Shown: one piece after another, positions 1 to 64,000 of the stretch
Position numbering within the stretch: the stretch's first letter is position 1
Layout of the letters: each line of letters opens with the position of its first letter
Source: Solirubrobacteraceae bacterium
GTDB taxonomy: Bacteria > Actinomycetota > Thermoleophilia > Solirubrobacterales > Solirubrobacteraceae
Assembly: GCA_025449845.1 (NCBI GenBank)
Contig: JANWIP010000010.1
Span: 62,001 to 126,000 of the forward strand
Direction of reading: 5' to 3'
Length of the DNA: 64,000 nucleotides
Notes under the pieces: model-generated
Seen by the model: the letters and a program-made list of their open reading frames with translations, nothing else
What the model was told of the DNA's origin: nothing
Database searches by the model: none
Made by a program: the position numbers and the translations under genes

Positions 1-158
1 CGGCCATGTGCGTTTGTGACCACGACAGCAGCCGCGCCATTGGGCTGCGACAGTTCTCGCCGGCCTCGGGGTGAAGCGGCTCGGTTCCCTGGCTGGATCA
101 GGCGGTGTCCTCGATAGCGCGCAGTCGGCGGGGATCGGGGGGAAGACCTCGCCAGATA

Positions 159-780
159 TCACGCGTCTTCACCGTCGGCCCACTGCTCGACTGGGAGGTT
201 TGTGCTGAAGAGGGCAAGCGTCTCGCCAAGTCGACTGGCTGAGGGAGCGATCACGCCATAGCGGCCGAGCTGGTGGGCCGCGGCGCCTATTGCTTGGCAG
301 CGTTCGTATTCCCCCGGCTCTGAAAACAGGTCGTTGTCGGTGATGTCGACTGTGGTGGCGCCGGCGGAGGATGTGCTGTTCTGCGGGGCGCGAATGTCGG
401 AGAGCGCGAGCACTCCGAGCAGGCGCTCGTCGTTGTCGAGGACCGGGTAGAGGCGTTGGCGGCGTAGCTCGGAGCCCTCGGGGAGCTGCTCGTAGAGCTC
501 TGCGACGGTTGAGTGTGGCGCGACCGTGAGAACGTCGGTTTGCATGACGTCGCGGACGAGCAGCGCGTGCAGCGGGTCGACTTCGTACTCGCGGGTGACG
601 TGGTAGCCGCGGCGGGCGATCTTCTCGGTCAGGATCGAGCGCCGCAGTGTCAGGACGCTGATGAGGTGTGCGATCGTGCAGGCGGCGAGGAGTGGCAGGA
701 GCGCTCCGATGTCGTGTGTCAGCTCGAGCGCGAAGACGATGCTGGTGAAGGCGAGCGCATCACGCAGGGCTAGCGCGGCG
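159..780 (-). pseudogene. ClC-type chloride channel, C-terminal remnant
   Basis: About 207 codons match the last membrane helices and cytoplasmic CBS pair of ClC channels/antiporters. A hydrophobic stretch with the motif FALELTHD is followed by TEKIARRG and VRDVMQTDVLTV, the start of the first CBS domain. A full ClC protein needs roughly 400 more residues upstream, but that space is taken by the STAS gene ending at 782, so pore and selectivity filter are absent. The frame stays open into the STAS gene, but that part has no ClC character. This is a truncated gene; a soluble CBS protein could still be made from an internal start. Confidence 0.7.
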
Positions 781-781
781 G

Positions 782-1159
782 CTAGATCTGGGGATCGTCG
801 CTCGGCGCGACGTCGCCCGCGAGCTCGGGGTCGCAGAAGGGAAGGATCTCGTTCATCCCGCTGAGCTCGAACAGGCGCTGTACGTTCGCTGGGCCGGGGA
901 TGATCCGCAGCTCGTGGCCTCGTGCGATGCACTGTTCATGGCCTCCCATGAGTGCGCGTAGGCCGCTTGAGTCGATGAACGTGAGGTTTCTGAGGTCGAC
1001 GACTATGCGTTGTGCTTCGCTTGTGGCAGCGTCTGCGAGGGCCGCTTCGATGTTGGGGGCGCCCAAGAGGTCCGCTTCGCCGTTCAGGGCGATGGTGTGA
1101 GCCTCCGGTGTACTCGCCACCTCGATGGTCAGGTAGGGATGCTGACTGTTCACCTTCAC
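782..1159 (-). CDS. STAS-domain anti-sigma factor antagonist
   Basis: A 125-residue single STAS domain protein of the RsbV/SpoIIAA type. Such proteins, when unphosphorylated, bind an anti-sigma kinase and free a SigB/SigF-like sigma factor. The core strand IVVDLRNLTF leads into IDSSGL, where Ser64 or Ser65 is the expected phosphorylation site. Length is normal for the family plus a short acidic tail. It lies downstream of a second STAS gene and an RsbU-like phosphatase on the same strand, which supports a partner-switching role. Confidence 0.85.
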   Translation of the reverse strand: MKVNSQHPYLTIEVASTPEAHTIALNGEADLLGAPNIEAALADAATSEAQRIVVDLRNLTFIDSSGLRALMGGHEQCIARGHELRIIPGPANVQRLFELSGMNEILPFCDPELAGDVAPSDDPQI

Positions 1160-1340
1160 CCTCTGTTTTGGGGCGAGCGCGTCGCCTGTGGATTGTAAGC
1201 GGGTGCGGTGGTGGCGAGGCTCTTCTGTGTTTGTGGTCGGGGAGCTTCTTCGGCCATGACGGGCGGGGGTGGTTGCTGGGCAAGTCTACTGCCCGTCCAG
1301 CGACGTTCCGCCGAGGTCGTGGCGGCTTCAGAAGCTGTGG

Positions 1341-1739
1341 TCAGCCGGTGGTGGTTCGGCCGCTTGCGGGGTGCGCGGCGACCTGTCCCGGCGGGCGCTT
1401 GGCGGCCTCTTGCCGTGCCTCTGGGAGGCTTGGGTGGATGACAATCGCATCGGACAGACCAACGATCGTGGCGAGGCGCTTTAGCTGTGAGGTATCGGGG
1501 ATCACGAGGATCAGCTTGGCGCGGCGGTGGTCGAGGCGATCGCTGAGGCGTAGCAGCATGTCGATACCTGCGCTATCGAGGTAGCGCGTCTCGCTGAGGT
1601 CGACGATGAGGCTTGAGGCGTCGGGGCCGAGCGCGTCGGCGAGCTGCTGGTGGGTGGCAGTGGCGTTGGCGGCGTCGATGTCTTCGTGGATGTGTGCGAT
1701 GGGCACTCCGTCGATCCGTTCGATGTTGAGTGGGCTCAT
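1341..1739 (-). CDS. STAS-domain anti-sigma factor antagonist
   Basis: A 132-residue STAS protein starting at the ATG that overlaps the stop of the upstream phosphatase gene (ATGA), so translation is probably coupled. The phosphoacceptor loop reads LDSAGI, with Ser56 the likely target of an anti-sigma kinase. The last 25 residues are Pro/Ala/Gly-rich and probably disordered. Coupling to a GAF-PP2C-ATPase protein suggests that phosphatase domain dephosphorylates this protein and its ATPase domain phosphorylates it. The longer open frame upstream of the chosen start lies inside the phosphatase gene and is rejected. Confidence 0.85.
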   Translation of the reverse strand: MSPLNIERIDGVPIAHIHEDIDAANATATHQQLADALGPDASSLIVDLSETRYLDSAGIDMLLRLSDRLDHRRAKLILVIPDTSQLKRLATIVGLSDAIVIHPSLPEARQEAAKRPPGQVAAHPASGRTTTG

Positions 1740-3487
1740 GCTTGGTGGGAGAGCCGCTTGGTGATGGTCACAACGGTTCCGTGTTGGTCGCTGTCGATCT
1801 TCACGTCGTCCACGAGCGAGCGCATGATCTCGAGCCCCCGGCCACCGCTTTGTGGGCGAGTCGTGCGCCATCGGCCGACATCGCGAACGGTGATTGTCGC
1901 CTGTCGGCCGTCGTGTTCGCAGCGCACGGTGAAGGTGGCTTCGCGGGCGCCGTAGGCGTGCTCGATGGCGTTGGTGGCGGCCTCGGAGGCGGAGAGGGTG
2001 ATGTCGAACAGCTCGTCCTCGCTGGCGTCGAAAGCTCGCAGCCAGCGGCCGAGTGTGTCGCGCAGGGCACCGAGCACGTTGGGGCGTGCTGGGAGAGTCA
2101 TTTCCAGGGTGTCTCCGAGCGGCATCGTCTCGATCGCCAAGAGCGCCACGTCGTCTTCGAGCAGGGTCTCGTCAAGCAGCGTGCGATACACGCGGTCGGC
2201 GAGCGAGGAGTCGCTGCGCGTGGCTGCCGTCTCGGCGGCGGCGAGGAGTCGCCCGAAGCCTTCGTCGATGGACTCGTCGCGGCGCTCGATCAGCCCGTCG
2301 GTGTAGAGCAGGAGCCGGCTGCCGGTCGGGAACGGATAACAGAAGGCTTCGTAAGTGTGTCCGATACGCACGCCGACGGGCAGACCATGCTTCTGCTCGA
2401 GTAGTCGGGCGTAGCCGTGTGGTTCGATCAGCAGTGGCGGCAGGTGCCCGGCGATGACGGCTTCGAGTTCTTCGGCTTCGGGGTCGAGTTCGAGGATGCA
2501 GAGTGTGGCGCCGCGGTTGCTGCCCACCGAGACCAGCAGCTCGTTGAGCATCGTGACAACCTCGGTGAGCCTGTGTCCTTGCATCATGTAGGCGCGCAGG
2601 CTCGCGCGGATTTCGGCCATCACGGAGGCGGCGAGGACGCCCCGGCCGACGACATCGCCGATCACGAACGCGAGGCGTCCGTTGTGGAGGCGGAAGACGT
2701 CGTACCAGTCGCCGCCGATCTTGATGCCAGAGCCAGCGGGCAGATACTTGGCGCTGAAGCGCATACCGGGTATCTGCGGCAGCGCGTCGGGCAACAGCGA
2801 GCGCTGCATCATCGCGGTAACAGAGCGCTGCTCTGACAAGCGAGCGTTGTCGATCGCGAGCGCGGCGCGGTCGGCGGCGAGTTGCAGCAGCGTCACGTCG
2901 TCCTCGTCGAAGGCGCGCTTGACGAGCGTGCCGATGTGCATCACGCCGATGACGTGACCTTCGACGTGGATGGGCACGCCGAGCATCGAGCGGATACCCC
3001 GCTGTCGGAGGATCGGGTTTACGACGTCGGCGTGGTCAAGGTCCTCGATGATGATCGGACGCCCCTGGGCGGCGACGCGGCCAGCGAAGCCGCGGGCGAG
3101 CGGTATCTGCACGCCCTGGCGGACCTCCTCCTCCAGCCCGCGTGCGGCGCGTGCGACGAGGACGCCGCGATCCTCGTCGAGCAGCAGCACGGCTGCTGTG
3201 TCGACTTCGAGCGCGCTGCGGATGCGCTCCAAAAGCTCGGAGAGCATGTCCTCCAGGGACATGTAGCCGAGCGCGGAGTCGGTGATGCTCAGCAGATGGC
3301 TGCGGCGGCCATTCGAGACCGATGAGGTGGCGGGAGGCCGTTCGGCGGTTGCCGGGGCGCTCGTATCCACCCCCTCTGCCGTTTCCGTGTCTAGCTGTTG
3401 GATATCCACGGGCCGTTTATAGCCGCTCTCGCGGCGTGTCGTGCTCCCACGACGGGGCTGGCGGTTTGGGTCGGCGGCCGGACTCAT
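1736..3487 (-). CDS. GAF - PP2C (SpoIIE/RsbU) phosphatase - HATPase_c hybrid
   Basis: A 583-residue stress-signalling protein. Residues 63-215 form a GAF sensor domain. Residues 235-430 are a PP2C-like SpoIIE domain with metal-binding motifs GGDWYDVF (258-265) and GDVVGRG (277-283) and a late LYTDGLIE. Residues 440-580 are an anti-sigma-type HATPase domain (EAATNAIEHAYG, then RGLEIMRSL). Phosphatase and kinase of a SigB/SigF partner switch are therefore joined in one chain, a fusion known in actinobacteria. It begins 18 bases after the csbD-like gene, so it probably shares the SigB-like promoter at 3729-3755, giving feedback control. The 60 N-terminal residues look disordered. Confidence 0.9.
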   Translation of the reverse strand: MSPAADPNRQPRRGSTTRRESGYKRPVDIQQLDTETAEGVDTSAPATAERPPATSSVSNGRRSHLLSITDSALGYMSLEDMLSELLERIRSALEVDTAAVLLLDEDRGVLVARAARGLEEEVRQGVQIPLARGFAGRVAAQGRPIIIEDLDHADVVNPILRQRGIRSMLGVPIHVEGHVIGVMHIGTLVKRAFDEDDVTLLQLAADRAALAIDNARLSEQRSVTAMMQRSLLPDALPQIPGMRFSAKYLPAGSGIKIGGDWYDVFRLHNGRLAFVIGDVVGRGVLAASVMAEIRASLRAYMMQGHRLTEVVTMLNELLVSVGSNRGATLCILELDPEAEELEAVIAGHLPPLLIEPHGYARLLEQKHGLPVGVRIGHTYEAFCYPFPTGSRLLLYTDGLIERRDESIDEGFGRLLAAAETAATRSDSSLADRVYRTLLDETLLEDDVALLAIETMPLGDTLEMTLPARPNVLGALRDTLGRWLRAFDASEDELFDITLSASEAATNAIEHAYGAREATFTVRCEHDGRQATITVRDVGRWRTTRPQSGGRGLEIMRSLVDDVKIDSDQHGTVVTITKRLSHQA

Positions 3488-3505
3488 AGTCGGCGTGAGG
3501 CGGGC

Positions 3506-3691
3506 TCAGCGTGTTGCCTTTTTGACGGCGCTGCGTGCTTTACCGGCGGCGTTCTGAGCTTTGCCCTTGATCTCCTCGCCGGCGCCGCGCGCCTCGGTGC
3601 CTGGTTTGCCGGCAGCGACTCCGGCTTCCTGCTTGGCGCGGCCTTTGAGCTCTTTGGCCTTGCCTTGCGCTCGCTGCATTCGGTCGCCCAT
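3506..3691 (-). CDS. csbD: CsbD-family general stress protein
   Basis: A 61-residue, highly charged Lys/Ala/Gly-rich protein with the CsbD pattern GKAKELKGRAKQEAG followed by a second half-repeat EEIKGKAQNAAGKA. CsbD was described as a SigB-controlled stress protein of unknown function. The start at 3691 is six bases from an AGGAGG site; an adjacent ATG at 3694 would be too close. It is the first gene of a unit that continues into the RsbU-like phosphatase and STAS gene, and it is preceded by a GGGTAG promoter. Confidence 0.85.
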   Translation of the reverse strand: MGDRMQRAQGKAKELKGRAKQEAGVAAGKPGTEARGAGEEIKGKAQNAAGKARSAVKKATR

Positions 3692-3728
3692 CATTTTCCT
3701 CCTGTTGCTCGGGTGCTCTGATTAGTCT

Positions 3729-3755
3729 CTACCCCGCTGTGCAGCAGACTGAACC
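3729..3755 (-). promoter_or_regulatory. Putative SigB/SigF-type promoter of csbD-rsbU-like unit
   Basis: On the minus strand GGTTCAG (3749-3755) is followed after 14 bases by GGGTAG (3729-3734), then a leader with AGGAGG before csbD. It fits the SigB/SigF consensus GTTT-spacer-GGGTA and recurs elsewhere in the window. Confidence 0.6.
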
Positions 3756-3781
3756 AGCCGCCGCGTGGGCGAGCGGGGGTT

Positions 3782-3883
3782 CTAGGCTGTGGCTGACTCG
3801 TCGATGCGCTCGCGCAGCTTGGCGAGCGTGGAGCGCAGCAGCCGTGAAGCCTGCATCTGGGAGACGCCGAGCCGCCGAGCACC
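3782..3883 (-). pseudogene. Sigma-70-family (SigB/F-like) sigma factor, C-terminal tip only
   Basis: Thirty-three codons plus TAG read as the end of a sigma factor region 4 helix-turn-helix: ARRLGVSQMQASRLLR, then TLAKLRERIDES. The Gly-Val-Ser-Gln followed by Ser-Arg-Leu-Leu is the recognition helix seen in SigB/SigF/SigG proteins. Nothing of regions 2-3 precedes it; upstream DNA reads in another frame as an LLM oxidoreductase. It is a relic, but it indicates that a SigB-like gene once stood beside its regulators. Confidence 0.65.
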
Positions 3884-4053
3884 GCCCAGGTGTAGGGCGA
3901 GTGTCCTTGTGAGGCAAGCCAGGGTTGGCAGTGGTCTGAGATGACCGAGAAGTCAAACCCGGCTTGCTCGGCGCCTTGGATGTCGCGCACGAGCGCGTCG
4001 GGTGGAGACTGCTGGCACATCATCGTGTAGCCAAAGCGCCATCTTCCTGCCAA
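3880..4053 (-). pseudogene. F420-dependent LLM-class oxidoreductase, N-terminal remnant
   Basis: About 58 codons match the beginning of LLM-class F420 oxidoreductases: FGYTMMCQQSPP, then AGFDFSVISDHCQPW and HSPYTWAVLGG. The intact gene at 30619-31602 has the equivalent start (ISDHYHPW). Homology stops where the sigma-factor relic begins, and the two read in different frames, so the junction near 3880 is a deletion or illegitimate joining point. A TTG at 4053 is the only plausible start. Confidence 0.65.
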
Positions 4054-4096
4054 TACCCCGAGGTGGCCGTAGTCAAGCCGCCCGGACAGCCAGGTC

Positions 4097-4973
4097 CTAG
4101 TTTTGGCGGTTGCGGCGTTTGGTGAACGGCGCGCGCAGGTCCTGTTCATGGAAAGGTCCGCTCGTGTCGTTTTCGGCCGCGTATCGGTATAGAGCCACCG
4201 CGAAGATCTGCCGCACGACCCCGCTCAGCGCGACGAGGGCGACGAACACTGCGGCCGAGAGCGCGAACACGGCGATGCGCCCCGCAGGGGCATGGCGGGT
4301 CGCGGCGATCCCGATGACGAAGACGACCAGCAGCGGGATCATCAGGACGATCGTCCACGCAGAGACGATCACGTTGCCGCTGATGCCGCCCAGTGCTGCT
4401 TGACGAGGGCTGTGGAGCGTTAGGGGCGTGTGGAGCGCTGCCGCCTTCGAGCGCGAGGATCGGGATCGCGAACAGGCTCGCGATTGACCACGCCAGCCCG
4501 ACGAGGCGCGCGACGATCGCGCCGGCGAGCGGCAGCCGGCGGGCGAGCTGCTCGAGCACGACGCCGAAGATCGTGGCGAACAGCGCCCACACCGCGAGCT
4601 GCCCCACCCGGCTGGCCGGGACCGCGAGTGCGTGGCCGAGGGAGAGTCGTCGTCCTTGCAGTCCTGCGGCTGCGGCAGCAGCGATCGCGGCGTTGAAGAA
4701 CGTGCTCACGAACATCAGCGGGTAGGCGAGGATCAGCGCCACGATGGCCACGCGGCCGTCGACGAGGTGGCCGTGCCCGTGCGCGCCGCTGCTGCCGAGG
4801 CCGGCGACGCCGAAGATAACGGCGACGCCTATTGCTCCCACGAGCGTGGAGAGGATCGTGAGCAGCAGGATCACGCGATCCTCACGGACAACCTGCCAGG
4901 ACGCCTTGGTCAGTCGCCAAGAGCGGGCGATTCGTCCTTCTCTTTGCTCTGGGGCTGAGGCTGTGGCGTTCAT
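4097..4973 (-). pseudogene. DUF6159-like multi-pass membrane protein, frameshifted
   Basis: The first about 190 codons encode a polytopic protein: ARSWRLTKASW, a helix LLLTILSTLVGAIGVAVIFG, and several Ala-rich helices ending at PILALEGG. The rest lies in another frame (GGISGNVIVSAWTIVLMIP onward, stop at 4097), so at least one indel sits near 4395-4440. The protein resembles the DUF6159 group. The ATG at 4973 (or GTG at 4976) overlaps the stop of the small hydrophobic gene upstream. No signature suggests a specific substrate. Confidence 0.6.
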
Positions 4974-5146
4974 CACCAGCGTCCATACCAGCGCCTACGT
5001 CCGCCGCCGACGGGCGCACCGCCGATGAAGAACCCGATCAGCCACAGCAGTATCGCTATCACCAACACGATCCAGAGCAGATGGACGGCGAATCCGAGGC
5101 CGCCGAAGATCGCAAGGATCAGTATCAACGCAAGTAGTGCCACCAT
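4973..5146 (-). CDS. Small two-helix hydrophobic membrane protein
   Basis: A 57-residue protein with two transmembrane segments (LLALILILAIFGGLGF and LLWIVLVIAILLWLIGFFIG) and a Gly/Arg/Trp tail, GGGRRRWYGRW. Similar short hydrophobic proteins occur in stress regulons. The start at 5146 is chosen over an upstream in-frame ATG because AGGAGG lies just before it and a SigB-like promoter lies 50 bases upstream. The stop overlaps the start of the next gene. Confidence 0.75.
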   Translation of the reverse strand: MVALLALILILAIFGGLGFAVHLLWIVLVIAILLWLIGFFIGGAPVGGGRRRWYGRW

Positions 5147-5195
5147 CGTTTTTGTGCCTCCTAGAAGTTGAAGTCGCTTGATTATGTCGCTTGAT

Positions 5196-5222
5196 CTACC
5201 CCGCCGATCGGAGCGGCTAACC
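5196..5222 (-). promoter_or_regulatory. Putative SigB/SigF-type promoter of small membrane protein
   Basis: Minus-strand GGTTAG (5217-5222), 15-base spacer, GGGTAG (5196-5201). The leader then carries AGGAGG before the ATG at 5146. Confidence 0.6.
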
Positions 5223-5263
5223 TTGCGGGCACTGTCTCCCACCGTGAGCGTGTGCGGACTGCT

Positions 5264-5398
5264 TTAGCGTCTGCGTCTCGACCTGCGGACAACGAATCCA
5301 GTAATCGCGAGTGCGAGCGCGATTACCCAGGCAATCCAGGTTTTATGGCCGTGTGAAACAGCACACCGCCAAGATGCAGGATTGAGGCTGCGCGCCAC
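5264..5398 (-). CDS. Small single-pass membrane peptide
   Basis: A 44-residue GTG-start ORF. AGAAGGA lies six bases before the GTG, a good ribosome site. The peptide has one transmembrane helix (WIAWVIALALAITGFVV) followed by a strongly basic end RRSRRRR, which predicts a cytoplasmic C-terminus. It begins 31 bases after the PfpI stop and is probably cotranscribed with it. No family was recognised. Confidence 0.55.
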   Translation of the reverse strand: MARSLNPASWRCAVSHGHKTWIAWVIALALAITGFVVRRSRRRR

Positions 5399-5429
5399 AA
5401 TTAATCCTTCTCTCTTATGCAGCGAAGAG

Positions 5430-6020
5430 TTAGTCCGCGTGGGCGGTGGCGCCAGCCTGGGCTGTTTGGTGACGGCCCTCTGCGAACTCCTCGATGATCT
5501 TCGCGCAGAACACCGGCAGGTCGTCCGGCTTGCGGCTCGAGACGAGCCCCTCATCGACAACCACTTCCTCGTCGACCCATTCCCCGCCGGCGTTGCGGAT
5601 GTCGGTTTGCAGGGATGGCCAGGAGGTGAGCTTGCGCCCGCGCACGAGGTCTGCCTCCACGAGTGTCCAGGGGCCGTGACAGATGACGCCGACCGGCTTG
5701 CCCGCAGCGAAGATCTGCTGCACGAACTGGATGGCGCGCTCGTCGGTGCGCAGCTGGTCGGGATTGGCCACGCCGCCTGGGAGCACCAGCGCGTCGTAGT
5801 CGTCGGGGTGGGCGTCCTCGAGGGACTGATCGACGGTGTATGTCGAGCTCTTGTCGAGGTGGTTGAACGCCTGGATCTCGCCACTTTCGGGGGCGATCAG
5901 CTTGGGCGTGGCGCCTGCGTCTTTGACGGCCTTCCAGGGCTCTGTGAGCTCGACCTCCTCGATGCCCTCTTGTGCGGTGAGAAAGGCCACGGTCTTTCCG
6001 TCTAGCTGTGTGGATGCCAT
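5430..6020 (-). CDS. DJ-1/PfpI-family (type 1 glutamine amidotransferase-like) protein
   Basis: A 196-residue cytosolic protein of the PfpI/YhbO branch. The nucleophile elbow GVICHGPW holds the catalytic Cys; upstream motifs VAFLTAQEGIEEVELTEPW and DYDALVLPGG are typical. Family members are stress proteins reported as proteases, glyoxalases or deglycases; which applies here cannot be told. An acidic start (EEVELTEP) and a short His-rich tail are present. A strong SigB-like promoter lies 53 bases upstream. Confidence 0.88.
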   Translation of the reverse strand: MASTQLDGKTVAFLTAQEGIEEVELTEPWKAVKDAGATPKLIAPESGEIQAFNHLDKSSTYTVDQSLEDAHPDDYDALVLPGGVANPDQLRTDERAIQFVQQIFAAGKPVGVICHGPWTLVEADLVRGRKLTSWPSLQTDIRNAGGEWVDEEVVVDEGLVSSRKPDDLPVFCAKIIEEFAEGRHQTAQAGATAHAD

Positions 6021-6072
6021 TTCGCTGCTGCCTCCCTCTGTTTCGTGGCGAGCTTTTCGGTCTGTCGGTCGT

Positions 6073-6098
6073 CTACCCCCGGCCCCTGGGTGGCAAAC
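6073..6098 (-). promoter_or_regulatory. Putative SigB/SigF-type promoter of the PfpI gene
   Basis: Minus-strand GTTTGC (6093-6098), 14-base spacer, GGGTAG (6073-6078). This is one of the best matches in the window to the SigB/SigF consensus. Confidence 0.65.
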
Positions 6099-6128
6099 GA
6101 GCCAGTAGAGGCAGTGGCCTGGTGTTTT

Positions 6129-6665
6129 TCACAGCTTGTCCTCGGCTGCGCGGTAGGCGACCTGCAGGAAGTCCGAGATGGTGTGCGCGACAAACACGGA
6201 GCTGATGAGGCGCGTGAGGCGCGGGGCGCCGATGAGTCCGAGCGTGAGCGCCGTGGCTACCCATTGGGCTAGGCAGTAGGGGCACACCAGGAGCTCTCCG
6301 ACGGCGAGGTGCAGACCGTGGCCGCAGGGTTCCTCCTCTACCTCGCCCTGCCCGCTTGACTCTTGGTAGCGGGTGAAGGGCGCGCGGATGAAGCTCGTCA
6401 CCTTGTCCTTGGCGAGCAGCCGGCTGAGCTTGTGGGTGGCGATGCCGACGAGCAGCAGGTCGCCGGTCGTGGGTCGCTCGGGCAGCTGGTGGCGACGGGC
6501 GCGCAACGCGATCAGACCGCCGGCGAGGCCGGTGGTGTACGCGCCGGTGAGGATGGCGTAGGAGCCGAGCGGGCGCTCTTGGCCAGGAGCGTAATGCGAG
6601 GAAAGCGAGCCGAGTGGCATCGCGCTCGGCGTGCCGGCATGGCTGTCGGTGGCACGCTCGGGCAT
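6129..6665 (-). CDS. DUF1360-family membrane protein
   Basis: A 178-residue protein with a 30-residue polar N-terminus. Then come YAILTGAYTTGLAGGLIALR, the DUF1360 signature LLLVGIATHKLSRLLAKDKV, and CPYCLAQWVATALTLGL, a Cys-x2-Cys just before a membrane helix. Biochemical function of the family is unknown. The gene starts three bases after the upstream basic protein (6669-6899), so they form one unit under the promoter at 6935-6959. Confidence 0.75.
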   Translation of the reverse strand: MPERATDSHAGTPSAMPLGSLSSHYAPGQERPLGSYAILTGAYTTGLAGGLIALRARRHQLPERPTTGDLLLVGIATHKLSRLLAKDKVTSFIRAPFTRYQESSGQGEVEEEPCGHGLHLAVGELLVCPYCLAQWVATALTLGLIGAPRLTRLISSVFVAHTISDFLQVAYRAAEDKL

Positions 6666-6668
6666 CGT

Positions 6669-6899
6669 CTAGCTGTTGCTCTTTTTGGCGCCCTTGCGTC
6701 CTGCGGCGGCCTTCTGCGCTTTGGTGCCGCCTTGGGTGCTGGCTTTGCGTTTTGTGCCTGAACCTGAACTCTTGCCGCCTCGTTTGGATGAGCCTGGGCT
6801 GTTGGCGATCTTCGCTGCGCGTTCCTTGCTCATGCCCTTTTCGCGGAGCCCTTCGTACTGTTTGTCGTTCTTGACGCTGGGGCCGTGATCTTTGGCCAC
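6669..6899 (-). CDS. Small basic stress-associated protein (DHGPSVKNDKQYEGLR family)
   Basis: A 76-residue protein starting with GTG eight bases from an AGGAGG site. The N-terminus DHGPSVKNDKQYEGLREKGM, then KERAAKIANSPG, is a widespread small-protein signature. The remaining half is a low-complexity Lys/Ser/Gly tail. Such proteins are often annotated hypothetical or Rho-N-like; nucleic-acid binding is only suggested by charge. First gene of a two-gene unit with DUF1360, behind a GGGTAG promoter. Confidence 0.75.
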   Translation of the reverse strand: MAKDHGPSVKNDKQYEGLREKGMSKERAAKIANSPGSSKRGGKSSGSGTKRKASTQGGTKAQKAAAGRKGAKKSNS

Positions 6900-6934
6900 G
6901 TTGGTCCTCCTCGGGTTTGTGGATACCGCTGCAT

Positions 6935-6959
6935 CTACCCGCTCGCCGCACCGGCAAAA
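6935..6959 (-). promoter_or_regulatory. Putative SigB/SigF-type promoter
   Basis: Minus-strand TTTTGC (6954-6959), 13-base spacer, GGGTAG (6935-6940), 36 bases before the GTG at 6899. The upstream box lacks the leading G. Confidence 0.5.
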
Positions 6960-6975
6960 AGCGAGGACGAGGCTA

Positions 6976-7347
6976 CTAGCGGTGTTGGTGCTCGGCGGCG
7001 AAGCTGCGGAAGGTCTGGGCCATCTGCTCGTCGGCGTCGGGCTCCTCGTCCTCCTCGTCGTGCGGTGGGGGTGCATCGGGCGCGGTGTCTGTGTTGGCTT
7101 GAAGGACCGCGCTCTCGAGGAAGTGACGCAGCTCAGCCTCGTTGCCCTGCTGGACGCCGGAGACCTTGATCGCCTTTTTGGTGAGGCTGACCTCTCCCCA
7201 GCCGCTGTGCGGCGTGTCCAGCAGTGCGAGCACGTTCTCGAAACGCGCCTTCCATGACTTGGAGGACGCGCCGGCCAGCTGCACGGTGAGCGTGCCATCG
7301 TCGATCTCGGCGGTGCCCCATTCGATCTGTCGTTGCTCGGCGGCCAT
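6976..7347 (-). CDS. Conserved hypothetical protein with acidic tail
   Basis: A 123-residue soluble protein. Residues 8-85 look like a compact alpha/beta fold (IEWGTAEIDDGTLTVQLAG, then GWGEVSLTKKAIKVSG). An acidic linker PPPHDEEDEEPDADEQ leads to a C-terminal helix. No catalytic motif is visible and no family was recognised. GGGTAG lies only nine bases before the ATG with no ribosome site between, so a leaderless transcript is possible. Confidence 0.65.
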   Translation of the reverse strand: MAAEQRQIEWGTAEIDDGTLTVQLAGASSKSWKARFENVLALLDTPHSGWGEVSLTKKAIKVSGVQQGNEAELRHFLESAVLQANTDTAPDAPPPHDEEDEEPDADEQMAQTFRSFAAEHQHR

Positions 7348-7356
7348 GAGCTTGAC

Positions 7357-7382
7357 CTACCCGGCGTGGCGGGGTTCGACAC
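7357..7382 (-). promoter_or_regulatory. Weak SigB/SigF-like promoter, near-leaderless
   Basis: Minus-strand GTGTCG (7377-7382), 14-base spacer, GGGTAG (7357-7362), nine bases from the start at 7347. The upstream box is a poor match. Confidence 0.4.
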
Positions 7383-7397
7383 ACAAGGCGAGGGCGC

Positions 7398-7548
7398 TCA
7401 TTGGTCGGTGTCGTCGATCTCCCAGGCGACGGCGCGTGCCCAGGTGCCGCAACAGCCCTTCAGCAGTACGGGGAAAGCGGTGAGGAAGCAGCGGCGGCCA
7501 GCGAGCTCGTCGGGGATGTTCAGCTCCCCGATGAGGATCGGTGCGGAT
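7398..7548 (-). pseudogene. Cyclase-family (metal-dependent hydrolase) C-terminal remnant
   Basis: About 49 codons read APILIGELNIPDELAG, FLTAFPVLLKGCCGTWARAV and AWEIDDTDQ before TGA at 7398-7400. This resembles the end of cyclase/kynurenine-formamidase-like proteins, where a Leu-rich segment is followed by a Pro-containing strand, Gly-rich turn and RAVA. The metal-binding N-terminal part is absent: a stop lies just upstream and the GMC gene ends at 7574. It is a tail left after deletion. Confidence 0.45.
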
Positions 7549-7573
7549 CAGCGTCATGTCGGACCGGCTTTGG

Positions 7574-9259
7574 TCATGCGTGGCTGCTCACTTGCTGCTT
7601 GCTCGCGGGGTCGATCCGCTTGCCGTCGAGGCGCTCGGCGAGGCGAGATGCGAGGGCCATGATCGTGAGCGCGGGGTTGGCTGACCCTTGGGTTGGCATC
7701 ACGCTGCCGTCGCACACGAATAGGTTTGGTATTCCCCAGGCGCGGTGGTCTCGGTCGATGACGCCGGTCTCGGGTTTGTCTGACATTGGGCAGCCGCCGA
7801 CGAGGTGGGCGTAGCGGTCGATCGTGAGGATGTCCTGTGCTTCGGCGGCGTGGAGGATTTCGTGAAGCTTGTTCTTGGCGTAGGCGATGTTCGCTCGGTC
7901 GTTCTCGCATTGCGTGTAGTCCAGGCGCGCGACGGGCATCCCGTTACGGTCGGTCTGCTCGGCGAGCGTGACGCGGTTCTCCGCTCTGGGCAGGAGCTCT
8001 GAGAGGCAGCCGATCGTGTACCAGTGGTTGTAGTCGCGCATGTACTCCCTGAGCGACTGCCCCCAGTGTCCGTCGGCGAGGACGTGCTCGGCCCACCCGA
8101 TCGGCAAAGGGCCTACGGTCTGGATCGAGAAGCCGCGGGCGAACCCGCGTCCGGGGTCTGTCTCATAGAACTGCTCGGAGCTGATCTCCGGCGGAGGCGC
8201 CTTGTACATGCGCATCTCCTCGGGAAAGCGTCCAGCGACCTGGGGTGCGCCCTGCACCATGATCCCCCGTCCCACGAGGTCGTTCTCGTTGGCGAGACCG
8301 TTGGGGAACCGGCTGCTGGTGGAGTGCAGCAGCAGCCGTGGCGTCTCGATCGAGTATCCGGCGACAGTGATCGCCTCTGCTGCTTGGAAGTGCTCCTGGT
8401 TGTCGTGGAAGTAGGTGACGCCGGTGCAGCGTCCGGTCTCGTCGGTCTCGATCTGCGTGACCATGCAGTCGGCGCGCACCTCGACGCCGTGCTCCAGCGC
8501 GTCGGGGATGTGGGTGACGAGCGGGGATGCCTTTGCGCCGACCTTGCAGCCTTGTAGGCAGAAGCCGCGGTAGATGCAGTGCGGGCGGTGCCCGAAGCTG
8601 CCATTGGCGATTCCGACTGGGCCAACGCGCATCTCGATCCCGAGACGCCTGGCCCCCTCCCACGCCTTCAGCGCACCGGCGCCGACCGGGTGCGGGCCGT
8701 GCGGATAGTCGTGGGGGTCGCCCCAGGGCCAGAATTCGCCGGCGACGGGCAGCTCGCGCTCTAGGCGCTCGTAGTGGGGCTTGAGATCCTCGTAGGTAAT
8801 GGGCCAGTCGGCGGCTACTCCGTCGCGGGTGTAGACCTCGAAGTCTGAGGGGTGAAAGCGTGGAGTGAACCCGGCGTAGTGGATCATCGAGCCGCCGACG
8901 CCGCGGCCACAGTTGTTCTTGCCGAGCTCCACGGGGTCTTCGCCGCCGATGATGCGCTCCTCCGTCCAGTACAGCGGGTGCGCGCCGGCCTCGTCTGAGA
9001 CCCAATCCTCGTCGGGGTCCCAGAACGGCCCGGCCTCGAGTACGAGCACGCGCCAGCCTTTGCGGGCGAGTCGTTGCGCGAGCGTTGCGCCGCCGGCGCC
9101 CGCACCGACGATCAGCATGTCGACCGTCTCGTCGGGGCTGTAGCGGCGCATACGCTCGCGCCCTGGCACACCTCTCCGGTGTGGATCGAGCAGAAACGCG
9201 GAGTCGTTCTCGGGTGGGCGCACTGCGCCCTTGAGAGCGACACGCAGACGTTCTCTCAC
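7574..9259 (-). CDS. GMC-family FAD oxidoreductase
   Basis: A 561-residue glucose-methanol-choline oxidoreductase. The FAD Rossmann motif GAGAGG is at residues 52-57, followed by VLEAGPFWDPDEDW. The C-terminal block DGSVMPTQGSANPALTIMA and the preceding HLVGGCPM are the usual GMC substrate/FAD motifs. The GTG at 9259 overlaps the upstream stop (GTGA) and keeps the segment LLDPHRRGVPGRERMRRY; a later ATG at 9151 is the alternative. It resembles the large subunit of membrane sugar or alcohol dehydrogenases, and the preceding gene encodes a gluconate-2-dehydrogenase-subunit-3-like partner. No cytochrome subunit follows, so the electron acceptor is unknown. Confidence 0.88.
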   Translation of the reverse strand: MRERLRVALKGAVRPPENDSAFLLDPHRRGVPGRERMRRYSPDETVDMLIVGAGAGGATLAQRLARKGWRVLVLEAGPFWDPDEDWVSDEAGAHPLYWTEERIIGGEDPVELGKNNCGRGVGGSMIHYAGFTPRFHPSDFEVYTRDGVAADWPITYEDLKPHYERLERELPVAGEFWPWGDPHDYPHGPHPVGAGALKAWEGARRLGIEMRVGPVGIANGSFGHRPHCIYRGFCLQGCKVGAKASPLVTHIPDALEHGVEVRADCMVTQIETDETGRCTGVTYFHDNQEHFQAAEAITVAGYSIETPRLLLHSTSSRFPNGLANENDLVGRGIMVQGAPQVAGRFPEEMRMYKAPPPEISSEQFYETDPGRGFARGFSIQTVGPLPIGWAEHVLADGHWGQSLREYMRDYNHWYTIGCLSELLPRAENRVTLAEQTDRNGMPVARLDYTQCENDRANIAYAKNKLHEILHAAEAQDILTIDRYAHLVGGCPMSDKPETGVIDRDHRAWGIPNLFVCDGSVMPTQGSANPALTIMALASRLAERLDGKRIDPASKQQVSSHA

Positions 9260-9984
9260 TCGAGGCCCCGTTCGTGGACATCGTGCACGGGGTCGACTCC
9301 GAACTCCGGTGGGGCCTCCCAGTGCTCGCGTTGCCCGGCGCCGAGCCGTGCGTAGCCGCGTGGGTAGGCGGGGCCGCCGAAGCCAATCTCGTTCCATGCC
9401 CAGGGGTGTGAGTAGAACGCGCCGAGCACGCCGCGCATCACCACTCCCCACGCCTTCGTGACGGGCAGCTCCCAGTCGAGCTTGCCTTCGGAGAACCGCT
9501 GGACGATCTCGTGCTGGGTCTCTGAGCTGGCGGCGGCGAACCCGTCGTCTGAGCCGTGCTCGCGGGCGCTGTCGTCGAGGTTGGCGGCGACCTGCTGCCA
9601 GGTCTCGGGGTCGGGCGGCATGTCGTGGTGGCGAAACCCGTCGAGGCGGCCGGCGTGGAGTTTCGCATCGACCATCTCAAGCACGGGGATGCGCGGCTCT
9701 GCGTCCTGGCCAGTCACGACGTCGCAGAACGCTCCCAGCGTGCGCGCCTCCTGTTCGGTGAAGAAGCGGATCGGTGGGACGTTCGCTACCCGGTCGAGCA
9801 CGACTCCGCGCGTCTTCGCGTCCCAATGGGAGGCGGCGGTCAGCACGTCGTAGTCGGGGTAGCGCCCGCGCATCTGCGGCGTGGTGCCCTTGCGCTGGTG
9901 TGGGAGCCCTGCGGGCGGCCTCGGCGTGGTGTCGCCGCCCTGCTTAGGGAGATGCCCGGCGGAGGAGCTCGGTGCCTGCGCCAT
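9256..9984 (-). CDS. Gluconate 2-dehydrogenase subunit 3-like protein
   Basis: A 242-residue protein if begun at the ATG at 9984, or 205 residues from 9873. Motifs RFFTEQEARTLGAFCDVVTG and GKLDWELPVTKAWGVVMRGV followed by AFYSHPWAWNEIGFGGPAYP match the small subunit 3 that accompanies GMC dehydrogenases. That subunit normally carries a Tat signal for export of the complex; none is visible here, so the complex may be cytoplasmic. It overlaps the GMC gene by four bases, and the 9984 start lies five bases after the upstream stop. Confidence 0.8.
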   Translation of the reverse strand: MAQAPSSSAGHLPKQGGDTTPRPPAGLPHQRKGTTPQMRGRYPDYDVLTAASHWDAKTRGVVLDRVANVPPIRFFTEQEARTLGAFCDVVTGQDAEPRIPVLEMVDAKLHAGRLDGFRHHDMPPDPETWQQVAANLDDSAREHGSDDGFAAASSETQHEIVQRFSEGKLDWELPVTKAWGVVMRGVLGAFYSHPWAWNEIGFGGPAYPRGYARLGAGQREHWEAPPEFGVDPVHDVHERGLE

Positions 9985-9989
9985 TGCCC

Positions 9990-10415
9990 TCAGCGCTCCC
10001 GCTCGGCGAGCGCCGCCGCGAGGCCCATGCCGCCGACGAGAGCGAGCGAGCCGGGCGCGAGCAGCGGCGGCCCCATAACGATGTTGTAGAGCGGCTCTGA
10101 GAACCCGCCGGGCCGCTTGCGCACGCCTTGTATGTGGGTGTAGACGCCGATCAGTCCGTCCAGGCAGTACAGGGCAGATACAGCGGGCAGCACGGTCCTC
10201 GCGGCTCGCTTGGAGCCCACGCCTGCGAGTCCGGCGGCGGTGAGCAGCGGTGAGAGCGCGACGGGGGTCCACATCCACTTGTCGCCGAAGGAGCCGCGGA
10301 AGTGCTCGAAGTAGATCTCCAGGCCGAGCGGCAGCGCGCTTGCGGCGGTCGCGGCGGCGAGGGTGCGCTGCGCGCGTCCGCGGCGCAGGTTTGCCAGCAG
10401 TCGCTTGGCGCTCAT
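9990..10415 (-). CDS. Conserved membrane protein of the GMC operon
   Basis: A 141-residue protein with about four hydrophobic helices, beginning MSAKRLLANLRRGRAQR. Distinct motifs are LEIYFEHFRGSFGDKWMWTP and YTHIQGVRKRPGGFSEPLYN. It is fused by overlaps to the TPP enzyme upstream (ATGA) and lies five bases before the subunit-3 gene. No family was recognised; position suggests a membrane anchor for the dehydrogenase or the oxidase. Confidence 0.7.
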   Translation of the reverse strand: MSAKRLLANLRRGRAQRTLAAATAASALPLGLEIYFEHFRGSFGDKWMWTPVALSPLLTAAGLAGVGSKRAARTVLPAVSALYCLDGLIGVYTHIQGVRKRPGGFSEPLYNIVMGPPLLAPGSLALVGGMGLAAALAERER

Positions 10416-12202
10416 CGTCCTGGGAGGAACTCGGGCAGCTTCTGGCGCAGCGCTTGGGCGATGATCCGCCGGCTGCCAGGGTCTCCGTGCAGGATCGCCT
10501 TGGCGAACGAGCGGGCCTGCTCGATCGTGATGTGCGGCGGCAGCGGCGGCACTTCGGGGTCACAGCACACCTCGAGCACGGTGGGCCGGTCGGCGGCGAG
10601 CGCCTGATCCCAGCACGCGCCGATCGCTTCGGGGTCGTCGGTGCGGATGCCGTTCAGCCCGATCATTTCCGCCCAGCGCGCGTAGGGCACGTCGGGTAGT
10701 TCCTGGGACTCGACGAACTTTGGGTCGCCGGACATCGCGCGCTGCTCCCAGGTGACCTGGTTGAGGTCGCGGTTGTTGAGCACGAGCACGATCAGCCGCT
10801 GGTCTGACCAGCGCTCCCGGTACTTGGCGATCGTGATCAGCTCGGCGAGCCCGTTCATCTGCATCGCCCCGTCGCCGACGAGCGCGATCACGGGCCTGTC
10901 AGGGTGCGCGAACTTCGCGGCGATCGCATATGGCACACCCGGTCCCATCGTCGCGAGGGTGCCTGAGAGGGTGGCCATCATGCCGGCGCGTAACCGCACG
11001 TCGCGGGCGTACCAGTTGGCCGCCGAACCGGAGTCGGAGGTGAGGATCGCGCCGTCGGGTAGGCGCTTTGAGAGCTCGTGGAAGATCAGCTGCGGGTTGA
11101 TCGGCTGGGCGGGCTCGTGAGCGCGCTTATCGATGACCTGCCACCACTCGCTCATGTTCTTTTCGATCTTCTCCCGCCAGCCGCGGTCGTCCTTGCGCTC
11201 GAGCAACGGCAGGAGCGCTTTGAGGGTGAGCGCGCTGTCGCCGACGAGGTTTACCTCCATTGGGTAGCGGATGCCGAGCATCCTGCCGTCCAGGTCGATC
11301 TGCACGCCGCGGGCCTGGCCCTCCTCGGGCAGGAACTCCGAGTAGGGGAAGCTGGAGCCGACCATCAGTAGCGTGTCGCAGTCCTGCATCATGTCCCAGC
11401 TGGGGCGTGTGCCCAGCAGGCCGATTGAGCCGGTGACGAACGGCAGGTCGTCGGGTACGGCGGCCTTGCCGAGCAGCGCCTTGGCGACCCCGGCGCCAAG
11501 CGTGTCGGCGACCTCGATCACCTCTTGGGTGGCGTGCAGCGCGCCGGCGCCGACGAGCATCGCTACGCGCTCGCCCGCGTTGAGCGCCTCGGCGGCACGC
11601 CGCAGCTGCTCGTCGTTGGGCGTGACGTTCGGGGGTGTGTAGCCGGGGCCGGAGTGAACGGTGCCGTGAGCGTGCGGTGGTGTCGGCACGGCTGGTTCCA
11701 TCTGCAGGTCGTTGGGGACGATCACGCAGGTGACGGTGCGCTCGGAGAGCGCGATCCGCATCGCGCGGTCGATCAGGTGACGGATCTGGCCGGGCTCGGT
11801 TGCCATCTGGACGTACTCGTGCGCGACGTCCTTGTAGAGGGTGGTGAGGTCGACCTCCTGCTGATAGTTGCCGCCCAGGCCGAGCCTGGCCTGCTGACCG
11901 ATGATCGCGACGACCGGCTGGTGGTCGAGCTTCGCGTCGTAGAGGCCGTTGAGCAGGTGAATCGCGCCGGGGCCGGAGGTGGCGAGACACACGCCGGCTT
12001 CACCTGTGAACTTGGCGTGCGCACAGGCCATGAAGGCGGCCATCTCCTCGTGGCGAACCTGGATGAACTCTGGGCAGTCATCTGCGCGGCCGAAGGCGCC
12101 CATGATGCCGTTGATGCCGTCGCCGGGGTATCCGTAGATGCGTTTCACTCCCCACTCGTTCGCTAGCCGGTTGAGCAGGTGGTCGGCGACGGTCTCGCTC
12201 AT
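10412..12202 (-). CDS. Thiamine-pyrophosphate enzyme, pyruvate oxidase/PoxB-like
   Basis: A 596-residue three-domain TPP enzyme. The N-terminal pyrimidine domain carries the catalytic Glu in VRHEEMAAFMACAHAK and SGPGAIHLLNGLYDAK. The C-terminal TPP domain carries GDGAMQMNGLAELITI and ends the ThDP motif at VLVLNN. Overall it is closest to pyruvate:quinone oxidoreductase/acetolactate synthase-like proteins. A PoxB membrane-binding tail is not obvious. It heads an operon with a membrane protein and a GMC dehydrogenase and is itself coupled to a 20-codon leader ORF. Substrate cannot be fixed from sequence; pyruvate is the family default. Confidence 0.85.
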   Translation of the reverse strand: MSETVADHLLNRLANEWGVKRIYGYPGDGINGIMGAFGRADDCPEFIQVRHEEMAAFMACAHAKFTGEAGVCLATSGPGAIHLLNGLYDAKLDHQPVVAIIGQQARLGLGGNYQQEVDLTTLYKDVAHEYVQMATEPGQIRHLIDRAMRIALSERTVTCVIVPNDLQMEPAVPTPPHAHGTVHSGPGYTPPNVTPNDEQLRRAAEALNAGERVAMLVGAGALHATQEVIEVADTLGAGVAKALLGKAAVPDDLPFVTGSIGLLGTRPSWDMMQDCDTLLMVGSSFPYSEFLPEEGQARGVQIDLDGRMLGIRYPMEVNLVGDSALTLKALLPLLERKDDRGWREKIEKNMSEWWQVIDKRAHEPAQPINPQLIFHELSKRLPDGAILTSDSGSAANWYARDVRLRAGMMATLSGTLATMGPGVPYAIAAKFAHPDRPVIALVGDGAMQMNGLAELITIAKYRERWSDQRLIVLVLNNRDLNQVTWEQRAMSGDPKFVESQELPDVPYARWAEMIGLNGIRTDDPEAIGACWDQALAADRPTVLEVCCDPEVPPLPPHITIEQARSFAKAILHGDPGSRRIIAQALRQKLPEFLPGR

Positions 12203-12261
12203 AACGCTCCCTTTCGGTCGGCGTGGGTAAAGCGCGGGGTCATGTCGTTCTCGGCGCTCAT
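12199..12261 (-). CDS. 20-residue leader ORF coupled to the TPP-enzyme gene
   Basis: An ATG six bases after AGGAGG opens a 20-codon frame encoding MSAENDMTPRFTHADRKGAL. Its TGA overlaps the ATG of the TPP-enzyme gene (ATGA). A GGGTAG promoter box lies ten bases before its start, so the transcript is nearly leaderless. The peptide has no amino-acid run typical of attenuation. It may simply deliver ribosomes to the downstream start. Confidence 0.5.
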   Translation of the reverse strand: MSAENDMTPRFTHADRKGAL

Positions 12262-12271
12262 GCTCTGCCTC

Positions 12272-12297
12272 CTACCCTTGTGCTGGCGCCGCAAAAC
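12272..12297 (-). promoter_or_regulatory. Putative SigB/SigF-type promoter of the TPP-GMC operon
   Basis: Minus-strand GTTTTG (12292-12297), 14-base spacer, GGGTAG (12272-12277), lying inside the last codons of the upstream glycosyltransferase gene. AGGAGG overlaps the end of the -10 box, implying a very short leader. Confidence 0.6.
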
Positions 12298-14038
12298 TCC
12301 GTCGCGATGCGTGAGCCTTCGTGCGTTGACGGTGCTCGATGAGCGGTGGGCGTTCCTCGAGGGTTACGTGGCGTGTCTCCATCAGCTCGGAGGCGTTGCT
12401 GGTGGGTGGCAGGATGATTGAGCTGCAGGCGTGGCTGTCGGCGAACTCCGGCCCGAGAAAGCGCGTTTGGGCAGCGAGGAGCACGGCGTAGGCCATCGCT
12501 GAGAGGTCGCGCAGTGGCTGGTGGCGGTTTTGCCTTTGCCCGAGGTCGACTTGGGCGAGCGCGTCCAGGCCGCAGGTTCGCCAGCTGTCGATCAGCATTG
12601 CTATCTCGACGCCGTAGCCTGCGGCGAACGGGATCTGTTCGAGCAGCGCCCGGCGCCCGGCGGTCTCCCCCGCGAGCGGCTGGTCGAACACGGCGAGCTG
12701 CGGGGCATGGAGGTTGAGCAGCGGCCTTGCCATCAGCTCGGTGACGCGCCCGCCGCCTTCGGCGAGCACGGTGTCGCCGTTGCGGAACGGGCGACGGAAG
12801 GTGCCCTTGACGAGGTGTATGTCGGGGTCGCAGATCAGCGGGCCGAGGAGCCCGAGGAGGAATCCCTCATGGAAGTCCTCCGTGTCTGTGTCGGCGAACG
12901 CGACGATTTCGCTGCTGGTCGAGGCGAGTCCTCGCCACATCGCGTCGCCCTTGCCTTGTGAGGGTCCGTAGTCGGCCAGCAGCTCATCCTCTTGGGCGAC
13001 GTGGAGCCCGGCTTGGCGGGCGATCGCGACGGTCTCGTCCTGGGAGGCGGCGTCGATGACGAGCACCTCGTCGAGCAGACCGGCGTCTTTGAGCCTGGCG
13101 GCGGTGCGAGCGATCGGGTCGATCGTTGGTGCGACTTCGCGGGCTGGCAGCAGGAGAGCGATGGTGTGCTGCTTGACGGCGAGCAGCTGGCCGAGCGGGA
13201 ACTCGCTGGCGTTGTAGGAGCGGCGGGCTCGCCAGTCTGCGCGCGTGAGGTCTTGCGCGAGGCCGCGCGGAGCGCGCCCGTCGGTGCGGGCGGAGGTCCT
13301 CACCCGGACGTGGCGGGGGCGGTGGATGGCGATGCCTTGGCTGGTGAGCGCGTGGGCTAGCGCCTCGTCCTCGAGCGCTGCGCGTACTGGCAGTCCGCCG
13401 CAGCGCTCATACGCGGCGGCGGTCAGCGCGAGCGATGCGCCGGAGAAGTGCGGGTGCTCGACGAGCGCGCCGCCTGTGGTCTGCTGGACGGCGAGCGCGA
13501 GCCGCGTGGTGGCGCCCAGTTCGCGCACGGCGAGGGCATGTGGGTCGAGCGTGTCTCGCTCTGTTGGGTCGAGCTCGATGAGTCCTCCGATCGCGGCGGC
13601 GCCCGACCGCGAGAGGGCAAGTTGCGCTGAGAGCCAGTCGCCGGCGACGGTCGTGTCGGCGTCGCTGCTTGCGATCAGCCCGTCGGGTCGTTCGAGGCTC
13701 ATGAGTCGTCGGCAGGCGATGTCCATGCCCAGGCGTCGGGCGCGTCCGACGCCTTGGGGATGCGGAAGGGTGACGGCGTGGATGGCGAGCTGCTCGTTCA
13801 GCCGGGCGGTCTGCTGGATGACTCCGAGCGTGTGGTCGCGGCAGCCGTCGAGGATCGCGAGTACCTCGTAGCTGTTGGCGGGCATGTCGTGCTGGCTGGC
13901 GAGCGCGTGCAGGCAGGCGGCGATCCGGGGGGCCTCGTCGCGGGCCGGGATGACGACGACTGCGTGGAGGTCGGGGTGCGGCGGTGCGAGCTCGACGGCC
14001 GCCGGCATCCCGTGGAGGTCTCGCGGGTGCTCGTTCAT
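12272..14038 (-). CDS. Tandem GT2 glycosyltransferase, C-half glucosyl-3-phosphoglycerate synthase-like
   Basis: A 588-residue protein with two GT-A domains. Domain 1 (about 25-290) starts HAVVVIPARDEAPRIAACL and has the metal motif SSDADTTV. Domain 2 (about 300-540) starts TIALLLPAREVAPTIDPIA and has VIDAASQDET, YGPSQGKGDAMWRG and the metal motif FADTDTEDF, as in GpgS, which makes glucosyl-3-phosphoglycerate from an NDP-glucose. The final 45 residues are polar. The ATG overlaps the upstream stop (ATGA). Fusion of a GT2 to a GpgS-like domain is unusual; family GpgS is a single domain of about 300 residues. Acceptor of the first domain is unknown. Confidence 0.8.
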   Translation of the reverse strand: MNEHPRDLHGMPAAVELAPPHPDLHAVVVIPARDEAPRIAACLHALASQHDMPANSYEVLAILDGCRDHTLGVIQQTARLNEQLAIHAVTLPHPQGVGRARRLGMDIACRRLMSLERPDGLIASSDADTTVAGDWLSAQLALSRSGAAAIGGLIELDPTERDTLDPHALAVRELGATTRLALAVQQTTGGALVEHPHFSGASLALTAAAYERCGGLPVRAALEDEALAHALTSQGIAIHRPRHVRVRTSARTDGRAPRGLAQDLTRADWRARRSYNASEFPLGQLLAVKQHTIALLLPAREVAPTIDPIARTAARLKDAGLLDEVLVIDAASQDETVAIARQAGLHVAQEDELLADYGPSQGKGDAMWRGLASTSSEIVAFADTDTEDFHEGFLLGLLGPLICDPDIHLVKGTFRRPFRNGDTVLAEGGGRVTELMARPLLNLHAPQLAVFDQPLAGETAGRRALLEQIPFAAGYGVEIAMLIDSWRTCGLDALAQVDLGQRQNRHQPLRDLSAMAYAVLLAAQTRFLGPEFADSHACSSIILPPTSNASELMETRHVTLEERPPLIEHRQRTKAHASRRSFAAPAQG

Positions 14039-15192
14039 GGGGGGCTTCCCCCGGCGGCGATTAGCTGTTGTGCTTGTTCGTAGTCCTCGTCGCGATCGTG
14101 GGTTAGTGCACCGACGAGCTTGTCGTGGTGCGAGTACCACACGGTGAATGCGCCGTCGGGGTGCTCGTCGAGTCTGCATCGGTCGTGGCCGTCGCCCCAG
14201 GCTGCGTACTTGAGGGTGTGCGGGCCGATGGTCGACCAGAAGCCGGGCACGTCTTGCCAGTGCGTGTTCTGGCCGGCGAGTACGCGCCCGGCGATCTCGC
14301 CTTGGCCGAGCGCGTCGCCCCAGTGTTCTACGCGCAGTCGTCGTCCTGCGCTGCGGTTGTGGGCGTAGGCGACGTCGCCGACAGCGAGCACCCGGTCGTG
14401 GGCTCGCATCTGCGCGTCGGTGAGGATCGCTCCCTTGACGATCGTAAGGCCCGCTTGCTCGGCTAGCTCGCTGCGGGGCTGAACCCCCATGCCGAGCACC
14501 ACGTTGTCGGCCTCGATCGGATCGCCGTGGTTGAGCGCGACGATGCGGCCGTTGTGCACGGCGCAGACCTTCACGCCCATCCGTAGCGTCACGCCGAGGT
14601 CCGCGAGCCAACGTGCGATGTGCTCGGCGGCCTCGGCGCCGAGGCGCTGCTGCTGCGGCGCTGATTCTTGGCCGACGAGCGTGACGTGGGTGCCGCGCAG
14701 CGCGAGCGATGCGGCTAGCTCGCAGCCGATGAAGCCGGTGCCGAGCACGATGGTGCGGGTGCCTGGCTTGGCTTGTGAGGCGATGCGTTCGCTGTCGGGT
14801 CGCTCGCGCATCGTATGTACCCGCGGGTCGTCCAGGCCGGGCAGGTCCGGGCGGGATGGTTCGGCGCCGGTGGCGAGCACGATCACGTCGGCTCTGAGCG
14901 CATAGCCGTCGGCGTGAACGGCGCCTGTGCTGGGGTCGATGGCTGTGACTTGGCAGCCGAGGCGCAGCTGGATGTCGTGCTCCTCAAACCAGCTTGGCTC
15001 CTCGATCGGTAGCTCGCTGGTGTCGAGCTCGCCGCGCAGGAACTCCTTGGTCAGCGGGGGCCGGCTGTAGGGGATGAGGGTCTCCTTGCCGAGCATCGTG
15101 ACCTCTGCCGTGCCGCCTGCTTCGCGGTAGGCGCGGGCGGTTGCCAGGCCGGCGGGGCCGGCGCCGACGATCACGATCCGCCGTGGGCTCAT
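14035..15192 (-). CDS. NAD(P)/FAD-dependent oxidoreductase (ferredoxin-reductase type)
   Basis: A 385-residue pyridine-nucleotide-disulfide-type flavoprotein. FAD motif VIVGAGPAGLATARAY is at residues 7-22, and SRPPLTKEFLRG follows. The NAD(P) motif VLGTGFIGCELAASLALRG is near 150, and the second FAD contact VLAVGDVAY near 265. This architecture matches rubredoxin/ferredoxin reductases rather than Cys-dependent reductases, as no CxxxxC is present. Both ends overlap neighbours by four bases. No ferredoxin gene is adjacent, so the electron partner is unknown. Confidence 0.85.
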   Translation of the reverse strand: MSPRRIVIVGAGPAGLATARAYREAGGTAEVTMLGKETLIPYSRPPLTKEFLRGELDTSELPIEEPSWFEEHDIQLRLGCQVTAIDPSTGAVHADGYALRADVIVLATGAEPSRPDLPGLDDPRVHTMRERPDSERIASQAKPGTRTIVLGTGFIGCELAASLALRGTHVTLVGQESAPQQQRLGAEAAEHIARWLADLGVTLRMGVKVCAVHNGRIVALNHGDPIEADNVVLGMGVQPRSELAEQAGLTIVKGAILTDAQMRAHDRVLAVGDVAYAHNRSAGRRLRVEHWGDALGQGEIAGRVLAGQNTHWQDVPGFWSTIGPHTLKYAAWGDGHDRCRLDEHPDGAFTVWYSHHDKLVGALTHDRDEDYEQAQQLIAAGGSPP

Positions 15193-15761
15193 CGGCCGTC
15201 GAAGCGGTCGAGCCTGTACTGCTCTTGGCGTGCGTCGAGCGCGTGCCAGCGGGCGAGCTCGCGAGCGAGCCGGTCGTGCAGCTCATCGCCGGTCAGCGGC
15301 TCGTCGCGCCCAATGCCGCGCCAGCTGACAGTGAGCACGCTCGCACCAAAGCTGAGCTGTGTCTTGATCCAGCCGATGGCGTCCGCGAGCGCTGGCGGCT
15401 GTAGGTAGTAGAGGACCTCTGAGCAGACGATCAGATCCCATGAGCCAGGCGGGGTTTCCTCGGGAAAGCTGGCGCGCAACAGATCGACGTTGCTGACACT
15501 TTGCAGGTTGCGGCGGGCGAGCTCCAGGGCGCTGAGGGAGAAGTCGATCGCGACGACGTGCTGGCAGCGCGCGGCGAGCTGGCCGGTGAACACGCCGATC
15601 GAGCAGCCAACCTCCAGGGCCAGGCCATGGGTTTGCTTCGGCAGCGCTGCGAGCGTCGCCGCGTACTTTTCTTGCTCGTAGCTGCTGGTGCGATAGCCCC
15701 AAGGGTCCGGGCTTTGCTTGTAGAGACGCTCGAAGCGCTCGAGGTCGGCGGTGGCGCTCAT
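15189..15761 (-). CDS. Class I SAM-dependent methyltransferase (NodS-like)
   Basis: A 190-residue Rossmann methyltransferase. The SAM motif LEVGCSIGVFTGQLA lies near residues 49-63, the acidic ribose contact is VVAIDFSLSALELAR, and motif IV is WDLIVCSEVLYYL. The N-terminus RLYKQSPDPWGYRTSSYEQ resembles NodS-type N-methyltransferases. ATGA overlaps join it to the acyl-CoA dehydrogenase gene before it and the flavoprotein after it. NodS partners a NodB deacetylase, and a NodB-fold deacetylase is encoded two genes upstream, which fits N-methylation of a deacetylated amino sugar. Confidence 0.82.
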   Translation of the reverse strand: MSATADLERFERLYKQSPDPWGYRTSSYEQEKYAATLAALPKQTHGLALEVGCSIGVFTGQLAARCQHVVAIDFSLSALELARRNLQSVSNVDLLRASFPEETPPGSWDLIVCSEVLYYLQPPALADAIGWIKTQLSFGASVLTVSWRGIGRDEPLTGDELHDRLARELARWHALDARQEQYRLDRFDGR

Positions 15762-16840
15762 GCTCCCTCCGTGGTGAGCGTGTGCGTGCCGAGCTTTGCG
15801 ATCTTGGGGTCCAGCCGGTGCTGCAGGAGGAACAGGTCGAGGTCGCGGCGGGCGCAGTCGAGGGTGCTGGCGCCGATCAGTGCGCGTGCCCCGCAGACCT
15901 GTGCCGCCTGGGTGGAGATCAGTCGGGCGGCGTCTGCGAGGGCGATGCGGCATTCCAGGGCGAGCACGGCCGGGTCGAGCTCGGGTCGCGGATCATCTGG
16001 CCGGTTGAGGCTGGTGGTGGTGTGCTCGAGCCAGCGGTCGATCGTGCTTTGCGCGACGCGCATCCTGCCGAGCATGTGGGCTTGTACCGCGTCGGTTCGG
16101 TCGGGGTCGAGCGCGCTGAGGGTCTCGCGCATGATGCTGTCGGCGAGCCCGGCCCAGGTGGCGGAGGTGCGGATGCCGTCGCGGGAGAAGTAGGGCTCGC
16201 GTGAGAGCTCGCCGGGGCCGCCGAGGACCGCGAGGACGGGCGTGTCGTGGAACTCGACGCGGTGGCTCTCTGAGGCGCGCAGCCCGGATGCTTGATACCA
16301 GCCGCGGTCGATGCTGATCTTGCTGTTGGTGGTGTCGAGGTAGACGAGGCGGCGGGAGCCGTCGTGGCCTGCGGCGAGGATGAGCGCGCGCTGAACGCCG
16401 CCGGCGCCCGAGCAGAAGGTCTTGACGCCACGCAGCACCGGCTGTCCGTTGGTGTGCTCGAGCCGGGCGGGTGGCCCCTCGCCGGCGGCTGGGTCTGCGC
16501 CCCATACGCCCAGCAGCAGCTCGCCTTCCAGTATCTGGGTGAGCTCGGTGGAGCGCAGTGGCTCGGGGGCGGCGAGGATCAGCCGCTCGATGCCGTTGAG
16601 GTGTCCGTCGAGGATGCGTGCGGTCGAGGCGTCGGCGGCGGCCACTGCCCGCACGAGCCGCGCTTCGTCCGCCAGCCCGTCCGGCGGGGTTGCGAGTGCA
16701 CCGGCGGCAGCGAGGTCGGCGAAGTTCTCCGTGGGGAACCGTGGTTGGCGATCGAGCTCGATGGCGCGCTGGGCGATGCGCGCGAGCGCGTCCTCGAGTC
16801 GTGCGGTGGAGGCTTGCGTTGGTAGCTGTTGGACGCTCAC
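15758..16840 (-). CDS. Acyl-CoA dehydrogenase-family flavoprotein
   Basis: A 360-residue acyl-CoA dehydrogenase-like protein beginning at a GTG that overlaps the upstream stop. Motifs include NFADLAAAGALATPPDG in the N-terminal helical domain, VKTFCSGAGGVQRALILA in the middle beta domain, and a C-terminal four-helix domain (DAARLISTQAAQVCGARALI). The usual catalytic Glu position is not clear, so oxidation of a CoA ester is not certain. It sits between deacetylase and methyltransferase genes, suggesting modification of an acyl or sugar-linked group. Confidence 0.75.
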   Translation of the reverse strand: MSVQQLPTQASTARLEDALARIAQRAIELDRQPRFPTENFADLAAAGALATPPDGLADEARLVRAVAAADASTARILDGHLNGIERLILAAPEPLRSTELTQILEGELLLGVWGADPAAGEGPPARLEHTNGQPVLRGVKTFCSGAGGVQRALILAAGHDGSRRLVYLDTTNSKISIDRGWYQASGLRASESHRVEFHDTPVLAVLGGPGELSREPYFSRDGIRTSATWAGLADSIMRETLSALDPDRTDAVQAHMLGRMRVAQSTIDRWLEHTTTSLNRPDDPRPELDPAVLALECRIALADAARLISTQAAQVCGARALIGASTLDCARRDLDLFLLQHRLDPKIAKLGTHTLTTEGA

Positions 16841-17508
16841 GCTGGCACCTCGATCGCTGCCGGGCTGATCGCTTGGTGTTGCATCGGGGCGAGCGCGAGA
16901 CCATCGGCGCGGGCGGCAGCGGCGAGCGCTGGTAGCAGCGCAACGGTGTTCTGGCAGCCGGCCCGTCGTGCTCCGGGCCCGATGGCGTCGTGCATCAACA
17001 CTGCCCCGCCGTCGGCGAGCTGGCCTTGGGCGTCGGCGAGCATGTGCTGTGGATGATCGCCGCGCCAGTCGTGCGTGTCGATCGACCAGCTCACGAGCTG
17101 CAGGCCGACCTGTGTGGCTACTCGAACGCTCGCGTCGGTGCAGATTCCCCACGGTGCCCGCCAGAGTTGTGGGCGCACGTCCACTGTGGCCAGGGCGTCA
17201 AGCGCCATTTCGGTGTCGAGCTGTAGCTCTGCTTCGGTGAGCGCGGTGTGGCGGATGTGGCGGTCACAGTGCAGCTGGATCTCGTGGCCGGCGGCCAGCA
17301 CGGTGCGGGCGAGGTCGGGGTGAGCGCGTACTCGTTCGCCGACCATGAAGAACGTCGCCGTGACTTCACAGCGGGCGAGCTGCTCTAGCACGCGCGGCGT
17401 CCACCTCTCGTCGGGCCCGTCGTCGAAGGTGAAACTCACGGCGCATCGCGGCTGCGCCTGGGCTCTCTCCTCCGTGGTGGCCATGCCAGTGGCAGTCGTG
17501 CTACTCAC
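16837..17508 (-). CDS. Polysaccharide deacetylase (NodB domain)
   Basis: A 223-residue NodB-fold CE4 deacetylase. The catalytic and metal Asp pair is in SFTFDDGPDERW (about 25-36), and the metal His pair in HCDRH (about 80-84). RAPWG supplies the Arg-Pro motif, and SIDTHDW and VLMHD complete motifs 4 and 5. No signal peptide is visible, so it should act in the cytoplasm on an intermediate. GTG start overlaps the ferritin-like gene stop. Confidence 0.85.
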   Translation of the reverse strand: MSSTTATGMATTEERAQAQPRCAVSFTFDDGPDERWTPRVLEQLARCEVTATFFMVGERVRAHPDLARTVLAAGHEIQLHCDRHIRHTALTEAELQLDTEMALDALATVDVRPQLWRAPWGICTDASVRVATQVGLQLVSWSIDTHDWRGDHPQHMLADAQGQLADGGAVLMHDAIGPGARRAGCQNTVALLPALAAAARADGLALAPMQHQAISPAAIEVPA

Positions 17509-17693
17509 GGCTGGTCTTGGTACTCGCGCAGGAACCCCTCGAACAGGCGGCGGTGGCCCTCCTCGTCGTGGAGGATCGCGATCACCATGTCGTTGGTGAC
17601 GGGATCGGTCGCCTCGATCATCTCCACGATCCGCTCGCGCTCCTCACGGGCGTCCTCGGCGAGAATGCCGTTGCTGCTCTTTGTTGTTGACAT
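17505..17693 (-). CDS. Short ferritin-like peptide
   Basis: A 62-residue protein with one recognisable ferritin-like helix pattern: EERERIVEMIEATDPVTNDM, then AILHDEEGHRRLFEGFLREY. The ExxH (EEGH) resembles the metal-binding helix of ferritin/Dps-type four-helix bundles, but half of the bundle is absent, so it must oligomerise if it binds iron. GGGAGG is six bases before the chosen ATG. First gene of the overlapping 17.7-12.3 kb operon. Confidence 0.6.
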   Translation of the reverse strand: MSTTKSSNGILAEDAREERERIVEMIEATDPVTNDMVIAILHDEEGHRRLFEGFLREYQDQP

Positions 17694-17741
17694 GGCGGGC
17701 CTCCCGTTGCTGACTGCATCGCGATTCGCCATAGCGCGTCG

Positions 17742-18806
17742 GTGGCCATCTCACTACTCCTTTCCTACGCGCCCGGATCGAGACGATCGAGGCTGCCTTT
17801 GAGAGCTACCCGATCGTGCCGGCGCGAACCACGTAGAGCTGCGGCGGCCCGCTGCTTGGGTGGTTGTATTCATAGAGCACGGATCGCGGAACTCGTGATC
17901 CCGCCTGCGTGGCGGGAGGTGTGGGTGTGTATGGACCCGCTTGGGCACCTGCAAGCCACTGGGGTCGACGCCGCGGGCCGCAAGCAGTACCTCTACCACG
18001 AGCGTTGGCGGGCTCACCGCGACCGACGGAAGTTCGACTCGATGATCCCCTTCGGTGCGGCGCTGCCACGGCTGCGTCGTCGTGTGGCGCGCGACCTCGA
18101 GCTCCCCAGCGGCGAGCGGCAGGTCGCGGTTGGGCAGTTGACCGAGCGGCGGGTGCTGGCGTTGGCGGTGCGGCTGCTTGATCTGGGGTTCTTTCGTATC
18201 GGCTCGGAGGACTACGCGGAGCGCAACGAGTCCTATGGGTTGACGACGATGCTGCGCGAGCACGTGACCGTCGAGGAGCATGAGGTGATCTTCGACTTCC
18301 CGGCGAAGTCTGGGCAGCGACGGGTGCAGGCGATCGCCGACCCCGAGGCGCTGGTGATGGTCGGGGCCTTGAAGCGGCGGCGCACCGGCTCGCAGTTGCT
18401 GGCCTACTGTGCGAGCGACGGTTGGAGGGACCTGACCGCCGAGGAGGTGAACGCCTACCTGAAGCAGTGCTCGGGTGGGGAGTTCACGGCTAAGGACTTT
18501 CGTACCTGGAACGCGACGGTGCTCGCCGCCGTCGCGTTGGCAAGCGCAGAGGAGGTAAAAGGAAAGGCCGCGCGTGAGCGGGAGGTCAAACAGGCAATCA
18601 AGACGGTTGCCGCGTATTTGGGTAATACGCCCGCGGTGTGTCGTGCGTCATATGTGGACCCGAGGGTGATCGACCGTTTTCAGGACGGGGTGACGATCGC
18701 TGAGGCAATCGGTCGCGCTGGCCCGGATCTTGGCAAAGCGAGAGTCCGTGCTCGCGTCGAGAAGGCGGTACTTGAGTTGCTCGCGGATGCCAGCGACAGT
18801 GCCTGA
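17742..18806 (+). CDS. DNA topoisomerase IB, N-terminus replaced or lost
   Basis: Homology to bacterial (poxvirus-like) topoisomerase IB begins at RIAELVIPPAWREVW (17880) and runs to the end. Active-site residues are visible: Arg in DLGFFRIGSEDYAERN, Lys in FPAKSG, Arg in AKDFRTWNATVLAAV, Asn in LGNTPAV and the nucleophile Tyr nine residues later in RASYVDPRVI. This Asn-for-His pattern matches the Deinococcus enzyme. The 46 residues before 17880 have no topoisomerase character, so about 40 residues of the N-terminal domain are missing. The protein would relax supercoils if it folds; it may be a pseudogene. Confidence 0.8.
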   Translation: MAISLLLSYAPGSRRSRLPLRATRSCRREPRRAAAARCLGGCIHRARIAELVIPPAWREVWVCMDPLGHLQATGVDAAGRKQYLYHERWRAHRDRRKFDSMIPFGAALPRLRRRVARDLELPSGERQVAVGQLTERRVLALAVRLLDLGFFRIGSEDYAERNESYGLTTMLREHVTVEEHEVIFDFPAKSGQRRVQAIADPEALVMVGALKRRRTGSQLLAYCASDGWRDLTAEEVNAYLKQCSGGEFTAKDFRTWNATVLAAVALASAEEVKGKAAREREVKQAIKTVAAYLGNTPAVCRASYVDPRVIDRFQDGVTIAEAIGRAGPDLGKARVRARVEKAVLELLADASDSA

Positions 18807-18836
18807 ACCATTCGCGTGCGCCAGTGAGCGAGATGC

Positions 18837-19508
18837 TCACGATCTGGATGGCTTGCCCCGCAGGACTGTCTGCTCGAGTGAGGAGCGCAGCTCAGCAACC
18901 GACTCGTAGACATCGATGGCGCCTGCTTCGCACAACTCTTCTTTTGAGAAGCCGCCGGTCATCACCGCGAGCGTTTGCACGCCGGCGCGCTGGGCTGCTT
19001 GGACGTCCCAGGGTGTGTCGCCGATCATCACCGCCTGCTCCGGTTGCGCGTCCGCGCACTCCAGGGCAGCGTTCACGAGGTCAGGCTGGGGCTTGGTCGC
19101 TTGCACGTCGCTGGCGCTCGTCCATCCGTCAGCGAGCTGGCGCGCGCCGAGCAGGTCGATGTAGTGCTCGATCTCGGGCTTCTTGGCGGAGCTTGCGAGG
19201 ATGACCGTGTGGCCGCGGTCGCGTAGGTCGCTGAGTAGCTCGCTGGCTTGGCTGACCGCTTCGACTTCGCCGATCATTTCGCTATAGCGCTCGCTCTCGC
19301 GTGAGCGGATCTGATCGCCGAGCCTGTGCTCCACGTCAGCGTCGGTGAGCTTCTCGACTAGCTGGTCGCCGCCCATGCCGATGTGACGGTGAAGGCGCCA
19401 GATCGGGAGGATGATCTCGTGGTCGCGGAACGCGCGATACCAGGCAAGCGCGTGCTGGTAGTTGGTGTCGACGAGTGTCCCGTCGACATCGAGGATCACC
19501 ACGGTCAT
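18837..19508 (-). CDS. HAD-family phosphatase
   Basis: A 223-residue HAD hydrolase. Motif I is ILDVDGTLVDTNY (nucleophile Asp and acid Asp), motif II SSAKK, motif III KPQPD and motif IV GDTPWDV, all intact. A helical cap lies between residues 20 and 85. Closest to phosphoglycolate phosphatase/beta-phosphoglucomutase-like members; substrate unknown. It converges with the topoisomerase gene, 30 bases apart. Confidence 0.85.
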   Translation of the reverse strand: MTVVILDVDGTLVDTNYQHALAWYRAFRDHEIILPIWRLHRHIGMGGDQLVEKLTDADVEHRLGDQIRSRESERYSEMIGEVEAVSQASELLSDLRDRGHTVILASSAKKPEIEHYIDLLGARQLADGWTSASDVQATKPQPDLVNAALECADAQPEQAVMIGDTPWDVQAAQRAGVQTLAVMTGGFSKEELCEAGAIDVYESVAELRSSLEQTVLRGKPSRS

Positions 19509-19668
19509 CGCTGCACGATGGCGGCGAGGAGCGCTAGGCGCAGCACGAAGCGGTTGCTGCCGCTCAGCGCCTCTTTGAGGGAAGTCCATCGTGCCCGCTT
19601 GCTCATCTTGGTGGCTGCATACCCGCGTCCGTCCGATGCGAATCGCACCGGACGGGTGGTGCGGTTAC

Positions 19669-19694
19669 GGTTGGCGGGACGGGCGGTTGGGTAG
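19669..19694 (+). promoter_or_regulatory. Putative SigB/SigF-type promoter of SDR-GH15 unit
   Basis: GGTTGG (19669-19674), 14-base spacer, GGGTAG (19689-19694), then a 38-base leader with GGAGG before the ATG at 19733. Confidence 0.5.
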
Positions 19695-19732
19695 ATGCGC
19701 GGTGTGTGTCGCCGGCGTTTGATGGAGGAATG

Positions 19733-20725
19733 ATGGGATCTGTGGTGGTGGCGGTGACGGGCGCGAGCTCGGGTGTTGGGCGCGCGACCGCGCAGGCGTT
19801 CGCGCGTGAGGGTGCGACGGTCGGGCTGATCGCCCGCGGCCAGGAAGCCTTGGCCGCTACGGCGTCTGAGGTGCAGTCGCTGGGCGGGCGCCCGGTAGTG
19901 TTGGAGTGCGACGTCGCTGACCCGCAGGCGCTTGAGACGGCAGCGGGCATCCTGGAGGAGCATGGCGAGATTGGGGTGTGGGTGAACAATGCGATGGCGA
20001 GCGTGTTCGCCCCCACGTGGGAGATCACCGTGGATGAGTTCCGCAGGGTCACTGAGGTCACGTATCTCGGGGTGGTGTATGGGACGTTGTGTGCGCTTTC
20101 GCGGATGCGCTCGCGGGATCGTGGTGTGATCGTGCAGGTCGGCTCGGCGCTGGCATATCGTGGCATCCCTTTGCAGAGCCCTTACTGTGCGTGCAAGCAC
20201 GCGATCCAGGGGTTCACCGAGTCGCTGCGTTGCGAGCTGATGCACGAGGGCAGCGGGGTCCGGGTGACGATGGTGCAGTTGCCGGCGATGAACACGCCGC
20301 AGTTCGACGCGGTGCGTACACGGCTCCCCCGGCATCCGCAGCCGGTGCCACCGATCTATCAGCCGGAGGTCGCCGCGCGGGCGATTGTGGCCGCCGCCAA
20401 CGAGCCGGCGCGGCGAGAGTGGTGGGTCGGCGCGTCGACCGCTGTCACGCTGCTCGGCAATGCGCTCGCTCCCGGCGTCGGCGACCGCTATCTGGCGAAG
20501 ACGGGGTTCGACGCCCAGCAGACCGATGAGCCTGTTCAGGCGGGGCGGCCGGACAACCTGTTTGCGCCGCTTCCGGGCGAGCGCTCAGCGCACGGCGACT
20601 TCGATAAGCAGGCCAAGCCGCGCAGCGTGCAGTGGGAGCTGACGCGCCACCGGCGGCTGGTTGGCGCCGGCGCTGTGGTCGCCGCGGGGCTTGTGGGGAT
20701 TGGCGCGATGCGGCGGGGGCGATGA
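19733..20725 (+). CDS. Short-chain dehydrogenase/reductase with C-terminal extension
   Basis: A 330-residue SDR. NAD(P) motif TGASSGVG is near residue 9. The catalytic Ser lies in VQVGSALAYRG, and the YxxxK pair in SPYCACKHA. The third motif reads VNNAMAS in place of NNAG. The last 75 residues extend beyond a classical SDR and end in a hydrophobic segment (AGAVVAAGLVGIGAMRRGR), a possible membrane anchor. The start is set by GGAGG at 19724-19728. The stop overlaps the GH15 start (ATGA). Confidence 0.85.
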   Translation: MGSVVVAVTGASSGVGRATAQAFAREGATVGLIARGQEALAATASEVQSLGGRPVVLECDVADPQALETAAGILEEHGEIGVWVNNAMASVFAPTWEITVDEFRRVTEVTYLGVVYGTLCALSRMRSRDRGVIVQVGSALAYRGIPLQSPYCACKHAIQGFTESLRCELMHEGSGVRVTMVQLPAMNTPQFDAVRTRLPRHPQPVPPIYQPEVAARAIVAAANEPARREWWVGASTAVTLLGNALAPGVGDRYLAKTGFDAQQTDEPVQAGRPDNLFAPLPGERSAHGDFDKQAKPRSVQWELTRHRRLVGAGAVVAAGLVGIGAMRRGR

Positions 20726-22533
20726 GCAAGCAGGCGCCGGCGATCGGCTCATATGGGCTGATCGGGGACTGTCACAGCGCCGCGCTGGTTTCGGCTGAGG
20801 GTTCGATCGACTGGTGCTGTCTGCCGCGTTTCGATAGCGGGAGCTGCTTCGGACGGCTGCTTGACCGTGAGCGCGGAGGGTTCTGCACGGTAGGCGTGGA
20901 GGGCGAGGCGAGCTGGCGGGGCGTGAGCTATGTCGAGGACACGCTGGTGCTCGAGAGTCTCCTTGAAGGGCCGCAGGGGACTGTGCGGGTGAGGGATTTC
21001 TTTGCGATGCGCGAGCACGGCGCGCTCGAACCGCATCGTGAGCTGGTGCGGATCGTGGAGTGCGAGCGCGGCAGCGCGGAGGTGCGCTTCGAGGTGGCAC
21101 CGCGGTTTGACTACGGGGCGGTTCGGCCGTGGCTGCATCGCGCCGCTGTAGACGTGTTTACGGCGATCGGCGGCGACGACGGGCTCTTGGTTTGGAGCGA
21201 CGGCGAGCTGCGCGTCGAGAAGGAAGCGATCGTCGCAGGCGGCCAGATCCATGCCGGGGAGCGGCTGCGACTGTTGATCCGGTTCGTGCGCCCGCATCTG
21301 CTCGAGCGAGAGCAGAGCGCGTTGGATGCCGGGAAGGTGGACGAGCGTCTCGATGAAACCGTGCAGTGGTGGCGCGCTTGGCGTGAGCGGTTGAGCAAGG
21401 ACGGCCCCGATCACGATGCCCTCGTGCGTTCGGCGTTGACGCTGAAGGCCCTGACCTACGCGCCGACCGGGGCGATCGTGGCTGCCCCCACGACCTCGCT
21501 GCCGGAGACGTTGGGCGGCGAGCGCAACTGGGATTACCGCTTCAGCTGGGTGCGGGACTCGACGCTGACGGCGCACGCGCTGGCGGAGCTTGGCTGCGAG
21601 CGTGAGGCCCGGCGGTTTCGCCATTTCATCGTGCGCACCAGCGCCGGGCACGCCGAGGACCTGCAGATCCTGTTCGGGATCGGTGGTGAGCGACGCATCT
21701 CTGAGGAATGCCTGGAGTTGGAGGGCTACCGTGGCTCGCGGCCGGTACGGGTCGGTAACGAAGCTGCCGGTCAGCTGCAGTTGGACGCCTTCGGCGAGAT
21801 CCTCAATCTGGCGTGGCGATGGCATCGCCGTGGGCACTCCCCTGACGATGACGAATGGCGGTTCTTCTCAGAGCTCGTCGACACTGCGGTTGAGCGGTGG
21901 TCTGAGCCCGACCGGGGGATCTGGGAGTGGCGGGGTGCGCCGCGGCATTTCGTTCACTCCAAGGCGTGCTGTTGGGCGGCGGTGGACAGCGGCCTCAGGC
22001 TGGCTGAGGAGTGCGCGCGCACGGCGCCGACGCGGCGCTGGGAGAAAGCGCGCAAGGAGATGCGCGAGGCGATCGAGACGCGCGGCTATGACTCTGAGCG
22101 TGGCGTGTTCGTGCAGTGCTTTGACGAGCCGGCGTTGGACGCCGCGCTGCTGCTGCTGCCGGTCGTGGGGTTCGTGGAGTTCGATGACGAGCGGATGGTG
22201 CGCACCGCTGACGCGGTGCGCGCGGAGCTTGATGCGGACGGGTTTCTCTACCGCTACCGCCAGGACGATGGGCTGCCTGGCCGGGAGGGCGCGTTCCTTG
22301 CCTGCTCGTTCTGGCTGGCTGAGTGCTACGCCCGCCAGGGCAGGTTGCCGGCGGCGCGGGAGGTGTTCGACCGGACGATGGGAGCCGCCAGCCCGCTCGG
22401 CTTGTTCTCAGAGCAGGTCGATCCCGCAAGCGGCGAGCTGCTTGGCAACTATCCGCAGACGCTTACGCACCTCTCGCATGTCGCCGCGGTCGCCGCACTT
22501 GCGCAGACCGAGCCGCGAGCGACGCCAGTTTGA
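20722..22533 (+). CDS. Glycoside hydrolase family 15 (glucoamylase/trehalase-like)
   Basis: A 603-residue cytosolic GH15 protein. It opens SYGLIGDCHSAALVSAEGSI followed by DWCCLPRFDS, typical of bacterial GH15 proteins. The (alpha/alpha)6 barrel has ERNWDYRFSWVRDS, and the second catalytic Glu in LPGREGAFLACSFWL. Actinobacterial relatives include trehalases and glucan glucosidases; which applies is not visible. It is coupled to the SDR by ATGA and followed 28 bases later by an enolase-superfamily gene. A stress role in trehalose or glycogen turnover would fit the SigB-like promoter but is inferred. Confidence 0.88.
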   Translation: MSKQAPAIGSYGLIGDCHSAALVSAEGSIDWCCLPRFDSGSCFGRLLDRERGGFCTVGVEGEASWRGVSYVEDTLVLESLLEGPQGTVRVRDFFAMREHGALEPHRELVRIVECERGSAEVRFEVAPRFDYGAVRPWLHRAAVDVFTAIGGDDGLLVWSDGELRVEKEAIVAGGQIHAGERLRLLIRFVRPHLLEREQSALDAGKVDERLDETVQWWRAWRERLSKDGPDHDALVRSALTLKALTYAPTGAIVAAPTTSLPETLGGERNWDYRFSWVRDSTLTAHALAELGCEREARRFRHFIVRTSAGHAEDLQILFGIGGERRISEECLELEGYRGSRPVRVGNEAAGQLQLDAFGEILNLAWRWHRRGHSPDDDEWRFFSELVDTAVERWSEPDRGIWEWRGAPRHFVHSKACCWAAVDSGLRLAEECARTAPTRRWEKARKEMREAIETRGYDSERGVFVQCFDEPALDAALLLLPVVGFVEFDDERMVRTADAVRAELDADGFLYRYRQDDGLPGREGAFLACSFWLAECYARQGRLPAAREVFDRTMGAASPLGLFSEQVDPASGELLGNYPQTLTHLSHVAAVAALAQTEPRATPV

Positions 22534-22552
22534 GCGGGGACTGGTCGGGTAG
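22528..22552 (+). promoter_or_regulatory. Putative SigB/SigF-type promoter, near-leaderless
   Basis: GTTTGA (22528-22533, overlapping the GH15 stop), 13-base spacer, GGGTAG (22547-22552), nine bases before the ATG at 22562. A very good consensus match, with no ribosome site in the short leader. Confidence 0.65.
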
Positions 22553-22561
22553 GGCAATCGC

Positions 22562-23656
22562 ATGAAGTCACCCGTCGTCGAGCGGCTCACGGCGAGGACG
22601 TTCACGGTGCCGACGGACGCGCCGGAGGCCGATGGCACGCTTAGCTGGGATACGACCACGATCGTCGTCGTGGAAGCCCGCTCAGCTGGACATACCGGCG
22701 TCGGCTATAGCTACGCGGCGGGTGCGGCAGCCGCGCTGGTCTCAGAGCTCCTTGGCGAGGCGGTTGTTGGCGGGGATGCGCTTTCGCCGTCGGCGGCGTG
22801 GGCAGCGATGCGTCGTGCGGTGCGCAACATCGGCTATCCGGGGGTGACCTCGAGCGGGATCTCGGCCGTAGATGTCGCGCTCTGGGACCTGAAGGCAAGG
22901 TTGCTTGGGGTCGCGTTGAGCACTCTGCTGGGTCGGGTCCGCGAGCGGGTGCCGGTGTATGGCAGCGGCGGGTTCACCACCTACACCCCGGAGCAGATGC
23001 AGCGCCAGCTCACTGGCTGGGTGGCAGAGGGAATCGGCGCGGTGAAGATGAAGGTGGGCTCAGAACCTGACCGTGATCCTGAGCGCGTTCGACATGCCCG
23101 CAGCGTGATCGGCGACGGGGTCGAGTTGTTCGTGGACGCGAACGGCGCTTACTCGCGCAAGCAGGCGCTGGCGCTCGCCGAGACGTTCGCCCGAGAGGCT
23201 CGGGTGTCGTGGTTTGAGGAGCCGGTCTCCTCCGATGATTTCGATGGACTCAGATTGCTGCGAGACCGCGCCCCTGCGGGGATGGAGGTCGCCGCAGGCG
23301 AGTACGGCTATGACCTTTTCTACTTCCGGCGGATGCTCGACGCCGGCGCGGTCGACGTTCTGCAGGCAGACGTGACGCGCTGCGGCGGCATCACCCAGAT
23401 GTTGCAGGTGGGCGCGCTGTGCGCCGCGCGTGGCTTGCGGCTCTCTGCGCACACGAGCCCGGCGCTGCACGCGCACGTGTGCGCGGCGATCGAGCCGCTT
23501 GCGCACGTCGAGTATTTCCACGACCACGCCCGCATCGAGGGGATGCTGTTCGACGGCGCCCCGCCGCTGCGCGAAGGCGGGCTCTGGCCGGACCCGACAG
23601 TCCCTGGGATGGGGCTGTCGTTGCGTGAGGGCGAGGCGGAGCGCTACGAGCACTGA
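22562..23656 (+). CDS. Enolase-superfamily (mandelate racemase subgroup) enzyme
   Basis: A 364-residue protein with a capping domain and TIM barrel. The base motif KxK is in GAVKMKVGS. Metal ligands lie in ELFVDANGAYS, WFEEPVSSDD and VAAGEYGYD. The His-Asp dyad of the racemase subgroup is present as QADVTRCGG and SAHTSPALHAH. It may be a sugar-acid dehydratase or epimerase; specificity cannot be read. Its stop overlaps the ctaC start (TGATG), tying this metabolic gene to the respiratory operon. Confidence 0.85.
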   Translation: MKSPVVERLTARTFTVPTDAPEADGTLSWDTTTIVVVEARSAGHTGVGYSYAAGAAAALVSELLGEAVVGGDALSPSAAWAAMRRAVRNIGYPGVTSSGISAVDVALWDLKARLLGVALSTLLGRVRERVPVYGSGGFTTYTPEQMQRQLTGWVAEGIGAVKMKVGSEPDRDPERVRHARSVIGDGVELFVDANGAYSRKQALALAETFAREARVSWFEEPVSSDDFDGLRLLRDRAPAGMEVAAGEYGYDLFYFRRMLDAGAVDVLQADVTRCGGITQMLQVGALCAARGLRLSAHTSPALHAHVCAAIEPLAHVEYFHDHARIEGMLFDGAPPLREGGLWPDPTVPGMGLSLREGEAERYEH

Positions 23657-24291
23657 TGCCGAACACGGCGCACGCCTACGAGCACGTGGAGGGGATCTAC
23701 CTGCCGATCGCCGTGGGCGTGTTCGTGCTCGTGCTCGGCACGCTGCTGGTGCTGCTGATCGCAGGCGCGAGACGCAGGACGCCGGGGCGGCGCTCGCAGG
23801 CGCTCGTGCTGGAGACGGCGTATGCGTGCGTCCTGGCGGCCGTGGTGGCTTTCTTGTTGTGGGTGACGTTCACTGCGGAGACGCCGATCGATCGCACGGC
23901 CGCGCATCCTGGGGTTCGGATCAAGGTGATCGCGGCGCAGTGGAGCTGGCGCTTCATTTACGCGGACGGCGTGAGCGTCGCCGATGTGGATACGTGGCAT
24001 CCGACGCCGGCGTATGTGCCGACGGGCAGCGAGGTTGAATTCGTGGGTAGCTCTGAGGATGTGATTCACGGCTTCTGGGTGCCCGGTCTTCACTACCAGC
24101 GGCAGTTCGTGCCGGGCTACACGACCCGCCTTGATCTCCTGTTCCAGGCGCCCGGCTATTACGGCGGTGAGTGCTCGGTGCTCTGTGGAGAGGATCACAG
24201 CGAGATGCACTTCGCCATCCGGGCGGTCAGCCCGCAGCGCTTCGCAGTGTGGCTCGCGCACGAAGCCGCCCGGCAGGGAGTGTCGTCGTGA
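23656..24291 (+). CDS. ctaC: Cytochrome c oxidase subunit II
   Basis: A 211-residue subunit II with two N-terminal membrane helices and a periplasmic cupredoxin domain. The CuA site is complete: VIHGFW supplies the first His, and GGECSVLCGEDHSEMHF the two Cys, Glu, His and Met. IAAQWSWRFIYADG is the aromatic electron-entry region. No fused cytochrome c domain is present; electrons likely come from the QcrC cytochrome in the same operon. Shorter than mycobacterial CtaC and without a lipobox. Confidence 0.93.
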   Translation: MPNTAHAYEHVEGIYLPIAVGVFVLVLGTLLVLLIAGARRRTPGRRSQALVLETAYACVLAAVVAFLLWVTFTAETPIDRTAAHPGVRIKVIAAQWSWRFIYADGVSVADVDTWHPTPAYVPTGSEVEFVGSSEDVIHGFWVPGLHYQRQFVPGYTTRLDLLFQAPGYYGGECSVLCGEDHSEMHFAIRAVSPQRFAVWLAHEAARQGVSS

Positions 24292-25886
24292 ACGCGGTTG
24301 CGGTGCCTGCCCGTGCGGCGTCGCGAACGTTCGCCTCGAGTGACCACAAGCGGATCGCCGGCGCGGCCTGCACGGTCGCGCTCGTGTTCTTCCTGGCGAG
24401 TGGGCTGTTGGCGTTGTTGATGCGAAGCCAGCTCGCGGCGGACGGCGGCGTGGTCTCCCAGCAGACCTACAACGAACTTTTCACGATGCACGGCTCGACG
24501 ATGGTCTACCTCGTGATCGTGCCGGTCGCGCTCGCGGTCGGCCTGTACTTCGTCCCCTTGCAGGTCGGGGCGGCCGAGATCGCAGGGCCGCGCGTGGCGC
24601 TGGCCGGGCTGTGGATGCTGTTGTGCGGCGGCGTGAGCATGTGGTCGGGGTTTCTGACCAGCGGAGGCGCCGCGGCGGCCTCCTGGTGGGGGTTCGACCC
24701 GCTCTCAGATTCGATCCACTCTCCTGGCAGCGGCATGGAACTGTGGATCTTCGGGGTGATACTGGCGACGCTCGGGCAGATCCTGTGGGCGGGCTGCATC
24801 CTGTCGACCGCGCTTCGCCGGCGTGCGCCGGGGATGACGTTGATGCGGATGCCAGTGTTCACCTGGACGATGGTCGTGACCTGCGTGATGGTTGTGTTCG
24901 GGTTCCCCGCACTGCTGCTCGCCCTCGGGTTGCTGTGGGCGCAACGGCACTTCGGGGATGTGCTCATCGGCGGCGCCGGCGCGGTGGACTACCAGGCGCT
25001 GTTCTGGTTCTACGGGCACCCAGTTGTGTACGTGATGTTCTTCCCGTTCGTGGGGATGGTCGGCGAGGTGCTGGCCACGTTCTCATCCCGGCGGTTTTTC
25101 GGCTACTCCGCGTTCGTGGTCGCGCTGCTCGCTTTCGCTGGCTTGTCGATGACGGTGTGGGCGCACCACATGTACACGTTCGGGGTGCTCTCGAACAAGT
25201 ATTTCGCGCTGACATCGACCGCTTTGATCGTCCCGGCGGGTGTGGAGTATTTCGATTTCCTGGCGACGCTGTGGCGAGGCAGGCTGCGTTTCACCACCTC
25301 GTTCTTGTTCGCGCTCGGCTTCCTCGTGCAGTTCCTCGTGGGTGGGTTGACGGGGGTGATCCTTGCCTCGCCGCCGTTGGATTACGGGCTGAACATGTCG
25401 TATTTCGTGGTGGCGCATTTTCACTACACGATCTTTGCGGGCAGCGCGTTCGGCTTGTTCGCTGGCATCTACTACTGGTTTCCCAAGATCACCGGGGCGA
25501 TGTTGCGCGAGCGTCTCGGCAAGCTGCACTTCGTGCTGATGGTAATCGGGACGAACGTGACCTTTTTCCCGATGTTCATCCTGGGTGCTGAGGGCATGAC
25601 GCGGCGGATCGCGCGCTACCCCGCCTCGACGGGCTGGCAGGGGTTGAACATTCTCGAGACTGCCGGGTCGGTCGTGATCGCGCTGTCGGTGCTGGTGTTC
25701 ATGTGGAACATGCTGGTCTCGTTGCGTGACCGGCGCGAGGCTGGAGATGATCCTTGGGGGGCGCAGACGCTCGAGTGGGCGACGAGCTCGCCGCCACCCC
25801 GCCACAACTTCCATGAGCTGCCGCCGATCCGCAGCTACGCGCCCCTTTTGGATCTGCGCGAGGCGCACGAGGAGGTGGGCGTGTGA
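24288..25886 (+). CDS. ctaD: Cytochrome c oxidase subunit I
   Basis: A 532-residue heme-copper oxidase subunit I starting at a GTG that overlaps the ctaC stop. Heme a ligand is in FTMHGSTMVY. The CuB His and crosslinked Tyr are in FYGHPVVYVMF, the CuB His pair in WAHHMYTFG, and heme ligands in VAHFHYTIFAG. The Glu of the canonical GHPEVY is replaced by Val, resembling A2-type oxidases, although the usual YS before HP is YG here. It reduces oxygen and pumps protons in the plasma membrane. Confidence 0.93.
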   Translation: MNAVAVPARAASRTFASSDHKRIAGAACTVALVFFLASGLLALLMRSQLAADGGVVSQQTYNELFTMHGSTMVYLVIVPVALAVGLYFVPLQVGAAEIAGPRVALAGLWMLLCGGVSMWSGFLTSGGAAAASWWGFDPLSDSIHSPGSGMELWIFGVILATLGQILWAGCILSTALRRRAPGMTLMRMPVFTWTMVVTCVMVVFGFPALLLALGLLWAQRHFGDVLIGGAGAVDYQALFWFYGHPVVYVMFFPFVGMVGEVLATFSSRRFFGYSAFVVALLAFAGLSMTVWAHHMYTFGVLSNKYFALTSTALIVPAGVEYFDFLATLWRGRLRFTTSFLFALGFLVQFLVGGLTGVILASPPLDYGLNMSYFVVAHFHYTIFAGSAFGLFAGIYYWFPKITGAMLRERLGKLHFVLMVIGTNVTFFPMFILGAEGMTRRIARYPASTGWQGLNILETAGSVVIALSVLVFMWNMLVSLRDRREAGDDPWGAQTLEWATSSPPPRHNFHELPPIRSYAPLLDLREAHEEVGV

Positions 25887-26257
25887 GACGCGCGGCTGTC
25901 GTCCTGCTCATCTGGGGGTTGTGGCTGGCGGTGCTGACCGGCGTGCAGGCCGTGTTCGCCCCGAAACTGATCCAGTTCGCGATCCCGGCGGTGGCCAGCG
26001 CAGCGTGTGTTCTCGTCGGGCTTGTGGTGTGGGCGCTCGACATCCGCCAGGGCCAGGTTGACGGGCCGCGGCTGATCACCGACAGCTCCGTCGCTACGAT
26101 CGCGCTGGTCGTCGGGGTTGCCGTGGCGCTCATCGGCGCCGGGTTCGGGCTGTGGCTGATCTTGATCGGCGTCGGCATCATGGCGCTCGGCCTCGGCGGC
26201 GTGGTGCGTGAGCAGCGCGAGCGCTCGCGGGCGCTGCGCAGGGAAGGCTTGCGGTGA
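25883..26257 (+). CDS. Small membrane subunit, probable cytochrome oxidase subunit IV-like
   Basis: A 124-residue protein with four hydrophobic helices, GTG start overlapping the ctaD stop and end overlapping the ctaG start. The pattern (helices, a loop LDIRQGQVDGPRLITDSS, helices, basic tail) is reminiscent of actinobacterial oxidase subunit IV (CtaF), but identity is inferred from position. Confidence 0.6.
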   Translation: MRRAAVVLLIWGLWLAVLTGVQAVFAPKLIQFAIPAVASAACVLVGLVVWALDIRQGQVDGPRLITDSSVATIALVVGVAVALIGAGFGLWLILIGVGIMALGLGGVVREQRERSRALRREGLR

Positions 26258-27126
26258 GCGCGCAGCCATCCACGCTCGGCCGTCTGCTGGGTACGTGGAC
26301 CTTGGACCCCGTGCTGCTCTGTGTGTTGGGGATGACGGCTGGGCTTTACGTGTGGGGCGTGTGCCGTGCCTCCTCGCCCTGGCCGATCTGGCGGGCGGTT
26401 TCGTTTCTGGCGGGACTGGTGGTCCTGGCGCTCGCGTTGATGTCGGGGATGGACCAGTACGCGGATGAGCTGCTGTCGGTGCATGTGATCGAGCATCTGC
26501 TGCTGATCCTTATCGCACCGATGCTGCTGTTGTGGGGTGCGCCGGTGCGCCTGGCGCTGAGCGCCTCCACGCCGGCTGCGCGACGTGTGCTGGCGGTGGT
26601 TCTGCGTAGCCGCCCGGTGCGCTTGTTGACGAGGCCGGCGTGCGGGTTCGTGTTGTTTACGGTTGTGGTGCTCGCCACGCATTTGACGGGTGTCTATGAA
26701 GCGGCGCTGCGCGACCAGACACTCCATGCGCTCGAGCACGCCGCCTACTTCTGGACGGGCACGCTGTTTTTGCTGGCGCTGCTCGCGGCCGACCCGATTC
26801 CGCGCCCGCCTGGTGCGATCGCGAGGTTCTCGTGGCTGATGGCCGCGATGCTCGTGATGTCGATTCCTGCCGGCGTGTTCCTGTTCGATGAGCACGTCCG
26901 CTACCCGTTCTATTTGGCGCCGGCGCGGGCCCTGCACGTCTCGGCGCTCGCGGACCAGCAGACAGCTGGGGTGCTGATGCTGGTGGCTGGCGGCGTGGTG
27001 ATGGGTGTGCTGGCGATCGTGATCGCGATGAGCGCGATGCTCGCCGAGGAGCGACGCCAGCAGCGCCGCGACCGCTACGCCGACCGGAGCACCGGGTTGC
27101 CGGTGCGGGAGCCGGCGGGCCGATGA
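26254..27126 (+). CDS. ctaG: Cytochrome c oxidase assembly factor CtaG (caa3 type)
   Basis: A 290-residue seven-helix protein of the caa3_CtaG family. Diagnostic motifs are HVIEHLLLILIAPMLLLWGA, ALEHAAYFWTGTLFLLA and LADQQTAGVLMLVAGG, with His residues thought to handle copper. It supports CuB insertion into subunit I. Overlaps both neighbours by four bases. Confidence 0.9.
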   Translation: MSAQPSTLGRLLGTWTLDPVLLCVLGMTAGLYVWGVCRASSPWPIWRAVSFLAGLVVLALALMSGMDQYADELLSVHVIEHLLLILIAPMLLLWGAPVRLALSASTPAARRVLAVVLRSRPVRLLTRPACGFVLFTVVVLATHLTGVYEAALRDQTLHALEHAAYFWTGTLFLLALLAADPIPRPPGAIARFSWLMAAMLVMSIPAGVFLFDEHVRYPFYLAPARALHVSALADQQTAGVLMLVAGGVVMGVLAIVIAMSAMLAEERRQQRRDRYADRSTGLPVREPAGR

Positions 27127-27920
27127 GACGCCGGCTGATGATGATGGTGGCGCTTGGGTGCGGCGCGCTCGCGCTGACTGACTTCGCCGCTCACTGGGAC
27201 GCCAGCGCAACCCCCTCGCCCACTTCCACTGCTGCTCCTTCTGGGCTGGTGGCGCAGGGTCACGCGCTGTTCGATTCCTCCTGCGCGTCATGCCACGGTC
27301 TGAGCGCGCAGGGCATCAGTGGCCGCGCCCCGAGCCTGCACGGCGTCGGCGCGCTGGCGGCGGACTTCTACCTGCAGACCGGACGAATGCCGCTACCCAA
27401 CCCGAAGGCGCAGCCGCTGCGGACGAGTCCCGCATTTTCGCCGAGCAAGATCAAGGCGCTCGTCGCCTACGTTGGATCGTTCGGCGGGCCTGACATCCCA
27501 ACGGTGCAGCCGAGCCGAGGGTCGCTCGCGGAAGGGCAGCGTCTGTTCGGACTGGACTGCGCGGGCTGCCACACGATCCAGGGTCAGGGCGGGATCGTGA
27601 CCGGCGCGATCGTCCCTGCGCTGAATCAGGCGACACCGAGACAGGTCGGTGAGGCGGTACGGATCGGCCCGTATGTGATGCCTCGCTTCGGCGAAGGCGA
27701 GCTCACCGGCACGGAGGTGAACTCGCTCGCGCGCTACATCCAGAGCATCCAGCACCCAGACAACCTGGGCGGCTGGGGCATCGGTCGGATCGGCCCAATC
27801 CCCGAGGGGATGGTCGCGTGGCTGCTGGCCGCCGCCGCGCTGTTGTTGATTGCAAGGCTGCTCGGCGAGCGCACGAGCGAGCAGCCCGAACGTCCACCGC
27901 GGCCAGGGGGCGGCGCGTGA
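27123..27920 (+). CDS. qcrC: Diheme cytochrome c of the bcc complex
   Basis: A 265-residue exported cytochrome. An N-terminal hydrophobic signal/anchor is followed by two heme c sites, CASCHG (near 57) and CAGCHT (near 142), with distal Met ligands likely in GRMPLPN and PYVMPRFGEG. A C-terminal helix (VAWLLAAAALLLIARLL) anchors it. This is the QcrC layout that directly feeds oxidase CuA in actinobacterial supercomplexes. ATGA/GTGA overlaps with ctaG and qcrA. Confidence 0.92.
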   Translation: MRRRLMMMVALGCGALALTDFAAHWDASATPSPTSTAAPSGLVAQGHALFDSSCASCHGLSAQGISGRAPSLHGVGALAADFYLQTGRMPLPNPKAQPLRTSPAFSPSKIKALVAYVGSFGGPDIPTVQPSRGSLAEGQRLFGLDCAGCHTIQGQGGIVTGAIVPALNQATPRQVGEAVRIGPYVMPRFGEGELTGTEVNSLARYIQSIQHPDNLGGWGIGRIGPIPEGMVAWLLAAAALLLIARLLGERTSEQPERPPRPGGGA

Positions 27921-28909
27921 GCCGGGTCTGGAAGACAATCGTGATGTTCGTGCTGTGGCGCACCGGAGGGCTGCGCGCACGCGGTCAGCAGCCCGAGGTG
28001 GACCCCTCTGAGCGGCACACCGGCGCACCCGCATGGGCGGAGCTATTGGTCGTGGCGGTGCTCCTACTGGTGCCGGTCGCGGCGCTCGCGTTCGTCGCCT
28101 TGTTCGTGCTCGACCCGAACACGCAGCTGCTGGGTCTCGCACTCGGCACGACGCTCGCTTTGCTGGCTTGTGCGCTCGTGCTCGCGGGCCGCTGGCTGGT
28201 GCCACAAGAGACGAAGGTCGAGCAGCGCCCCCGACTGGCCGACCCGGACGCTGCTCGTGAAGTCACCGAGCAGGCCGCCGAGGGTGTGGAGGGCATCACT
28301 CGCCGACGGCTTCTCGCCGGCGCCGCCGGAGTCGCGGGCGCCGGGCTGACGGCGGCGGTCGTGATTCCCGTGGCGGCGCTCGGCCCTGGTCTGGAGGAGC
28401 AGCTGCGACGCACACCGTGGCGGGCAGGGCGCGCGCTCGTGGACGAGCAGGGCAACCCGATGCTCGCGGCCGACATCATCGAACGGAGCTTTCAGACGGC
28501 GTTCCCGCAGGGCGCGGGCACCGCCGCCGAAGGCGGTGGTCAGGAGGACCTGGGCTCCCCCGTCGTGGTGGTGCGCGTTGACCCCGCGACGCTGCGGCTA
28601 CCCGCCGAGCGCGCGGACTGGGCACCGCAGGGCATCCTTGCCTACTCGAAGATCTGCACCCATGCCGCGTGCGCGATATCGCTATTTCGAGACCCGCTCA
28701 GCCCATCCACCGAGTCCAAGGGGCCAGCGCTAGTGTGTCCCTGTCACTACTCCACGTTCGACGTGCTGGACGGTGGCAGCGTCGAGTTCGGCCCCGCAGG
28801 CAGGCCGCTGCCGCAGCTGCCGCTGACTATCGACAGCGCCGGTGTGCTGCGCGCTGCTGGGCTGATGTCGGGGCCTGTCGGCCCGTCCTGGTGGGGAGAC
28901 CCATCGTGA
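27917..28909 (+). CDS. qcrA: Rieske iron-sulfur subunit of the bcc complex
   Basis: A 330-residue QcrA. Two membrane helices lie at about 40-90. A third hydrophobic segment follows a twin-Arg region (TRRRLLAGAAGVAGAG). The Rieske domain binds the 2Fe-2S cluster through CTHAAC and CPCHYSTFD. The usual CTHxGC Gly is Ala. The extra N-terminal helices are the actinobacterial QcrA form. GTG start overlaps qcrC. Confidence 0.92.
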   Translation: MSRVWKTIVMFVLWRTGGLRARGQQPEVDPSERHTGAPAWAELLVVAVLLLVPVAALAFVALFVLDPNTQLLGLALGTTLALLACALVLAGRWLVPQETKVEQRPRLADPDAAREVTEQAAEGVEGITRRRLLAGAAGVAGAGLTAAVVIPVAALGPGLEEQLRRTPWRAGRALVDEQGNPMLAADIIERSFQTAFPQGAGTAAEGGGQEDLGSPVVVVRVDPATLRLPAERADWAPQGILAYSKICTHAACAISLFRDPLSPSTESKGPALVCPCHYSTFDVLDGGSVEFGPAGRPLPQLPLTIDSAGVLRAAGLMSGPVGPSWWGDPS

Positions 28910-30330
28910 ACCACACCGCCAAGGACCGGCCGGGGGACGCGGTGGCGTTCGTGGATGAGCGGCTGGGCGCGGCGCGTGGGATGCGGTGGCTGATGGATTA
29001 CGTGTTCCCTGATCACTGGAGCTTCCTGCTGGGCGAGATCGCCCTGTACTCGTTCGTGGTGCTGGTCCTCACGGGCACGTTCTTGGCGCTGTTCTTCGAC
29101 CCGGACACGACGCAGACCGTCTACCACGGCAGCTACCACGCATTGCAGGGCCAGAGCGTCTCAAATGCCTACGCCTCCACCCTGCACATCTCCTTTGATG
29201 TATCGGGCGGGCTGCTCGCCCGGCAGGTTCACCATTGGGCGGCGCTGGTGTTCGTCGCGGCGATCACCCTCCATCTGCTGCGGATCGTGTTCACCGGCGC
29301 GTTTCGCAAGCCCCGCGACATCAACTACTTCATCGGCGTCACCCTGTTGGCGCTCGCGATCTTGGAGGGCTTCGCGGGCTACTCGCTCCCCGACGATCTG
29401 CTCTCGGGGATGGGGTTGGCGATCGCGTGGGCAGTCGCGATGTCGCTCCCTTTGATCGGCGGCCCGTTCGCAACGGCGTTGTGGGGCGGCAGGTTCCCTG
29501 GGTCGACCGCGTTCGAGTCGCGGCTGTTCATCGCGCATGTGTTCCTGCTCCCGGCGATCATCGGTGGACTGATCGCGGTGCACTTGGCGATCATCATGCG
29601 CCAGCGCCACAGCCAGTTCCCCGGCCCCGGCCGCCGCGAGGACAACGTGGTGGGCACCCCGATGTGGCCTGGGTACGCGCTGCGCTCGCTCGGCTTGTTC
29701 GCGGCGGTCGCCGCGCTGCTGGTGCTGATGGGCGGCCTGATCCAGATCAACCCGGTGTGGCTGTGGGGCCCCTATCACCCCTATATCGGCACGAATGGCG
29801 CGCAGCCGGACTGGTATCTGGGGTGGCTGATCGGGGCGCTGCGACTGATGCCGAACCTGGAGATCCACGCCTTCGGACACACATTCGTACCGAACCCGTT
29901 TTTTGGCGGCGTGTTGTTTCCCGGCATCGTGTTCGGGCTGTTGTATGCGCTGCCGTGGCTTGACCGGCGCTTCATCAGCAGGGACTACCGGCGCCACGAT
30001 CTGCTTGAGCGTCCGCGCGATAATCCGCGGCGCAGCGCGCTTGCCGCTGCGCTGCTCTCGGCGGTGGCGGTGGTGTTCGCGGCGGGCTCGGCCGACCGTC
30101 TGTTCTTCCAGTTCGGGTTTGGCTATGAAGGCGCGGTGTGGTTCTTCCGCGGCGCGTTCCTAGTCGTGCCGGTCATCACTTATCTCGTCACGAAACGGGT
30201 GTGCGCGGGACTCGCGCGAGAGCAGGCGCATCCGTTGCGGGGCTGGAGTGGCCACGTCGTGATCCGCAACCGCAGCGGGGGCTTCGACGCTGATGCCGAA
30301 GCTATCGAGCTTGATACGGCCGAGCGCTAG
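28906..30330 (+). CDS. qcrB: Cytochrome b subunit of the bcc complex
   Basis: A 474-residue cytochrome b. Heme ligand pairs are visible in VHHWAALVFVAAITLHLLR and in FIAHVFLLPAIIGGLIAVH. The quinol-site motif equivalent to PEWY appears as PDWYLGWL. The N- and C-terminal domains are fused as in QcrB. GTG start overlaps qcrA. With the oxidase genes this would form a bcc-aa3 supercomplex oxidising menaquinol. Confidence 0.93.
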   Translation: MNHTAKDRPGDAVAFVDERLGAARGMRWLMDYVFPDHWSFLLGEIALYSFVVLVLTGTFLALFFDPDTTQTVYHGSYHALQGQSVSNAYASTLHISFDVSGGLLARQVHHWAALVFVAAITLHLLRIVFTGAFRKPRDINYFIGVTLLALAILEGFAGYSLPDDLLSGMGLAIAWAVAMSLPLIGGPFATALWGGRFPGSTAFESRLFIAHVFLLPAIIGGLIAVHLAIIMRQRHSQFPGPGRREDNVVGTPMWPGYALRSLGLFAAVAALLVLMGGLIQINPVWLWGPYHPYIGTNGAQPDWYLGWLIGALRLMPNLEIHAFGHTFVPNPFFGGVLFPGIVFGLLYALPWLDRRFISRDYRRHDLLERPRDNPRRSALAAALLSAVAVVFAAGSADRLFFQFGFGYEGAVWFFRGAFLVVPVITYLVTKRVCAGLAREQAHPLRGWSGHVVIRNRSGGFDADAEAIELDTAER

Positions 30331-30452
30331 AGATGAACGTAATCCCCTGCCGCTCGTTCAGCCTGATTGCGTGCGCCGCGTCTACCTTCCGCTCTGCTGC
30401 TGGTCTTTGATGGCGGCGCACATGATCAGGCGGGCCCGGTGCGCCTCGCTGC

Positions 30453-30484
30453 GCAGACCGGCTCTTGAGCAGACCGGCTCTTGA
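30453..30484. repeat. Perfect 16-bp tandem duplication
   Basis: The unit GCAGACCGGCTCTTGA occurs twice head to tail. It lies in the 288-base non-coding gap between qcrB and the LLM gene, which holds no other recognisable feature. Probably a slippage product. Confidence 0.8.
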
Positions 30485-30618
30485 GATCATCGGCTCCGCG
30501 ACGGGCGTGGAGGCTCTGAGGAGCCGGCGCGCTGCTCCGGAGAGGCTGGTGAGCTGTGGCCCCGGTGCGCCGCGCCAGCCTGGGGGGCGAGGCGTTGGCG
30601 CGGATGTGGCGTGGGTGC

Positions 30619-31602
30619 TCATGCTGTGGTTGAGATGAGTGTTGAGGCGTCGCTGTTGAAGTGCGGCAGGATCTCGTTGGCGTAGGTCTGGAAGAAGCGT
30701 TCTTGGTCGGGGCCGATCTGTTGGATGTAGAGCTCGTCGAACCCGGCGTCGCGGTAGCGACGGATCGCCTGCAGGTGCAGGTCGAGGTCGGGGCCGCACG
30801 GGACGGCTTCGGCCACCCTGTCCTCGCTGACGAGCTCGCTTGCTTGCTCGAAGTGTGCGGGCGTCGGCAGGATCTGCGCGAGCTCGCCGGGTAGCTGCTC
30901 GTTGGGCCACAGCCGGTGTGCGGTGGCGCGTGCTTGGTGCTCGTCAAGGGACCAGCAGACCTTCATGCCGCCCGCGACAGGCCCGTTTCCGCCGGCGTCG
31001 CGGAACCGTTTGACTTCTTCCTTCTCGGGCTGGACGGTGCAGTAGCCGTCGCCGATTCTGGCGGCGAGGCTGGTGGCCTTGGGGCCGAACCCGGAGATGA
31101 GGATCGGCGGTGTCTGCTCGGGCAGGTCATAGATGCGGGCGTTCTCTACTTGGTAGTGGTGTCCGCGGTGGCTTTGCATCCCGCCCTGCCAGAGGGTGCG
31201 GATGACCTGCACGGCCTCCTCGAGCATCTCTAGGCGCTCGTCAGCCGCGGGCCAGTGATCGCCGAGGATGTGCTCGTTGAGCGCCTCGCCGCTACCGAGA
31301 CCGAGCGCGAAGCGTCCCTCCAGCAGCACCGCGCAGGTCGCGGCGGCCTGTGCGATTACGGCCGGGTGGATGCGGACGGTGGGGCACGTCACTGCGGTTG
31401 TGACCTTCATCGTGGAGGTCGCCTGCGCGAGCGCGCCGATGGTCGACCAGACGAAGCCGCTGTGTCCCTGCGCGTCGTTCCAGGGGTGGTAGTGGTCTGA
31501 GATCCACAGCCCTTGGAAGCCGGCGTCCTCGGCCATGCGCGCCTGCGCGATGAGCTCGCGGGGGCCGAACTCCTCGCTGGACAAGAAATAGCCGATCCTC
31601 AC
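30619..31602 (-). CDS. F420-dependent LLM-class oxidoreductase
   Basis: A 327-residue luciferase-like TIM-barrel protein. RIGYFLSSEEFGPREL, GLWISDHYHPWND and GFVWSTIGALAQAT match the G6PDH-like F420 oxidoreductase branch; LGLGSGEALNEHILGDHWP and ILISGFGPKATSLAARIGDG are further family blocks. It should reduce or oxidise a substrate with coenzyme F420. The GTG start at 31602 is preceded by AAGGAG. A SigB-like GGGTAG box is upstream. Confidence 0.88.
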   Translation of the reverse strand: MRIGYFLSSEEFGPRELIAQARMAEDAGFQGLWISDHYHPWNDAQGHSGFVWSTIGALAQATSTMKVTTAVTCPTVRIHPAVIAQAAATCAVLLEGRFALGLGSGEALNEHILGDHWPAADERLEMLEEAVQVIRTLWQGGMQSHRGHHYQVENARIYDLPEQTPPILISGFGPKATSLAARIGDGYCTVQPEKEEVKRFRDAGGNGPVAGGMKVCWSLDEHQARATAHRLWPNEQLPGELAQILPTPAHFEQASELVSEDRVAEAVPCGPDLDLHLQAIRRYRDAGFDELYIQQIGPDQERFFQTYANEILPHFNSDASTLISTTA

Positions 31603-31638
31603 CTCATGGTCTCCTTGATCGTCGCGTTCGCGGCTTTT

Positions 31639-31664
31639 CTACCCCACAGCGGCGCGACTCAATC
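31639..31664 (-). promoter_or_regulatory. Putative SigB/SigF-type promoter of the LLM gene
   Basis: Minus-strand GATTGA (31659-31664), 14-base spacer, GGGTAG (31639-31644), 37 bases before the GTG start. A 7-bp hairpin (31669-31688) lies just upstream of the -35 box. Confidence 0.5.
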
Positions 31665-31763
31665 GTTGCGCAGCGTCTGAGCGCTGCGACCCGTGCAGTT
31701 CTTCTGGGAGCGGATGAGCGCAGCGTCAGGAGGGTCATCGCGGCGCCCCTCGAATAGACATTG

Positions 31764-32288
31764 ATGGCCGACGCTCCCGAGGGCGTGGTGCTCGAGCGCA
31801 GCCGTGACCTGGCGGGCCGGCGGCACCATCCCTACTACCGCAGACTGTTGCTGTGCGCGATCGCCGTCTTGCCGGTGCTAGCGCTGCTTGGCGTGTTCGG
31901 CCAGAAGCCGAGCACGAGCTCGGCTGACGCAAGCGCCGCGAGCCTGAGCGTCACGGCACCGGCTCGGCTGCGCAGCGGATTGATCTTCCAGGTGAAGGTC
32001 AGGGTGATGGCCCACCGTCAGATCAAGAAGCCCGAAATCGTCTTCGACGAAGGATGGTGGGAATCGATGAGCGTCAACTCAATCGAGCCCGAACCGACAG
32101 AATCGCGCTCCAAGGACGGGCGAGTCGTCCTGTCATACGGCAAGCTCGAACCGGGCGAATCGTTGACCAGCTGGATCTACTTCCAAGTGAACCCCACGAA
32201 CGTCGGCAAGCGCCGTGAGGACGTTCAGCTCGATGATGGCGAAACCCCGCTCGTGAGCGTCCATCGTTCGCTGACGATCTTCCCTTAG
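31764..32288 (+). CDS. Membrane-anchored protein of unknown function
   Basis: A 174-residue protein: about 25 basic residues, a helix (LLLCAIAVLPVLALLGVFG), then a beta-rich extracytoplasmic domain with IFQVKVRVMAHRQIKKPEIV and SWIYFQVNPTNVGKR. The tail resembles an immunoglobulin-like sandwich. It is followed three bases later by a DUF421 gene, so the two may act together. No family recognised. Confidence 0.7.
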   Translation: MADAPEGVVLERSRDLAGRRHHPYYRRLLLCAIAVLPVLALLGVFGQKPSTSSADASAASLSVTAPARLRSGLIFQVKVRVMAHRQIKKPEIVFDEGWWESMSVNSIEPEPTESRSKDGRVVLSYGKLEPGESLTSWIYFQVNPTNVGKRREDVQLDDGETPLVSVHRSLTIFP

Positions 32289-32291
32289 CTC

Positions 32292-32735
32292 ATGGACCTC
32301 GTAATCCGCGCCACCGTCGTCTTCTTCTTCATCTTCCTGGTGACTCGCGTCGTCGGTCGGCGCCAGCTCTCAGACCTCGAGCCATTCGACTTCATTCTGC
32401 TCGTGGTCTTGGGCGATCTCGTCCAGCAGGGCATCACGCAGAGCGACGAGTCCGTGACGGGCACGCTGACTGTGATCTCGACGATCGCGCTCCTCTCGGT
32501 AGCGGTGAGCTGGATCTCATTCCGCTCTCCCCGCGCACGGCTGATCGCCGAGGGGGAGCCGATCGTGCTCGTGCAGGACGGCCGGCCGATCGAGCGCAAC
32601 ATGCGACGAGAGCGCATAACGCTCGCAGACATCCAAGAGGAGGCCCGACAAGCACAGATCGCCTCGATCGGCGACATCCAGTGGGCGATCCTCGAGAACG
32701 ACGGAAAGATCAGCTGCATTCCCCGCCGCGAGTGA
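32292..32735 (+). CDS. DUF421 (YetF/YcaP-like) membrane protein
   Basis: A 147-residue DUF421 protein. Membrane helices open the protein (IRATVVFFFIFLVTRVVGRR), followed by LEPFDFILLVVLGDLVQQGI, the family hallmark. The soluble part contains GEPIVLVQDGRPIERNMRR and a helix-turn region LADIQEEARQAQI. Function is unknown; YetF-type proteins are linked to spore and envelope stress. Confidence 0.82.
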   Translation: MDLVIRATVVFFFIFLVTRVVGRRQLSDLEPFDFILLVVLGDLVQQGITQSDESVTGTLTVISTIALLSVAVSWISFRSPRARLIAEGEPIVLVQDGRPIERNMRRERITLADIQEEARQAQIASIGDIQWAILENDGKISCIPRRE

Positions 32736-32751
32736 CGGCGGGTAGGGACTG

Positions 32752-33291
32752 ATGATGACCCCTGACGCTCAACCACCCCACGCCGATCGCGAGAGTCACG
32801 CCGGTCGCTCCGGGCGCCGGGAGACGGACCTTGAGCGTCTGGATCGCAATTTGGAGGAGATGACCGGCGAGCTGCGTGTGGTCGTCACGGGCGTACAGGT
32901 GCTCTTTGCCTTTCTCTTGATCGTGCCGTTCAACACCGGGTTCGCGCATGTCGGAGATTTCGAGCGCACCGTGTATTTCGTGACGCTGGTGTTGGCGGCG
33001 CTCGCAGCGGTCTGCATGATCGCGCCATCTGCTGAGCATCGCTTTCTTTTCCGTCACGACGACAAGCGCCACATCGTGTTCAACTCAAACCGCGTGGTGA
33101 TCGCGGGCCTGGTGTGCTTGGCGCTCGCGATGTGTGGCTGTCTGCTGCTTGTCACGACCAAGTTGTTTGGTGTGAGCGCGGGTGTGGTGACGGCGGCGCT
33201 GGGCGCGGTCCCGTTTGTACTGCTGTGGTTCGTGCTGCCGCTGAGGAGATTGCGCCTGCTCGACGAGCGCGACCCGACTCGACGACGGTAG
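32752..33291 (+). CDS. DUF6328-like four-helix membrane protein
   Basis: A 179-residue protein: polar N-terminus, then ELRVVVTGVQVLFAFLLIVP and the motif PSAEHRFLFRHDDKR between helices. Two more helices and an Arg-rich tail follow. Resembles the DUF6328 family of unknown function. A weak GGGTAG lies six bases before its start. Confidence 0.7.
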   Translation: MMTPDAQPPHADRESHAGRSGRRETDLERLDRNLEEMTGELRVVVTGVQVLFAFLLIVPFNTGFAHVGDFERTVYFVTLVLAALAAVCMIAPSAEHRFLFRHDDKRHIVFNSNRVVIAGLVCLALAMCGCLLLVTTKLFGVSAGVVTAALGAVPFVLLWFVLPLRRLRLLDERDPTRRR

Positions 33292-33341
33292 CGCGTCGGC
33301 GGCTTCGCCGCATGGCTAGTGAGCGACTGGCTTCACCGTTT

Positions 33342-33652
33342 TCAGAACAGGGTGTCGGCGTCGGTGATCTTCGCTCGCATGTTGGTTTTCATCATTTGTA
33401 GAGCAGCGTCAGCGAGGTGCTCGTGAATGTGCGCCACGGCGTCGCGGGGGACGATGACTTGGAAGTGACGGACGTAGGCGTCCAGGGCGGAGTAGAGGAC
33501 GCACTGCTCGGCGACTTGGCCGGTCGCGCTCGCGCGATCAGCGCCTGCATGACGGGCAGCACCTCCTCGACGGAGTCCCTCAGCGTGTCGGCGTCGTCGT
33601 GCTCGTAGCGGTTGAGCATGTCGATGACGATCAGCGCGGTGCCTGGGGCCAT
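33342..33652 (-). pseudogene. Isochorismatase-family hydrolase with internal deletion
   Basis: The start MAPGTALIVIDMLNRYEHDD and helix VLPVMQALIARAR match the N-terminus of isochorismatase-like hydrolases with the catalytic Asp. The next DNA reads in another frame as the family end: GQVAEQCVLYSALDAYVRHF, then VVPRDAVAH-like IVPRDAVAHIHEHLADAAL, with the catalytic Cys. About 100 central residues, including the catalytic Lys, are missing. The two halves meet near 33525 with a frame change, so the gene is dead. It follows the DUF892 gene by ten bases. Confidence 0.75.
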
Positions 33653-33662
33653 CGGCCTGCCC

Positions 33663-34304
33663 TCAGCGTTTGGCGGGGGTACGTTTCGCTTTGGCTTTAT
33701 TCGTAGCGGCTCGTTTGGGGCGTGCCCTGGTGGTTGCTTTGCGGCGTTGCGCGGGCGGGATCTCGGCTTGTACGACGGCTTTCGTGAGGACCGGGATCTG
33801 GCGCTCGAGGAAGCTAGCCATGCTTTGCTCCTCACGGCGGATCGCGCGTGCGAGCTTGGCGGTTTGGGTGTCGCCGAGCGTTTCGGCGAGCGTCTCGATC
33901 GCGGTGTAGGTCGCGATCTCCTCGTGCTCGTCGGCGTACTCGCTCTTGGCGTTCTTGAGCATCTTCTCCTGCTCGCCGGTGCCGCGGATGGCGTGCAACG
34001 GCCCCTTCGCGGCGGCTACGGCGCGACCGGCGATCTCGACTGCGGCGCCGGCGCCTTTGGCGATCGGGTCAAGGCCCTCGATCGGCACTGTCTGCGGGGT
34101 GCCGCCGAGCTGCTTCACTCGTTTCTCGAGCTCGCGGGCGTGGCGCTTGGTCTCTGTCAGGTGCTATCGCAGGCGCTTCTTGTAGGGCGCTCGGGTGGTC
34201 ATGCCGATGTGTGCTTGGAGTGCGGTTTCGAGCTCCTTCTCCTTGCCGTATGCCTCGTTGAGGTATTGCACGAGCTTGCCGTCTCGTGCGCTCAGCTCAG
34301 CCAT
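33663..34304 (-). pseudogene. DUF892 (YciE-like) ferritin-fold protein with one in-frame TAG
   Basis: A 213-codon frame starts MAELSARDGKLVQYLNEAYG at 34304 after a GGAGGG site and continues through HARELEKRVKQLGGTP, ATYTAIETLAETLGD and REEQSMASFLERQIP to a Lys/Ala/Arg-rich tail. This is the DUF892/YciE ferritin-like fold. Codon 47 is TAG (34164-34166), between APYKKRLR and HLTETKRHA, with no frame change. Either a nonsense mutation or readthrough; the parts on both sides are well conserved. A GTG restart at 34089 is possible. Confidence 0.75.
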
Positions 34305-35058
34305 CCTGCCCTCCTTCGTGTCGTGGGGTTTGGAACGTGTGTGTGAGCACGGGTGCTTTTGGTTGGTATTGGTGGTTTTTGCCCGTTTCGCGCCGTGGGA
34401 AACGATGCGGCTGTGGGCTCGGCGGCTGGCTGGAGCTGGGCGAGCAGCGGGGAGTGATCGGATAGCCCCGCCTTGCGCAGTGGGTGCAGGTAGCGGCAGC
34501 TCGTGGCCTGCCACGGCCCGGATATGAGCAGGTGGTCGAGCCTGTAGCCGCCGCCCCAGCGCGGCCATTCCCAGCTGAGCTCGCGCTGCTGGTAGCCGTG
34601 CAGCTGCCGGTAGACAGTCGTGGAACCCGTAAGCATGGAGCCCCTGGATCAGCGCCAGCTCGGCGCGGTCCCATGCCTCGCCGCGGTCGGGACGCAGACG
34701 GCCGTATTGGTCGCGTGCGAAGGTCCAGATCGTCCCGTCGGCGTGCTCCTTTCGCGGGGTGTTCAGATCGCCACAGAGCACGCGCAACCGCTGCGGCGCT
34801 GGGTTTGCCAAGTGCGCGAAGACCGCTTCGTGGGTGCGTGTCTTTGCGAGCTCTGGCTTGGGACTGGTGGGCGAGTGAACGTTGACGATTTCGCTGCCGT
34901 CCTGGAGACGCGCGGCGAGCACTCGCTCGGGCCAGGGGATGTCGGGTAGGGGGATCTCGGAGCGGTTCACGCGCGGCGGTGAGCACCCGCAGTGGACGGG
35001 GACGCTCATGTGAGTCGGGTGCTGCGAGGGTGTGGTAGCCGGCGGCTTGCAGGCTGCG
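34292..35058 (-). pseudogene. Endonuclease/exonuclease/phosphatase-family relic
   Basis: Three frames in order read AAGYHTLAAPDSHERPRPLR, then IPWPERVLAARLQDGSEIVN with VHSPTSP and VLCGDLNTPRKE (the Gly-Asp-Leu-Asn active-site motif), then GYRLDHLLISGPW and LSDHSPLLAQL (the Asp-His pair). These are successive blocks of an EEP-fold hydrolase. Frameshifts lie near 34.97 and 34.61 kb, and the N-terminal catalytic Asn/Glu region is missing. The first fragment is fused in frame to the preceding hypothetical gene. Confidence 0.7.
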
Positions 35059-35499
35059 GACCTCATCGATCAGCCGCGCCCAGTCCTCGCGGAGCGGCTG
35101 CGCCCCGAGATCCTCGATCGCGAAGGCCACAACGTCAGAGAGGCGGATCACACCGGTAGGTAGGTGGACCTTGCCGAGCCAGCGATCGCCGATATGGACG
35201 TTGGCGTGTACGTGCAGGTGCGGGCCGGTGATCGAACTCCTTCCGCTGGGATGCCAGTGATAGACGATCAACTCGCGGCCATCCTGCCCGAGGATGTAGG
35301 AGTAGGCAACGACCTCGACCCACCAGCCATCATCGGTGTCGCGCACGCGATAGTGCTCAGCGACATCGAGGCTGAGATGCTGCTCACCGCGCAGGCGAAC
35401 AGGATCGCTATCAGCCAGCGCAAGGCGATGCGGAACGGCGGCAGCGTGATAGCCGCTGACGACTACATGCGCGTTCGTAATGCAAGACAGCAGCCGCAC
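35059..35499 (-). CDS. Hypothetical protein, fused in frame to an EEP relic
   Basis: About 147 residues from a GTG start: CITNAHVVVSGYHAAAVPHR, LRGEQHLSLDVAEHYRV, VEVVAYSYILGQDGRELIVY and HWHPSG. Then come PHLHVHANVHIG and HLPTGVIRLSDVVAFAIEDL. The HWHP and PHLHVH pair looks like a conserved His cluster and the fold is beta-rich. It has no stop of its own; the frame runs on to 34297 through relic DNA. It follows a 74-residue hypothetical gene by 38 bases, so the two may be a toxin-antitoxin-like pair, which is inference only. Confidence 0.5.
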
Positions 35500-35537
35500 C
35501 GTTCGGCTGGTAGTGCTCGACGGCCTCGGCAGGCGTC

Positions 35538-35762
35538 CTACTCAGACTCGGCACGAGGCGGCAGCAGCATCGCGACGCGCATCACATCGGGATCGTCATC
35601 AATGTCGATCTCGCCGGCGTCTAAGCGCCGCTCGAACTCCTGGGCGCTGATCCCGAAATACTGGCGCGCCTTGTCATCGACCAACCGCCCCCACTCCGCG
35701 GCAGACAACTCACGAATCTCAGGGATCAGTTCGGGAAGCTCATTGTGGGTTCGCGTAGCCAT
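35538..35762 (-). CDS. Small acidic hypothetical protein
   Basis: A 74-residue acidic protein: LPELIPEIRELSAAEWGRLV, then ARQYFGISAQEFERRLDAGE, then DDDPDVMRVAMLLP. The Phe-Gly-Ile-Ser...Glu-Phe pattern looks like a short DNA- or partner-binding helix pair typical of small antitoxin-like proteins. It precedes the His-rich hypothetical gene. Family not recognised. Confidence 0.6.
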   Translation of the reverse strand: MATRTHNELPELIPEIRELSAAEWGRLVDDKARQYFGISAQEFERRLDAGEIDIDDDPDVMRVAMLLPPRAESE

Positions 35763-36179
35763 AGCAATCAGTCGTGTTGGAGAGATCGGCCGCTGGGACC
35801 GCGGTCCTTGACCCATCCATAGTACGAAACCTACGCCCACAGTATCGGCACGCGGACCGCGGCGTCCGAGACGGCTTACATCATCGGGCTGCTAAGCGAA
35901 GCGCTCACGAGGACCGAGTCGGAGCCGAGCGTAGATGGACGTGCGCTGGCAAGTCGGGTGAGCAGCAATCAATGAACTGCTCGCGACGGGCTATCAGCCG
36001 TCGATCGTTGTCGCACCGGCCGACCATGCGATCTGGAGCCGCCTTGCCGCTGACCGAAGCTGAGCCTAGTTCGGGAGCGGCGAGCCACCGCCAGCGGTCC
36101 CGAACATCTACTGACTGCGACTTTTGACTGCGACTTTTCGTCCGAACATGGCCGAACAAGACCTTGGAGGACGCCTTAT

Positions 36180-36347
36180 GCGGCTGTCCGTGACAAATCT
36201 CTGACAAAAGTCATTTCGTCCGATGCGTCCGATGTGTCCGCGAACCCAGACGTATAGGACGATTTGGACGCTGGCGGACGTATATGACACGGCTGGACAA
36301 GGTTGAGGGCCTTGTCCTGTGTAAGCGGGGTGGTGGTTCGAGTCCAC
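36180..36347 (+). repeat. Diverged direct repeat copy 1 ending in a tRNA T-arm-like sequence
   Basis: Starts GCGGCTGTCCGTGAC and ends with GGTGGTTCGAGTCCAC, which can fold as a T-arm (GGTGG, loop TTCGAGT, CCACT). Upstream parts shared with copy 2 include TTCGTCCGATGCGTCC and GTTGAGGGCCTTG. No 5' half of a tRNA is present, so this looks like an attachment-site half left by integration into a tRNA gene. Confidence 0.55.
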
Positions 36348-36733
36348 TAGCTGCAAATGGCGGCCTTTTGAGGATTTGTGACGTGTTTGTGATCGCGTAC
36401 AAGGCTGCCGTGAAACAAGTCGTGACAAATCCGAACAATTTTCCGAACGCTTTTCGGCCACTCAATCCTGACTGTTTCGCGATGTAATCGCGATTGGGGA
36501 TGATGCCTGGCTCGCCAGCGTCGGCCGCCACTGGTACCTCGATCAGGAGGGCCTCGGTGAGCAGTCGGCCTCCTCAATCGGGGTCCCCCAGCATGATCGC
36601 CTTGCCAAGTTCTCTCTCCCCCCTTCCGAGGCGTCGAGTCCATTGCGGCTGGCGAGCAACACGATCCGCGCCAGGTCGAGCGCCCTGAACTGATCCGCGC
36701 GGACTCCGAACAAAACCATGCATCACGCCTCGC

Positions 36734-36898
36734 GCGGCTGTCCGTGACCCATCTCTGACCCAAGTCAGTTCGTCCGATGCGTCCCACACGTCCCGGAAGC
36801 CGCACAAACGGACGATCCGAATGCTGGTGGACCTATATGGCGCCAGTGGACAGGGTTGAGGGCCTTGACCTGTGTAAGCGGGTGGTGGTTCGAGTCCA
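36734..36898 (+). repeat. Diverged direct repeat copy 2 ending in a tRNA T-arm-like sequence
   Basis: Same order of blocks as copy 1 with many substitutions, ending GGTGGTGGTTCGAGTCCA. The T-arm pairing is weaker than in copy 1. The two copies lie about 550 bases apart on the same strand. Confidence 0.55.
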
Positions 36899-37168
36899 TA
36901 GAAAATCCCGGCAAATCGGCTGGTATATGGGTTGACGTCAAGCCCGAAGGCTCCGAAGCACTTTGCAACGCCGTGGCAACATCCGCTGCGACGATGCGCC
37001 GACGGCGGCAAAGCAGCAACCGGCTTAGCACGTGCTTTAGAGCGAGCTACGAGCCTTATCGATCAGGCGCTGGGACCACTCCAGCACTCTTGTCTGTTTC
37101 TTTTTGCCTAGCTAGGTGAGATCATCGGATCTGGCAGCCTGCGCACATCCGCTGCCGCTCAAGAGCAG

Positions 37169-37456
37169 ATGCCAACCTCAGGAGACAGCCCTGCACTACT
37201 CAAGCCTTCGGAGGTAGCTGCCCGACTGCATGTCTCACGGTCTTGGCTCTACGACGCAGCCAAGGCCGGCCTCATCCCGCACATCAGGCTCCCCTCGGTG
37301 GGTCTCGATGGGCGAGAGGGACCGTTGCGATTCATCCCCGAGGATCTCGACGCCTGGATCGCTGAAGCACGCGCGAGCTGGACACCTGGCGCGCGGCACA
37401 ATGGCCATCGCGACCATCCCGGTACGAGACGACGAAACGGACGCATGCTCTCCTGA
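37169..37456 (+). CDS. Excisionase-like helix-turn-helix protein
   Basis: A 95-residue protein with an HTH_17/MerR-like winged-helix: LLKPSEVAARLHVSRSWLYD, then AAKAGLIPHIRLPS, then LRFIPEDLDAWIAEARASW. This layout is typical of excisionases and of small DNA-binding adaptors in mobile elements. No integrase is adjacent, so it is either an orphan of a lost element or a regulator. Confidence 0.72.
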   Translation: MPTSGDSPALLKPSEVAARLHVSRSWLYDAAKAGLIPHIRLPSVGLDGREGPLRFIPEDLDAWIAEARASWTPGARHNGHRDHPGTRRRNGRMLS

Positions 37457-37636
37457 TCGTAGCTGCGGCGCATGGCATGATTACTTCGTCTATTGGAGCA
37501 CGAGCCTTTCAACAGACTGATTGCGGATGCGGTGACACGTTCGACACCCCCATGGCCGTAGTCGGCGTACCCTACGCACGATCCGTTGCGGGCGCCGATT
37601 AGGTCAGGAGCCCACCACTCGGCATCAGCCCCGCCA

Positions 37637-39133
37637 TTAGATGAGTCGAACCGCCGATGCGAGGGTGACGGCAAACCAACCAGCTGTAATGAGTATAAAG
37701 GCGAGGAGCCAGCCGGCCTGCAGCAGCAAGTGTGACCGCAGGCGCCAATGTTGTTCTGTCCGTTGAGCAACCGTGTCAAACGTTGGAAGCAGGTATGTGG
37801 TCTTTTCCGGAAAGTCCCTCTTGAGCCACTTCCATATCTCTTTGCCCAGCTTCAGGGCGATCGAGGCCACGGCGACCACTGAGAGGATCAAGACGAGTCC
37901 GCTTTCGCCATGGCAGCCCGCGCTTACCTGTCCGACAGTGCCTACGACTATCACGAGCGCAGTCGCGAGCAGTAGTTGACCCATGAGATCTCCGCCTATG
38001 TTCTGCAGCGCTGGATATAGCGTTCGACGGATCGCCGATGGCCGCTGCTGGATCGCCGACAAGGTTATGAGAATGATGCCTGCCGTCGCGATGAACACCG
38101 TCAGGCTGATGCGCGCTGCGTCTGGCGGTGCCACGGGGTGGTTGCCGCTCCAAAGGCCACTAGAGAACAACCAGAACATCACCGACGCACAGCCGAGTCC
38201 GATCGCCGTCGCAGCGACTCGGCTCAGCCGCGTGGGGTCCTCCAGTTCCTCCCGCGCCGCGTGGTACAGCAGACTATGTATGAAGAGCCAAAGTGCCCCA
38301 GCGGCCACGAGCCCAGCGAACAACTCGATGTGTTTGGGTCGCGCGACGATATACGGCACCGCTCCCCATGCTGCACTGGCACCCAGCAGGAGCACGGCGA
38401 CGCAGAAGGCAGTTGTCCTATTGAATGGCTGCGATGCCCGTCGTCGCCTAACGTACCGTGCAAGCAGGCATAGGGTGGCTGCTCCAATGGCTGCGGCAGG
38501 GAGCAGCCACTGGTTAGCTGTTGTCGAGGGGCTTGTACACAGTGCTGGTTGCTTGAGGCCCTCTAGAACGGCAGCAAACGCCAGCAATCCGTTGACGATA
38601 AAGGTCCCGAATAGGCCGACCACGCGGAACCACGTCGCCTCCGCTCGCCTTACAAGACAGCCCTCAGCCGACCATTTAGACGCTTCGTTTTTCTCGTGCT
38701 CTGCAAGGATTTTGAATGACCGTGCAACGAAGGTCGCCGGGAGTGCGATGATAAAGGGGAGCAAGTACGCTGCGATCTTGGCGTGCGCCTGCATGTCGCC
38801 TCGGTGGAGCCAGACAATCAGGGGAACGACGAGCAGAGCGATAGACGCGACACCGCTCGCGAGCACGAGCTGCAGCCCCGTTAGGCGCTGGGGGCCATGG
38901 GCGCCGATCCGCGTCAGCATGACCGCGCCTACCCCACCGGCCGTGACGACGAGTGCGACCCAGAACGGTGGTTGGCCGACGAGCCTGGATGCTCCAAGCG
39001 CCGCGACGATCGCACACACCGCAGCCGCGGCAATCGGGCCAAGCCACCTTAGTCGGCTGATGCCGATTCGGCGGCCCCTGAGTCCGATCGCGATTGCCAA
39101 GCCAGATGTCCCAACCATGACTAGGTGAGTCAT
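37637..39133 (-). CDS. Large polytopic membrane protein, unknown function
   Basis: A 498-residue protein with about eleven to twelve hydrophobic segments, for example LRWLGPIAAAAVCAIVAALG and LLLATALVIVVGTVGQVSAG. Soluble loops are short and basic (RYVRRRRASQPFNRTT; KEIWKWLKRDFPEKT). No transporter or enzyme motif was recognised. It is monocistronic, with 140 bases to the hydrolase gene upstream on the same strand. Confidence 0.7.
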   Translation of the reverse strand: MTHLVMVGTSGLAIAIGLRGRRIGISRLRWLGPIAAAAVCAIVAALGASRLVGQPPFWVALVVTAGGVGAVMLTRIGAHGPQRLTGLQLVLASGVASIALLVVPLIVWLHRGDMQAHAKIAAYLLPFIIALPATFVARSFKILAEHEKNEASKWSAEGCLVRRAEATWFRVVGLFGTFIVNGLLAFAAVLEGLKQPALCTSPSTTANQWLLPAAAIGAATLCLLARYVRRRRASQPFNRTTAFCVAVLLLGASAAWGAVPYIVARPKHIELFAGLVAAGALWLFIHSLLYHAAREELEDPTRLSRVAATAIGLGCASVMFWLFSSGLWSGNHPVAPPDAARISLTVFIATAGIILITLSAIQQRPSAIRRTLYPALQNIGGDLMGQLLLATALVIVVGTVGQVSAGCHGESGLVLILSVVAVASIALKLGKEIWKWLKRDFPEKTTYLLPTFDTVAQRTEQHWRLRSHLLLQAGWLLAFILITAGWFAVTLASAVRLI

Positions 39134-39274
39134 GACTCAAAGCCCTCCCGCGTTGGAGGCCCCAGTGGCCGGCCCGAGGATACATCGGGGTGCGCAGGAG
39201 CGGTGCCTGTGGCACAGGACTGAAGGGCTATGGTTCGAGCACGCGCGGGTGGTAGCCGAGTCAGCAGCCGATGT

Positions 39275-40477
39275 TCATGGAAGGGGCGCAAGGGCGAGCC
39301 GTACCGCGTCGCGATAGCCGGTGGGGTCGGTGTCAAAAGCTGATACGTGATCGGCCCCGCGCACGCGGAGATAGGTGACGAGGTGACGACCACGATTAGC
39401 GAATTGGTCCGCAGTCGTGGGTGGAACGAGGGTATCAGCGGTGCCTTGGATCAGCAGGATGGGAGACCGGAGACCACTCTCACGTCGTGGCTGGTCGAAC
39501 TGACCGAAGTCGAGATGTATGCGCCACTGGAGAACTCGCTCAACCACCCACGCTGAGGAGCGTGGCAGGCCGTGTCGGGCGGCACCGTATTCGAGTGTCG
39601 CGCGCCAGTCCAATAGCGGGGAGTCCAAGACTAGCGACCGAACGTAGGCGCGGGCGGATGAATCGTGCGCGACGACGAGCGCCATCGCTCCCCCCAGCGA
39701 ATATCCGAACAGGATGACACCGGTCGCGCCATGGTTGAGCGCGTATCGAACAGCCGCGTCGACATCGTGCCACTCGGTGGCGCCGAGGTGTGTGTGGTGA
39801 TCTGGGCTCGCTGGAGCACCAACGTCGTTGCGGTATGTGATCGCGAGAGCGGGAAAGCCGAGGGCATGTACGATTCCGAGCGCGGGTAGGGTGTCCGTTC
39901 TGCTGCCTCCTAGTCCGTGAATCAGGATCGCCCACGTTTTGCGTCGTCCAGGCGCCCACCACGCTGGTGCACCACCAAGTGGCGTAGGCACGACGACATT
40001 CGTAAACGAAATACCGAGTGCGCTGCGCGGATCCCCGACATACGGGTTGACCTGTATGCCGACATGCTCACCTCGAGACAGACGTCCCGCCGAGATTGCC
40101 ACCAGTCGTCGGGTGACGCTGCGCGAATCTTTGGAAAGGACACCTCCGACTCGCGCGTCCCCCTTGGGCCACGAGAGCCGAAAGTTCCCTGGCTCGCTTG
40201 CGTCCGGACCGTTTGTTAGCAGGACGCGATGTCTTGTCTGATCTACTTCGAGGACAACAAGGGGATACGTGTCATGCACGTGGGTCACTTCGATGAGGCG
40301 GTCAGTTACGTACCAGCCGGCAACCAGGAGGCTGGCTGAGACGACGATCAGGGCAGTGAGCGCGTAATACACGACGCGTCGCCGGCGCGCCCGACGGTGG
40401 TTGCGGACCAAACCCGACCGGCGCGGGTCCGCTCTCGTTACGTATGCCTTGCGGACAGCTCGGACGACGGCTCGCAT
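39275..40477 (-). CDS. Membrane-anchored alpha/beta-hydrolase
   Basis: A 400-residue protein. A basic N-terminus (NHRRARRRR) is followed by a helix (YYALTALIVVSASLLVAGWY), placing the catalytic domain outside. ILIHGLGGSRTDT is the oxyanion loop, GYSLGG holds the nucleophile Ser, GTADTLVPP the acid Asp and GADHVSAF the His. Resembles serine aminopeptidase/lysophospholipase-type hydrolases (abhydrolase). Substrate unknown. RBS GGAAAG precedes the ATG. Confidence 0.82.
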   Translation of the reverse strand: MRAVVRAVRKAYVTRADPRRSGLVRNHRRARRRRVVYYALTALIVVSASLLVAGWYVTDRLIEVTHVHDTYPLVVLEVDQTRHRVLLTNGPDASEPGNFRLSWPKGDARVGGVLSKDSRSVTRRLVAISAGRLSRGEHVGIQVNPYVGDPRSALGISFTNVVVPTPLGGAPAWWAPGRRKTWAILIHGLGGSRTDTLPALGIVHALGFPALAITYRNDVGAPASPDHHTHLGATEWHDVDAAVRYALNHGATGVILFGYSLGGAMALVVAHDSSARAYVRSLVLDSPLLDWRATLEYGAARHGLPRSSAWVVERVLQWRIHLDFGQFDQPRRESGLRSPILLIQGTADTLVPPTTADQFANRGRHLVTYLRVRGADHVSAFDTDPTGYRDAVRLALAPLP

Positions 40478-40891
40478 TTACTCTTTCCAGAATCCCATTG
40501 GCCGTGCATCCTTCCGACAGGTTCGGCTATTAGTGGGGTAAATTATCGCGTTCGCCCGGCCGCGGGCCGGCGTGCTTACGGGAATCGGCCTGGGTGTGCG
40601 GCAACAGCACAACCTGAAGATAACGAACGCAGCGTCGGCGCTCCAGCCTCTGTACGCCGCCCGCAGATCACACGCGAGCGGCTCCGCCTCGCCGAGTAAT
40701 CGTACCGGCGGGGAGCCGCCGAGACGGGCTTAGATACCTGCGTGAGCCCTTGTGCCAGCCGGACAACGGACCATCCGAGATCGTCCGCCGCTGTCCAACG
40801 GCGCGCTACTTGGCCCTGGCGATGCGGTAGTGCGCAGGTCGCCAGTCCAGACTGCCGAGCCTCGTCCTGTCGCCACGCTGGGCCGGGGACC
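40478..40891. other. Intergenic, nothing recognised
   Basis: A 414-base stretch between the hydrolase start and the SIR2-TPR stop. Open frames crossing it are Arg/Ser-rich shadows without ribosome sites. It presumably holds the hydrolase promoter. Confidence 0.5.
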
Positions 40892-42997
40892 TCAGTAGAC
40901 GTGGAGCGGCACGTACCCGGCCACTGGGCCAGAGGTGAGCAGCGTCGCCTCCTGCCCGTATCCCGCGGTACGGCAACAAGCGAGCAGACGATCCCGCGCG
41001 ATTTCCTCCCCCAGCAGCCACAGGGAGACCTGCATACGCATCTCGCTGTGCGCCCAGTGCCCCGCGCGATACATGCCGAGCGCCCGGCGGAGAAGCGCGC
41101 GAGCCGCCGGATCCCGGGCGTCACGGGCGATCTCCCCCTGCAGTGCCACAGTGTGCGCGTCCAGGTACGGCATCCGCTGCGAAGAGCTAGAGAGCCTCGT
41201 TTCCAGTCCCCTGACACGTTTGAGCGCGAGCTTGAGGTCGCCCTCTGCGCGGGCGAGCTCGGCGTCCTCCCAATCAAGACGCGCTCCCAGCGCGAACAGC
41301 GGCGCCCGGTAGCGCCTCATCGCCTTGCGAGCGTCGTGCACCGCGGCCTTCGCAGCGTCCACGTCGGTCGCTCGCAGCCAGGTGGACCGCGACGTCAGGG
41401 CCCACGCGACCAACTGATGGTCACCTGCCGCCTGCGCGAGCTGACAAGCCCGATCCAGATCCGCGAGACCCCTCGCTAGCTCGTACATGCCAGCCAGGCA
41501 CATCCCCCGGTAGAAATGCGCCCACTGCAGCGCGCCGCGCCTCGCGTAAAGCTCGGCGTCAGACATCGCCTCTTCGCAAAGGTCGAGCGCCTCCCGATAA
41601 CGCCCGCGGGAGCGCAGCGGGTCGCTGCCGAACGTCAACCCCTCCACCAGCGTGTCGATGTCACCAGCCCGCCGTGCGGCTTGGCGCATGCGCCTGTACT
41701 CCCGCAGCGATGCCGTCTCGTCGTCGGCCATGACGTGCATACGCGCGCTGCGGGCCAGAATCCGGGCGACCACCCGGGAGCGTTGACGGGCGCTGCTGAT
41801 CTCATCCGCCGCCGCGCTCGCCCGTCGCAGTGAGCGGTGCGCCGACGGGTAGTCGGACTGGTTAGACCTCAAGTTCGCGATCGCCAACTACGCCGCTGCA
41901 CGCCACGCCGGATGAGCTTTGGTACGCGCGGCCAGCCGGTAGTGGTGCAGAGCCTGGTCGGGGTCGGAGGTGAAGAATAGGTTGCCGAGCATGTGATGAA
42001 CCTGGGGGGCGTAGCGGGAGCGTTGCCGTTCGAGGATCCTCAGACCGGCCAGCGCGAGATCGTTCTCGCCTACCCGGGTAAGGACACGAGCGAGCGCGAG
42101 ATCCCGTTGCACAGGGTCAAAGCCGCCGTAGCGGTCCATCACCTCCCGCGGCAGATCCCAGGTCCAGGAGCCCGCAGTTCGCTGCCTGGCCAGCGCTTGG
42201 TCCAAACGGACGAGAACGGCCCGCGCGGAACGGGAGAGGCTCTGCTCGAGGACGTCGATCGGATTGGGGTGCCTGACCAGGTTGACCCGTCCGGGGAGCG
42301 CTTCGATTAACCTTTGTAGCTCGCTCGGGACGGCAGTCCGATGGCCTTCGGGCTGGTAGTGCAACCACGTCACCTCGCCGGCGGCATGAAGATAGGGCAG
42401 CACATCGCGGTCTCGGCCGCTGTAGCCGACAACCACCACATGCCGATCGGCGATAGCCGCCTTGAACTGCTCGCTCACGTGGCGCTTGAGACCGACGACA
42501 TATTGGCTGATGAGTGTCGAGATGTAACGCGGCTGGTGGCAATCGCCATGTAGATGAAGGACCGAGCGCCTGCGGCCTGCGCGCGCGATCGCCTGCTCCA
42601 GCAGCACGTCCTGGTTGGTCGTCACCAGCTGCCGGGTCGGTGCCAGGGCGAGAACGACATGTGCCCGTGCAGCTACGGCACCGTTCAGCCCCCGGAAAGC
42701 CTCCACGAGTACCTGCGCGTCGAGATGGTGCGAGAGCAGCTCTAGCACGAGCTCAAGGCGAAGATCGGGCTCGCGACCCGAGTGCCACTTAAGCGCTTTG
42801 CCAACCGCGTCGGGTGGCGCCTGTCCAAAGACCCGGCTCTGGGACCACACCTCCTTCAGCACACGGCCGGCGAGCTGCTGACCGTCCGGGAGGCCCGCCT
42901 TAGTCGAGATGCCCGCTCCGCATAGAACCGTCGGCCGTGTCGTCCTGGCGCGCACGGGCGAATGTTGCCCACCCGGCGACCCGGCGCGCGTATTCAC
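40892..42997 (-). pseudogene. SIR2-domain protein with TPR-like repeats, split by one in-frame TAG
   Basis: A 701-codon frame. Residues 22-235 are a SIR2-like (SIR2_2) domain: VLCGAGISTKAGLPDG (GAGIS at 27-31), QLVTTNQDVLLEQ, LHLHGD with the catalytic-type His, and VVVVGYSGRDRDVLPYL. The rest is helical repeats resembling TPRs (ALAGLRILERQRSRYAPQVH; GRYREALDLCEEAM). Codon 370 (41888-41890) is TAG, between AWRAAA and LAIANLRSNQSDY, without a frame change. SIR2-repeat proteins often act as NAD-consuming antiphage effectors; that role is inferred. With the TAG as a stop, the first 369 residues keep the whole SIR2 domain. Confidence 0.7.
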
Positions 42998-43100
42998 GGA
43001 CGCCTGCCGAGGTCCGACGCACGCCGTTCATGCACGGCGGAGGGCTGACGCGGGGAGTGTTGGGAAGGTCGGCGACTGGAGAAGGCGAGGGATCGTCCGG

Positions 43101-43770
43101 CTAGCCGACGAGCAGCTTGAAGCCGTGGTCCCACGAGCCCCGTGCGCCGCCGATCTTGACCCACGCGATGCAGATCGCCTCGAGCTCGCGCGAGCCTCCG
43201 ATTCCGCCGATGTCAACCGGATCGGGCCAACCGAAGTCGGCCAGCACATCGCCGACCGTGCGCTTGGCGTCCTCGTCGTCTCCGGCGATCAGCATCGTCG
43301 GCTTGCCCTCGCTGAAGCTCGGGTCCACGAAATACGCGTTGCCGATCGTATTGAACGCCTTGACCACCTTCGCTTCGGGCAGCGCGCGCTGGACGCGCTC
43401 GCCGAGCGAGTCTCACCTGAGATCGAGAGCTTCGGCGGAAAGCCACCGGAGAAGTCCAGCGGATTCATCGCGTCGATGACGACCTTGCCGCTGAACTTGC
43501 TGGGACTGCGTCAGCGATCACCTCCTCAGCGACATCGCCCAGCACCCCCAGGACGAGCAGCTCGCCATGCTCAGCGGTTTCGGCGAACGTGCCGGCTGCG
43601 ATGCCGGCTCCATCCCCAGACAGCCATTCGCGCAACTCAGGCTTGTCCGGGTCGCGCGAACCGATCATCACGTCATGACCGCAACCGGCGAACCCCGCCG
43701 CCAGCCGCCGCCCGACCTCGCCGCTTCCCAGCACTCCCATCCGGCTCCGCGGCAGTCGCCCGCTCGTCAT
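43101..43770 (-). pseudogene. NADPH-dependent F420-reductase-like NAD(P)-binding protein, two frameshifts
   Basis: Three frames in succession read MGVLGSGEVGRRLAAGFAGC and GSRDPDKPEL; then KFSGKVVIDAMNPLDFSGGF; then SLGERVQRALPEAKVVKAFN, GKPTMLIAGDDEDAKRTV and a short Trp-containing end. Together these form a complete Rossmann protein of the F420-reductase/NADP-oxidoreductase type. Frameshifts lie near 43.50 and 43.41 kb, so no functional protein is made as sequenced. Confidence 0.72.
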
Positions 43771-44398
43771 GTCCGCCTCCTCCCTCTTTCGGGGACACCA
43801 CAATCTAACGCAGCCGCGCGACCGTGGAGAATACGAGTCCGGCCTGTTCCCCGTCGCGGCTGCAAGCGGGCTCTCGTTCTGGCTCCTGGAGGCCACGACG
43901 AAGATGCAGCAGGTCCGCTACTACCCACGGATGGGAGATATCGAGTTCATCGCCTACGAGCTATTTCGTGTGCACACGGACAGCGGTCCTGCGTCCTCGC
44001 CGCTCATCGGCTGGGGTTGGATGACAGCTGGGCAACGGGTCCGTAAAGAGAAGAGCAAGGGCGACCCACGTGAACCGCATCCGTGGCCGAAGGATCTGGT
44101 GGGCTGCCCCTTTCGGCCGTGGATGTGGGCGCACGTTGCGTTCCCGCATCTCGTCGCTCTCGTCATGGGACGGTTCTGTTCGTGCTTGGGCTGCTGGGAG
44201 TGTTTGGCCCGATCTGAATGCCCGAGCATCCCCCTCGCCGACAGAAACCCACCGACTGCTCTTTCACATGGCAGGTAACGGCTTGCCCGCGACACATAGA
44301 CATAGGCAAGAGGAAGCACGCCAGCTCCTCGGCGGGACTACTGCCCTCATGGATCCGAGCGTGCCAGCCGGCGTAGAGCCACACTCTCGCTCCGGACG
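43771..44398. other. Intergenic region left of the IS1182-like element
   Basis: No gene could be supported. A plus-strand frame (43769-44278) lacks a ribosome site, and its residues show no family pattern. The segment ends at the 4-bp duplication GACG flanking the insertion sequence. Confidence 0.4.
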
Positions 44399-46123
44399 GT
44401 GGGTGTCGCGTAAAGGTTCGCGGTCGTGGCAGTAGCCGCGTTGGTAGAGGTGGTCGCTCGGGCGGCGGGCGTGTCGTTGAGGCCGGTGGGGTGGCGTTTG
44501 TAGCTGCTGGGCCTCCTTCAGGCCGCTGCGGTGGCTATCTGGTGTTTGTGGAGCTTCAGGAGGTTGTGGGTCGCGGTGATCAAGCGCCATTCCGAGAGCG
44601 CGGCCGATCGTCCTCGTCGGTGGAACTGGTTGATGCGCCGGTTGTGCTTGGTTTGTGCGAACACTGGCTCGACCATCGCCTTTCGTCGCCGGTAGAGCTG
44701 GTCGCCATATTCGGTCGCAAGTGCTTGGCGCATCGCCGTGTACCTTCCGCCTTGCCATCCCGGCCGCGGGGTCTGGCGCTTGCCGGCGTCCGGCGGGATT
44801 AATACCTGCACGTGCTCGTCGGCCACGACATGGTCCATCTGCTGCTCGTTCCAGTAGCCGCTATCGGCGACGGCGACCGCAGGAATATCAGTGACACCAA
44901 TCGTCTGGAGTTCGCGCTTGGTCGCCTTGACCATCGGCTCAAGGTGACCAAAGTCCGGTGAGCTTGCGCTCACCTCGGCCGCGAGCACGATCTGTTCCTC
45001 GGTGACGACGGCCTGGACGTTGTATCCCTGGGTGTAGCTGCGCGGCGTCTTCACATTCCGCGAGTCCAGGTCGGTCGTGTTGATCTTCCCCGGCGGGATA
45101 TCGGGTGGCCCATATGGCTTCGGCGGGCGACTGAGTCGTCGGCCTTGCGTGTCTCGTCCGTGCTCGCGGTAGTGCTCGTATGCCTCGTTCGCCGCACGCT
45201 CAACGTCGAGGTCTTGCGCCATTCGGCGCTCGGCCTCCAACAGCCGCTGCGCACGCGAACGGACGATCGGCTTCGCCTCCCGCCGGCGATGCTCATCGAG
45301 CTGGTGACGGGCCTCACGCAGCCAGCCCTCACGACCCTGAGTGCGAGCCACGATGACATCAGAGTCAAGCTCGATCTTCACCTCGGCCACCTCTACCTCG
45401 CCGGCAGCCTCGCTCGGCGCGCTCGCGTTCTTCTCGCGCTCGAGCTTTCGCTTCGCCTCCGCCAGCGCGGCACGACGGCCCTCCCGCGTGCGCAGATGCT
45501 CGGGCAGCTCATCGCCACGATCCTGCCCGTAGAGCCCGTCCTCGGCCGCGTCGATCTCGCCGGCCTCCTTCAAGATCTCCCGCGCGAGCTGCTCATAGTC
45601 GAGGTTTGAGTGATGCTAGGCATTCGCGTGAACCTTCGTGCCATCGATCGCGACCACCCCGACCTTCACCAACCCCGCCTCCTTGCACAACGAGAGCACT
45701 GAGCTGAACAGCTCAGCCAACGCGTCCTCGTGGCGGACACGGAACCTCGCGATCGTGGCGTGATCCGGTGTCTGCTGTGCCGCGATCACGCGGTAGGCGA
45801 CATCCTCCACGCAGCGCCGCTCGATCCCCCTCGAGGAGCGTTCGCCCTGCGCGTAGGCGTACATCAACAGCGCCACCATCATTGAAGGCTCAAACGCCGC
45901 CCGGCCCCACCCATCCTGGCGGTAGGACCCATAGAACGCCGCCAGATCCATCTCCTCAACCGACGCCAACACGAACCACGCCAGATGGTCCTCCGGCAGC
46001 CAATCCCGCGGGTCCGGCAGCATCAAGAACGCCTGCTCACGATCACACGCCAAGAAGTTCATAGCCATGCCCTGAAGTCTCTTAATCTGCTCGGACAAAC
46101 CGAGGGGTTCACGCGACACCCAC
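44399..46123 (-). mobile_element. IS1182-like insertion sequence
   Basis: The ends are inverted repeats: GTGGGTGTCGCGTAA at 44399-44413 and its complement with one mismatch at 46109-46123. Both ends are flanked by GACG (44395-44398 and 46124-46127), a 4-bp target duplication. The single transposase gene fills the element. The matching ends and intact duplication imply a fairly recent insertion. Confidence 0.82.
44518..46068 (-). pseudogene. IS1182-family transposase with one in-frame TAG
   Basis: A 516-codon DDE transposase. It opens FLACDREQAFLMLPDPRDWL then PEDHLAWFVL, followed by RGIERRCVEDVAYRVIAAQQ. Catalytic residues: Asp in VAIDGTKVHANA, Asp in AVADSGYWNEQ, Glu in KAMVEPVFAQTKHNR. Codon 151 is TAG (45616-45618), where relatives have a short-residue linker (ANAS); the frame continues HHSNLDYEQLAREIL. 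A single TCG-to-TAG change would explain it. An upstream GTG at 46119 lies inside the terminal repeat and is rejected. Confidence 0.8.
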
Positions 46124-46196
46124 GACGAGATCCGCTTGTAGCTCGCCAGCAGTGCCGCCGCGCTGCTTGGATCAGGGCGCGGCGGCTCTGCCCGCC

Positions 46197-46589
46197 TTAC
46201 GGCCGAGGCGTCCTCGTTCCGCCGGGCAGCTCGTTCAGCACGATGCGGGCGATCTCGGCCATGCCCGCGGCCCGATTGAGCACTTGGGCTGATCTTCCGG
46301 CCGGCTCATCGATCAGCTGGAGCACGTAGGCCAGCAACCGCCGGAAGATCGAGCGGATCTCATCCGAGGCCAGCGTGATGGCATACACCTCCTTCTTGCC
46401 CTTCGGCTCCCACCCGATCTGATCGAGCAGGCGCATATCCTCCTCGAACCGGCTGCGCAACCGTCGGGCAAGCACCAGCTCGCTGCCCCGGATGAGCGTG
46501 GTCATATCCGCCACCGCGCCTACATCAACCAGGAGGTACTGGTACACCTCGTCCCGCTGAGAATCCGCCAACAGTATGCCCATCTGCAC
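46197..46589 (-). CDS. Hypothetical helical protein
   Basis: A 130-residue protein, mostly helical, with YQYLLVDVGAVADMTTLIRG, LARRLRSRFEEDMRLLDQIG and WEPKGKKEVYAITLASDEIR. No motif or membrane segment. It lies just beyond the IS end and diverges from the aldehyde dehydrogenase cassette, from which it is separated by 252 bases. Possibly a mobile-element accessory gene. Confidence 0.6.
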   Translation of the reverse strand: MQMGILLADSQRDEVYQYLLVDVGAVADMTTLIRGSELVLARRLRSRFEEDMRLLDQIGWEPKGKKEVYAITLASDEIRSIFRRLLAYVLQLIDEPAGRSAQVLNRAAGMAEIARIVLNELPGGTRTPRP

Positions 46590-46841
46590 TCCATTCGGGT
46601 CAGGGCCGGGCCGTCAGCCCGGCCACCATTACGGAAGACCCGATGAAGCCATGAGCGGCGGTGATAGGGCAAGGTGTGGTGCCTACACATCCCGATAAGG
46701 CTGCGCCACCTGATTACAAATCGAGGGCGATTAATAGAGATAGCCTCCAGGACACCGGGGCAAACAAGAAACAAGCCTTGCTTCGATTCCCGTAATACTA
46801 GATACTCATGTTATCGGATTCTATTACTTGAGAGGACTTCT

Positions 46842-48356
46842 GTGAGTACTAGCTCACAATCTATCGTCACATCTGGGGCAACGGCAACCTCTAGACGGCA
46901 GCGCGTAATCAGCGACATTATTCCCAAGATAGACCTACGCCCGTTTATCGGCGGATGCTTTGTGGAGTCCCGGTCTAATGACATGCTCACGGTAAACGAT
47001 CCAATGACGAACAAGACACTCGTGTCAATGCCTTGTCCGAACGACCAAGACATTCTCCACGCGGTAGCGACTGCCCGATCTGCCTTTGACTCAAATAACT
47101 GGCCTGGCTCTCATCCCCGCAGTCGAGCAAGCCTACTTTACAAGCTTGCTGAGCTGGTGGAGCAAAATCTAGAGGTGCTCGCCTTGCTCGAGGCAACGGA
47201 TACAGGTAAGAGATTGACTGCCGTATCGGCCTGGGACATTCCCAATGCCGCAGAGGTATACCGCTACTATGCTGGCTGGGCAGACAAGATCACTGGAAGA
47301 CAGTTGCCCAGCCCTGGCGGGGTAACGATGTTCACCAAGCGAGAGCCGGTCGGAGTTTGCGCAGCAATCATTCCGTGGAACTTCCCGTTCCCGTGTATCG
47401 CATGGAAGATTGCTCCTGCCCTTGCTGCGGGGTGCTGCGTCGTGGTAAAGACGCCTGAGCGAGCCCCACTCTCCGGCCAGTATCTAGCGGATCTTATTCA
47501 GCAGGCCGGTTTCCCTCCGGGAGTGGTCAATATTCTGACGGGTATTGGCGAGCACGCTGGCCGTAACCTCGTGAGTAACCCCGATGTGGACAAGATTACC
47601 TTTACCGGCGAAGCAGCAACAGCATCTGAGATTGCCAGAAGCTCTGTGGCGCATCTGCCACGCCTAACCTTAGAGCTTGGGGATAAGACGCCCAATGTAA
47701 TCATGCCAGACGCGGATCTTGATGTCGCGGTGCCGGCCGCAGTAAGTGCGATGTTTGGTGTCTCTGGGCAGAACTGCTGTGCCGGTAGTCGCTTGCTGGT
47801 TGATCATGCTATCGCATCGGAGGTGGTTGAGCGCATAGCCACTGCGGCACATAACCGCATTCTTGGCGACCCACTAGACGATTCCACCGAACAAGGGCCC
47901 CAGATCGATCGTCTCCATGTTAAAAGAATTCATAGCTACGTTACACACGCGGTTGATAGCGGCGCCAAGTGCGTTGTTGGAGGAGGACCGGCAGGCGATG
48001 GTCAGTTCTTTGCTCCCACAATAATCACGGATGCGACGCCCGATATGGCGATATACCACGAGGAGGTGTTTGGTCCGGTTGGCACAGTCCATGTGTTTTC
48101 TGGTCTTGACGAGGCAATTCGCATCGCAAACGATCGACGCTTTGGTCTCGCTGCGGCAATCTGGACGTCCGATCCTAAAGCTGCCGAGCGCTTCTCGTGC
48201 TCCGTCCGCACAGGAACCTGTTGGATAAATTGCTACGAATATTTTGATACCGTCGCGCCGTGGGGCGGCACGAAGCTATCAGGAATGGGCCGTGAGCTTG
48301 GCGCTGAGGGGCTTGACGAGTTTCTTGAGACGAAGACCGTAGTCCGTGCGATCTAG
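46842..48356 (+). CDS. Aldehyde dehydrogenase
   Basis: A 504-residue NAD(P)-dependent aldehyde dehydrogenase with all key motifs: PWNFPFPCIAWKIAPALAAG, TFTGEAATASEIA, the catalytic Glu in LTLELGDKTPN and the catalytic Cys in SGQNCCAGSRLL. EEVFGPVGTVHVF and the C-terminal block are complete. The GTG start follows a GAGG-containing leader. DNA is clearly richer in A+T, with codons rare in the neighbouring genes, indicating acquisition by transfer. First gene of a four-gene plus-strand cassette. Confidence 0.88.
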   Translation: MSTSSQSIVTSGATATSRRQRVISDIIPKIDLRPFIGGCFVESRSNDMLTVNDPMTNKTLVSMPCPNDQDILHAVATARSAFDSNNWPGSHPRSRASLLYKLAELVEQNLEVLALLEATDTGKRLTAVSAWDIPNAAEVYRYYAGWADKITGRQLPSPGGVTMFTKREPVGVCAAIIPWNFPFPCIAWKIAPALAAGCCVVVKTPERAPLSGQYLADLIQQAGFPPGVVNILTGIGEHAGRNLVSNPDVDKITFTGEAATASEIARSSVAHLPRLTLELGDKTPNVIMPDADLDVAVPAAVSAMFGVSGQNCCAGSRLLVDHAIASEVVERIATAAHNRILGDPLDDSTEQGPQIDRLHVKRIHSYVTHAVDSGAKCVVGGGPAGDGQFFAPTIITDATPDMAIYHEEVFGPVGTVHVFSGLDEAIRIANDRRFGLAAAIWTSDPKAAERFSCSVRTGTCWINCYEYFDTVAPWGGTKLSGMGRELGAEGLDEFLETKTVVRAI

Positions 48357-48391
48357 CTGCACCCAAAGCTGGCGTTTTCACGGCTAGCACG

Positions 48392-49744
48392 ATGCCGAGC
48401 GGTTATCAGGCGCAGTTCCTCGAGCGCGTGGCCGTTCGGACTTTCCATGATCTATTAGATACCTGGATTGGCCCAGATTTTCCCGGCCCGTCCCGCCTGG
48501 AGCCTGACCTTCAAAAGATCGACGTGACTCACCAAATGCCGGCTCTATCGGGTGACATAGGAATGATTCCCTTTAGCTGGCAAATCAAGGCTCGCAGTGC
48601 AGCCCCGCGTGAAGTCACTTCGGACCTGGTCCATGCACGCGCCTATCGGCTCCATCTGGAAAGGCACTATGTCACCGAACTCGCGGAAATGTCAAGACAA
48701 ACATCATCGCTCTATTTGGCCCTTGCTATTGTTGATGGACTAGGTGGCACGCCGATCGCCGAAAGGCCACCGACGAAGCGGTTTAGATGGTATATAGTGG
48801 ATCTAAAGCAGTACTGTAGTCAGTTTGACCGTCAGCAAACACCTGCCTATGTTGATATCCCTGTACAAAATAGACTCAACTTAGCACTATTTTCACTATT
48901 GTGGTCAGCGAAATGGGTAAAGGCGTACTTTGAACCGCTGCATCTCCATATCGTCGATTCGCCTCAAGCCATAGTCAGCCTCCTTAAGAGCTTTGCCACT
49001 GAACTCACTGACCTACGGGGACAAACCGGCATTCTATTAGGGGATGCCGTTCCAGAGCTACCCCGCCTTGCTGACGTACTCAATCCTGAAACGTATCATA
49101 CATATGCAGCACGCCTTGCAATTGTCGGTTCCTTACGCAATATCACAGCAATGTTGCTTGAGAGCTCCGGCGCACACCGTATTGAAACATACAGCCCCGA
49201 GGCGTTAGCAGGATGCGTGAATCTATGGCTATTCTCGCGCACCTACCATGAGTTTATGCGCGCGACGCAGATACGCGGTAATTATAATAAGCGTCTGCTC
49301 CCATTTGCTCATTCTACCCTAGATGAAGTTCCACGATTCTTTCTCGCTGCCCTGTACAACGTTAGACGACTCTATGGCACACTTAACGCAGAGGTAGCAA
49401 TCGTCCAGATGCTAGGAGAGGACGGTCGTCAAGACCATAGCTACTGGTCAGATGCGTTACGCGCTTTTCAATGGGTCGAAGTGGACGCTGATGGTTACGT
49501 ACGGCTTAGCGAGAGCCATATTAGCGCTACTTCAAATGACCTAGAATTTTTGCACGACGCCGAGGGCCAGGTTGTTGCCGCACATGGACTGAGCTTGCTT
49601 CGAGGAGGCACGTTTGGCGGACTTGCATATCCTGATCTATGTCTCGAATCTGTCCGTCCTGCCTGTTTATTTCCAGAAGAAGACATCTTTTTGGAGCATC
49701 CCATAGAGCTGTGGAGTGCATCAAGCCTAAGCATGGACGTGTGA
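48392..49744 (+). CDS. Protein with possible DUF4365-like nuclease fold N-terminal domain
   Basis: A 450-residue protein encoded in AT-rich DNA. Residues 1-170 have the feel of a DUF4365/PD-(D/E)xK-like domain: LQKIDVTHQMPALSGDIGM, then IPFSWQIKARSAA (a Gln-x-Lys as in these nucleases), then YLALAIVDGLGG and RFRWYIVDLKQY. The remaining 280 residues are helical (LKSFATELTDLRGQTGIL; VPRFFLAALYNVRRLYGTL) without recognised motif. A nuclease between metabolic genes is unexpected, so the assignment is tentative. No strong ribosome site precedes the ATG. Confidence 0.5.
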   Translation: MPSGYQAQFLERVAVRTFHDLLDTWIGPDFPGPSRLEPDLQKIDVTHQMPALSGDIGMIPFSWQIKARSAAPREVTSDLVHARAYRLHLERHYVTELAEMSRQTSSLYLALAIVDGLGGTPIAERPPTKRFRWYIVDLKQYCSQFDRQQTPAYVDIPVQNRLNLALFSLLWSAKWVKAYFEPLHLHIVDSPQAIVSLLKSFATELTDLRGQTGILLGDAVPELPRLADVLNPETYHTYAARLAIVGSLRNITAMLLESSGAHRIETYSPEALAGCVNLWLFSRTYHEFMRATQIRGNYNKRLLPFAHSTLDEVPRFFLAALYNVRRLYGTLNAEVAIVQMLGEDGRQDHSYWSDALRAFQWVEVDADGYVRLSESHISATSNDLEFLHDAEGQVVAAHGLSLLRGGTFGGLAYPDLCLESVRPACLFPEEDIFLEHPIELWSASSLSMDV

Positions 49745-49762
49745 GATGTCACACCAATAAAA

Positions 49763-50434
49763 ATGATAACGAGAAGACTAGATAACTATGCCTATTCAAA
49801 GATACGTACTCATACACTAGTAAACTACATCGGCCAACTTCGGGCATACTCGTATGCTGATTTAGTGCTCCTGGTCCTCGCCTGTGGGGGAAACACGGGA
49901 GATCTCGTCGTTATCAGTTTGCTTTGGTTTGGATTCCTGATCTTTCTAGAGTGGTGCCATCGAGATGCCGGGCGACTCACATGGCCGTGGATGGCCTGGG
50001 CAGCCCCGTGGATCATTGCGATCTGCCTAAGACCAGTCTCCAACCTTGTTGTCTTTGGTGTGCTTGCCGGAATCTACGCGTGCAAGAAAAGGACACGGAT
50101 TCTGGGAGCAGTTGCCCCACTTGCCAACGGCGCTATGAAGGCAGCGCTGATATCTACCATACCTTCAGTGCCCAGTAGTACATTAGTACTTGTAAGTGGC
50201 GTGATGGCCATTCGCAATCTCACCGGCGACATTCGGGATGCCGGAAAGGATGCGAGAGAAAACGTGCATACTATTCCAGTATTGGCTGGATATCGAGGCT
50301 CGCCTACTTGGATTTATCCAGCCTGCCTGGTCTCGACTAGCGTGCTCTGGACAGTAAAGGGACATCTTCCATGGTGGGCACTTACTGCCGCTCTAGCGGT
50401 TGAGTTAACCACGTATCAACTTACACCACGATAG
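49763..50434 (+). CDS. UbiA-like prenyltransferase, atypical first Asp motif
   Basis: A 223-residue membrane protein with about six helices. The second Asp-rich motif of UbiA enzymes is convincing: NLTGDIRDAGKDARENVHTI then PVLAG. The expected first motif NDxxD is not seen; LIFLEWCHRDAGRLTWPWM occupies its position. It is shorter than typical UbiA proteins (about 290). It may transfer a prenyl group to an aromatic or lipid acceptor, or be inactive. AT-rich like its neighbours. Confidence 0.6.
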   Translation: MITRRLDNYAYSKIRTHTLVNYIGQLRAYSYADLVLLVLACGGNTGDLVVISLLWFGFLIFLEWCHRDAGRLTWPWMAWAAPWIIAICLRPVSNLVVFGVLAGIYACKKRTRILGAVAPLANGAMKAALISTIPSVPSSTLVLVSGVMAIRNLTGDIRDAGKDARENVHTIPVLAGYRGSPTWIYPACLVSTSVLWTVKGHLPWWALTAALAVELTTYQLTPR

Positions 50435-50465
50435 CCTGTACGCTACAAAATCGGGAGCCCGACAT

Positions 50466-51239
50466 ATGCGGATGTCTAATAAGATAGCAGTGGTGACCGG
50501 AGCAGCCGGGGCCGTTGGAAGGGCCGTGGTTACGTTGTTTGCAAAAGAAGGAGCTTCTATCCTAGCCGTTGACAGCAGTAACACTGTTGCCCACATTGGT
50601 GCGTCTATTCCAGAAGTATCGACGAGCGTTGTTGGCCTTAAGGCCGACGTGACCGATGAGCGAGAATGGCGGGCGATTATCGAGACAGCCAAGCGCGCCT
50701 TTGGCCGTCTCGATGTATTAGTAACCTGCGCTGCGATCATGCACCCGGAGGACGGCGGCATAGATGTTACGCCGAGCGACGTATGGGACCTGACAATGAT
50801 CCACAATGTACGAAGTGTATGGCTTTCTTGCCGTGCAGTTCTTCCAGAGTTTGAACGACAAGGGGAAGGCGCCATTGTGAATATTGCCAGCATAGTCGCG
50901 TTACGCGGGTCGAAGAATCCCCAATTAGCCTACACCGCTTCTAAAGGGGCAGTGGTTGCCTTAACTCGTGAGCTAGCAGTTGCGCATGCTCATCAGGGAA
51001 TTCGGGTTAACACGGTATGCCCAGGTCCACTTGAGACCGGCCTACTAGAGCAACACTTGCTAGACGAACGCACTGTCGAGACACGTATTGCCGCAATACC
51101 ATTAAGAAGATTGGGTCGAGTGGATGAGGTGGCTGCTGCATGTCTTTATCTGGCCTCTGATGAGGCTTCCTTTACCACTGGCAGTGAGTTAATCGTTGAC
51201 GGTGGAAGCGCGGCCTCCCTTGGGGATAATGCGCATTAG
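50466..51239 (+). CDS. Short-chain dehydrogenase/reductase
   Basis: A 257-residue classical SDR: VTGAAGAVGRAVVTLFAKEG (cofactor), VTCAAIM in place of NNAG, ASIVALRGSKNPQLAYTASK (catalytic Ser, Tyr, Lys), and RVNTVCPGPLETG. The end TGSELIVDGGS is typical. GGGAGC precedes the ATG. As the last gene of the AT-rich cassette it may interconvert alcohol and ketone or aldehyde of the aldehyde dehydrogenase substrate. Confidence 0.88.
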   Translation: MRMSNKIAVVTGAAGAVGRAVVTLFAKEGASILAVDSSNTVAHIGASIPEVSTSVVGLKADVTDEREWRAIIETAKRAFGRLDVLVTCAAIMHPEDGGIDVTPSDVWDLTMIHNVRSVWLSCRAVLPEFERQGEGAIVNIASIVALRGSKNPQLAYTASKGAVVALTRELAVAHAHQGIRVNTVCPGPLETGLLEQHLLDERTVETRIAAIPLRRLGRVDEVAAACLYLASDEASFTTGSELIVDGGSAASLGDNAH

Positions 51240-51270
51240 TAGCACGAGCATCAGCCATGATGGTGACCGG

Positions 51271-51305
51271 CCCCCGCTTGGTGGTCCCGGACCACTCCAC
51301 GGGGG
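51271..51305. terminator. GC-rich nested hairpin between convergent genes
   Basis: CCCCCG (51271-51276) pairs with CGGGGG (51300-51305), enclosing the palindrome GTGGTCC-C-GGACCAC (51281-51295). It lies between the SDR stop and the convergent gene ending at 51371. No T-run follows, so a terminator role is tentative. Confidence 0.35.
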
Positions 51306-51370
51306 TCAGGCCAATGGGGCCGAACATCGAAGTAACGTGAATCTGCGCGCATCGTTGGCCACTCGGCCAG

Positions 51371-51943
51371 TTAGTGATTCGTAGCCCCCGTTATCACCCA
51401 CACAATGAGTAGGCCAAGACTCAGTAGTACCAATCCCGTGGTGACGCGGACAAGGTCTGCACGTCGGCCTATGGTCCCAGCGTTTATTGAATGAGCGATA
51501 TTAGATATTTTGATCACCGTGCACTCGACGCGCTTACAGTAGCAATATCGGGTAGATTGCTGAGTGGTTCCAACAAGATCGTTGTACGTGATCTGCGTCT
51601 TCCAAAGCATGGGCCTGTTGCGCTGAAGGATGTACTCGTTTAGCCACTCCTTCCATCGTTCTCTATATACGTGCGGCTTGGATGGATCGTAAGACGACGG
51701 CCTATCGGGAAGCTTGCCACGGTCACGCACAGGCCAAATCACGGCCACGCAAGAGACGCCTGCCAGTCCCAAACCTATAAGAGCCAAATACAGCCAGACC
51801 AGGCTATGTGGTTGTTTCGGAAAATGTGTCGCAACAAGTGCGCCGACAATCGCGATGGTTGAGAGTAGAATGTTGGCATGGGTCCGAAGTTGGGCAAGAG
51901 CCGCTGTATCCTGATCAGCTGTTCGAAGGCTCTGCTCATACAT
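51371..51943 (-). CDS. Three-helix membrane protein, effector-like
   Basis: A 190-residue protein. The N-terminus SLRTADQDTAALAQLRTHAN is followed by helix LLSTIAIVGALVATHF, then LVWLYLALIGLGLAGVSCVA. A soluble middle contains CYCKRVEC, and a third helix ends the protein (GLVLLSLGLLIVWVITGA). The layout (short coil, two close helices, soluble part, last helix) resembles SLATT/Pycsar-type membrane effectors of defence systems, but no diagnostic residue was recognised. It follows the nucleoid-associated gene by 142 bases on the same strand. Confidence 0.55.
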   Translation of the reverse strand: MYEQSLRTADQDTAALAQLRTHANILLSTIAIVGALVATHFPKQPHSLVWLYLALIGLGLAGVSCVAVIWPVRDRGKLPDRPSSYDPSKPHVYRERWKEWLNEYILQRNRPMLWKTQITYNDLVGTTQQSTRYCYCKRVECTVIKISNIAHSINAGTIGRRADLVRVTTGLVLLSLGLLIVWVITGATNH

Positions 51944-52085
51944 TATCGTCAGAGCCCGGTCGCCTAGCTTACAGGGCGAACTTTGATCCGGCGCCGTCGA
52001 CCGAGCCGCGCTACACGATTGGCTGGAACCTCCTCTTGTCATTTGGCGCTTCGCCAAAGGCTGAGTGGACCGAGCCACATGAGCA

Positions 52086-53123
52086 CTATTGGCCTGCTAA
52101 AAGATCCTCGACCCGGTCGTGAAGTACGACCGGGTCGCCGGAGTTGCGCTCTTCAGGAAGTGTGACGTGCTTATCGAGCGCGCGCTGATTTCCGACCAAG
52201 ACCATACCCGACTCGAAGGTCATGCGGAACCGTGAGACCTTGACGCGGCTCGTATCCTTCTCAAAGGTAACGTCCGGTTCGATGCCCGCAGCACTCACCC
52301 TCGCAAGGAATGGCTCGCGGTCCTCCGGCTCAAGGTTCTGAGAAGCAAATGCGCTGGGACGTATGTCGCGCACATTGCTCTGGAGGGCAGCTAGGACCGC
52401 AACCTGGTAGCGGCCGCGACGCTCGGGACTCGGTACATCCTCGTTGAACGACTCGTTGGCCGCTTTGACGAACTCGTATGTCATGAGTGCAGCCGGTAGC
52501 CGTGGCATACAGCCCAGGAATCGCGAAAGAAAGAACGTGGCGACCTGTCGCCCCGTGCTGATGCTGCGCTGATCGTCGGCAACGAAGCCCGCAACCACGC
52601 CGTCCTGGCGGGCCAGCAGTGCTGTCTTGTAGACTTTTGTCTTGTCGGTCAGTGTAAGATCGCGCAGCAACTCTAGGTCCAGCAGGTTACGCCCACCGAC
52701 GCGCTTGATCGCAAAGTGAATCCCGCGCTCTCGCTCAAGCTTCAGGACGGCGAGGCACTCCCGGCGACCTGTCGTGCCGCTCACCACTGCGAGAAGGCCA
52801 GAAGGGCTGACCTTTGCCGACTGCACAGCTGCCAGATGGCGGGCGATCTGCTGCGAGTTGGCCACCAGCTTCGTGTCCCCACGATCAGTCGCACGAACGG
52901 CATTAGTTACAGTCGGATCGCCGTCTGGATCGCCTATAACCTCTAGACCCTTGTTCTTGAGACGATCCACGATCTTCGTCTCGAAGTACTGCTTGAGCGC
53001 CACATCGAGTTTGATCGCTGTATCGGTGAGCAGCAGTTCGTCGCCAGGGTCATCACGCTGAGTTGGTACGTAGTGAACGACTGCGGCGCGGACCACGAAG
53101 TCGTCAAGGTCGCGTCGATCCAT
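52086..53123 (-). CDS. Nucleoid-associated protein (YejK/NdpA)-like
   Basis: A 345-residue soluble protein. Its start DDFVVRAAVVHYVPTQRDDP, the block LAVVSGTTGRRECLAVLKLE, GIHFAIKRVG and late AGIEPDVTFEKD resemble the 37-kDa nucleoid-associated family (PF04245), which also occurs in island-borne gene clusters of unknown function. The ATG at 53123 overlaps the stop of the upstream coiled-coil gene (TGATG). A TTG at 53126 is an alternative start. Confidence 0.6.
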   Translation of the reverse strand: MDRRDLDDFVVRAAVVHYVPTQRDDPGDELLLTDTAIKLDVALKQYFETKIVDRLKNKGLEVIGDPDGDPTVTNAVRATDRGDTKLVANSQQIARHLAAVQSAKVSPSGLLAVVSGTTGRRECLAVLKLERERGIHFAIKRVGGRNLLDLELLRDLTLTDKTKVYKTALLARQDGVVAGFVADDQRSISTGRQVATFFLSRFLGCMPRLPAALMTYEFVKAANESFNEDVPSPERRGRYQVAVLAALQSNVRDIRPSAFASQNLEPEDREPFLARVSAAGIEPDVTFEKDTSRVKVSRFRMTFESGMVLVGNQRALDKHVTLPEERNSGDPVVLHDRVEDLLAGQ

Positions 53124-53665
53124 CAACTCCTCCCTCTTTGTGGAATGGGCGCTTCGAGTGCTTCGCGCGCCTTGTCGAGGAAGACCGCGCGCCGCTCGGC
53201 GAACGCTTTTGCAGCGCCATCGAAGTCAACTTGGGATCTGGTCGCCTGCGACATTGCGATCAGCTGCGTGCGGGCGGCATCGTATGACGTGACCATTGGA
53301 TCGGTCTCGGGCGCGCGCAGCCGCAGCCGCTGGCCTAGCGTAAAGAGTTCAGCCAGGAAGTCCCGCGTCTCTTGAGGTAGCGGCTGTCCGCTAAGCTGTG
53401 CGTGGAGCGCAGGCCGAAGCCGCGCCACTGCCTCCCCGAGCGCCTTTGCCGCCTCATCAACGACACCGCGCAGATCATCCCGCTGCGCGATGACGCGGGC
53501 GCGCGCATCCTTTTCCCGTTCTCGTTTCGCCATCAACAAGGCTGCGATCGACGGTCCCGCAAGGCCAGAGACCAGTATGCCAACGACTCCAATGACTAGA
53601 GTCGCGTTCTGAACAAACCAGCCCTTGCCAGCTTCGCTGACCGCGATGACGACCTGAAGAGCCAA
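53123..53665 (-). CDS. Membrane-anchored coiled-coil protein
   Basis: A 180-residue protein with one N-terminal helix (NATLVIGVVGILVSGLAGPS), then a long charged helical region (AKREREKDARARVIAQRDDL; ARLRPALHAQLSGQPLPQE). Start is a TTG with a weak ribosome site. Its translation is coupled to the nucleoid-associated-like protein, suggesting that protein is held at the membrane. No family recognised. Confidence 0.6.
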   Translation of the reverse strand: MALQVVIAVSEAGKGWFVQNATLVIGVVGILVSGLAGPSIAALLMAKREREKDARARVIAQRDDLRGVVDEAAKALGEAVARLRPALHAQLSGQPLPQETRDFLAELFTLGQRLRLRAPETDPMVTSYDAARTQLIAMSQATRSQVDFDGAAKAFAERRAVFLDKAREALEAPIPQRGRS

Positions 53666-53938
53666 TGCTTATCAAGAATAAGGGAAAGGCCGGTCGGACT
53701 TAGATGTCCCTGGTTATCAAGTAACTATCAATAAATCGAATAGCCATCGCATCCGCTTCGGTCGCCCCTGGGGAGCCAAACGCTCAGGAGCGTGCGTGGA
53801 CCCATATTGGCAGCGGGTCGGCAACAGGTCTCTCTCGGCGGCGAGCAGCTATGGACGCCTTGAATAGACGATCCAACTGGTCCTGCCGGCCCCAGAAAAG
53901 TATTGACACATCCCGCCAACCGGGCGCATCATGGAGCG

Positions 53939-54232
53939 ATGGAAAAAGACATCCAAGACAAGCTCCGGCCCCTCCTGGTCGATGCCACCACCGCGACGGC
54001 CCACGCCGAGGAGCTGCGTGCCCATGCCGAGGACCACGCCTCGGTTCTCCCAAAGGACTTCATGCACAACCTCGAGGCGCTGGTCGATGAGCTATGCGAC
54101 CTGCGAGACGCCATCCACGATGCCGGACTCGATCCCAACAACGATCTGGCCCTCCCACGGCGCCAGCGTCCAGGCAATGAGCGACCCTCGGCCAAGCCGG
54201 TCGAGCTGCCGATCAGACCCGAGGACGAGTAG
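53939..54232 (+). CDS. Small helical hypothetical protein
   Basis: A 97-residue acidic helical protein: VDATTATAHAEELRAHAEDH, then FMHNLEALVDELCDLRDAIH, then a polar tail. No motif. A TTGACA lies 31 bases upstream but no matching -10 was found. It stands alone between the divergent 53.7-kb operon and the IS66-like element. Confidence 0.55.
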   Translation: MEKDIQDKLRPLLVDATTATAHAEELRAHAEDHASVLPKDFMHNLEALVDELCDLRDAIHDAGLDPNNDLALPRRQRPGNERPSAKPVELPIRPEDE

Positions 54233-54408
54233 CGCAGCGAGCCCGACGAGCGCCAGAACCCTACCTACGGTGTGTGTCGGCGATCACCTCGCCTACCCTT
54301 CGCCGGGCTTGCCGAGCGACCGGCTCCATGAGATCCTCAAGGAGCAGATCCAGGTTCGGTCGTTGTACCCGAGACTGCATAGAAATACCTGCAAATGAAT
54401 TGTTTTTG

Positions 54409-55927
54409 GTAAGCGTTCAGTGGGTTGGGGTGCTCAGGTGAGCAGTGGAGCGGGGTCCCCGCGGGCGTGGGCGGTGATGGCGTGGGTGAGGTAGACGAAG
54501 AGCGAGCGGTCTTGTAGGCGGCAGGTGGTGTGCGCGGAGAGCAGCCGCTCGATGCGGCGTTCGCCGTCTTTGGATTGGGTTCCGAGGCTGAGCTTGCGGT
54601 AGATGACCGCGCCTCGTAGGGAGCGCTCGGCGTGGTTGTTGGTTGGCTCGACCTCGGGGTGAGCGGCGAAGGTCCATAGCGCTGGCCATGCCTTGATGAG
54701 GTTGCGTGCCATCCCGCGGCAGTACTTGTTGCGTGCCCGTTTTGACGCGTACCCCTGGATGATCGGCTTGAAATCTCTCTGTAGTCCGTCGATTGTGCGC
54801 TTCAGTTCACGCCGGTCGTTGGTGTTCTGGAAAATCTCCCAGGTCCAGAACACGCGCCCTGAGAGCTTCAGGCCGTGTTCGCCGAACTCTTTCTCCGCTG
54901 CCAGGCCCTCAGCGTGCGCGGCGAAATCGCGCTTCAGGTGCGCCCAGCAGAGCTGGCGGCGCGCCAACGGGAGGTGCGCGTAGGCCCACCAGCGGTCAGA
55001 CGTCACGATCGCCTTCGTCTCCGCGAGCAGTTCCTTGGCGTGGTCCTCGTGGCGGTCTGGGGCGACGTGTAGATAGGCGTGGCGCCGGTCGAAGATGCCC
55101 CACAGCGCGCGGCGCTCCCCAGCGGTCCGCCAACCCGTCTCATCCATATTCACTGCGCCCCCACCACGAAGCGCTGCCAGCAGATCGGCGTGGGGTTCAG
55201 CCAGCGCCTCGCTGGCACGGGCGAGGATCGCGTCCGCTGTCCCTGTGCTGATTCTCGAGGAGAACAGCTGCTCGCAGAGCTCCACGACATCACGGCGAGA
55301 GACGCGGTTTCGGGTGCAGAGCGTCGCGACGGCCGCCTGAAAGCGCGGACCGAAAGCACTCTGGGCGATATATGCGGAGGCAGCTCGGCCCGGCGGCGGC
55401 GCCCGCAATCCGGGCAGCACACTCGATAGCACTGGTGCTCGGTGATCTGCACCGAGATCACGGGCAGCTCCTCGACCTGCCAGCGCACCGGCTCGCCCAC
55501 CGCGACACGCTCCTCGAGTGCGAAAGCGTGACCGCACCCGCAACGCTCAGGCCAATACTCGATCACCCCGTCCACTGCCCACGCCGGCAACAATGGCCGG
55601 CCCTTGCCCTCGTGACCGGGCTGGGCGCCCTGTCTGCGACCCGACGGATCCTTTCCACGCTTCTTCGGCGTGCTGGCGGACGGATCGGCGCTCGGGGGAA
55701 CCGAAGAGTTGCGCGAACTGCGGTTCAGCCGACGCTCGAGCTGGGCGATCCGCTCATCCTGGCGCGCGACCCGCACAGTCAACGCCCCAATCTGGGCGTC
55801 CATCCGCAAAAGCACCTCAACGACCGCCGCACGCCCAGCGTCATAGATCGCTTCCGCCTCAACCCGCTCCACACACCCAGATTCGACGAACCGGAGTTAT
55901 GTCCCCCCAACCCCACTGAACGCTTAC
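54409..55927 (-). mobile_element. IS66-like insertion sequence
   Basis: Terminal inverted repeats begin GTAAGCG, as is usual for IS66: GTAAGCGTTCAGTGGG at 54409-54424 and its complement at 55912-55927. Only the tnpC-type transposase is present; tnpA and tnpB are missing, as in single-gene IS66 relatives. The flanks do not show a matching 8-bp duplication, so the element is old or rearranged. Confidence 0.75.
54434..55872 (-). pseudogene. IS66-family transposase, frameshifted
   Basis: The first 165 codons hold the leucine-rich coil (RIAQLERRLNRSSRNSSVPP), the spacer KKRGKDPSGRRQGAQPGHEG, and zinc-binding CGCGH and CCPDCGR. After a frame change near 55380 the catalytic part follows: VNMDETGWRT, VTSDRWWAYAHLPLARRQLC with WAHLKRD, and the Glu region PTNNHAERSLRGAVIYRKLS. 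Apart from the frameshift all DDE blocks are present. Confidence 0.8.
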
Positions 55928-56152
55928 CAAGAACCCCGATTTCCAGGGCTTTCCTACTACGGGAGCGACGGGGGGTCGAACCCGCGAATGGCACCCCACT
56001 CATCGAGATCCGACTGTAGGGCTCCCTGCAGGATGGATGGTAGCGGTGGTGCGTCGGGGGAGTCGATTGGCGCGCTTGCGGCCTTCGCGTAAGGCTCTCA
56101 TCGATAACGCACTATCGCCGAGATTGCCAGGCCGGCGACGAGCTGGGTTGAC

Positions 56153-56774
56153 TCAGGCACGGACTACGAGCAACTGCGTATGCAACGCCGCGAGGTCGTG
56201 CAGCCAGCCACTCCACAGAGCAACAGCGCCAGCAAGCGAGAGAGGCCGCTCGGCCGTGATCGTCGATGTGGTGCGCGGGTCGGGGAGCGACGCGACGAAT
56301 GCAGACACCGCGATCCGCGCGTCATCGACATGGCTCTGACCCTTTGCCTTTGCAGTAACGAACGCCTCCCAGAGCAACAGACCGCTGCGCGCGGCGGCAA
56401 ATGATTCCCAATCGAGGTGCAATGTCGCATCCGAGCATCGTGAGTGGATAGTCCAAGATCCAGGCGGCTTGCACGAGGCCAGTCGCAAGCGCCCCGCATC
56501 CCGCTCCCGCGGACCAGGCCCTGTTGCCCTCGCCAGAACGAGCAGCTCCAAGTCTGGCAGCGGCCTCGGGAACCGGGACGAACAGCGGGCACTCGAAGCC
56601 CAGAGCAACCGGGCGACCGGCGCCGAGCTGCGCAGCTACCGCTGCGACAAGATCAGCAGGGCTTGGGCCACCGGCGGCGCTCGCGTCGTCTTGTGCGACC
56701 GACGCACACGCCCATCCGAAGTGGCCCGATCTCACTGAGCCGACATCAGCACCAAACACCACGAGACCGTGCAT
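56153..56774 (-). pseudogene. Hypothetical protein with RNase H-like fold features, frameshifted
   Basis: The 5' frame reads VVFGADVGSVRSGHFGWACA, VALGFECPLFVPVPEAAARL and GEGNRAWSAGAGCGALATGL. After a frame change near 56440 the end reads LLLWEAFVTAKAKGQSHVDD then ARIAVSAFVASLPD. The opening Asp with a GxxGWA pattern, the internal FECP and the late HxxDA resemble a DUF429-like RNase H fold, which is inferred. It begins two bases after the toxin stop, so it belonged to the same operon. Confidence 0.5.
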
Positions 56775-56776
56775 CT

Positions 56777-57238
56777 CTAAGGCCAGAGTCGCTTGATGTA
56801 GCCGTCGTAGACGCCGTAAATGTAGGGGCCGGGCTTCTCGGCCTGGCGCAGGATGCGCTTGATGTTGCCTACGAAGCGAGCCGATTGGGCCTCGGCCCGA
56901 AGTTGGGCATTGGTCAGGCAGAAAGCACGCACGTTGGCCGCCGCCAGCGCATCACGCTCGGCAGGACGCCGTCGGATCGCATCGTCCTTCATCAGCACAA
57001 CCCACCCGTGCGAGCCGGCATCAGCGAGCCAGCGCTCGTCCTCGAGCTCTTGAGCGACACGCTCGCCATAGACAGACGCCATCGTGTGGATCGTGAACCC
57101 GAGGCTTCCGAGTGCATGGGCAAGGTGCTTCCGACCCAGACTGCGGTCGATGAAGAACTCAGGCCGGCGAGTCGCTTCCGCCAGGCTGTCGAGCGCTGCG
57201 CTTGAGGACTCCTCAGGTCCCCGCGCGGGTGGCGACAC
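56777..57238 (-). CDS. PIN-like toxin, VapC45-like
   Basis: A 153-residue protein with a PIN-like fold: FFIDRSLGRKHLAHALGSLG (first acidic site), SHGWVVLMKDDAIRRRPAER (second acidic pair) and VRAFCLTNAQ. This spacing matches the VapC45/PIN-like toxins paired with DUF433 antitoxins, which act as RNases. The GTG start overlaps the antitoxin gene by 26 bases; a later start is possible because the first 25 residues look disordered. Confidence 0.72.
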   Translation of the reverse strand: MSPPARGPEESSSAALDSLAEATRRPEFFIDRSLGRKHLAHALGSLGFTIHTMASVYGERVAQELEDERWLADAGSHGWVVLMKDDAIRRRPAERDALAAANVRAFCLTNAQLRAEAQSARFVGNIKRILRQAEKPGPYIYGVYDGYIKRLWP

Positions 57239-57923
57239 GGACCACGTCCTCGACCTCCGGCTCGGGCACGCCGAAGTCCTCGGCGATGTCCGCCAGCGTG
57301 TCGCCCGCCACGAAGCGGTCGACCAGATCCTCTACGCGCGCCCCCCCGTGAACGACCAGCGGCAGCCCGAACGCACGGCGGGGATTGACGATCACCTGCG
57401 CCCGCCCATAGGCCGGCAGGCGTACCTGGGAGGCCCAGCCGTCATCCCCGTAGGTGATGCGCTTCAGGTAGTCACGCACGATCTCCGCGAACTGCCGCTG
57501 GCCGGTGCGCACCACCGTCAGCCCACGTAGCTCCTCGTCGTGCTCGCTCGCGGCGTAGTCGTAGAGCACCTCGGCACCGTCGGTATAGAGGCTTTTGGAT
57601 GCCAGCGCGTGCTCGACGCCAATGCCGGAGGACAGCACCTCGACGGCTGGACGGATGCGCTGCATCGGCACGCCAGCGCGACGGAAAGCGGCGAGGACAT
57701 ACGCCTCGGCGAAGCCGATAAATGGGACCGTAGCCTCCCTGCCGTGGGGGGGAAAGCACGTGACGACCGGAAGCGCACCTCCAGCTGGCCGCGCCCAGCT
57801 ATGCAAGGTGGACTTCGGCAACCCAAGGTAGACAGCGGCCTCACGCAGGGTGAATACCGGCCGTGCGACCCTGGAATCATCCGTGCGAATCGCTGTGCTA
57901 CCTCGCTGTCTGTCCGTCGCCAT
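57213..57923 (-). CDS. DUF433-containing antitoxin, VapB45-like
   Basis: A 236-residue protein. The N-terminus has an HTH (FTLREAAVYLGLPKSTLHSW). The middle resembles VapB45 (VPFIGFAEAYVLAAFRRAGV). The C-terminus is a DUF433 domain: GLPLVVHGGARVEDLVDRFV, then GDTLADIAEDFGVPEPEVED. Antitoxin-then-toxin order and overlap are as in vapBC operons. The ATG at 57923 was chosen; a longer frame begins 42 bases upstream. Confidence 0.75.
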   Translation of the reverse strand: MATDRQRGSTAIRTDDSRVARPVFTLREAAVYLGLPKSTLHSWARPAGGALPVVTCFPPHGREATVPFIGFAEAYVLAAFRRAGVPMQRIRPAVEVLSSGIGVEHALASKSLYTDGAEVLYDYAASEHDEELRGLTVVRTGQRQFAEIVRDYLKRITYGDDGWASQVRLPAYGRAQVIVNPRRAFGLPLVVHGGARVEDLVDRFVAGDTLADIAEDFGVPEPEVEDVVRVATRAGT

Positions 57924-57998
57924 CACCCCACACTCGGCCGCTTTCCTTGATCCTACCTGCACCAACGGCCACCACCAGCCACAGCACAGAGGCAGCGA

Positions 57999-58103
57999 CT
58001 ACGGAGGGGGCTGGACGACCTTAGCGCGGAGGCCCTGAAGAAGCTCCGACCGTCGACTGGCGTCCGCTTGACTCTTGGCTTGGCGCTCTGATTGGCTCGT
58101 CAT
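57999..58103 (-). CDS. 34-residue protein coupled to an XRE regulator
   Basis: A very short frame whose ATG overlaps the XRE stop (ATGA). The peptide is polar and basic: SERQAKSQADASRRSELLQG then LRAKVVQPPP. It could be a real coupled micropeptide; function unknown. Confidence 0.4.
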   Translation of the reverse strand: MTSQSERQAKSQADASRRSELLQGLRAKVVQPPP

Positions 58104-58360
58104 TTGATCGACTCCTCCTGCCGTTCGACCTCGGCAGCCAGGCCAGCAAGGGAGACATCGAGGGCCAGCAGAAGGCGCGTCACCGTTGACCAGCGGATAT
58201 CGCGCAAGCCGGTCTCGACCTGCGAGAGGTAGGTGTCGCTCGCCTGCGCTCGCGCGCCCAGCTCTTTCTGCGTGAGCCCGGCTCGGCGACGTAGCTCGCG
58301 CAGCGCTCCGCCGAGGGCGCGCTGGGCGGCAGAGATTTGGTCCGTGGCGTTGTCGTCCAT
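58100..58360 (-). CDS. XRE-family helix-turn-helix regulator
   Basis: An 86-residue Cro/C1-type regulator: ALGGALRELRRRAGLTQKEL, GARAQASDTYLSQVETGLRD, then WSTVTRLLLALDVSLAGLAA. The fold is complete with a short C-terminal helix. It diverges from the element core genes at 58.58 kb and onward, so it may control both directions. Confidence 0.85.
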   Translation of the reverse strand: MDDNATDQISAAQRALGGALRELRRRAGLTQKELGARAQASDTYLSQVETGLRDIRWSTVTRLLLALDVSLAGLAAEVERQEESIK

Positions 58361-58433
58361 AGGTTGAGCGCCTTAAGGGAGACTTCACGTCCCAGCTAAA
58401 TTGCGCTAGGATTGTTTCACCGAACATACAGTT

Positions 58434-58466
58434 GGCGCCCGCGGTGGGGCAAACCACCCGGGCGCC
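58434..58466 (+). promoter_or_regulatory. Leader hairpin upstream of the 58.58-kb gene
   Basis: GGCGCCCG (58434-58441) pairs perfectly with CGGGCGCC (58459-58466), and inside it GGTGG pairs with CCACC around a six-base loop, with one bulged C. A second, imperfect 7-of-8 hairpin follows at about 58473-58493. Both lie in the 219-base gap before the AGGAGG of the next gene. Confidence 0.5.
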
Positions 58467-58579
58467 GTGGCACCGAGAGCTCGCGGCTCCCGGCACAGAG
58501 ACAGCCTACTGGCGCAAGTCGGCTATCTCCTTGCCCAGAGCGGTCTCCCGGGGCCTCCGACCATAAGGAGGACCACGAC

Positions 58580-58979
58580 ATGACCAGCATCGCTATCCCC
58601 GCCCCGGTCGTTTGGCCCACTGCGCGGTGCGCTGCTCAGCGAGCTAGGCGCCGCAGGTGTCCTGATCGGACAGGCGAGCTTTGAATTGGAGAAGGAGAAG
58701 CACCCTGAGTTGTTCGCCGAGCCCGTCGAGCATTTCGACGCCTACCGTGCGCTGCTCGATGTGGTCGGCTGGGGTGAGCCACCCGAGGAGAGAGAGGTGG
58801 AGATCGACCTCGACACGCACCGTTGGGCGCTCGCTACGGCGCTGGAGGGATGGCTTGAGATCGAGCGCGACCCCGACCCACGCTTCACGCGCACCACAGA
58901 GCAGCAGGAACACGCTGAGCGCAACGCCAGCGAGGTCGAGGACTTCCTCACCATCATCGAGCCGAAGACGCACCAATGA
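58580..58979 (+). CDS. Hypothetical protein, probable frameshift after nine codons
   Basis: A strong AGGAGG lies eight bases before the ATG at 58580, which opens MTSIAIPAP. The coding pattern then continues one frame over: RSFGPLRGALLSELGAAGV, IGQASFELEKEKHPELFAEP, EREVEIDLDTHRWALATALE and so on to 58979. The switch falls at the C-rich run 58597-58605, a likely indel site. Corrected length is about 132 residues. Family unknown. Confidence 0.6.
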
Positions 58980-59083
58980 CACCGCCAGCGGATAGCTTTG
59001 GAGGTGCCCGTGCTCCACCCGTGCACCTGAGGCACCGGGCAGCAAGCCCGGAGCTGAACATTGAAACCCTGTCAACTGATGTT

Positions 59084-59115
59084 GGCTCCGACGCGGGGGT
59101 AACCGCGCCGGAGCC
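59084..59115 (+). promoter_or_regulatory. Leader hairpin upstream of the 59.14-kb gene
   Basis: GGCTCCG (59084-59090) pairs with CGGAGCC (59109-59115), and inner GCGG pairs with CCGC across a two-by-two internal loop. It ends 26 bases before the ATG at 59141. Confidence 0.5.
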
Positions 59116-59140
59116 GTGCACGGAAAGGAAACAGCTTCCC

Positions 59141-59404
59141 ATGCAGGATGAGCGTAACGCGATGCACATGACTGAGGGCGAGGTCGCGCAGCGCGCGATC
59201 GTGATGCAGGTATTGCGCGAGGACCACACTGAGCCGTGGACCCGCGCTGAGCTGGAAAGTGAGATTTACGACATCGAGCCACTTGCTATCAGCGACGCAC
59301 TCGCCACCCTAGAAGCCGAGGGCGTCGTGAACACCGAGGGCGAGCGGGTTCAGGCGTCGCGGTGCGCTTGGCGCCTGGATGCACTGGGGATGGTCTCCAT
59401 ATGA
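59141..59404 (+). CDS. Small winged-helix-like protein
   Basis: An 87-residue protein: VAQRAIVMQVLREDHTEPWT, RAELESEIYDIEPLAISDAL, then ATLEAEGVVNTEGERV. It reads as one winged helix (helices, then wing strands). Start chosen at the ATG after AAAGGAAA; an open frame from 58976 runs through the hairpin and is rejected. It overlaps the next XRE gene by ATGA. Confidence 0.65.
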   Translation: MQDERNAMHMTEGEVAQRAIVMQVLREDHTEPWTRAELESEIYDIEPLAISDALATLEAEGVVNTEGERVQASRCAWRLDALGMVSI

Positions 59405-59766
59405 GCCCCGGGCGAGGTATGCCAATCATAGGACTCACAGCAGTGGCTACAGCCAAGTACGACCCCGCGCTCGCGGCCGCACTGCGAGCTCTGCGCGTGC
59501 AACGGGGCCTAACGCAAGAACGCCTCGCGTTAGACGCCGATGTCACAACCTCAGCGCTCGGCCGTGTCGAACGCGGGCTCGCCAATCCCACCTGGAGGAC
59601 CCTCAAGCGCATCATCGCAGCACTCGGGGTCAGCCTCACGGAACTGGCCATAGCCATCGAGAACGAGACGCCAGAGGAGAACACCACGCAATTGCTTGGT
59701 AATCCCGCCAGCGTTAGGCGCTTAACCCACAGATGCGCAAACGAGAGGACAAGCCTGAGTGTTTGA
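59401..59766 (+). CDS. XRE-family helix-turn-helix regulator
   Basis: A 121-residue protein. Residues 20-80 are a Cro/C1 domain: ALAAALRALRVQRGLTQERL, ALDADVTTSALGRVERGLAN, then TWRTLKRIIAALGVSL. The acidic tail ENETPEENTTQ follows. Coupled to the preceding winged-helix gene by ATGA. Probably a regulator of the integrative element. Confidence 0.8.
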   Translation: MSPGRGMPIIGLTAVATAKYDPALAAALRALRVQRGLTQERLALDADVTTSALGRVERGLANPTWRTLKRIIAALGVSLTELAIAIENETPEENTTQLLGNPASVRRLTHRCANERTSLSV

Positions 59767-59813
59767 GGGGAGCCAGTCGAGCAACCTCGCTCGCACCCCG
59801 GCCGGCTGCTGTT

Positions 59814-59871
59814 CCCGGCCCCTCGGGGTTTGCCGTTCGGTCGTTCCCGATCGGCAAACCCCAGGGCCGGG
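59814..59871. other. Long stem-loop, possible origin or nick site
   Basis: Arm 1: CCCGGCCC (59814-59821) plus GGGGTTTGCCG (59825-59835). Arm 2: CGGCAAACCCC (59852-59862) plus GGGCCGGG (59864-59871). All 19 pairs match, the loop is 16 bases, and a 3-by-1 internal loop separates the two stems. It lies in the 235-base gap before the replication-relaxation gene. Confidence 0.65.
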
Positions 59872-60001
59872 GATCTGGCTCTCCTGTGCCGGAACCGGGA
59901 GGCGGGGGCGCGCCTGACTCTTACTCTCCCCCTCGTCGTTCCGTGACTCTCTTTGCGCTACCGCCGTGCTCACCGCCGCCGCGCTGTCGGGACTTCTGCT
60001 C

Positions 60002-61665
60002 ATGACTGAAAAGCGCGCTCGCGGACCGGGTCGTGTCGTCCGGGCTCGTCGTCCTGCCATCTCCTGCGCCGCGCTGGCCGAGATCGATCGGCGCCTGCTC
60101 GCCGTGCTGTGCGCTCACCGGGTGGTGAGGCAGGATCAGCTCGCCCGCCTGTTCCCCGAGGTCCCCGAGCGCACACTGCGCTACCGCACGCGCCGCCTGC
60201 ACGACCTCAGGCTCGCCGGGCGAAGCCGCCCCTACCGCGAGTACGGCTCCGCATCGAACCACCACTGGCCCACACGACGAGCGGACTGCCTGATGCGCGG
60301 CGACCCCATGCCCCGTGGCGGGGAGCGCAAGCAGCCCAACCCGATCTTCCTCGCGCACGCCACCGCGCTCACCGAGCTCTACGTCACGCTCGCCACCCGC
60401 GCAGGGGAGGCTGGGCTGACTCTGCAGGAGTACCGCCGCGAGGCGGAGGCACGCGAGCCGTTCACCCACATGGGCAAAGAGAGCGCGCTCGCGCCCGACG
60501 CGATGGTGATCCTCGTCGATCAGGACGGGCGAAAGCTGGAGGCGTTCGTGGAGATCGACCTCGGCACGATGTCCCACGCGCGGCTGCGCCAGAAGGCCGA
60601 CCTGTACGCCGCCTATACCGCAAGCAATGCGTGGCGGGAGAGTCACCTGTTCCTGCCCGCGTTGCTGTTCCTCACGATCACCGACATCCGGGCAGGCAGG
60701 TTCCTCAAGGCGCTCGCGGGGATGCTCTCCCACGGCCGTGGTCGAGGCCGCCGCCCCTTCGTCGCGGGCGGGGCTGGAGTCGCGTGGGCACCCCACCGGC
60801 TACTCAACAGCTCCTGCCTCGCAGACCTGGACGGCCACCACGGCCTGCCGCTCATCGACGTGCTGAACGCCGCACGCGCACCCTACGAGGAGGCGCTGGC
60901 ATACCGGCGAGAGCGAGAGGAAGCCGACGATGCGAAGCGCCAGCGGCTGCGCAAGCACCCCGAGGAGATGCGTGAGTTCCTCGCCGAACACGTCCACGCG
61001 CTTGGCCCCTATCTTCGAGGTCTCGGTGAGCTGGGCGAGCGGACTCTTGGACTGCTGCTCAGGTCAACCGGCGAGCCCGCCTCCGATGAGCGCGCGGCGC
61101 TTGCAGCGATAGCACGCGACCTCGGCGAGGCGCTACCCGACTCTCGCCCGGCACTATCCCCGATCCCGGCGCAACCGTCATCAGCGAGGTGGGGCTACTC
61201 GCTGAGCGCTACCGCACCCTCCAGTCCCAGCAGATCAAGACGATCACGGAGCGCCACGGCAACACGCCATCGCTGCTCCGCGCTCGCAATCGGCTGCGCG
61301 ACGGAGAGCTGCTCGACCACACGGCCTTCGCCGGGCTGCAGGGCGAAGCCGAACAGGACACCGCCAGCCGCATCGAGCAGCACGAGCGGGCCGTGGCATA
61401 CGAGCAATGGCGCGAGAAGGCCGCGCGGCAGCTCGTGCGCAAAGCTGGGCCGCTGGGCCGACTCACTCGCAGGCCGGAGGACTTCTACGACCAGCTCGAC
61501 CGGGAAACGCTGAAGGTCTGCCGAGGCTGCCGCCAGCTCATCTACCCGCCGGCCAAGACTCCCGACAGCTACGACCGCCCGCGCCGCCGGTGCCACTACT
61601 GCCACGACGACTACGGCATGGACCCCTACCGCCCCGCCCGCAACAGCAAGGAGGCTCAACGGTGA
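60002..61665 (+). CDS. Replication-relaxation family protein, frameshift near its 3' third
   Basis: The first about 390 residues match the Replic_Relax family: AEIDRRLLAVLCAHRVVRQD, RRLHDLRLAGRSRPY, NPIFLAHATALTELYVTLAT, DAMVILVDQDGRKLEAFVEI and DLGTMSHARLRQKADLYAAY. The frame changes around 61150-61190 and continues VGLLAERYRTLQSQQIKTIT to a zinc finger (CRGCRQLIYP, then CHYCHDDYG). It may instead be two genes, the second starting at a GTG at 61189 without a ribosome site. Family members support replication or mobilisation of actinobacterial plasmids and ICEs. Confidence 0.72.
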
Positions 61666-61946
61666 GCGACCACGACGAGCAGCCCGACACCGTCCCCACC
61701 GCGTGCCCCGCGCCCGGCAGGCGCCGCGCGGCAAACGCCGCCTCCAAGCCGCGCCCGCGCAAGCGCCGCCGGGGCGATGCGTGCATACCAGAGCAACCGA
61801 TCCCGAGAGGAGAAGCCGGGGATGCCGGATCGATCTTCAGCACGGCAGGCGAACTGGAAGGGTTCGCCAACTTGTTCGCGGACTGGTGGCTGCGCCGGGG
61901 CCGCCAGCTCACCAGCACCAACAACCAAGGAGGAGACGATGCCTAA
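61662..61946 (+). CDS. Small basic/Pro-rich hypothetical protein
   Basis: A 94-residue protein with GTG start overlapping the preceding stop. It has a basic low-complexity middle (KPRPRKRRRGDAC) and a C-terminal helix ELEGFANLFADWWLRRGRQL. It overlaps the recombinase start by eight bases. Probably an element accessory protein. Confidence 0.55.
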   Translation: MSDHDEQPDTVPTACPAPGRRRAANAASKPRPRKRRRGDACIPEQPIPRGEAGDAGSIFSTAGELEGFANLFADWWLRRGRQLTSTNNQGGDDA

Positions 61947-63557
61947 CACCGACAAGCCGGCCACGCAGCGCGCCGTCGCGTATGTCCGCGAGTCCACTGA
62001 GGAGCAGGGGCAGGGGTTCTCCCCCGACGCGCAGCGCCAGACCATCGCCAAGTTCGCGCAGGAGAACGACTTGGAGCTGGTTGGCGAGTACTGCGACTTT
62101 CACTCTGGGTGGCGCAAGTCCGAGGCCCGCCCGGAGTTCCAGCGGCTGATGGCCGATGCCGCCGCCAAGCGTTTCGATGTCGTGCTCGTCTTCCACACGT
62201 CGCGCTTCGCGCGCAGCCAGGTCGAGGCGCGGCGCTACAAGCAACTCCTGCGCGAGCGGCTCGGCATCCGCGTCGTGTCCGTCACCCAGCCAATGGGAGA
62301 CGACCCGAGCGACCCCTCGGCGTTCCTCGCTGAGTCGATCCACGAGATGTTCGATGAGTACTACAGCGTCTCGCTGTCCTTCTGGACCCGCAGCGGGCTG
62401 CGCGAGAAAGCACGCCAGGGACACCTCCTGGGCATCCTCCCCTGGGGATACGAGCGCGACCCGCAGACCAAGCTCGCAATACCGCACTCCGAGCGCGCGC
62501 CGCTCGTTCTGGGCATGTTCGAGCGCTACGCCACCGGACAGGAGTCAGACCGCACCATCGCTGACTGGCTGAACGCCAAAGGCGCCCGCACCGCGCGCAA
62601 CCGGCCCTTCGGCAAGGACACAGTCCGCGAGATGCTGTGCAACGCCGCCTACGCCGGGTATGTCAGCGGACTGCGGGATAAGTCGCGTGCAATCAAGGGG
62701 CTGCACGAGACGATCGTGCCCGAAGAGCTCTTCGACCGCGTACAGGAGATCCGCTCCTGGCGCACCCGCGTCCTGAAGCCCGGCCGCCCATCCCGAGGAG
62801 TACCTCCTCAGAAAGCTCCTGCACTGCGAGCGCTGCGGCGCACGGATGCACGGCACCCGCGGATCACGCGCCGGCATCCGCCGCTACCAGTGCTCCACCC
62901 GCCGCTACCAAGGCGACTGCCAGCAGACCATCGTCAAAGCCCAGCCCTTGGAGGAGCAGCTCGTGACATGGCTCTCCGCTTTCCAGCCCGACGCCAAACT
63001 GCGCCAGCTCGTCATCGACACCATCAGCAACAGCACCACCACGCAGCCCGACCAGGACCCCGAGCGCCGCCGCGAGCTGCATACCCAGCTCGAGCGCCTG
63101 CAAGACCTCTACGTCCTCGGCGACCTCACCAAGCCCCGCTACATCTGCGCCGCCAGGCCATCGAGGAAGAGCTGCAACGCCTCGCCCCGCCCACCACCCC
63201 CGACCTCGACCGCGCCCAAGAACTACTCGGCGACTTCAAACGCTTCTGGGACGCCGAGCCCGACCCCGGCGGCGCAAGCTCATCACGAGCCTCTTCGAGC
63301 ACGTCTGGCAGGACAACGGCACGATCGTCGCCGTCAAACCCCGCGCCGCCTTCACCGACTACTTCACCGCACTCGACAAAACCCAGCACCAGCAGCCAAA
63401 AGCCAGCCCAAAAAGCGGGGTGACAAAAGCGGGAGCGATGCTACAACCTGCGAACCCCGCCGCCCTTCTGGAGGGGCTGGTTGAGGCGCTGATGGAGCCT
63501 GTGGGCCAGGACGCTCGGCGAAACGCGGTAGAGGCGATCCGCGATGCGGGTTTTTGA
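61939..63557 (+). pseudogene. Large serine recombinase, several frameshifts
   Basis: AGGAGG precedes the ATG. Residues 10-150 are the resolvase domain with catalytic Ser19 in AVAYVRESTEEQG and the Arg region FHTSRFARSQVEARRYK. The recombinase domain follows: GILPWGYERDPQ, TIADWLNAKGARTARNRPFG. Frames then change near 62.80 kb (to LRKLLHCERCGARMHGTRGS, a zinc ribbon), near 63.15 kb (to IEEELQRLAPPTTPDLDRAQ) and near 63.27 kb (to RRKLITSLFEHVWQDNGTIV and onward to TGA at 63555-63557). The catalytic domain is intact but the DNA-binding half is broken. Confidence 0.8.
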
Positions 63558-63581
63558 TGCCAAGGGCTGGCCTGAGAGCCT

Positions 63582-64000
63582 TCAGGCTGTCAGCTGCAAC
63601 TGGTCAGCTGGGTCCATGAGCACTTCTAGGCGTGTTCGACAGGTGTCGATGGCGTCCGGATTGCTGTCCACAAGAACGAAGTGTCGTCCGAGCTTTGCAG
63701 CGACCGCACCTAGGGTGCCGGAACCCGCGAAGAAGTCAAGACACCAACCGTTGCGCTTGCTTGAGGCGGCAATCATCCGGCGGACGATGCCCTCCGGCTT
63801 CTGCGTGGGATAGCCGGTCTTCTCCTTCCCGTTGGTGGGCACGATCGTGTGCCACCACACATCGACCGGCAGCTTGCCGGCGGCAGCGCGCTCAGGCGTC
63901 TGCAAGCCGGGCGCCATATAGGGCTCTCGGTCTACCTCATCGGAGTTGAAGTGGTAGGCGGCCGGGTCCTTGACGTAGACCAAGATGGTGTCGTGTTTTG
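63582..64000 (-). CDS. DNA methyltransferase (N6/N4 class), C-terminal part; continues past the window
   Basis: The last about 139 codons of an amino-methyltransferase. The SAM motif CLDFFAGSGTLGAVAAKLGR with FVLVDSNPDA and the preceding TGYPTQKPEG are diagnostic of the N6_N4_Mtase family with the catalytic part first; DPPY-type residues must lie beyond the window edge. It is convergent with the recombinase. It may be an orphan methylase or part of a restriction-modification system; the gene upstream is not visible. Confidence 0.82.
   Translation of the reverse strand, partial: KHDTILVYVKDPAAYHFNSDEVDREPYMAPGLQTPERAAAGKLPVDVWWHTIVPTNGKEKTGYPTQKPEGIVRRMIAASSKRNGWCLDFFAGSGTLGAVAAKLGRHFVLVDSNPDAIDTCRTRLEVLMDPADQLQLTA

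What the first reader, a model, noticed from the sequence alone, without database searches (positions are those of the whole stretch)
3729..31664. A local regulon of SigB/SigF-type promoters around an RsbU/RsbV-like switch
The same bipartite signal (GTTT-like box, 13-15 bp, GGGTAG) precedes csbD (3729-3755), a small membrane protein (5196-5222), PfpI (6073-6098), the DHGPSV protein/DUF1360 unit (6935-6959), the TPP-GMC operon (12272-12297), SDR-GH15 (19669-19694), the enolase-superfamily/oxidase unit (22528-22552) and the LLM enzyme (31639-31664). A weaker case is 7357-7382. These genes are classic stress types, and the switch proteins (1736-3487, 1341-1739, 782-1159) lie among them, yet the only sigma gene trace is a relic. 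The GGGTAG spelling, rather than GGGTAT, is consistent at all sites.
Basis: partly seen in the sequence, partly recalled or inferred. Interest (0 to 1): 0.72.

Follow-up and report, generated by a model that had tools for sequence, protein, structure and literature searches.

The report
Clustered general-stress promoters near RsbU switch
In a soil actinobacterium, a 28-kb stretch of stress, respiration and sugar genes carries about ten copies of one stress-type promoter beside its own protein switch, while the sigma factor that probably reads them sits elsewhere in the genome; it is a clear but little-studied example of a known kind of stress regulon.

Summary
All eight GGGTAG boxes are where stated, 15-75 nt before a start codon. 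GGGTAG ranks first of 4096 hexamers upstream of genes in window 1-33000 (9 seen, 1.21 expected) but is not enriched in 102 kb of the same contig or in 14 stretches of other contigs. A model trained only on 23 sites from relatives ranks six of the eight first. Genome-wide, 10 of 78 distinct GNTT-N15-17-GGGTAB matches fall in these 28 kb (0.67 expected), before genes or remnants; outside, 29 of 47 examined lie inside genes. Relatives keep such promoters before PfpI, small membrane protein, DUF7218, LLM, ferritin-like and oxidase genes, often near an intact SigB/F/G sigma gene. Three corrections. The genome has two SigB/F/G genes over the cut-off; the one on contig 22, with RsbW, RsbU and RsbV, is the likely reader. 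GGGTAG is no rule: relatives use G, C, T or A, and Streptomyces SigB-type promoters with GGGTAG are published. Three sites were missed, two GGGTAT. The kind is known; the dense cluster, its missing sigma gene and decaying members are the interesting part.

The parts
3729..3755 (-). SigB/F-type promoter GGTTCA-N15-GGGTAG of csbD-rsbU-rsbV
   Evidence: score 12.1
3506..3694 (-). CsbD-like protein, 62 aa
   Evidence: PF05532 E 8e-12
1736..3487 (-). RsbU-like switch protein: GAF, PP2C/SpoIIE phosphatase, HATPase_c_2
   Evidence: relatives of 67%, 62% and 54% identity in three same-genus genomes
1341..1739 (-). RsbV-like STAS protein with the DSAG serine
782..1159 (-). second STAS protein with DSSG serine
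3803..3880 (-). remnant of a SigB/F/G sigma gene (C-terminal, 26 codons)
   Evidence: TIGR02980 positions 201-226, E 2e-4
3847..4038 (-). 5' remnant of an LLM (luciferase-like) gene, running into the sigma remnant
   Evidence: 75% over 64 aa to the LLM gene before rsbU in L053
   Evidence: score 16.1; L053 counterpart has GCTTGACTCG..GGGTAG
5196..5222 (-). promoter GGTTAG-N15-GGGTAG of the small membrane protein
   Evidence: 12.8
4973..5146 (-). small hydrophobic (membrane) protein, 57 aa; its L167 relative has no Pfam match
   Evidence: match in 14 of 41 genomes searched, own included
6073..6098 (-). promoter GTTTGC-N14-GGGTAG of pfpI
   Evidence: 19.6
5430..6020 (-). DJ-1/PfpI protein
   Evidence: PF01965 E 1e-51
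6935..6959 (-). promoter TTTTGC-N13-GGGTAG of DUF7218/DUF1360
   Evidence: 18.2; GGGTAG also before the L053 DUF7218 gene
6669..6899 (-). DUF7218 protein (the 'DHGPSV' protein), 76 aa
   Evidence: PF23855 E 1e-15 in the longer frame; translation
6129..6665 (-). DUF1360 protein
7357..7382 (-). weak candidate, GGGTAG without a good -35 box; probably chance
   Evidence: 12.6
12272..12297 (-). promoter GTTTTG-N14-GGGTAG of the TPP-enzyme/GMC operon
   Evidence: 18.2
7574..12202 (-). operon: TPP enzyme, 141-aa protein (not scanned), gluconate 2-dehydrogenase subunit 3, GMC oxidoreductase
   Evidence: (14.8); ferritin-like gene of L169 has GGTTGTC..GGGTAG
17505..17693 (-). internally shortened ferritin-like gene
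   Evidence: matches residues 1-26 and 112-165 of the 171-aa L169 protein, 61-62%
19619..19644 (-). possible divergent promoter GATTCG-N14-GGGTAT, 116 nt before the HAD gene 18837-19508
   Evidence: 13.0
19669..19694 (+). promoter GGTTGG-N14-GGGTAG of SDR-GH15
   Evidence: 16.5
19733..22533 (+). SDR dehydrogenase and GH15/trehalase-like glycosidase
22528..22552 (+). promoter GTTTGA-N13-GGGTAG of the enolase-superfamily/oxidase unit
   Evidence: 21.4, best in window
22562..30330 (+). enolase-superfamily gene, then COX2, COX1, a 124-aa protein (not scanned), CtaG, cytochrome c, Rieske and cytochrome b genes
31639..31664 (-). promoter GATTGA-N14-GGGTAG of the LLM gene
   Evidence: 16.6
30619..31602 (-). 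LLM (bacterial-luciferase family) enzyme
   Evidence: PF00296 E 2e-51

Best explanation
The boxes are real promoters of the SigB/SigF class (G-N-T-T-G, 13-15 bp spacer, GGGTAN). They make a general-stress regulon concentrated in about 28 kb of contig 10: CsbD, small membrane protein, PfpI, DUF7218/DUF1360, LLM, a ferritin-like remnant, GMC/TPP, GH15 and an alternative oxidase/bc unit. The likely reader is the genus's core SigF-like sigma on contig 22 (HMM match C22:30084-30752), held by its RsbW and released when unphosphorylated RsbV binds RsbW. The window's csbD-rsbU-rsbV unit is itself behind such a promoter, so its GAF-PP2C protein would add a second input and positive feedback by dephosphorylating an RsbV. 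A further sigma gene once stood beside LLM/csbD and is now a fragment. Shown: promoter boxes, clustering, conservation, sigma and switch genes. Inferred: which sigma reads them, phosphatase direction, feedback, inducing stress.
For: Boxes at the stated places, upstream and over-represented only here among the regions compared. Clustering 10 of 78. Of 300 column-shuffled models 2 reached its 8 upstream among the top 12. Conservation: GGGTAN within 60 nt before pfpI in 8 of 12 relative rows, two of them in other families of the order; small membrane protein: GNTT-N15-17-GGGTAN in 7 of 14 rows and GTTT-N16-GGGCAT in 4 more. L053: 5 of 6 GGGTAG are upstream. L169: intact sigma next to PfpI, ferritin-like, transporter and a COX2-bearing unit, each behind such boxes. 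Core sigma: clade B, over the TIGR02980 cut-off; GGGTA 120-220 nt before its HMM match in 11 of 15 genomes, 0.58 expected. In G000 it stands with RsbW, a transporter (GTTTTA..GGGTAC), RsbU and RsbV. All 8 genus genomes with a close pfpI have clade B (15 of 24 have it; P 0.009). Motifs GGDWYD, GDVVGRG, TDG, EDD and RsbV DSAG are present (their meaning recalled).
Against: No expression data. The pattern is not enriched genome-wide: 80 rows against 118 for the reversed control, 21 against 47. 10 of 47 outside matches also lie upstream, few of them convincing. The link to C22 is indirect: before the clade-B sigma genes only 3 of 15 have GNTT..GGGTA, others have GCAT or nothing clear as -35 box, and the zone was chosen. 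No GGGTAG stands within 110 nt before a called gene in the 20-kb stretch of C22 either. C6 carries a second SigB/F/G gene with an RsbW-like neighbour. The tree has 14 of 30 inner branches open, and three SigB/F/G rows were not placed (G020:C63, G011:C28, G021:C255); if G021:C255 is clade B too, the pfpI P is 0.017. The genomes are incomplete, so absences are soft. csbD and small-membrane-protein sites have the longest spacer and low scores. The HATPase part has DxGxW where RsbW has DxGxG, so kinase activity is doubtful.
Confidence: 0.72

Rival explanations
1. Orphaned island: the promoters were built for the island's own sigma (the remnant at 3803-3880), whose loss left them silent or only weakly read by the core sigma.
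For: Sigma remnant fused to an LLM remnant; another member decaying (ferritin-like remnant); transposase, replication-relaxation and recombinase genes in 44-64 kb of the window; G011 has an intact accessory sigma in a comparable cluster.
Against: Promoter boxes are well kept, even before remnants; L053 has the same kind of promoters and switch with no sigma match on its 22.7-kb contig; the core sigma's own upstream regions carry GGGTA.
Confidence: 0.2
2. The contig-6 sigma, not the contig-22 one, reads the boxes.
For: C6:163281-163958 is also over the TIGR02980 cut-off and has an RsbW-like gene 1.4 kb away.
Against: No GGGTAG within 110 nt before a called gene in its 20-kb stretch (this is equally so for C22); six genomes with only this clade lack a close pfpI.
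Confidence: 0.15
3. Chance or composition: GGGTAG is common in this GC-rich DNA and the reader picked matches before genes.
For: No genome-wide excess of the pattern; GGGTAG is the commonest GGGTAN in the whole window, 38 of 65.
Against: Upstream excess only in this region among those compared, relative-trained model, conservation across genomes.
Confidence: 0.03

Closest known systems
SigB-homologue promoters of Streptomyces coelicolor (PMC8346170; passages including Table 2 seen)
   Same: -35 boxes such as GTTTGC, GCTTGG, GTTTCG, spacers 12-15, -10 GGGTAN, including GGGTAG at SCO1566p, SCO7446p and SCO1276p, and GGGCAT at SCO6014p and SCO2026p
   Different: Another class of actinobacteria; there nine sigma homologues with overlapping promoters, here two over the cut-off
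Mycobacterial SigF regulon and partner switch (PMC7693655 and PMC4694148; passages seen)
   Same: GGWWT-N16-17-GGGTAY / GTTT-N14-19-GGGTA promoters, RsbW/antagonist control, a multi-domain phosphatase-kinase protein (Rv1364c), a link to respiration
   Different: There the sixth base is given as Y and the genes listed carry locus numbers over the whole genome; here about ten sites lie in 28 kb and G is commonest
Bacillus subtilis SigB operon (recalled; only the promoter consensus seen, in PMC8346170)
   Same: csbD-type stress genes, RsbU/RsbV/RsbW logic, switch genes behind a SigB promoter
   Different: Sigma gene lost from this locus; the RsbU-like protein carries a HATPase domain

Membership tests
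SigB/SigF-type promoter | -10 GGGTAN with G-N-T-T -35 box at 12-15 bp | tested here: met
   8 of 8 listed sites hold GGGTAG at 13-15 bp from a -35-like box; 7 of 8 begin with G, 6935 with T
SigB/SigF-type promoter | upstream of genes, conserved in relatives | tested here: met
SigB/SigF-type promoter | transcription start just downstream, dependent on the sigma | not testable with these tools
   needs start mapping
SigB/F/G sigma subfamily (TIGR02980) | score over 234.35 bits | tested here: met
   for genes elsewhere in the genome: C6 270.8, C22 267.9 bits
SigB/F/G sigma subfamily (TIGR02980) | intact sigma gene inside the window | tested here: not met
   only 26 codons at 3803-3880, 22.3 bits
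RsbU/RsbV partner switch | PP2C phosphatase with metal-binding motifs and STAS protein with phosphorylatable serine | tested here: met
   domains, residues (motif meaning recalled)
RsbU/RsbV partner switch | RsbW kinase with N, G1 and G2 boxes | tested here: inconclusive
   N box and GRGL present, G1 reads DVGRW
General-stress regulon | induction by salt, stationary phase or other stress | not testable with these tools
   no expression data

The most novel reading that the evidence does not exclude
A stress island that lost its own sigma gene but kept its promoters and protein switch, and was taken over by the core SigF of the host: a regulon rewired by losing its master, with the leftover switch feeding the host's stress decision and putting a terminal oxidase under it.
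Probability: 0.3. Interest if true: 0.62.

Novelty: new member of a known kind. Interest (0 to 1): 0.42.

Why it matters
It gives a promoter model and a gene list for general stress control in a soil lineage (Solirubrobacteraceae). Full-text searches of the held library for Thermoleophilia with partner switching, Solirubrobacterales with SigF and Solirubrobacteraceae with RsbU found no paper; Solirubrobacter with sigma factor and stress listed nine whose titles and abstract openings did not look to treat it. It also shows a regulon physically packed into one region while its sigma gene is elsewhere, which makes rewiring testable.

Tried and rejected
GGGTAG as a special spelling: rejected. An intact sigma gene in the cluster of relatives with the nearest RsbU relatives: no tblastn match to four sigma proteins in the fetched loci L053, L131, L128, L080, L129, L130. 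7357-7382 and the GGGTAG at 32740 as promoters: no good -35 box. tRNA-bounded island: no tRNA in the window. A search for CsbD, PfpI and sigma factor in actinobacteria listed six papers, none of them on this by title. No structure prediction was run.

Limits of counts: the gene finder is my own codon-usage script, so starts are approximate. The 23 training sites were picked by eye among GGGTA matches before genes of relatives, so GGGTA itself is there by construction. One search examined 47 of the 68 distinct matches outside the 28 kb (mainly the higher-scoring ones and those in stretches already held); 2 overlapping duplicate rows were dropped beforehand. Of 47: 10 upstream within 130 nt (2 of these also inside another gene), 29 inside genes, 8 neither. 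In one search the '10 of 10' for the 28 kb was set by hand: one stands before a remnant (4053-4078), two are 116-118 nt from the start. In one search I used the 13 pfpI rows with E up to 5e-58 of the 39 rows, and 14 of the 15 rows (the partial G018 row left out); 2 of the 27 (L216, L248) were wrongly anchored by my script and count as misses. Small membrane protein and clade B: 10 of 12 genomes (P 0.045), or 11 of 13 with the G018 row (P 0.021).
Full report
Where it is. The window is contig 10, bases 62001-126000, of a 3.27-Mb genome in 36 contigs.

The boxes. All eight listed places hold GGGTAG with a G/T-N-T-T box 13-15 bp before it. In 90-nt upstream zones of the 36 genes called in window 1-33000, GGGTAG comes first of all 4096 hexamers by P: 9 seen, 1.21 expected, P 5e-6. 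In window 33001-64000 it is 0 against 0.46, in 102 kb of the rest of contig 10 it is 2 against 1.13, and in 14 stretches of other contigs 5 against 3.25. Two of the nine (before 7347 and 32755) have no good -35 box; the DUF7218 site is not among the nine because that gene was not called.

A test with relatives' sites. I trained a two-box model on 23 sites from relatives, none from this genome, picked by eye among GGGTA matches before genes. The csbD and small-membrane-protein sites score lower (12.1 and 12.8) because of a longer spacer, and nine hits of 12 or more in window 33001-64000 stand before no gene, so score alone does not carry those two. The training set includes upstream regions of relatives of pfpI, the small membrane protein, DUF7218, LLM and the ferritin-like gene, so it is not independent for those; it is for csbD, TPP-GMC and SDR-GH15, and largely for the enolase gene (one training site stands before an oxidase unit with another first gene). 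In 300 column-shuffled models 2 reached the real count (8 of the top 12 upstream) and 5 the top-8 count (6); shuffles often leave GGG in place, so this control is strict.

GNTT-N15-17-GGGTAB occurs 80 times in the genome (78 distinct) against 118 for the reversed pattern, so there is no genome-wide excess. But 10 of the 78 lie in C10:65729-93664, where 0.67 are expected (P about 2e-9; the interval was set after the fact). Of 47 examined outside matches, 29 lie inside genes, 8 are neither, and 10 are within 130 nt before a called start. The more convincing of those by gene content are a transporter next to the contig-22 sigma gene, a second small-membrane-protein gene on contig 19 and a DUF6458 gene on contig 24 (Pfam). 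So the regulon is mostly, not wholly, local.

Conservation. Close pfpI relatives: GGGTAN within 60 nt before the match in 8 of 12 relative rows, among them genomes of two other families of the order; the one of family f3 has no clear -35 box. Sixth base in the nine including the window: G 6, C 1, T 1, A 1. Small membrane protein: GNTT-N15-17-GGGTAN in 7 of 14 rows (two of the seven are of this genome), GTTT-N16-GGGCAT in 4 more, neither in 3, one of which was wrongly anchored. In L053 five of six GGGTAG are upstream, before a DUF892/ferritin-like gene, an alcohol dehydrogenase, pfpI, DUF7218 and an LLM gene that is followed by rsbU and rsbV. In L169 (G011) an intact accessory sigma stands with pfpI, a gene like DUF892 by its first residues, a ferritin-like gene, a transporter, and a 74-aa gene followed by COX2 and genes that look like further oxidase parts by their first residues; each of the five units is behind GNTT..GGGTAG or GGGTAC. 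The oxidase link therefore recurs.

The sigma. The genome has 21 sigma-70 region-2 matches; two SigB/F/G genes pass the curated cut-off, on contigs 6 and 22. The contig-22 gene belongs to a clade found in 15 of the 24 genus genomes searched, counting a sister row in G014; three rows were not placed. In G000 it is followed by RsbW, the transporter, RsbU and RsbV genes. GGGTA stands 143-186 nt before the HMM match of this sigma in 11 of 15 genomes, 0.58 expected, as for an autoregulated SigF, though only 3 of 15 show a G-N-T-T box there and 5 show GCAT. All 8 genus genomes with a close pfpI have this clade (P 0.009; 0.017 if one unplaced row belongs to it). pfpI or the small-membrane gene lies within 10 kb of it in G003, G011, G012, G013, G015 and G016 (places). 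This makes it the best candidate reader.

The switch and the relics. csbD, rsbU, rsbV form one unit behind the 3729-3755 promoter. The RsbU-like protein has GAF, PP2C and HATPase parts; phosphatase motifs and the RsbV serine are present, the G1 box of the HATPase part is altered. Upstream lie an LLM 5' fragment (75% to the L053 LLM) running straight into a sigma 3' fragment, with the LLM promoter still readable. The fragment matches the G017:C33 accessory sigma best among the sigmas compared, but over 26 codons that is weak. A ferritin-like gene at 17505-17693 is internally shortened, again with a promoter kept. Local decay with retained promoters is plain.

Known or new. Published Streptomyces SigB-type promoters include GGGTAG and GGGCAT (PMC8346170, passages); mycobacterial SigF uses GGWWT-N16-17-GGGTAY and a partner switch that answers respiration block (PMC7693655, passages; PMC4694148, passages). 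The kind is known. New here are the lineage, the gene list and the packing. Searches for this lineage with partner switching, SigF or RsbU found no paper in the held library; one with sigma factor and stress listed nine papers, judged by title and abstract start only.

Noticed in passing
L237, L238, L239, L241 upstream of the small membrane protein: Four relatives read GTTT-N16-GGGCAT where others have GGGTAN, a possible variant -10 box.
   Followed up: partly
window 44518-45573, 59966-61513, 61939-63423: DDE transposase, replication-relaxation protein and serine recombinase, with a GC dip to 0.53 at 48-52 kb: a mobile-looking region next to the stress cluster.
   Followed up: no
window 17931-18806; L053 6707-7558; L129 13325-14161; L169 7600-8646: A topoisomerase IB gene recurs near the switch genes in L053 (79%) and L129 (64%) and, by its first residues, in L169.
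   Followed up: no
G000 C22:35363-38090: A large gene (888 aa called) beside the sigF operon with two opposed GGGTAG sites around its start.
   Followed up: no
window 159-932: CBS-domain protein with a weak RES-domain match (below cut-off) downstream of the switch genes.
   Followed up: no
window 33663-34118: DUF892 protein matching only positions 85-155 of the 159-position family, perhaps another shortened stress gene.
   Followed up: no
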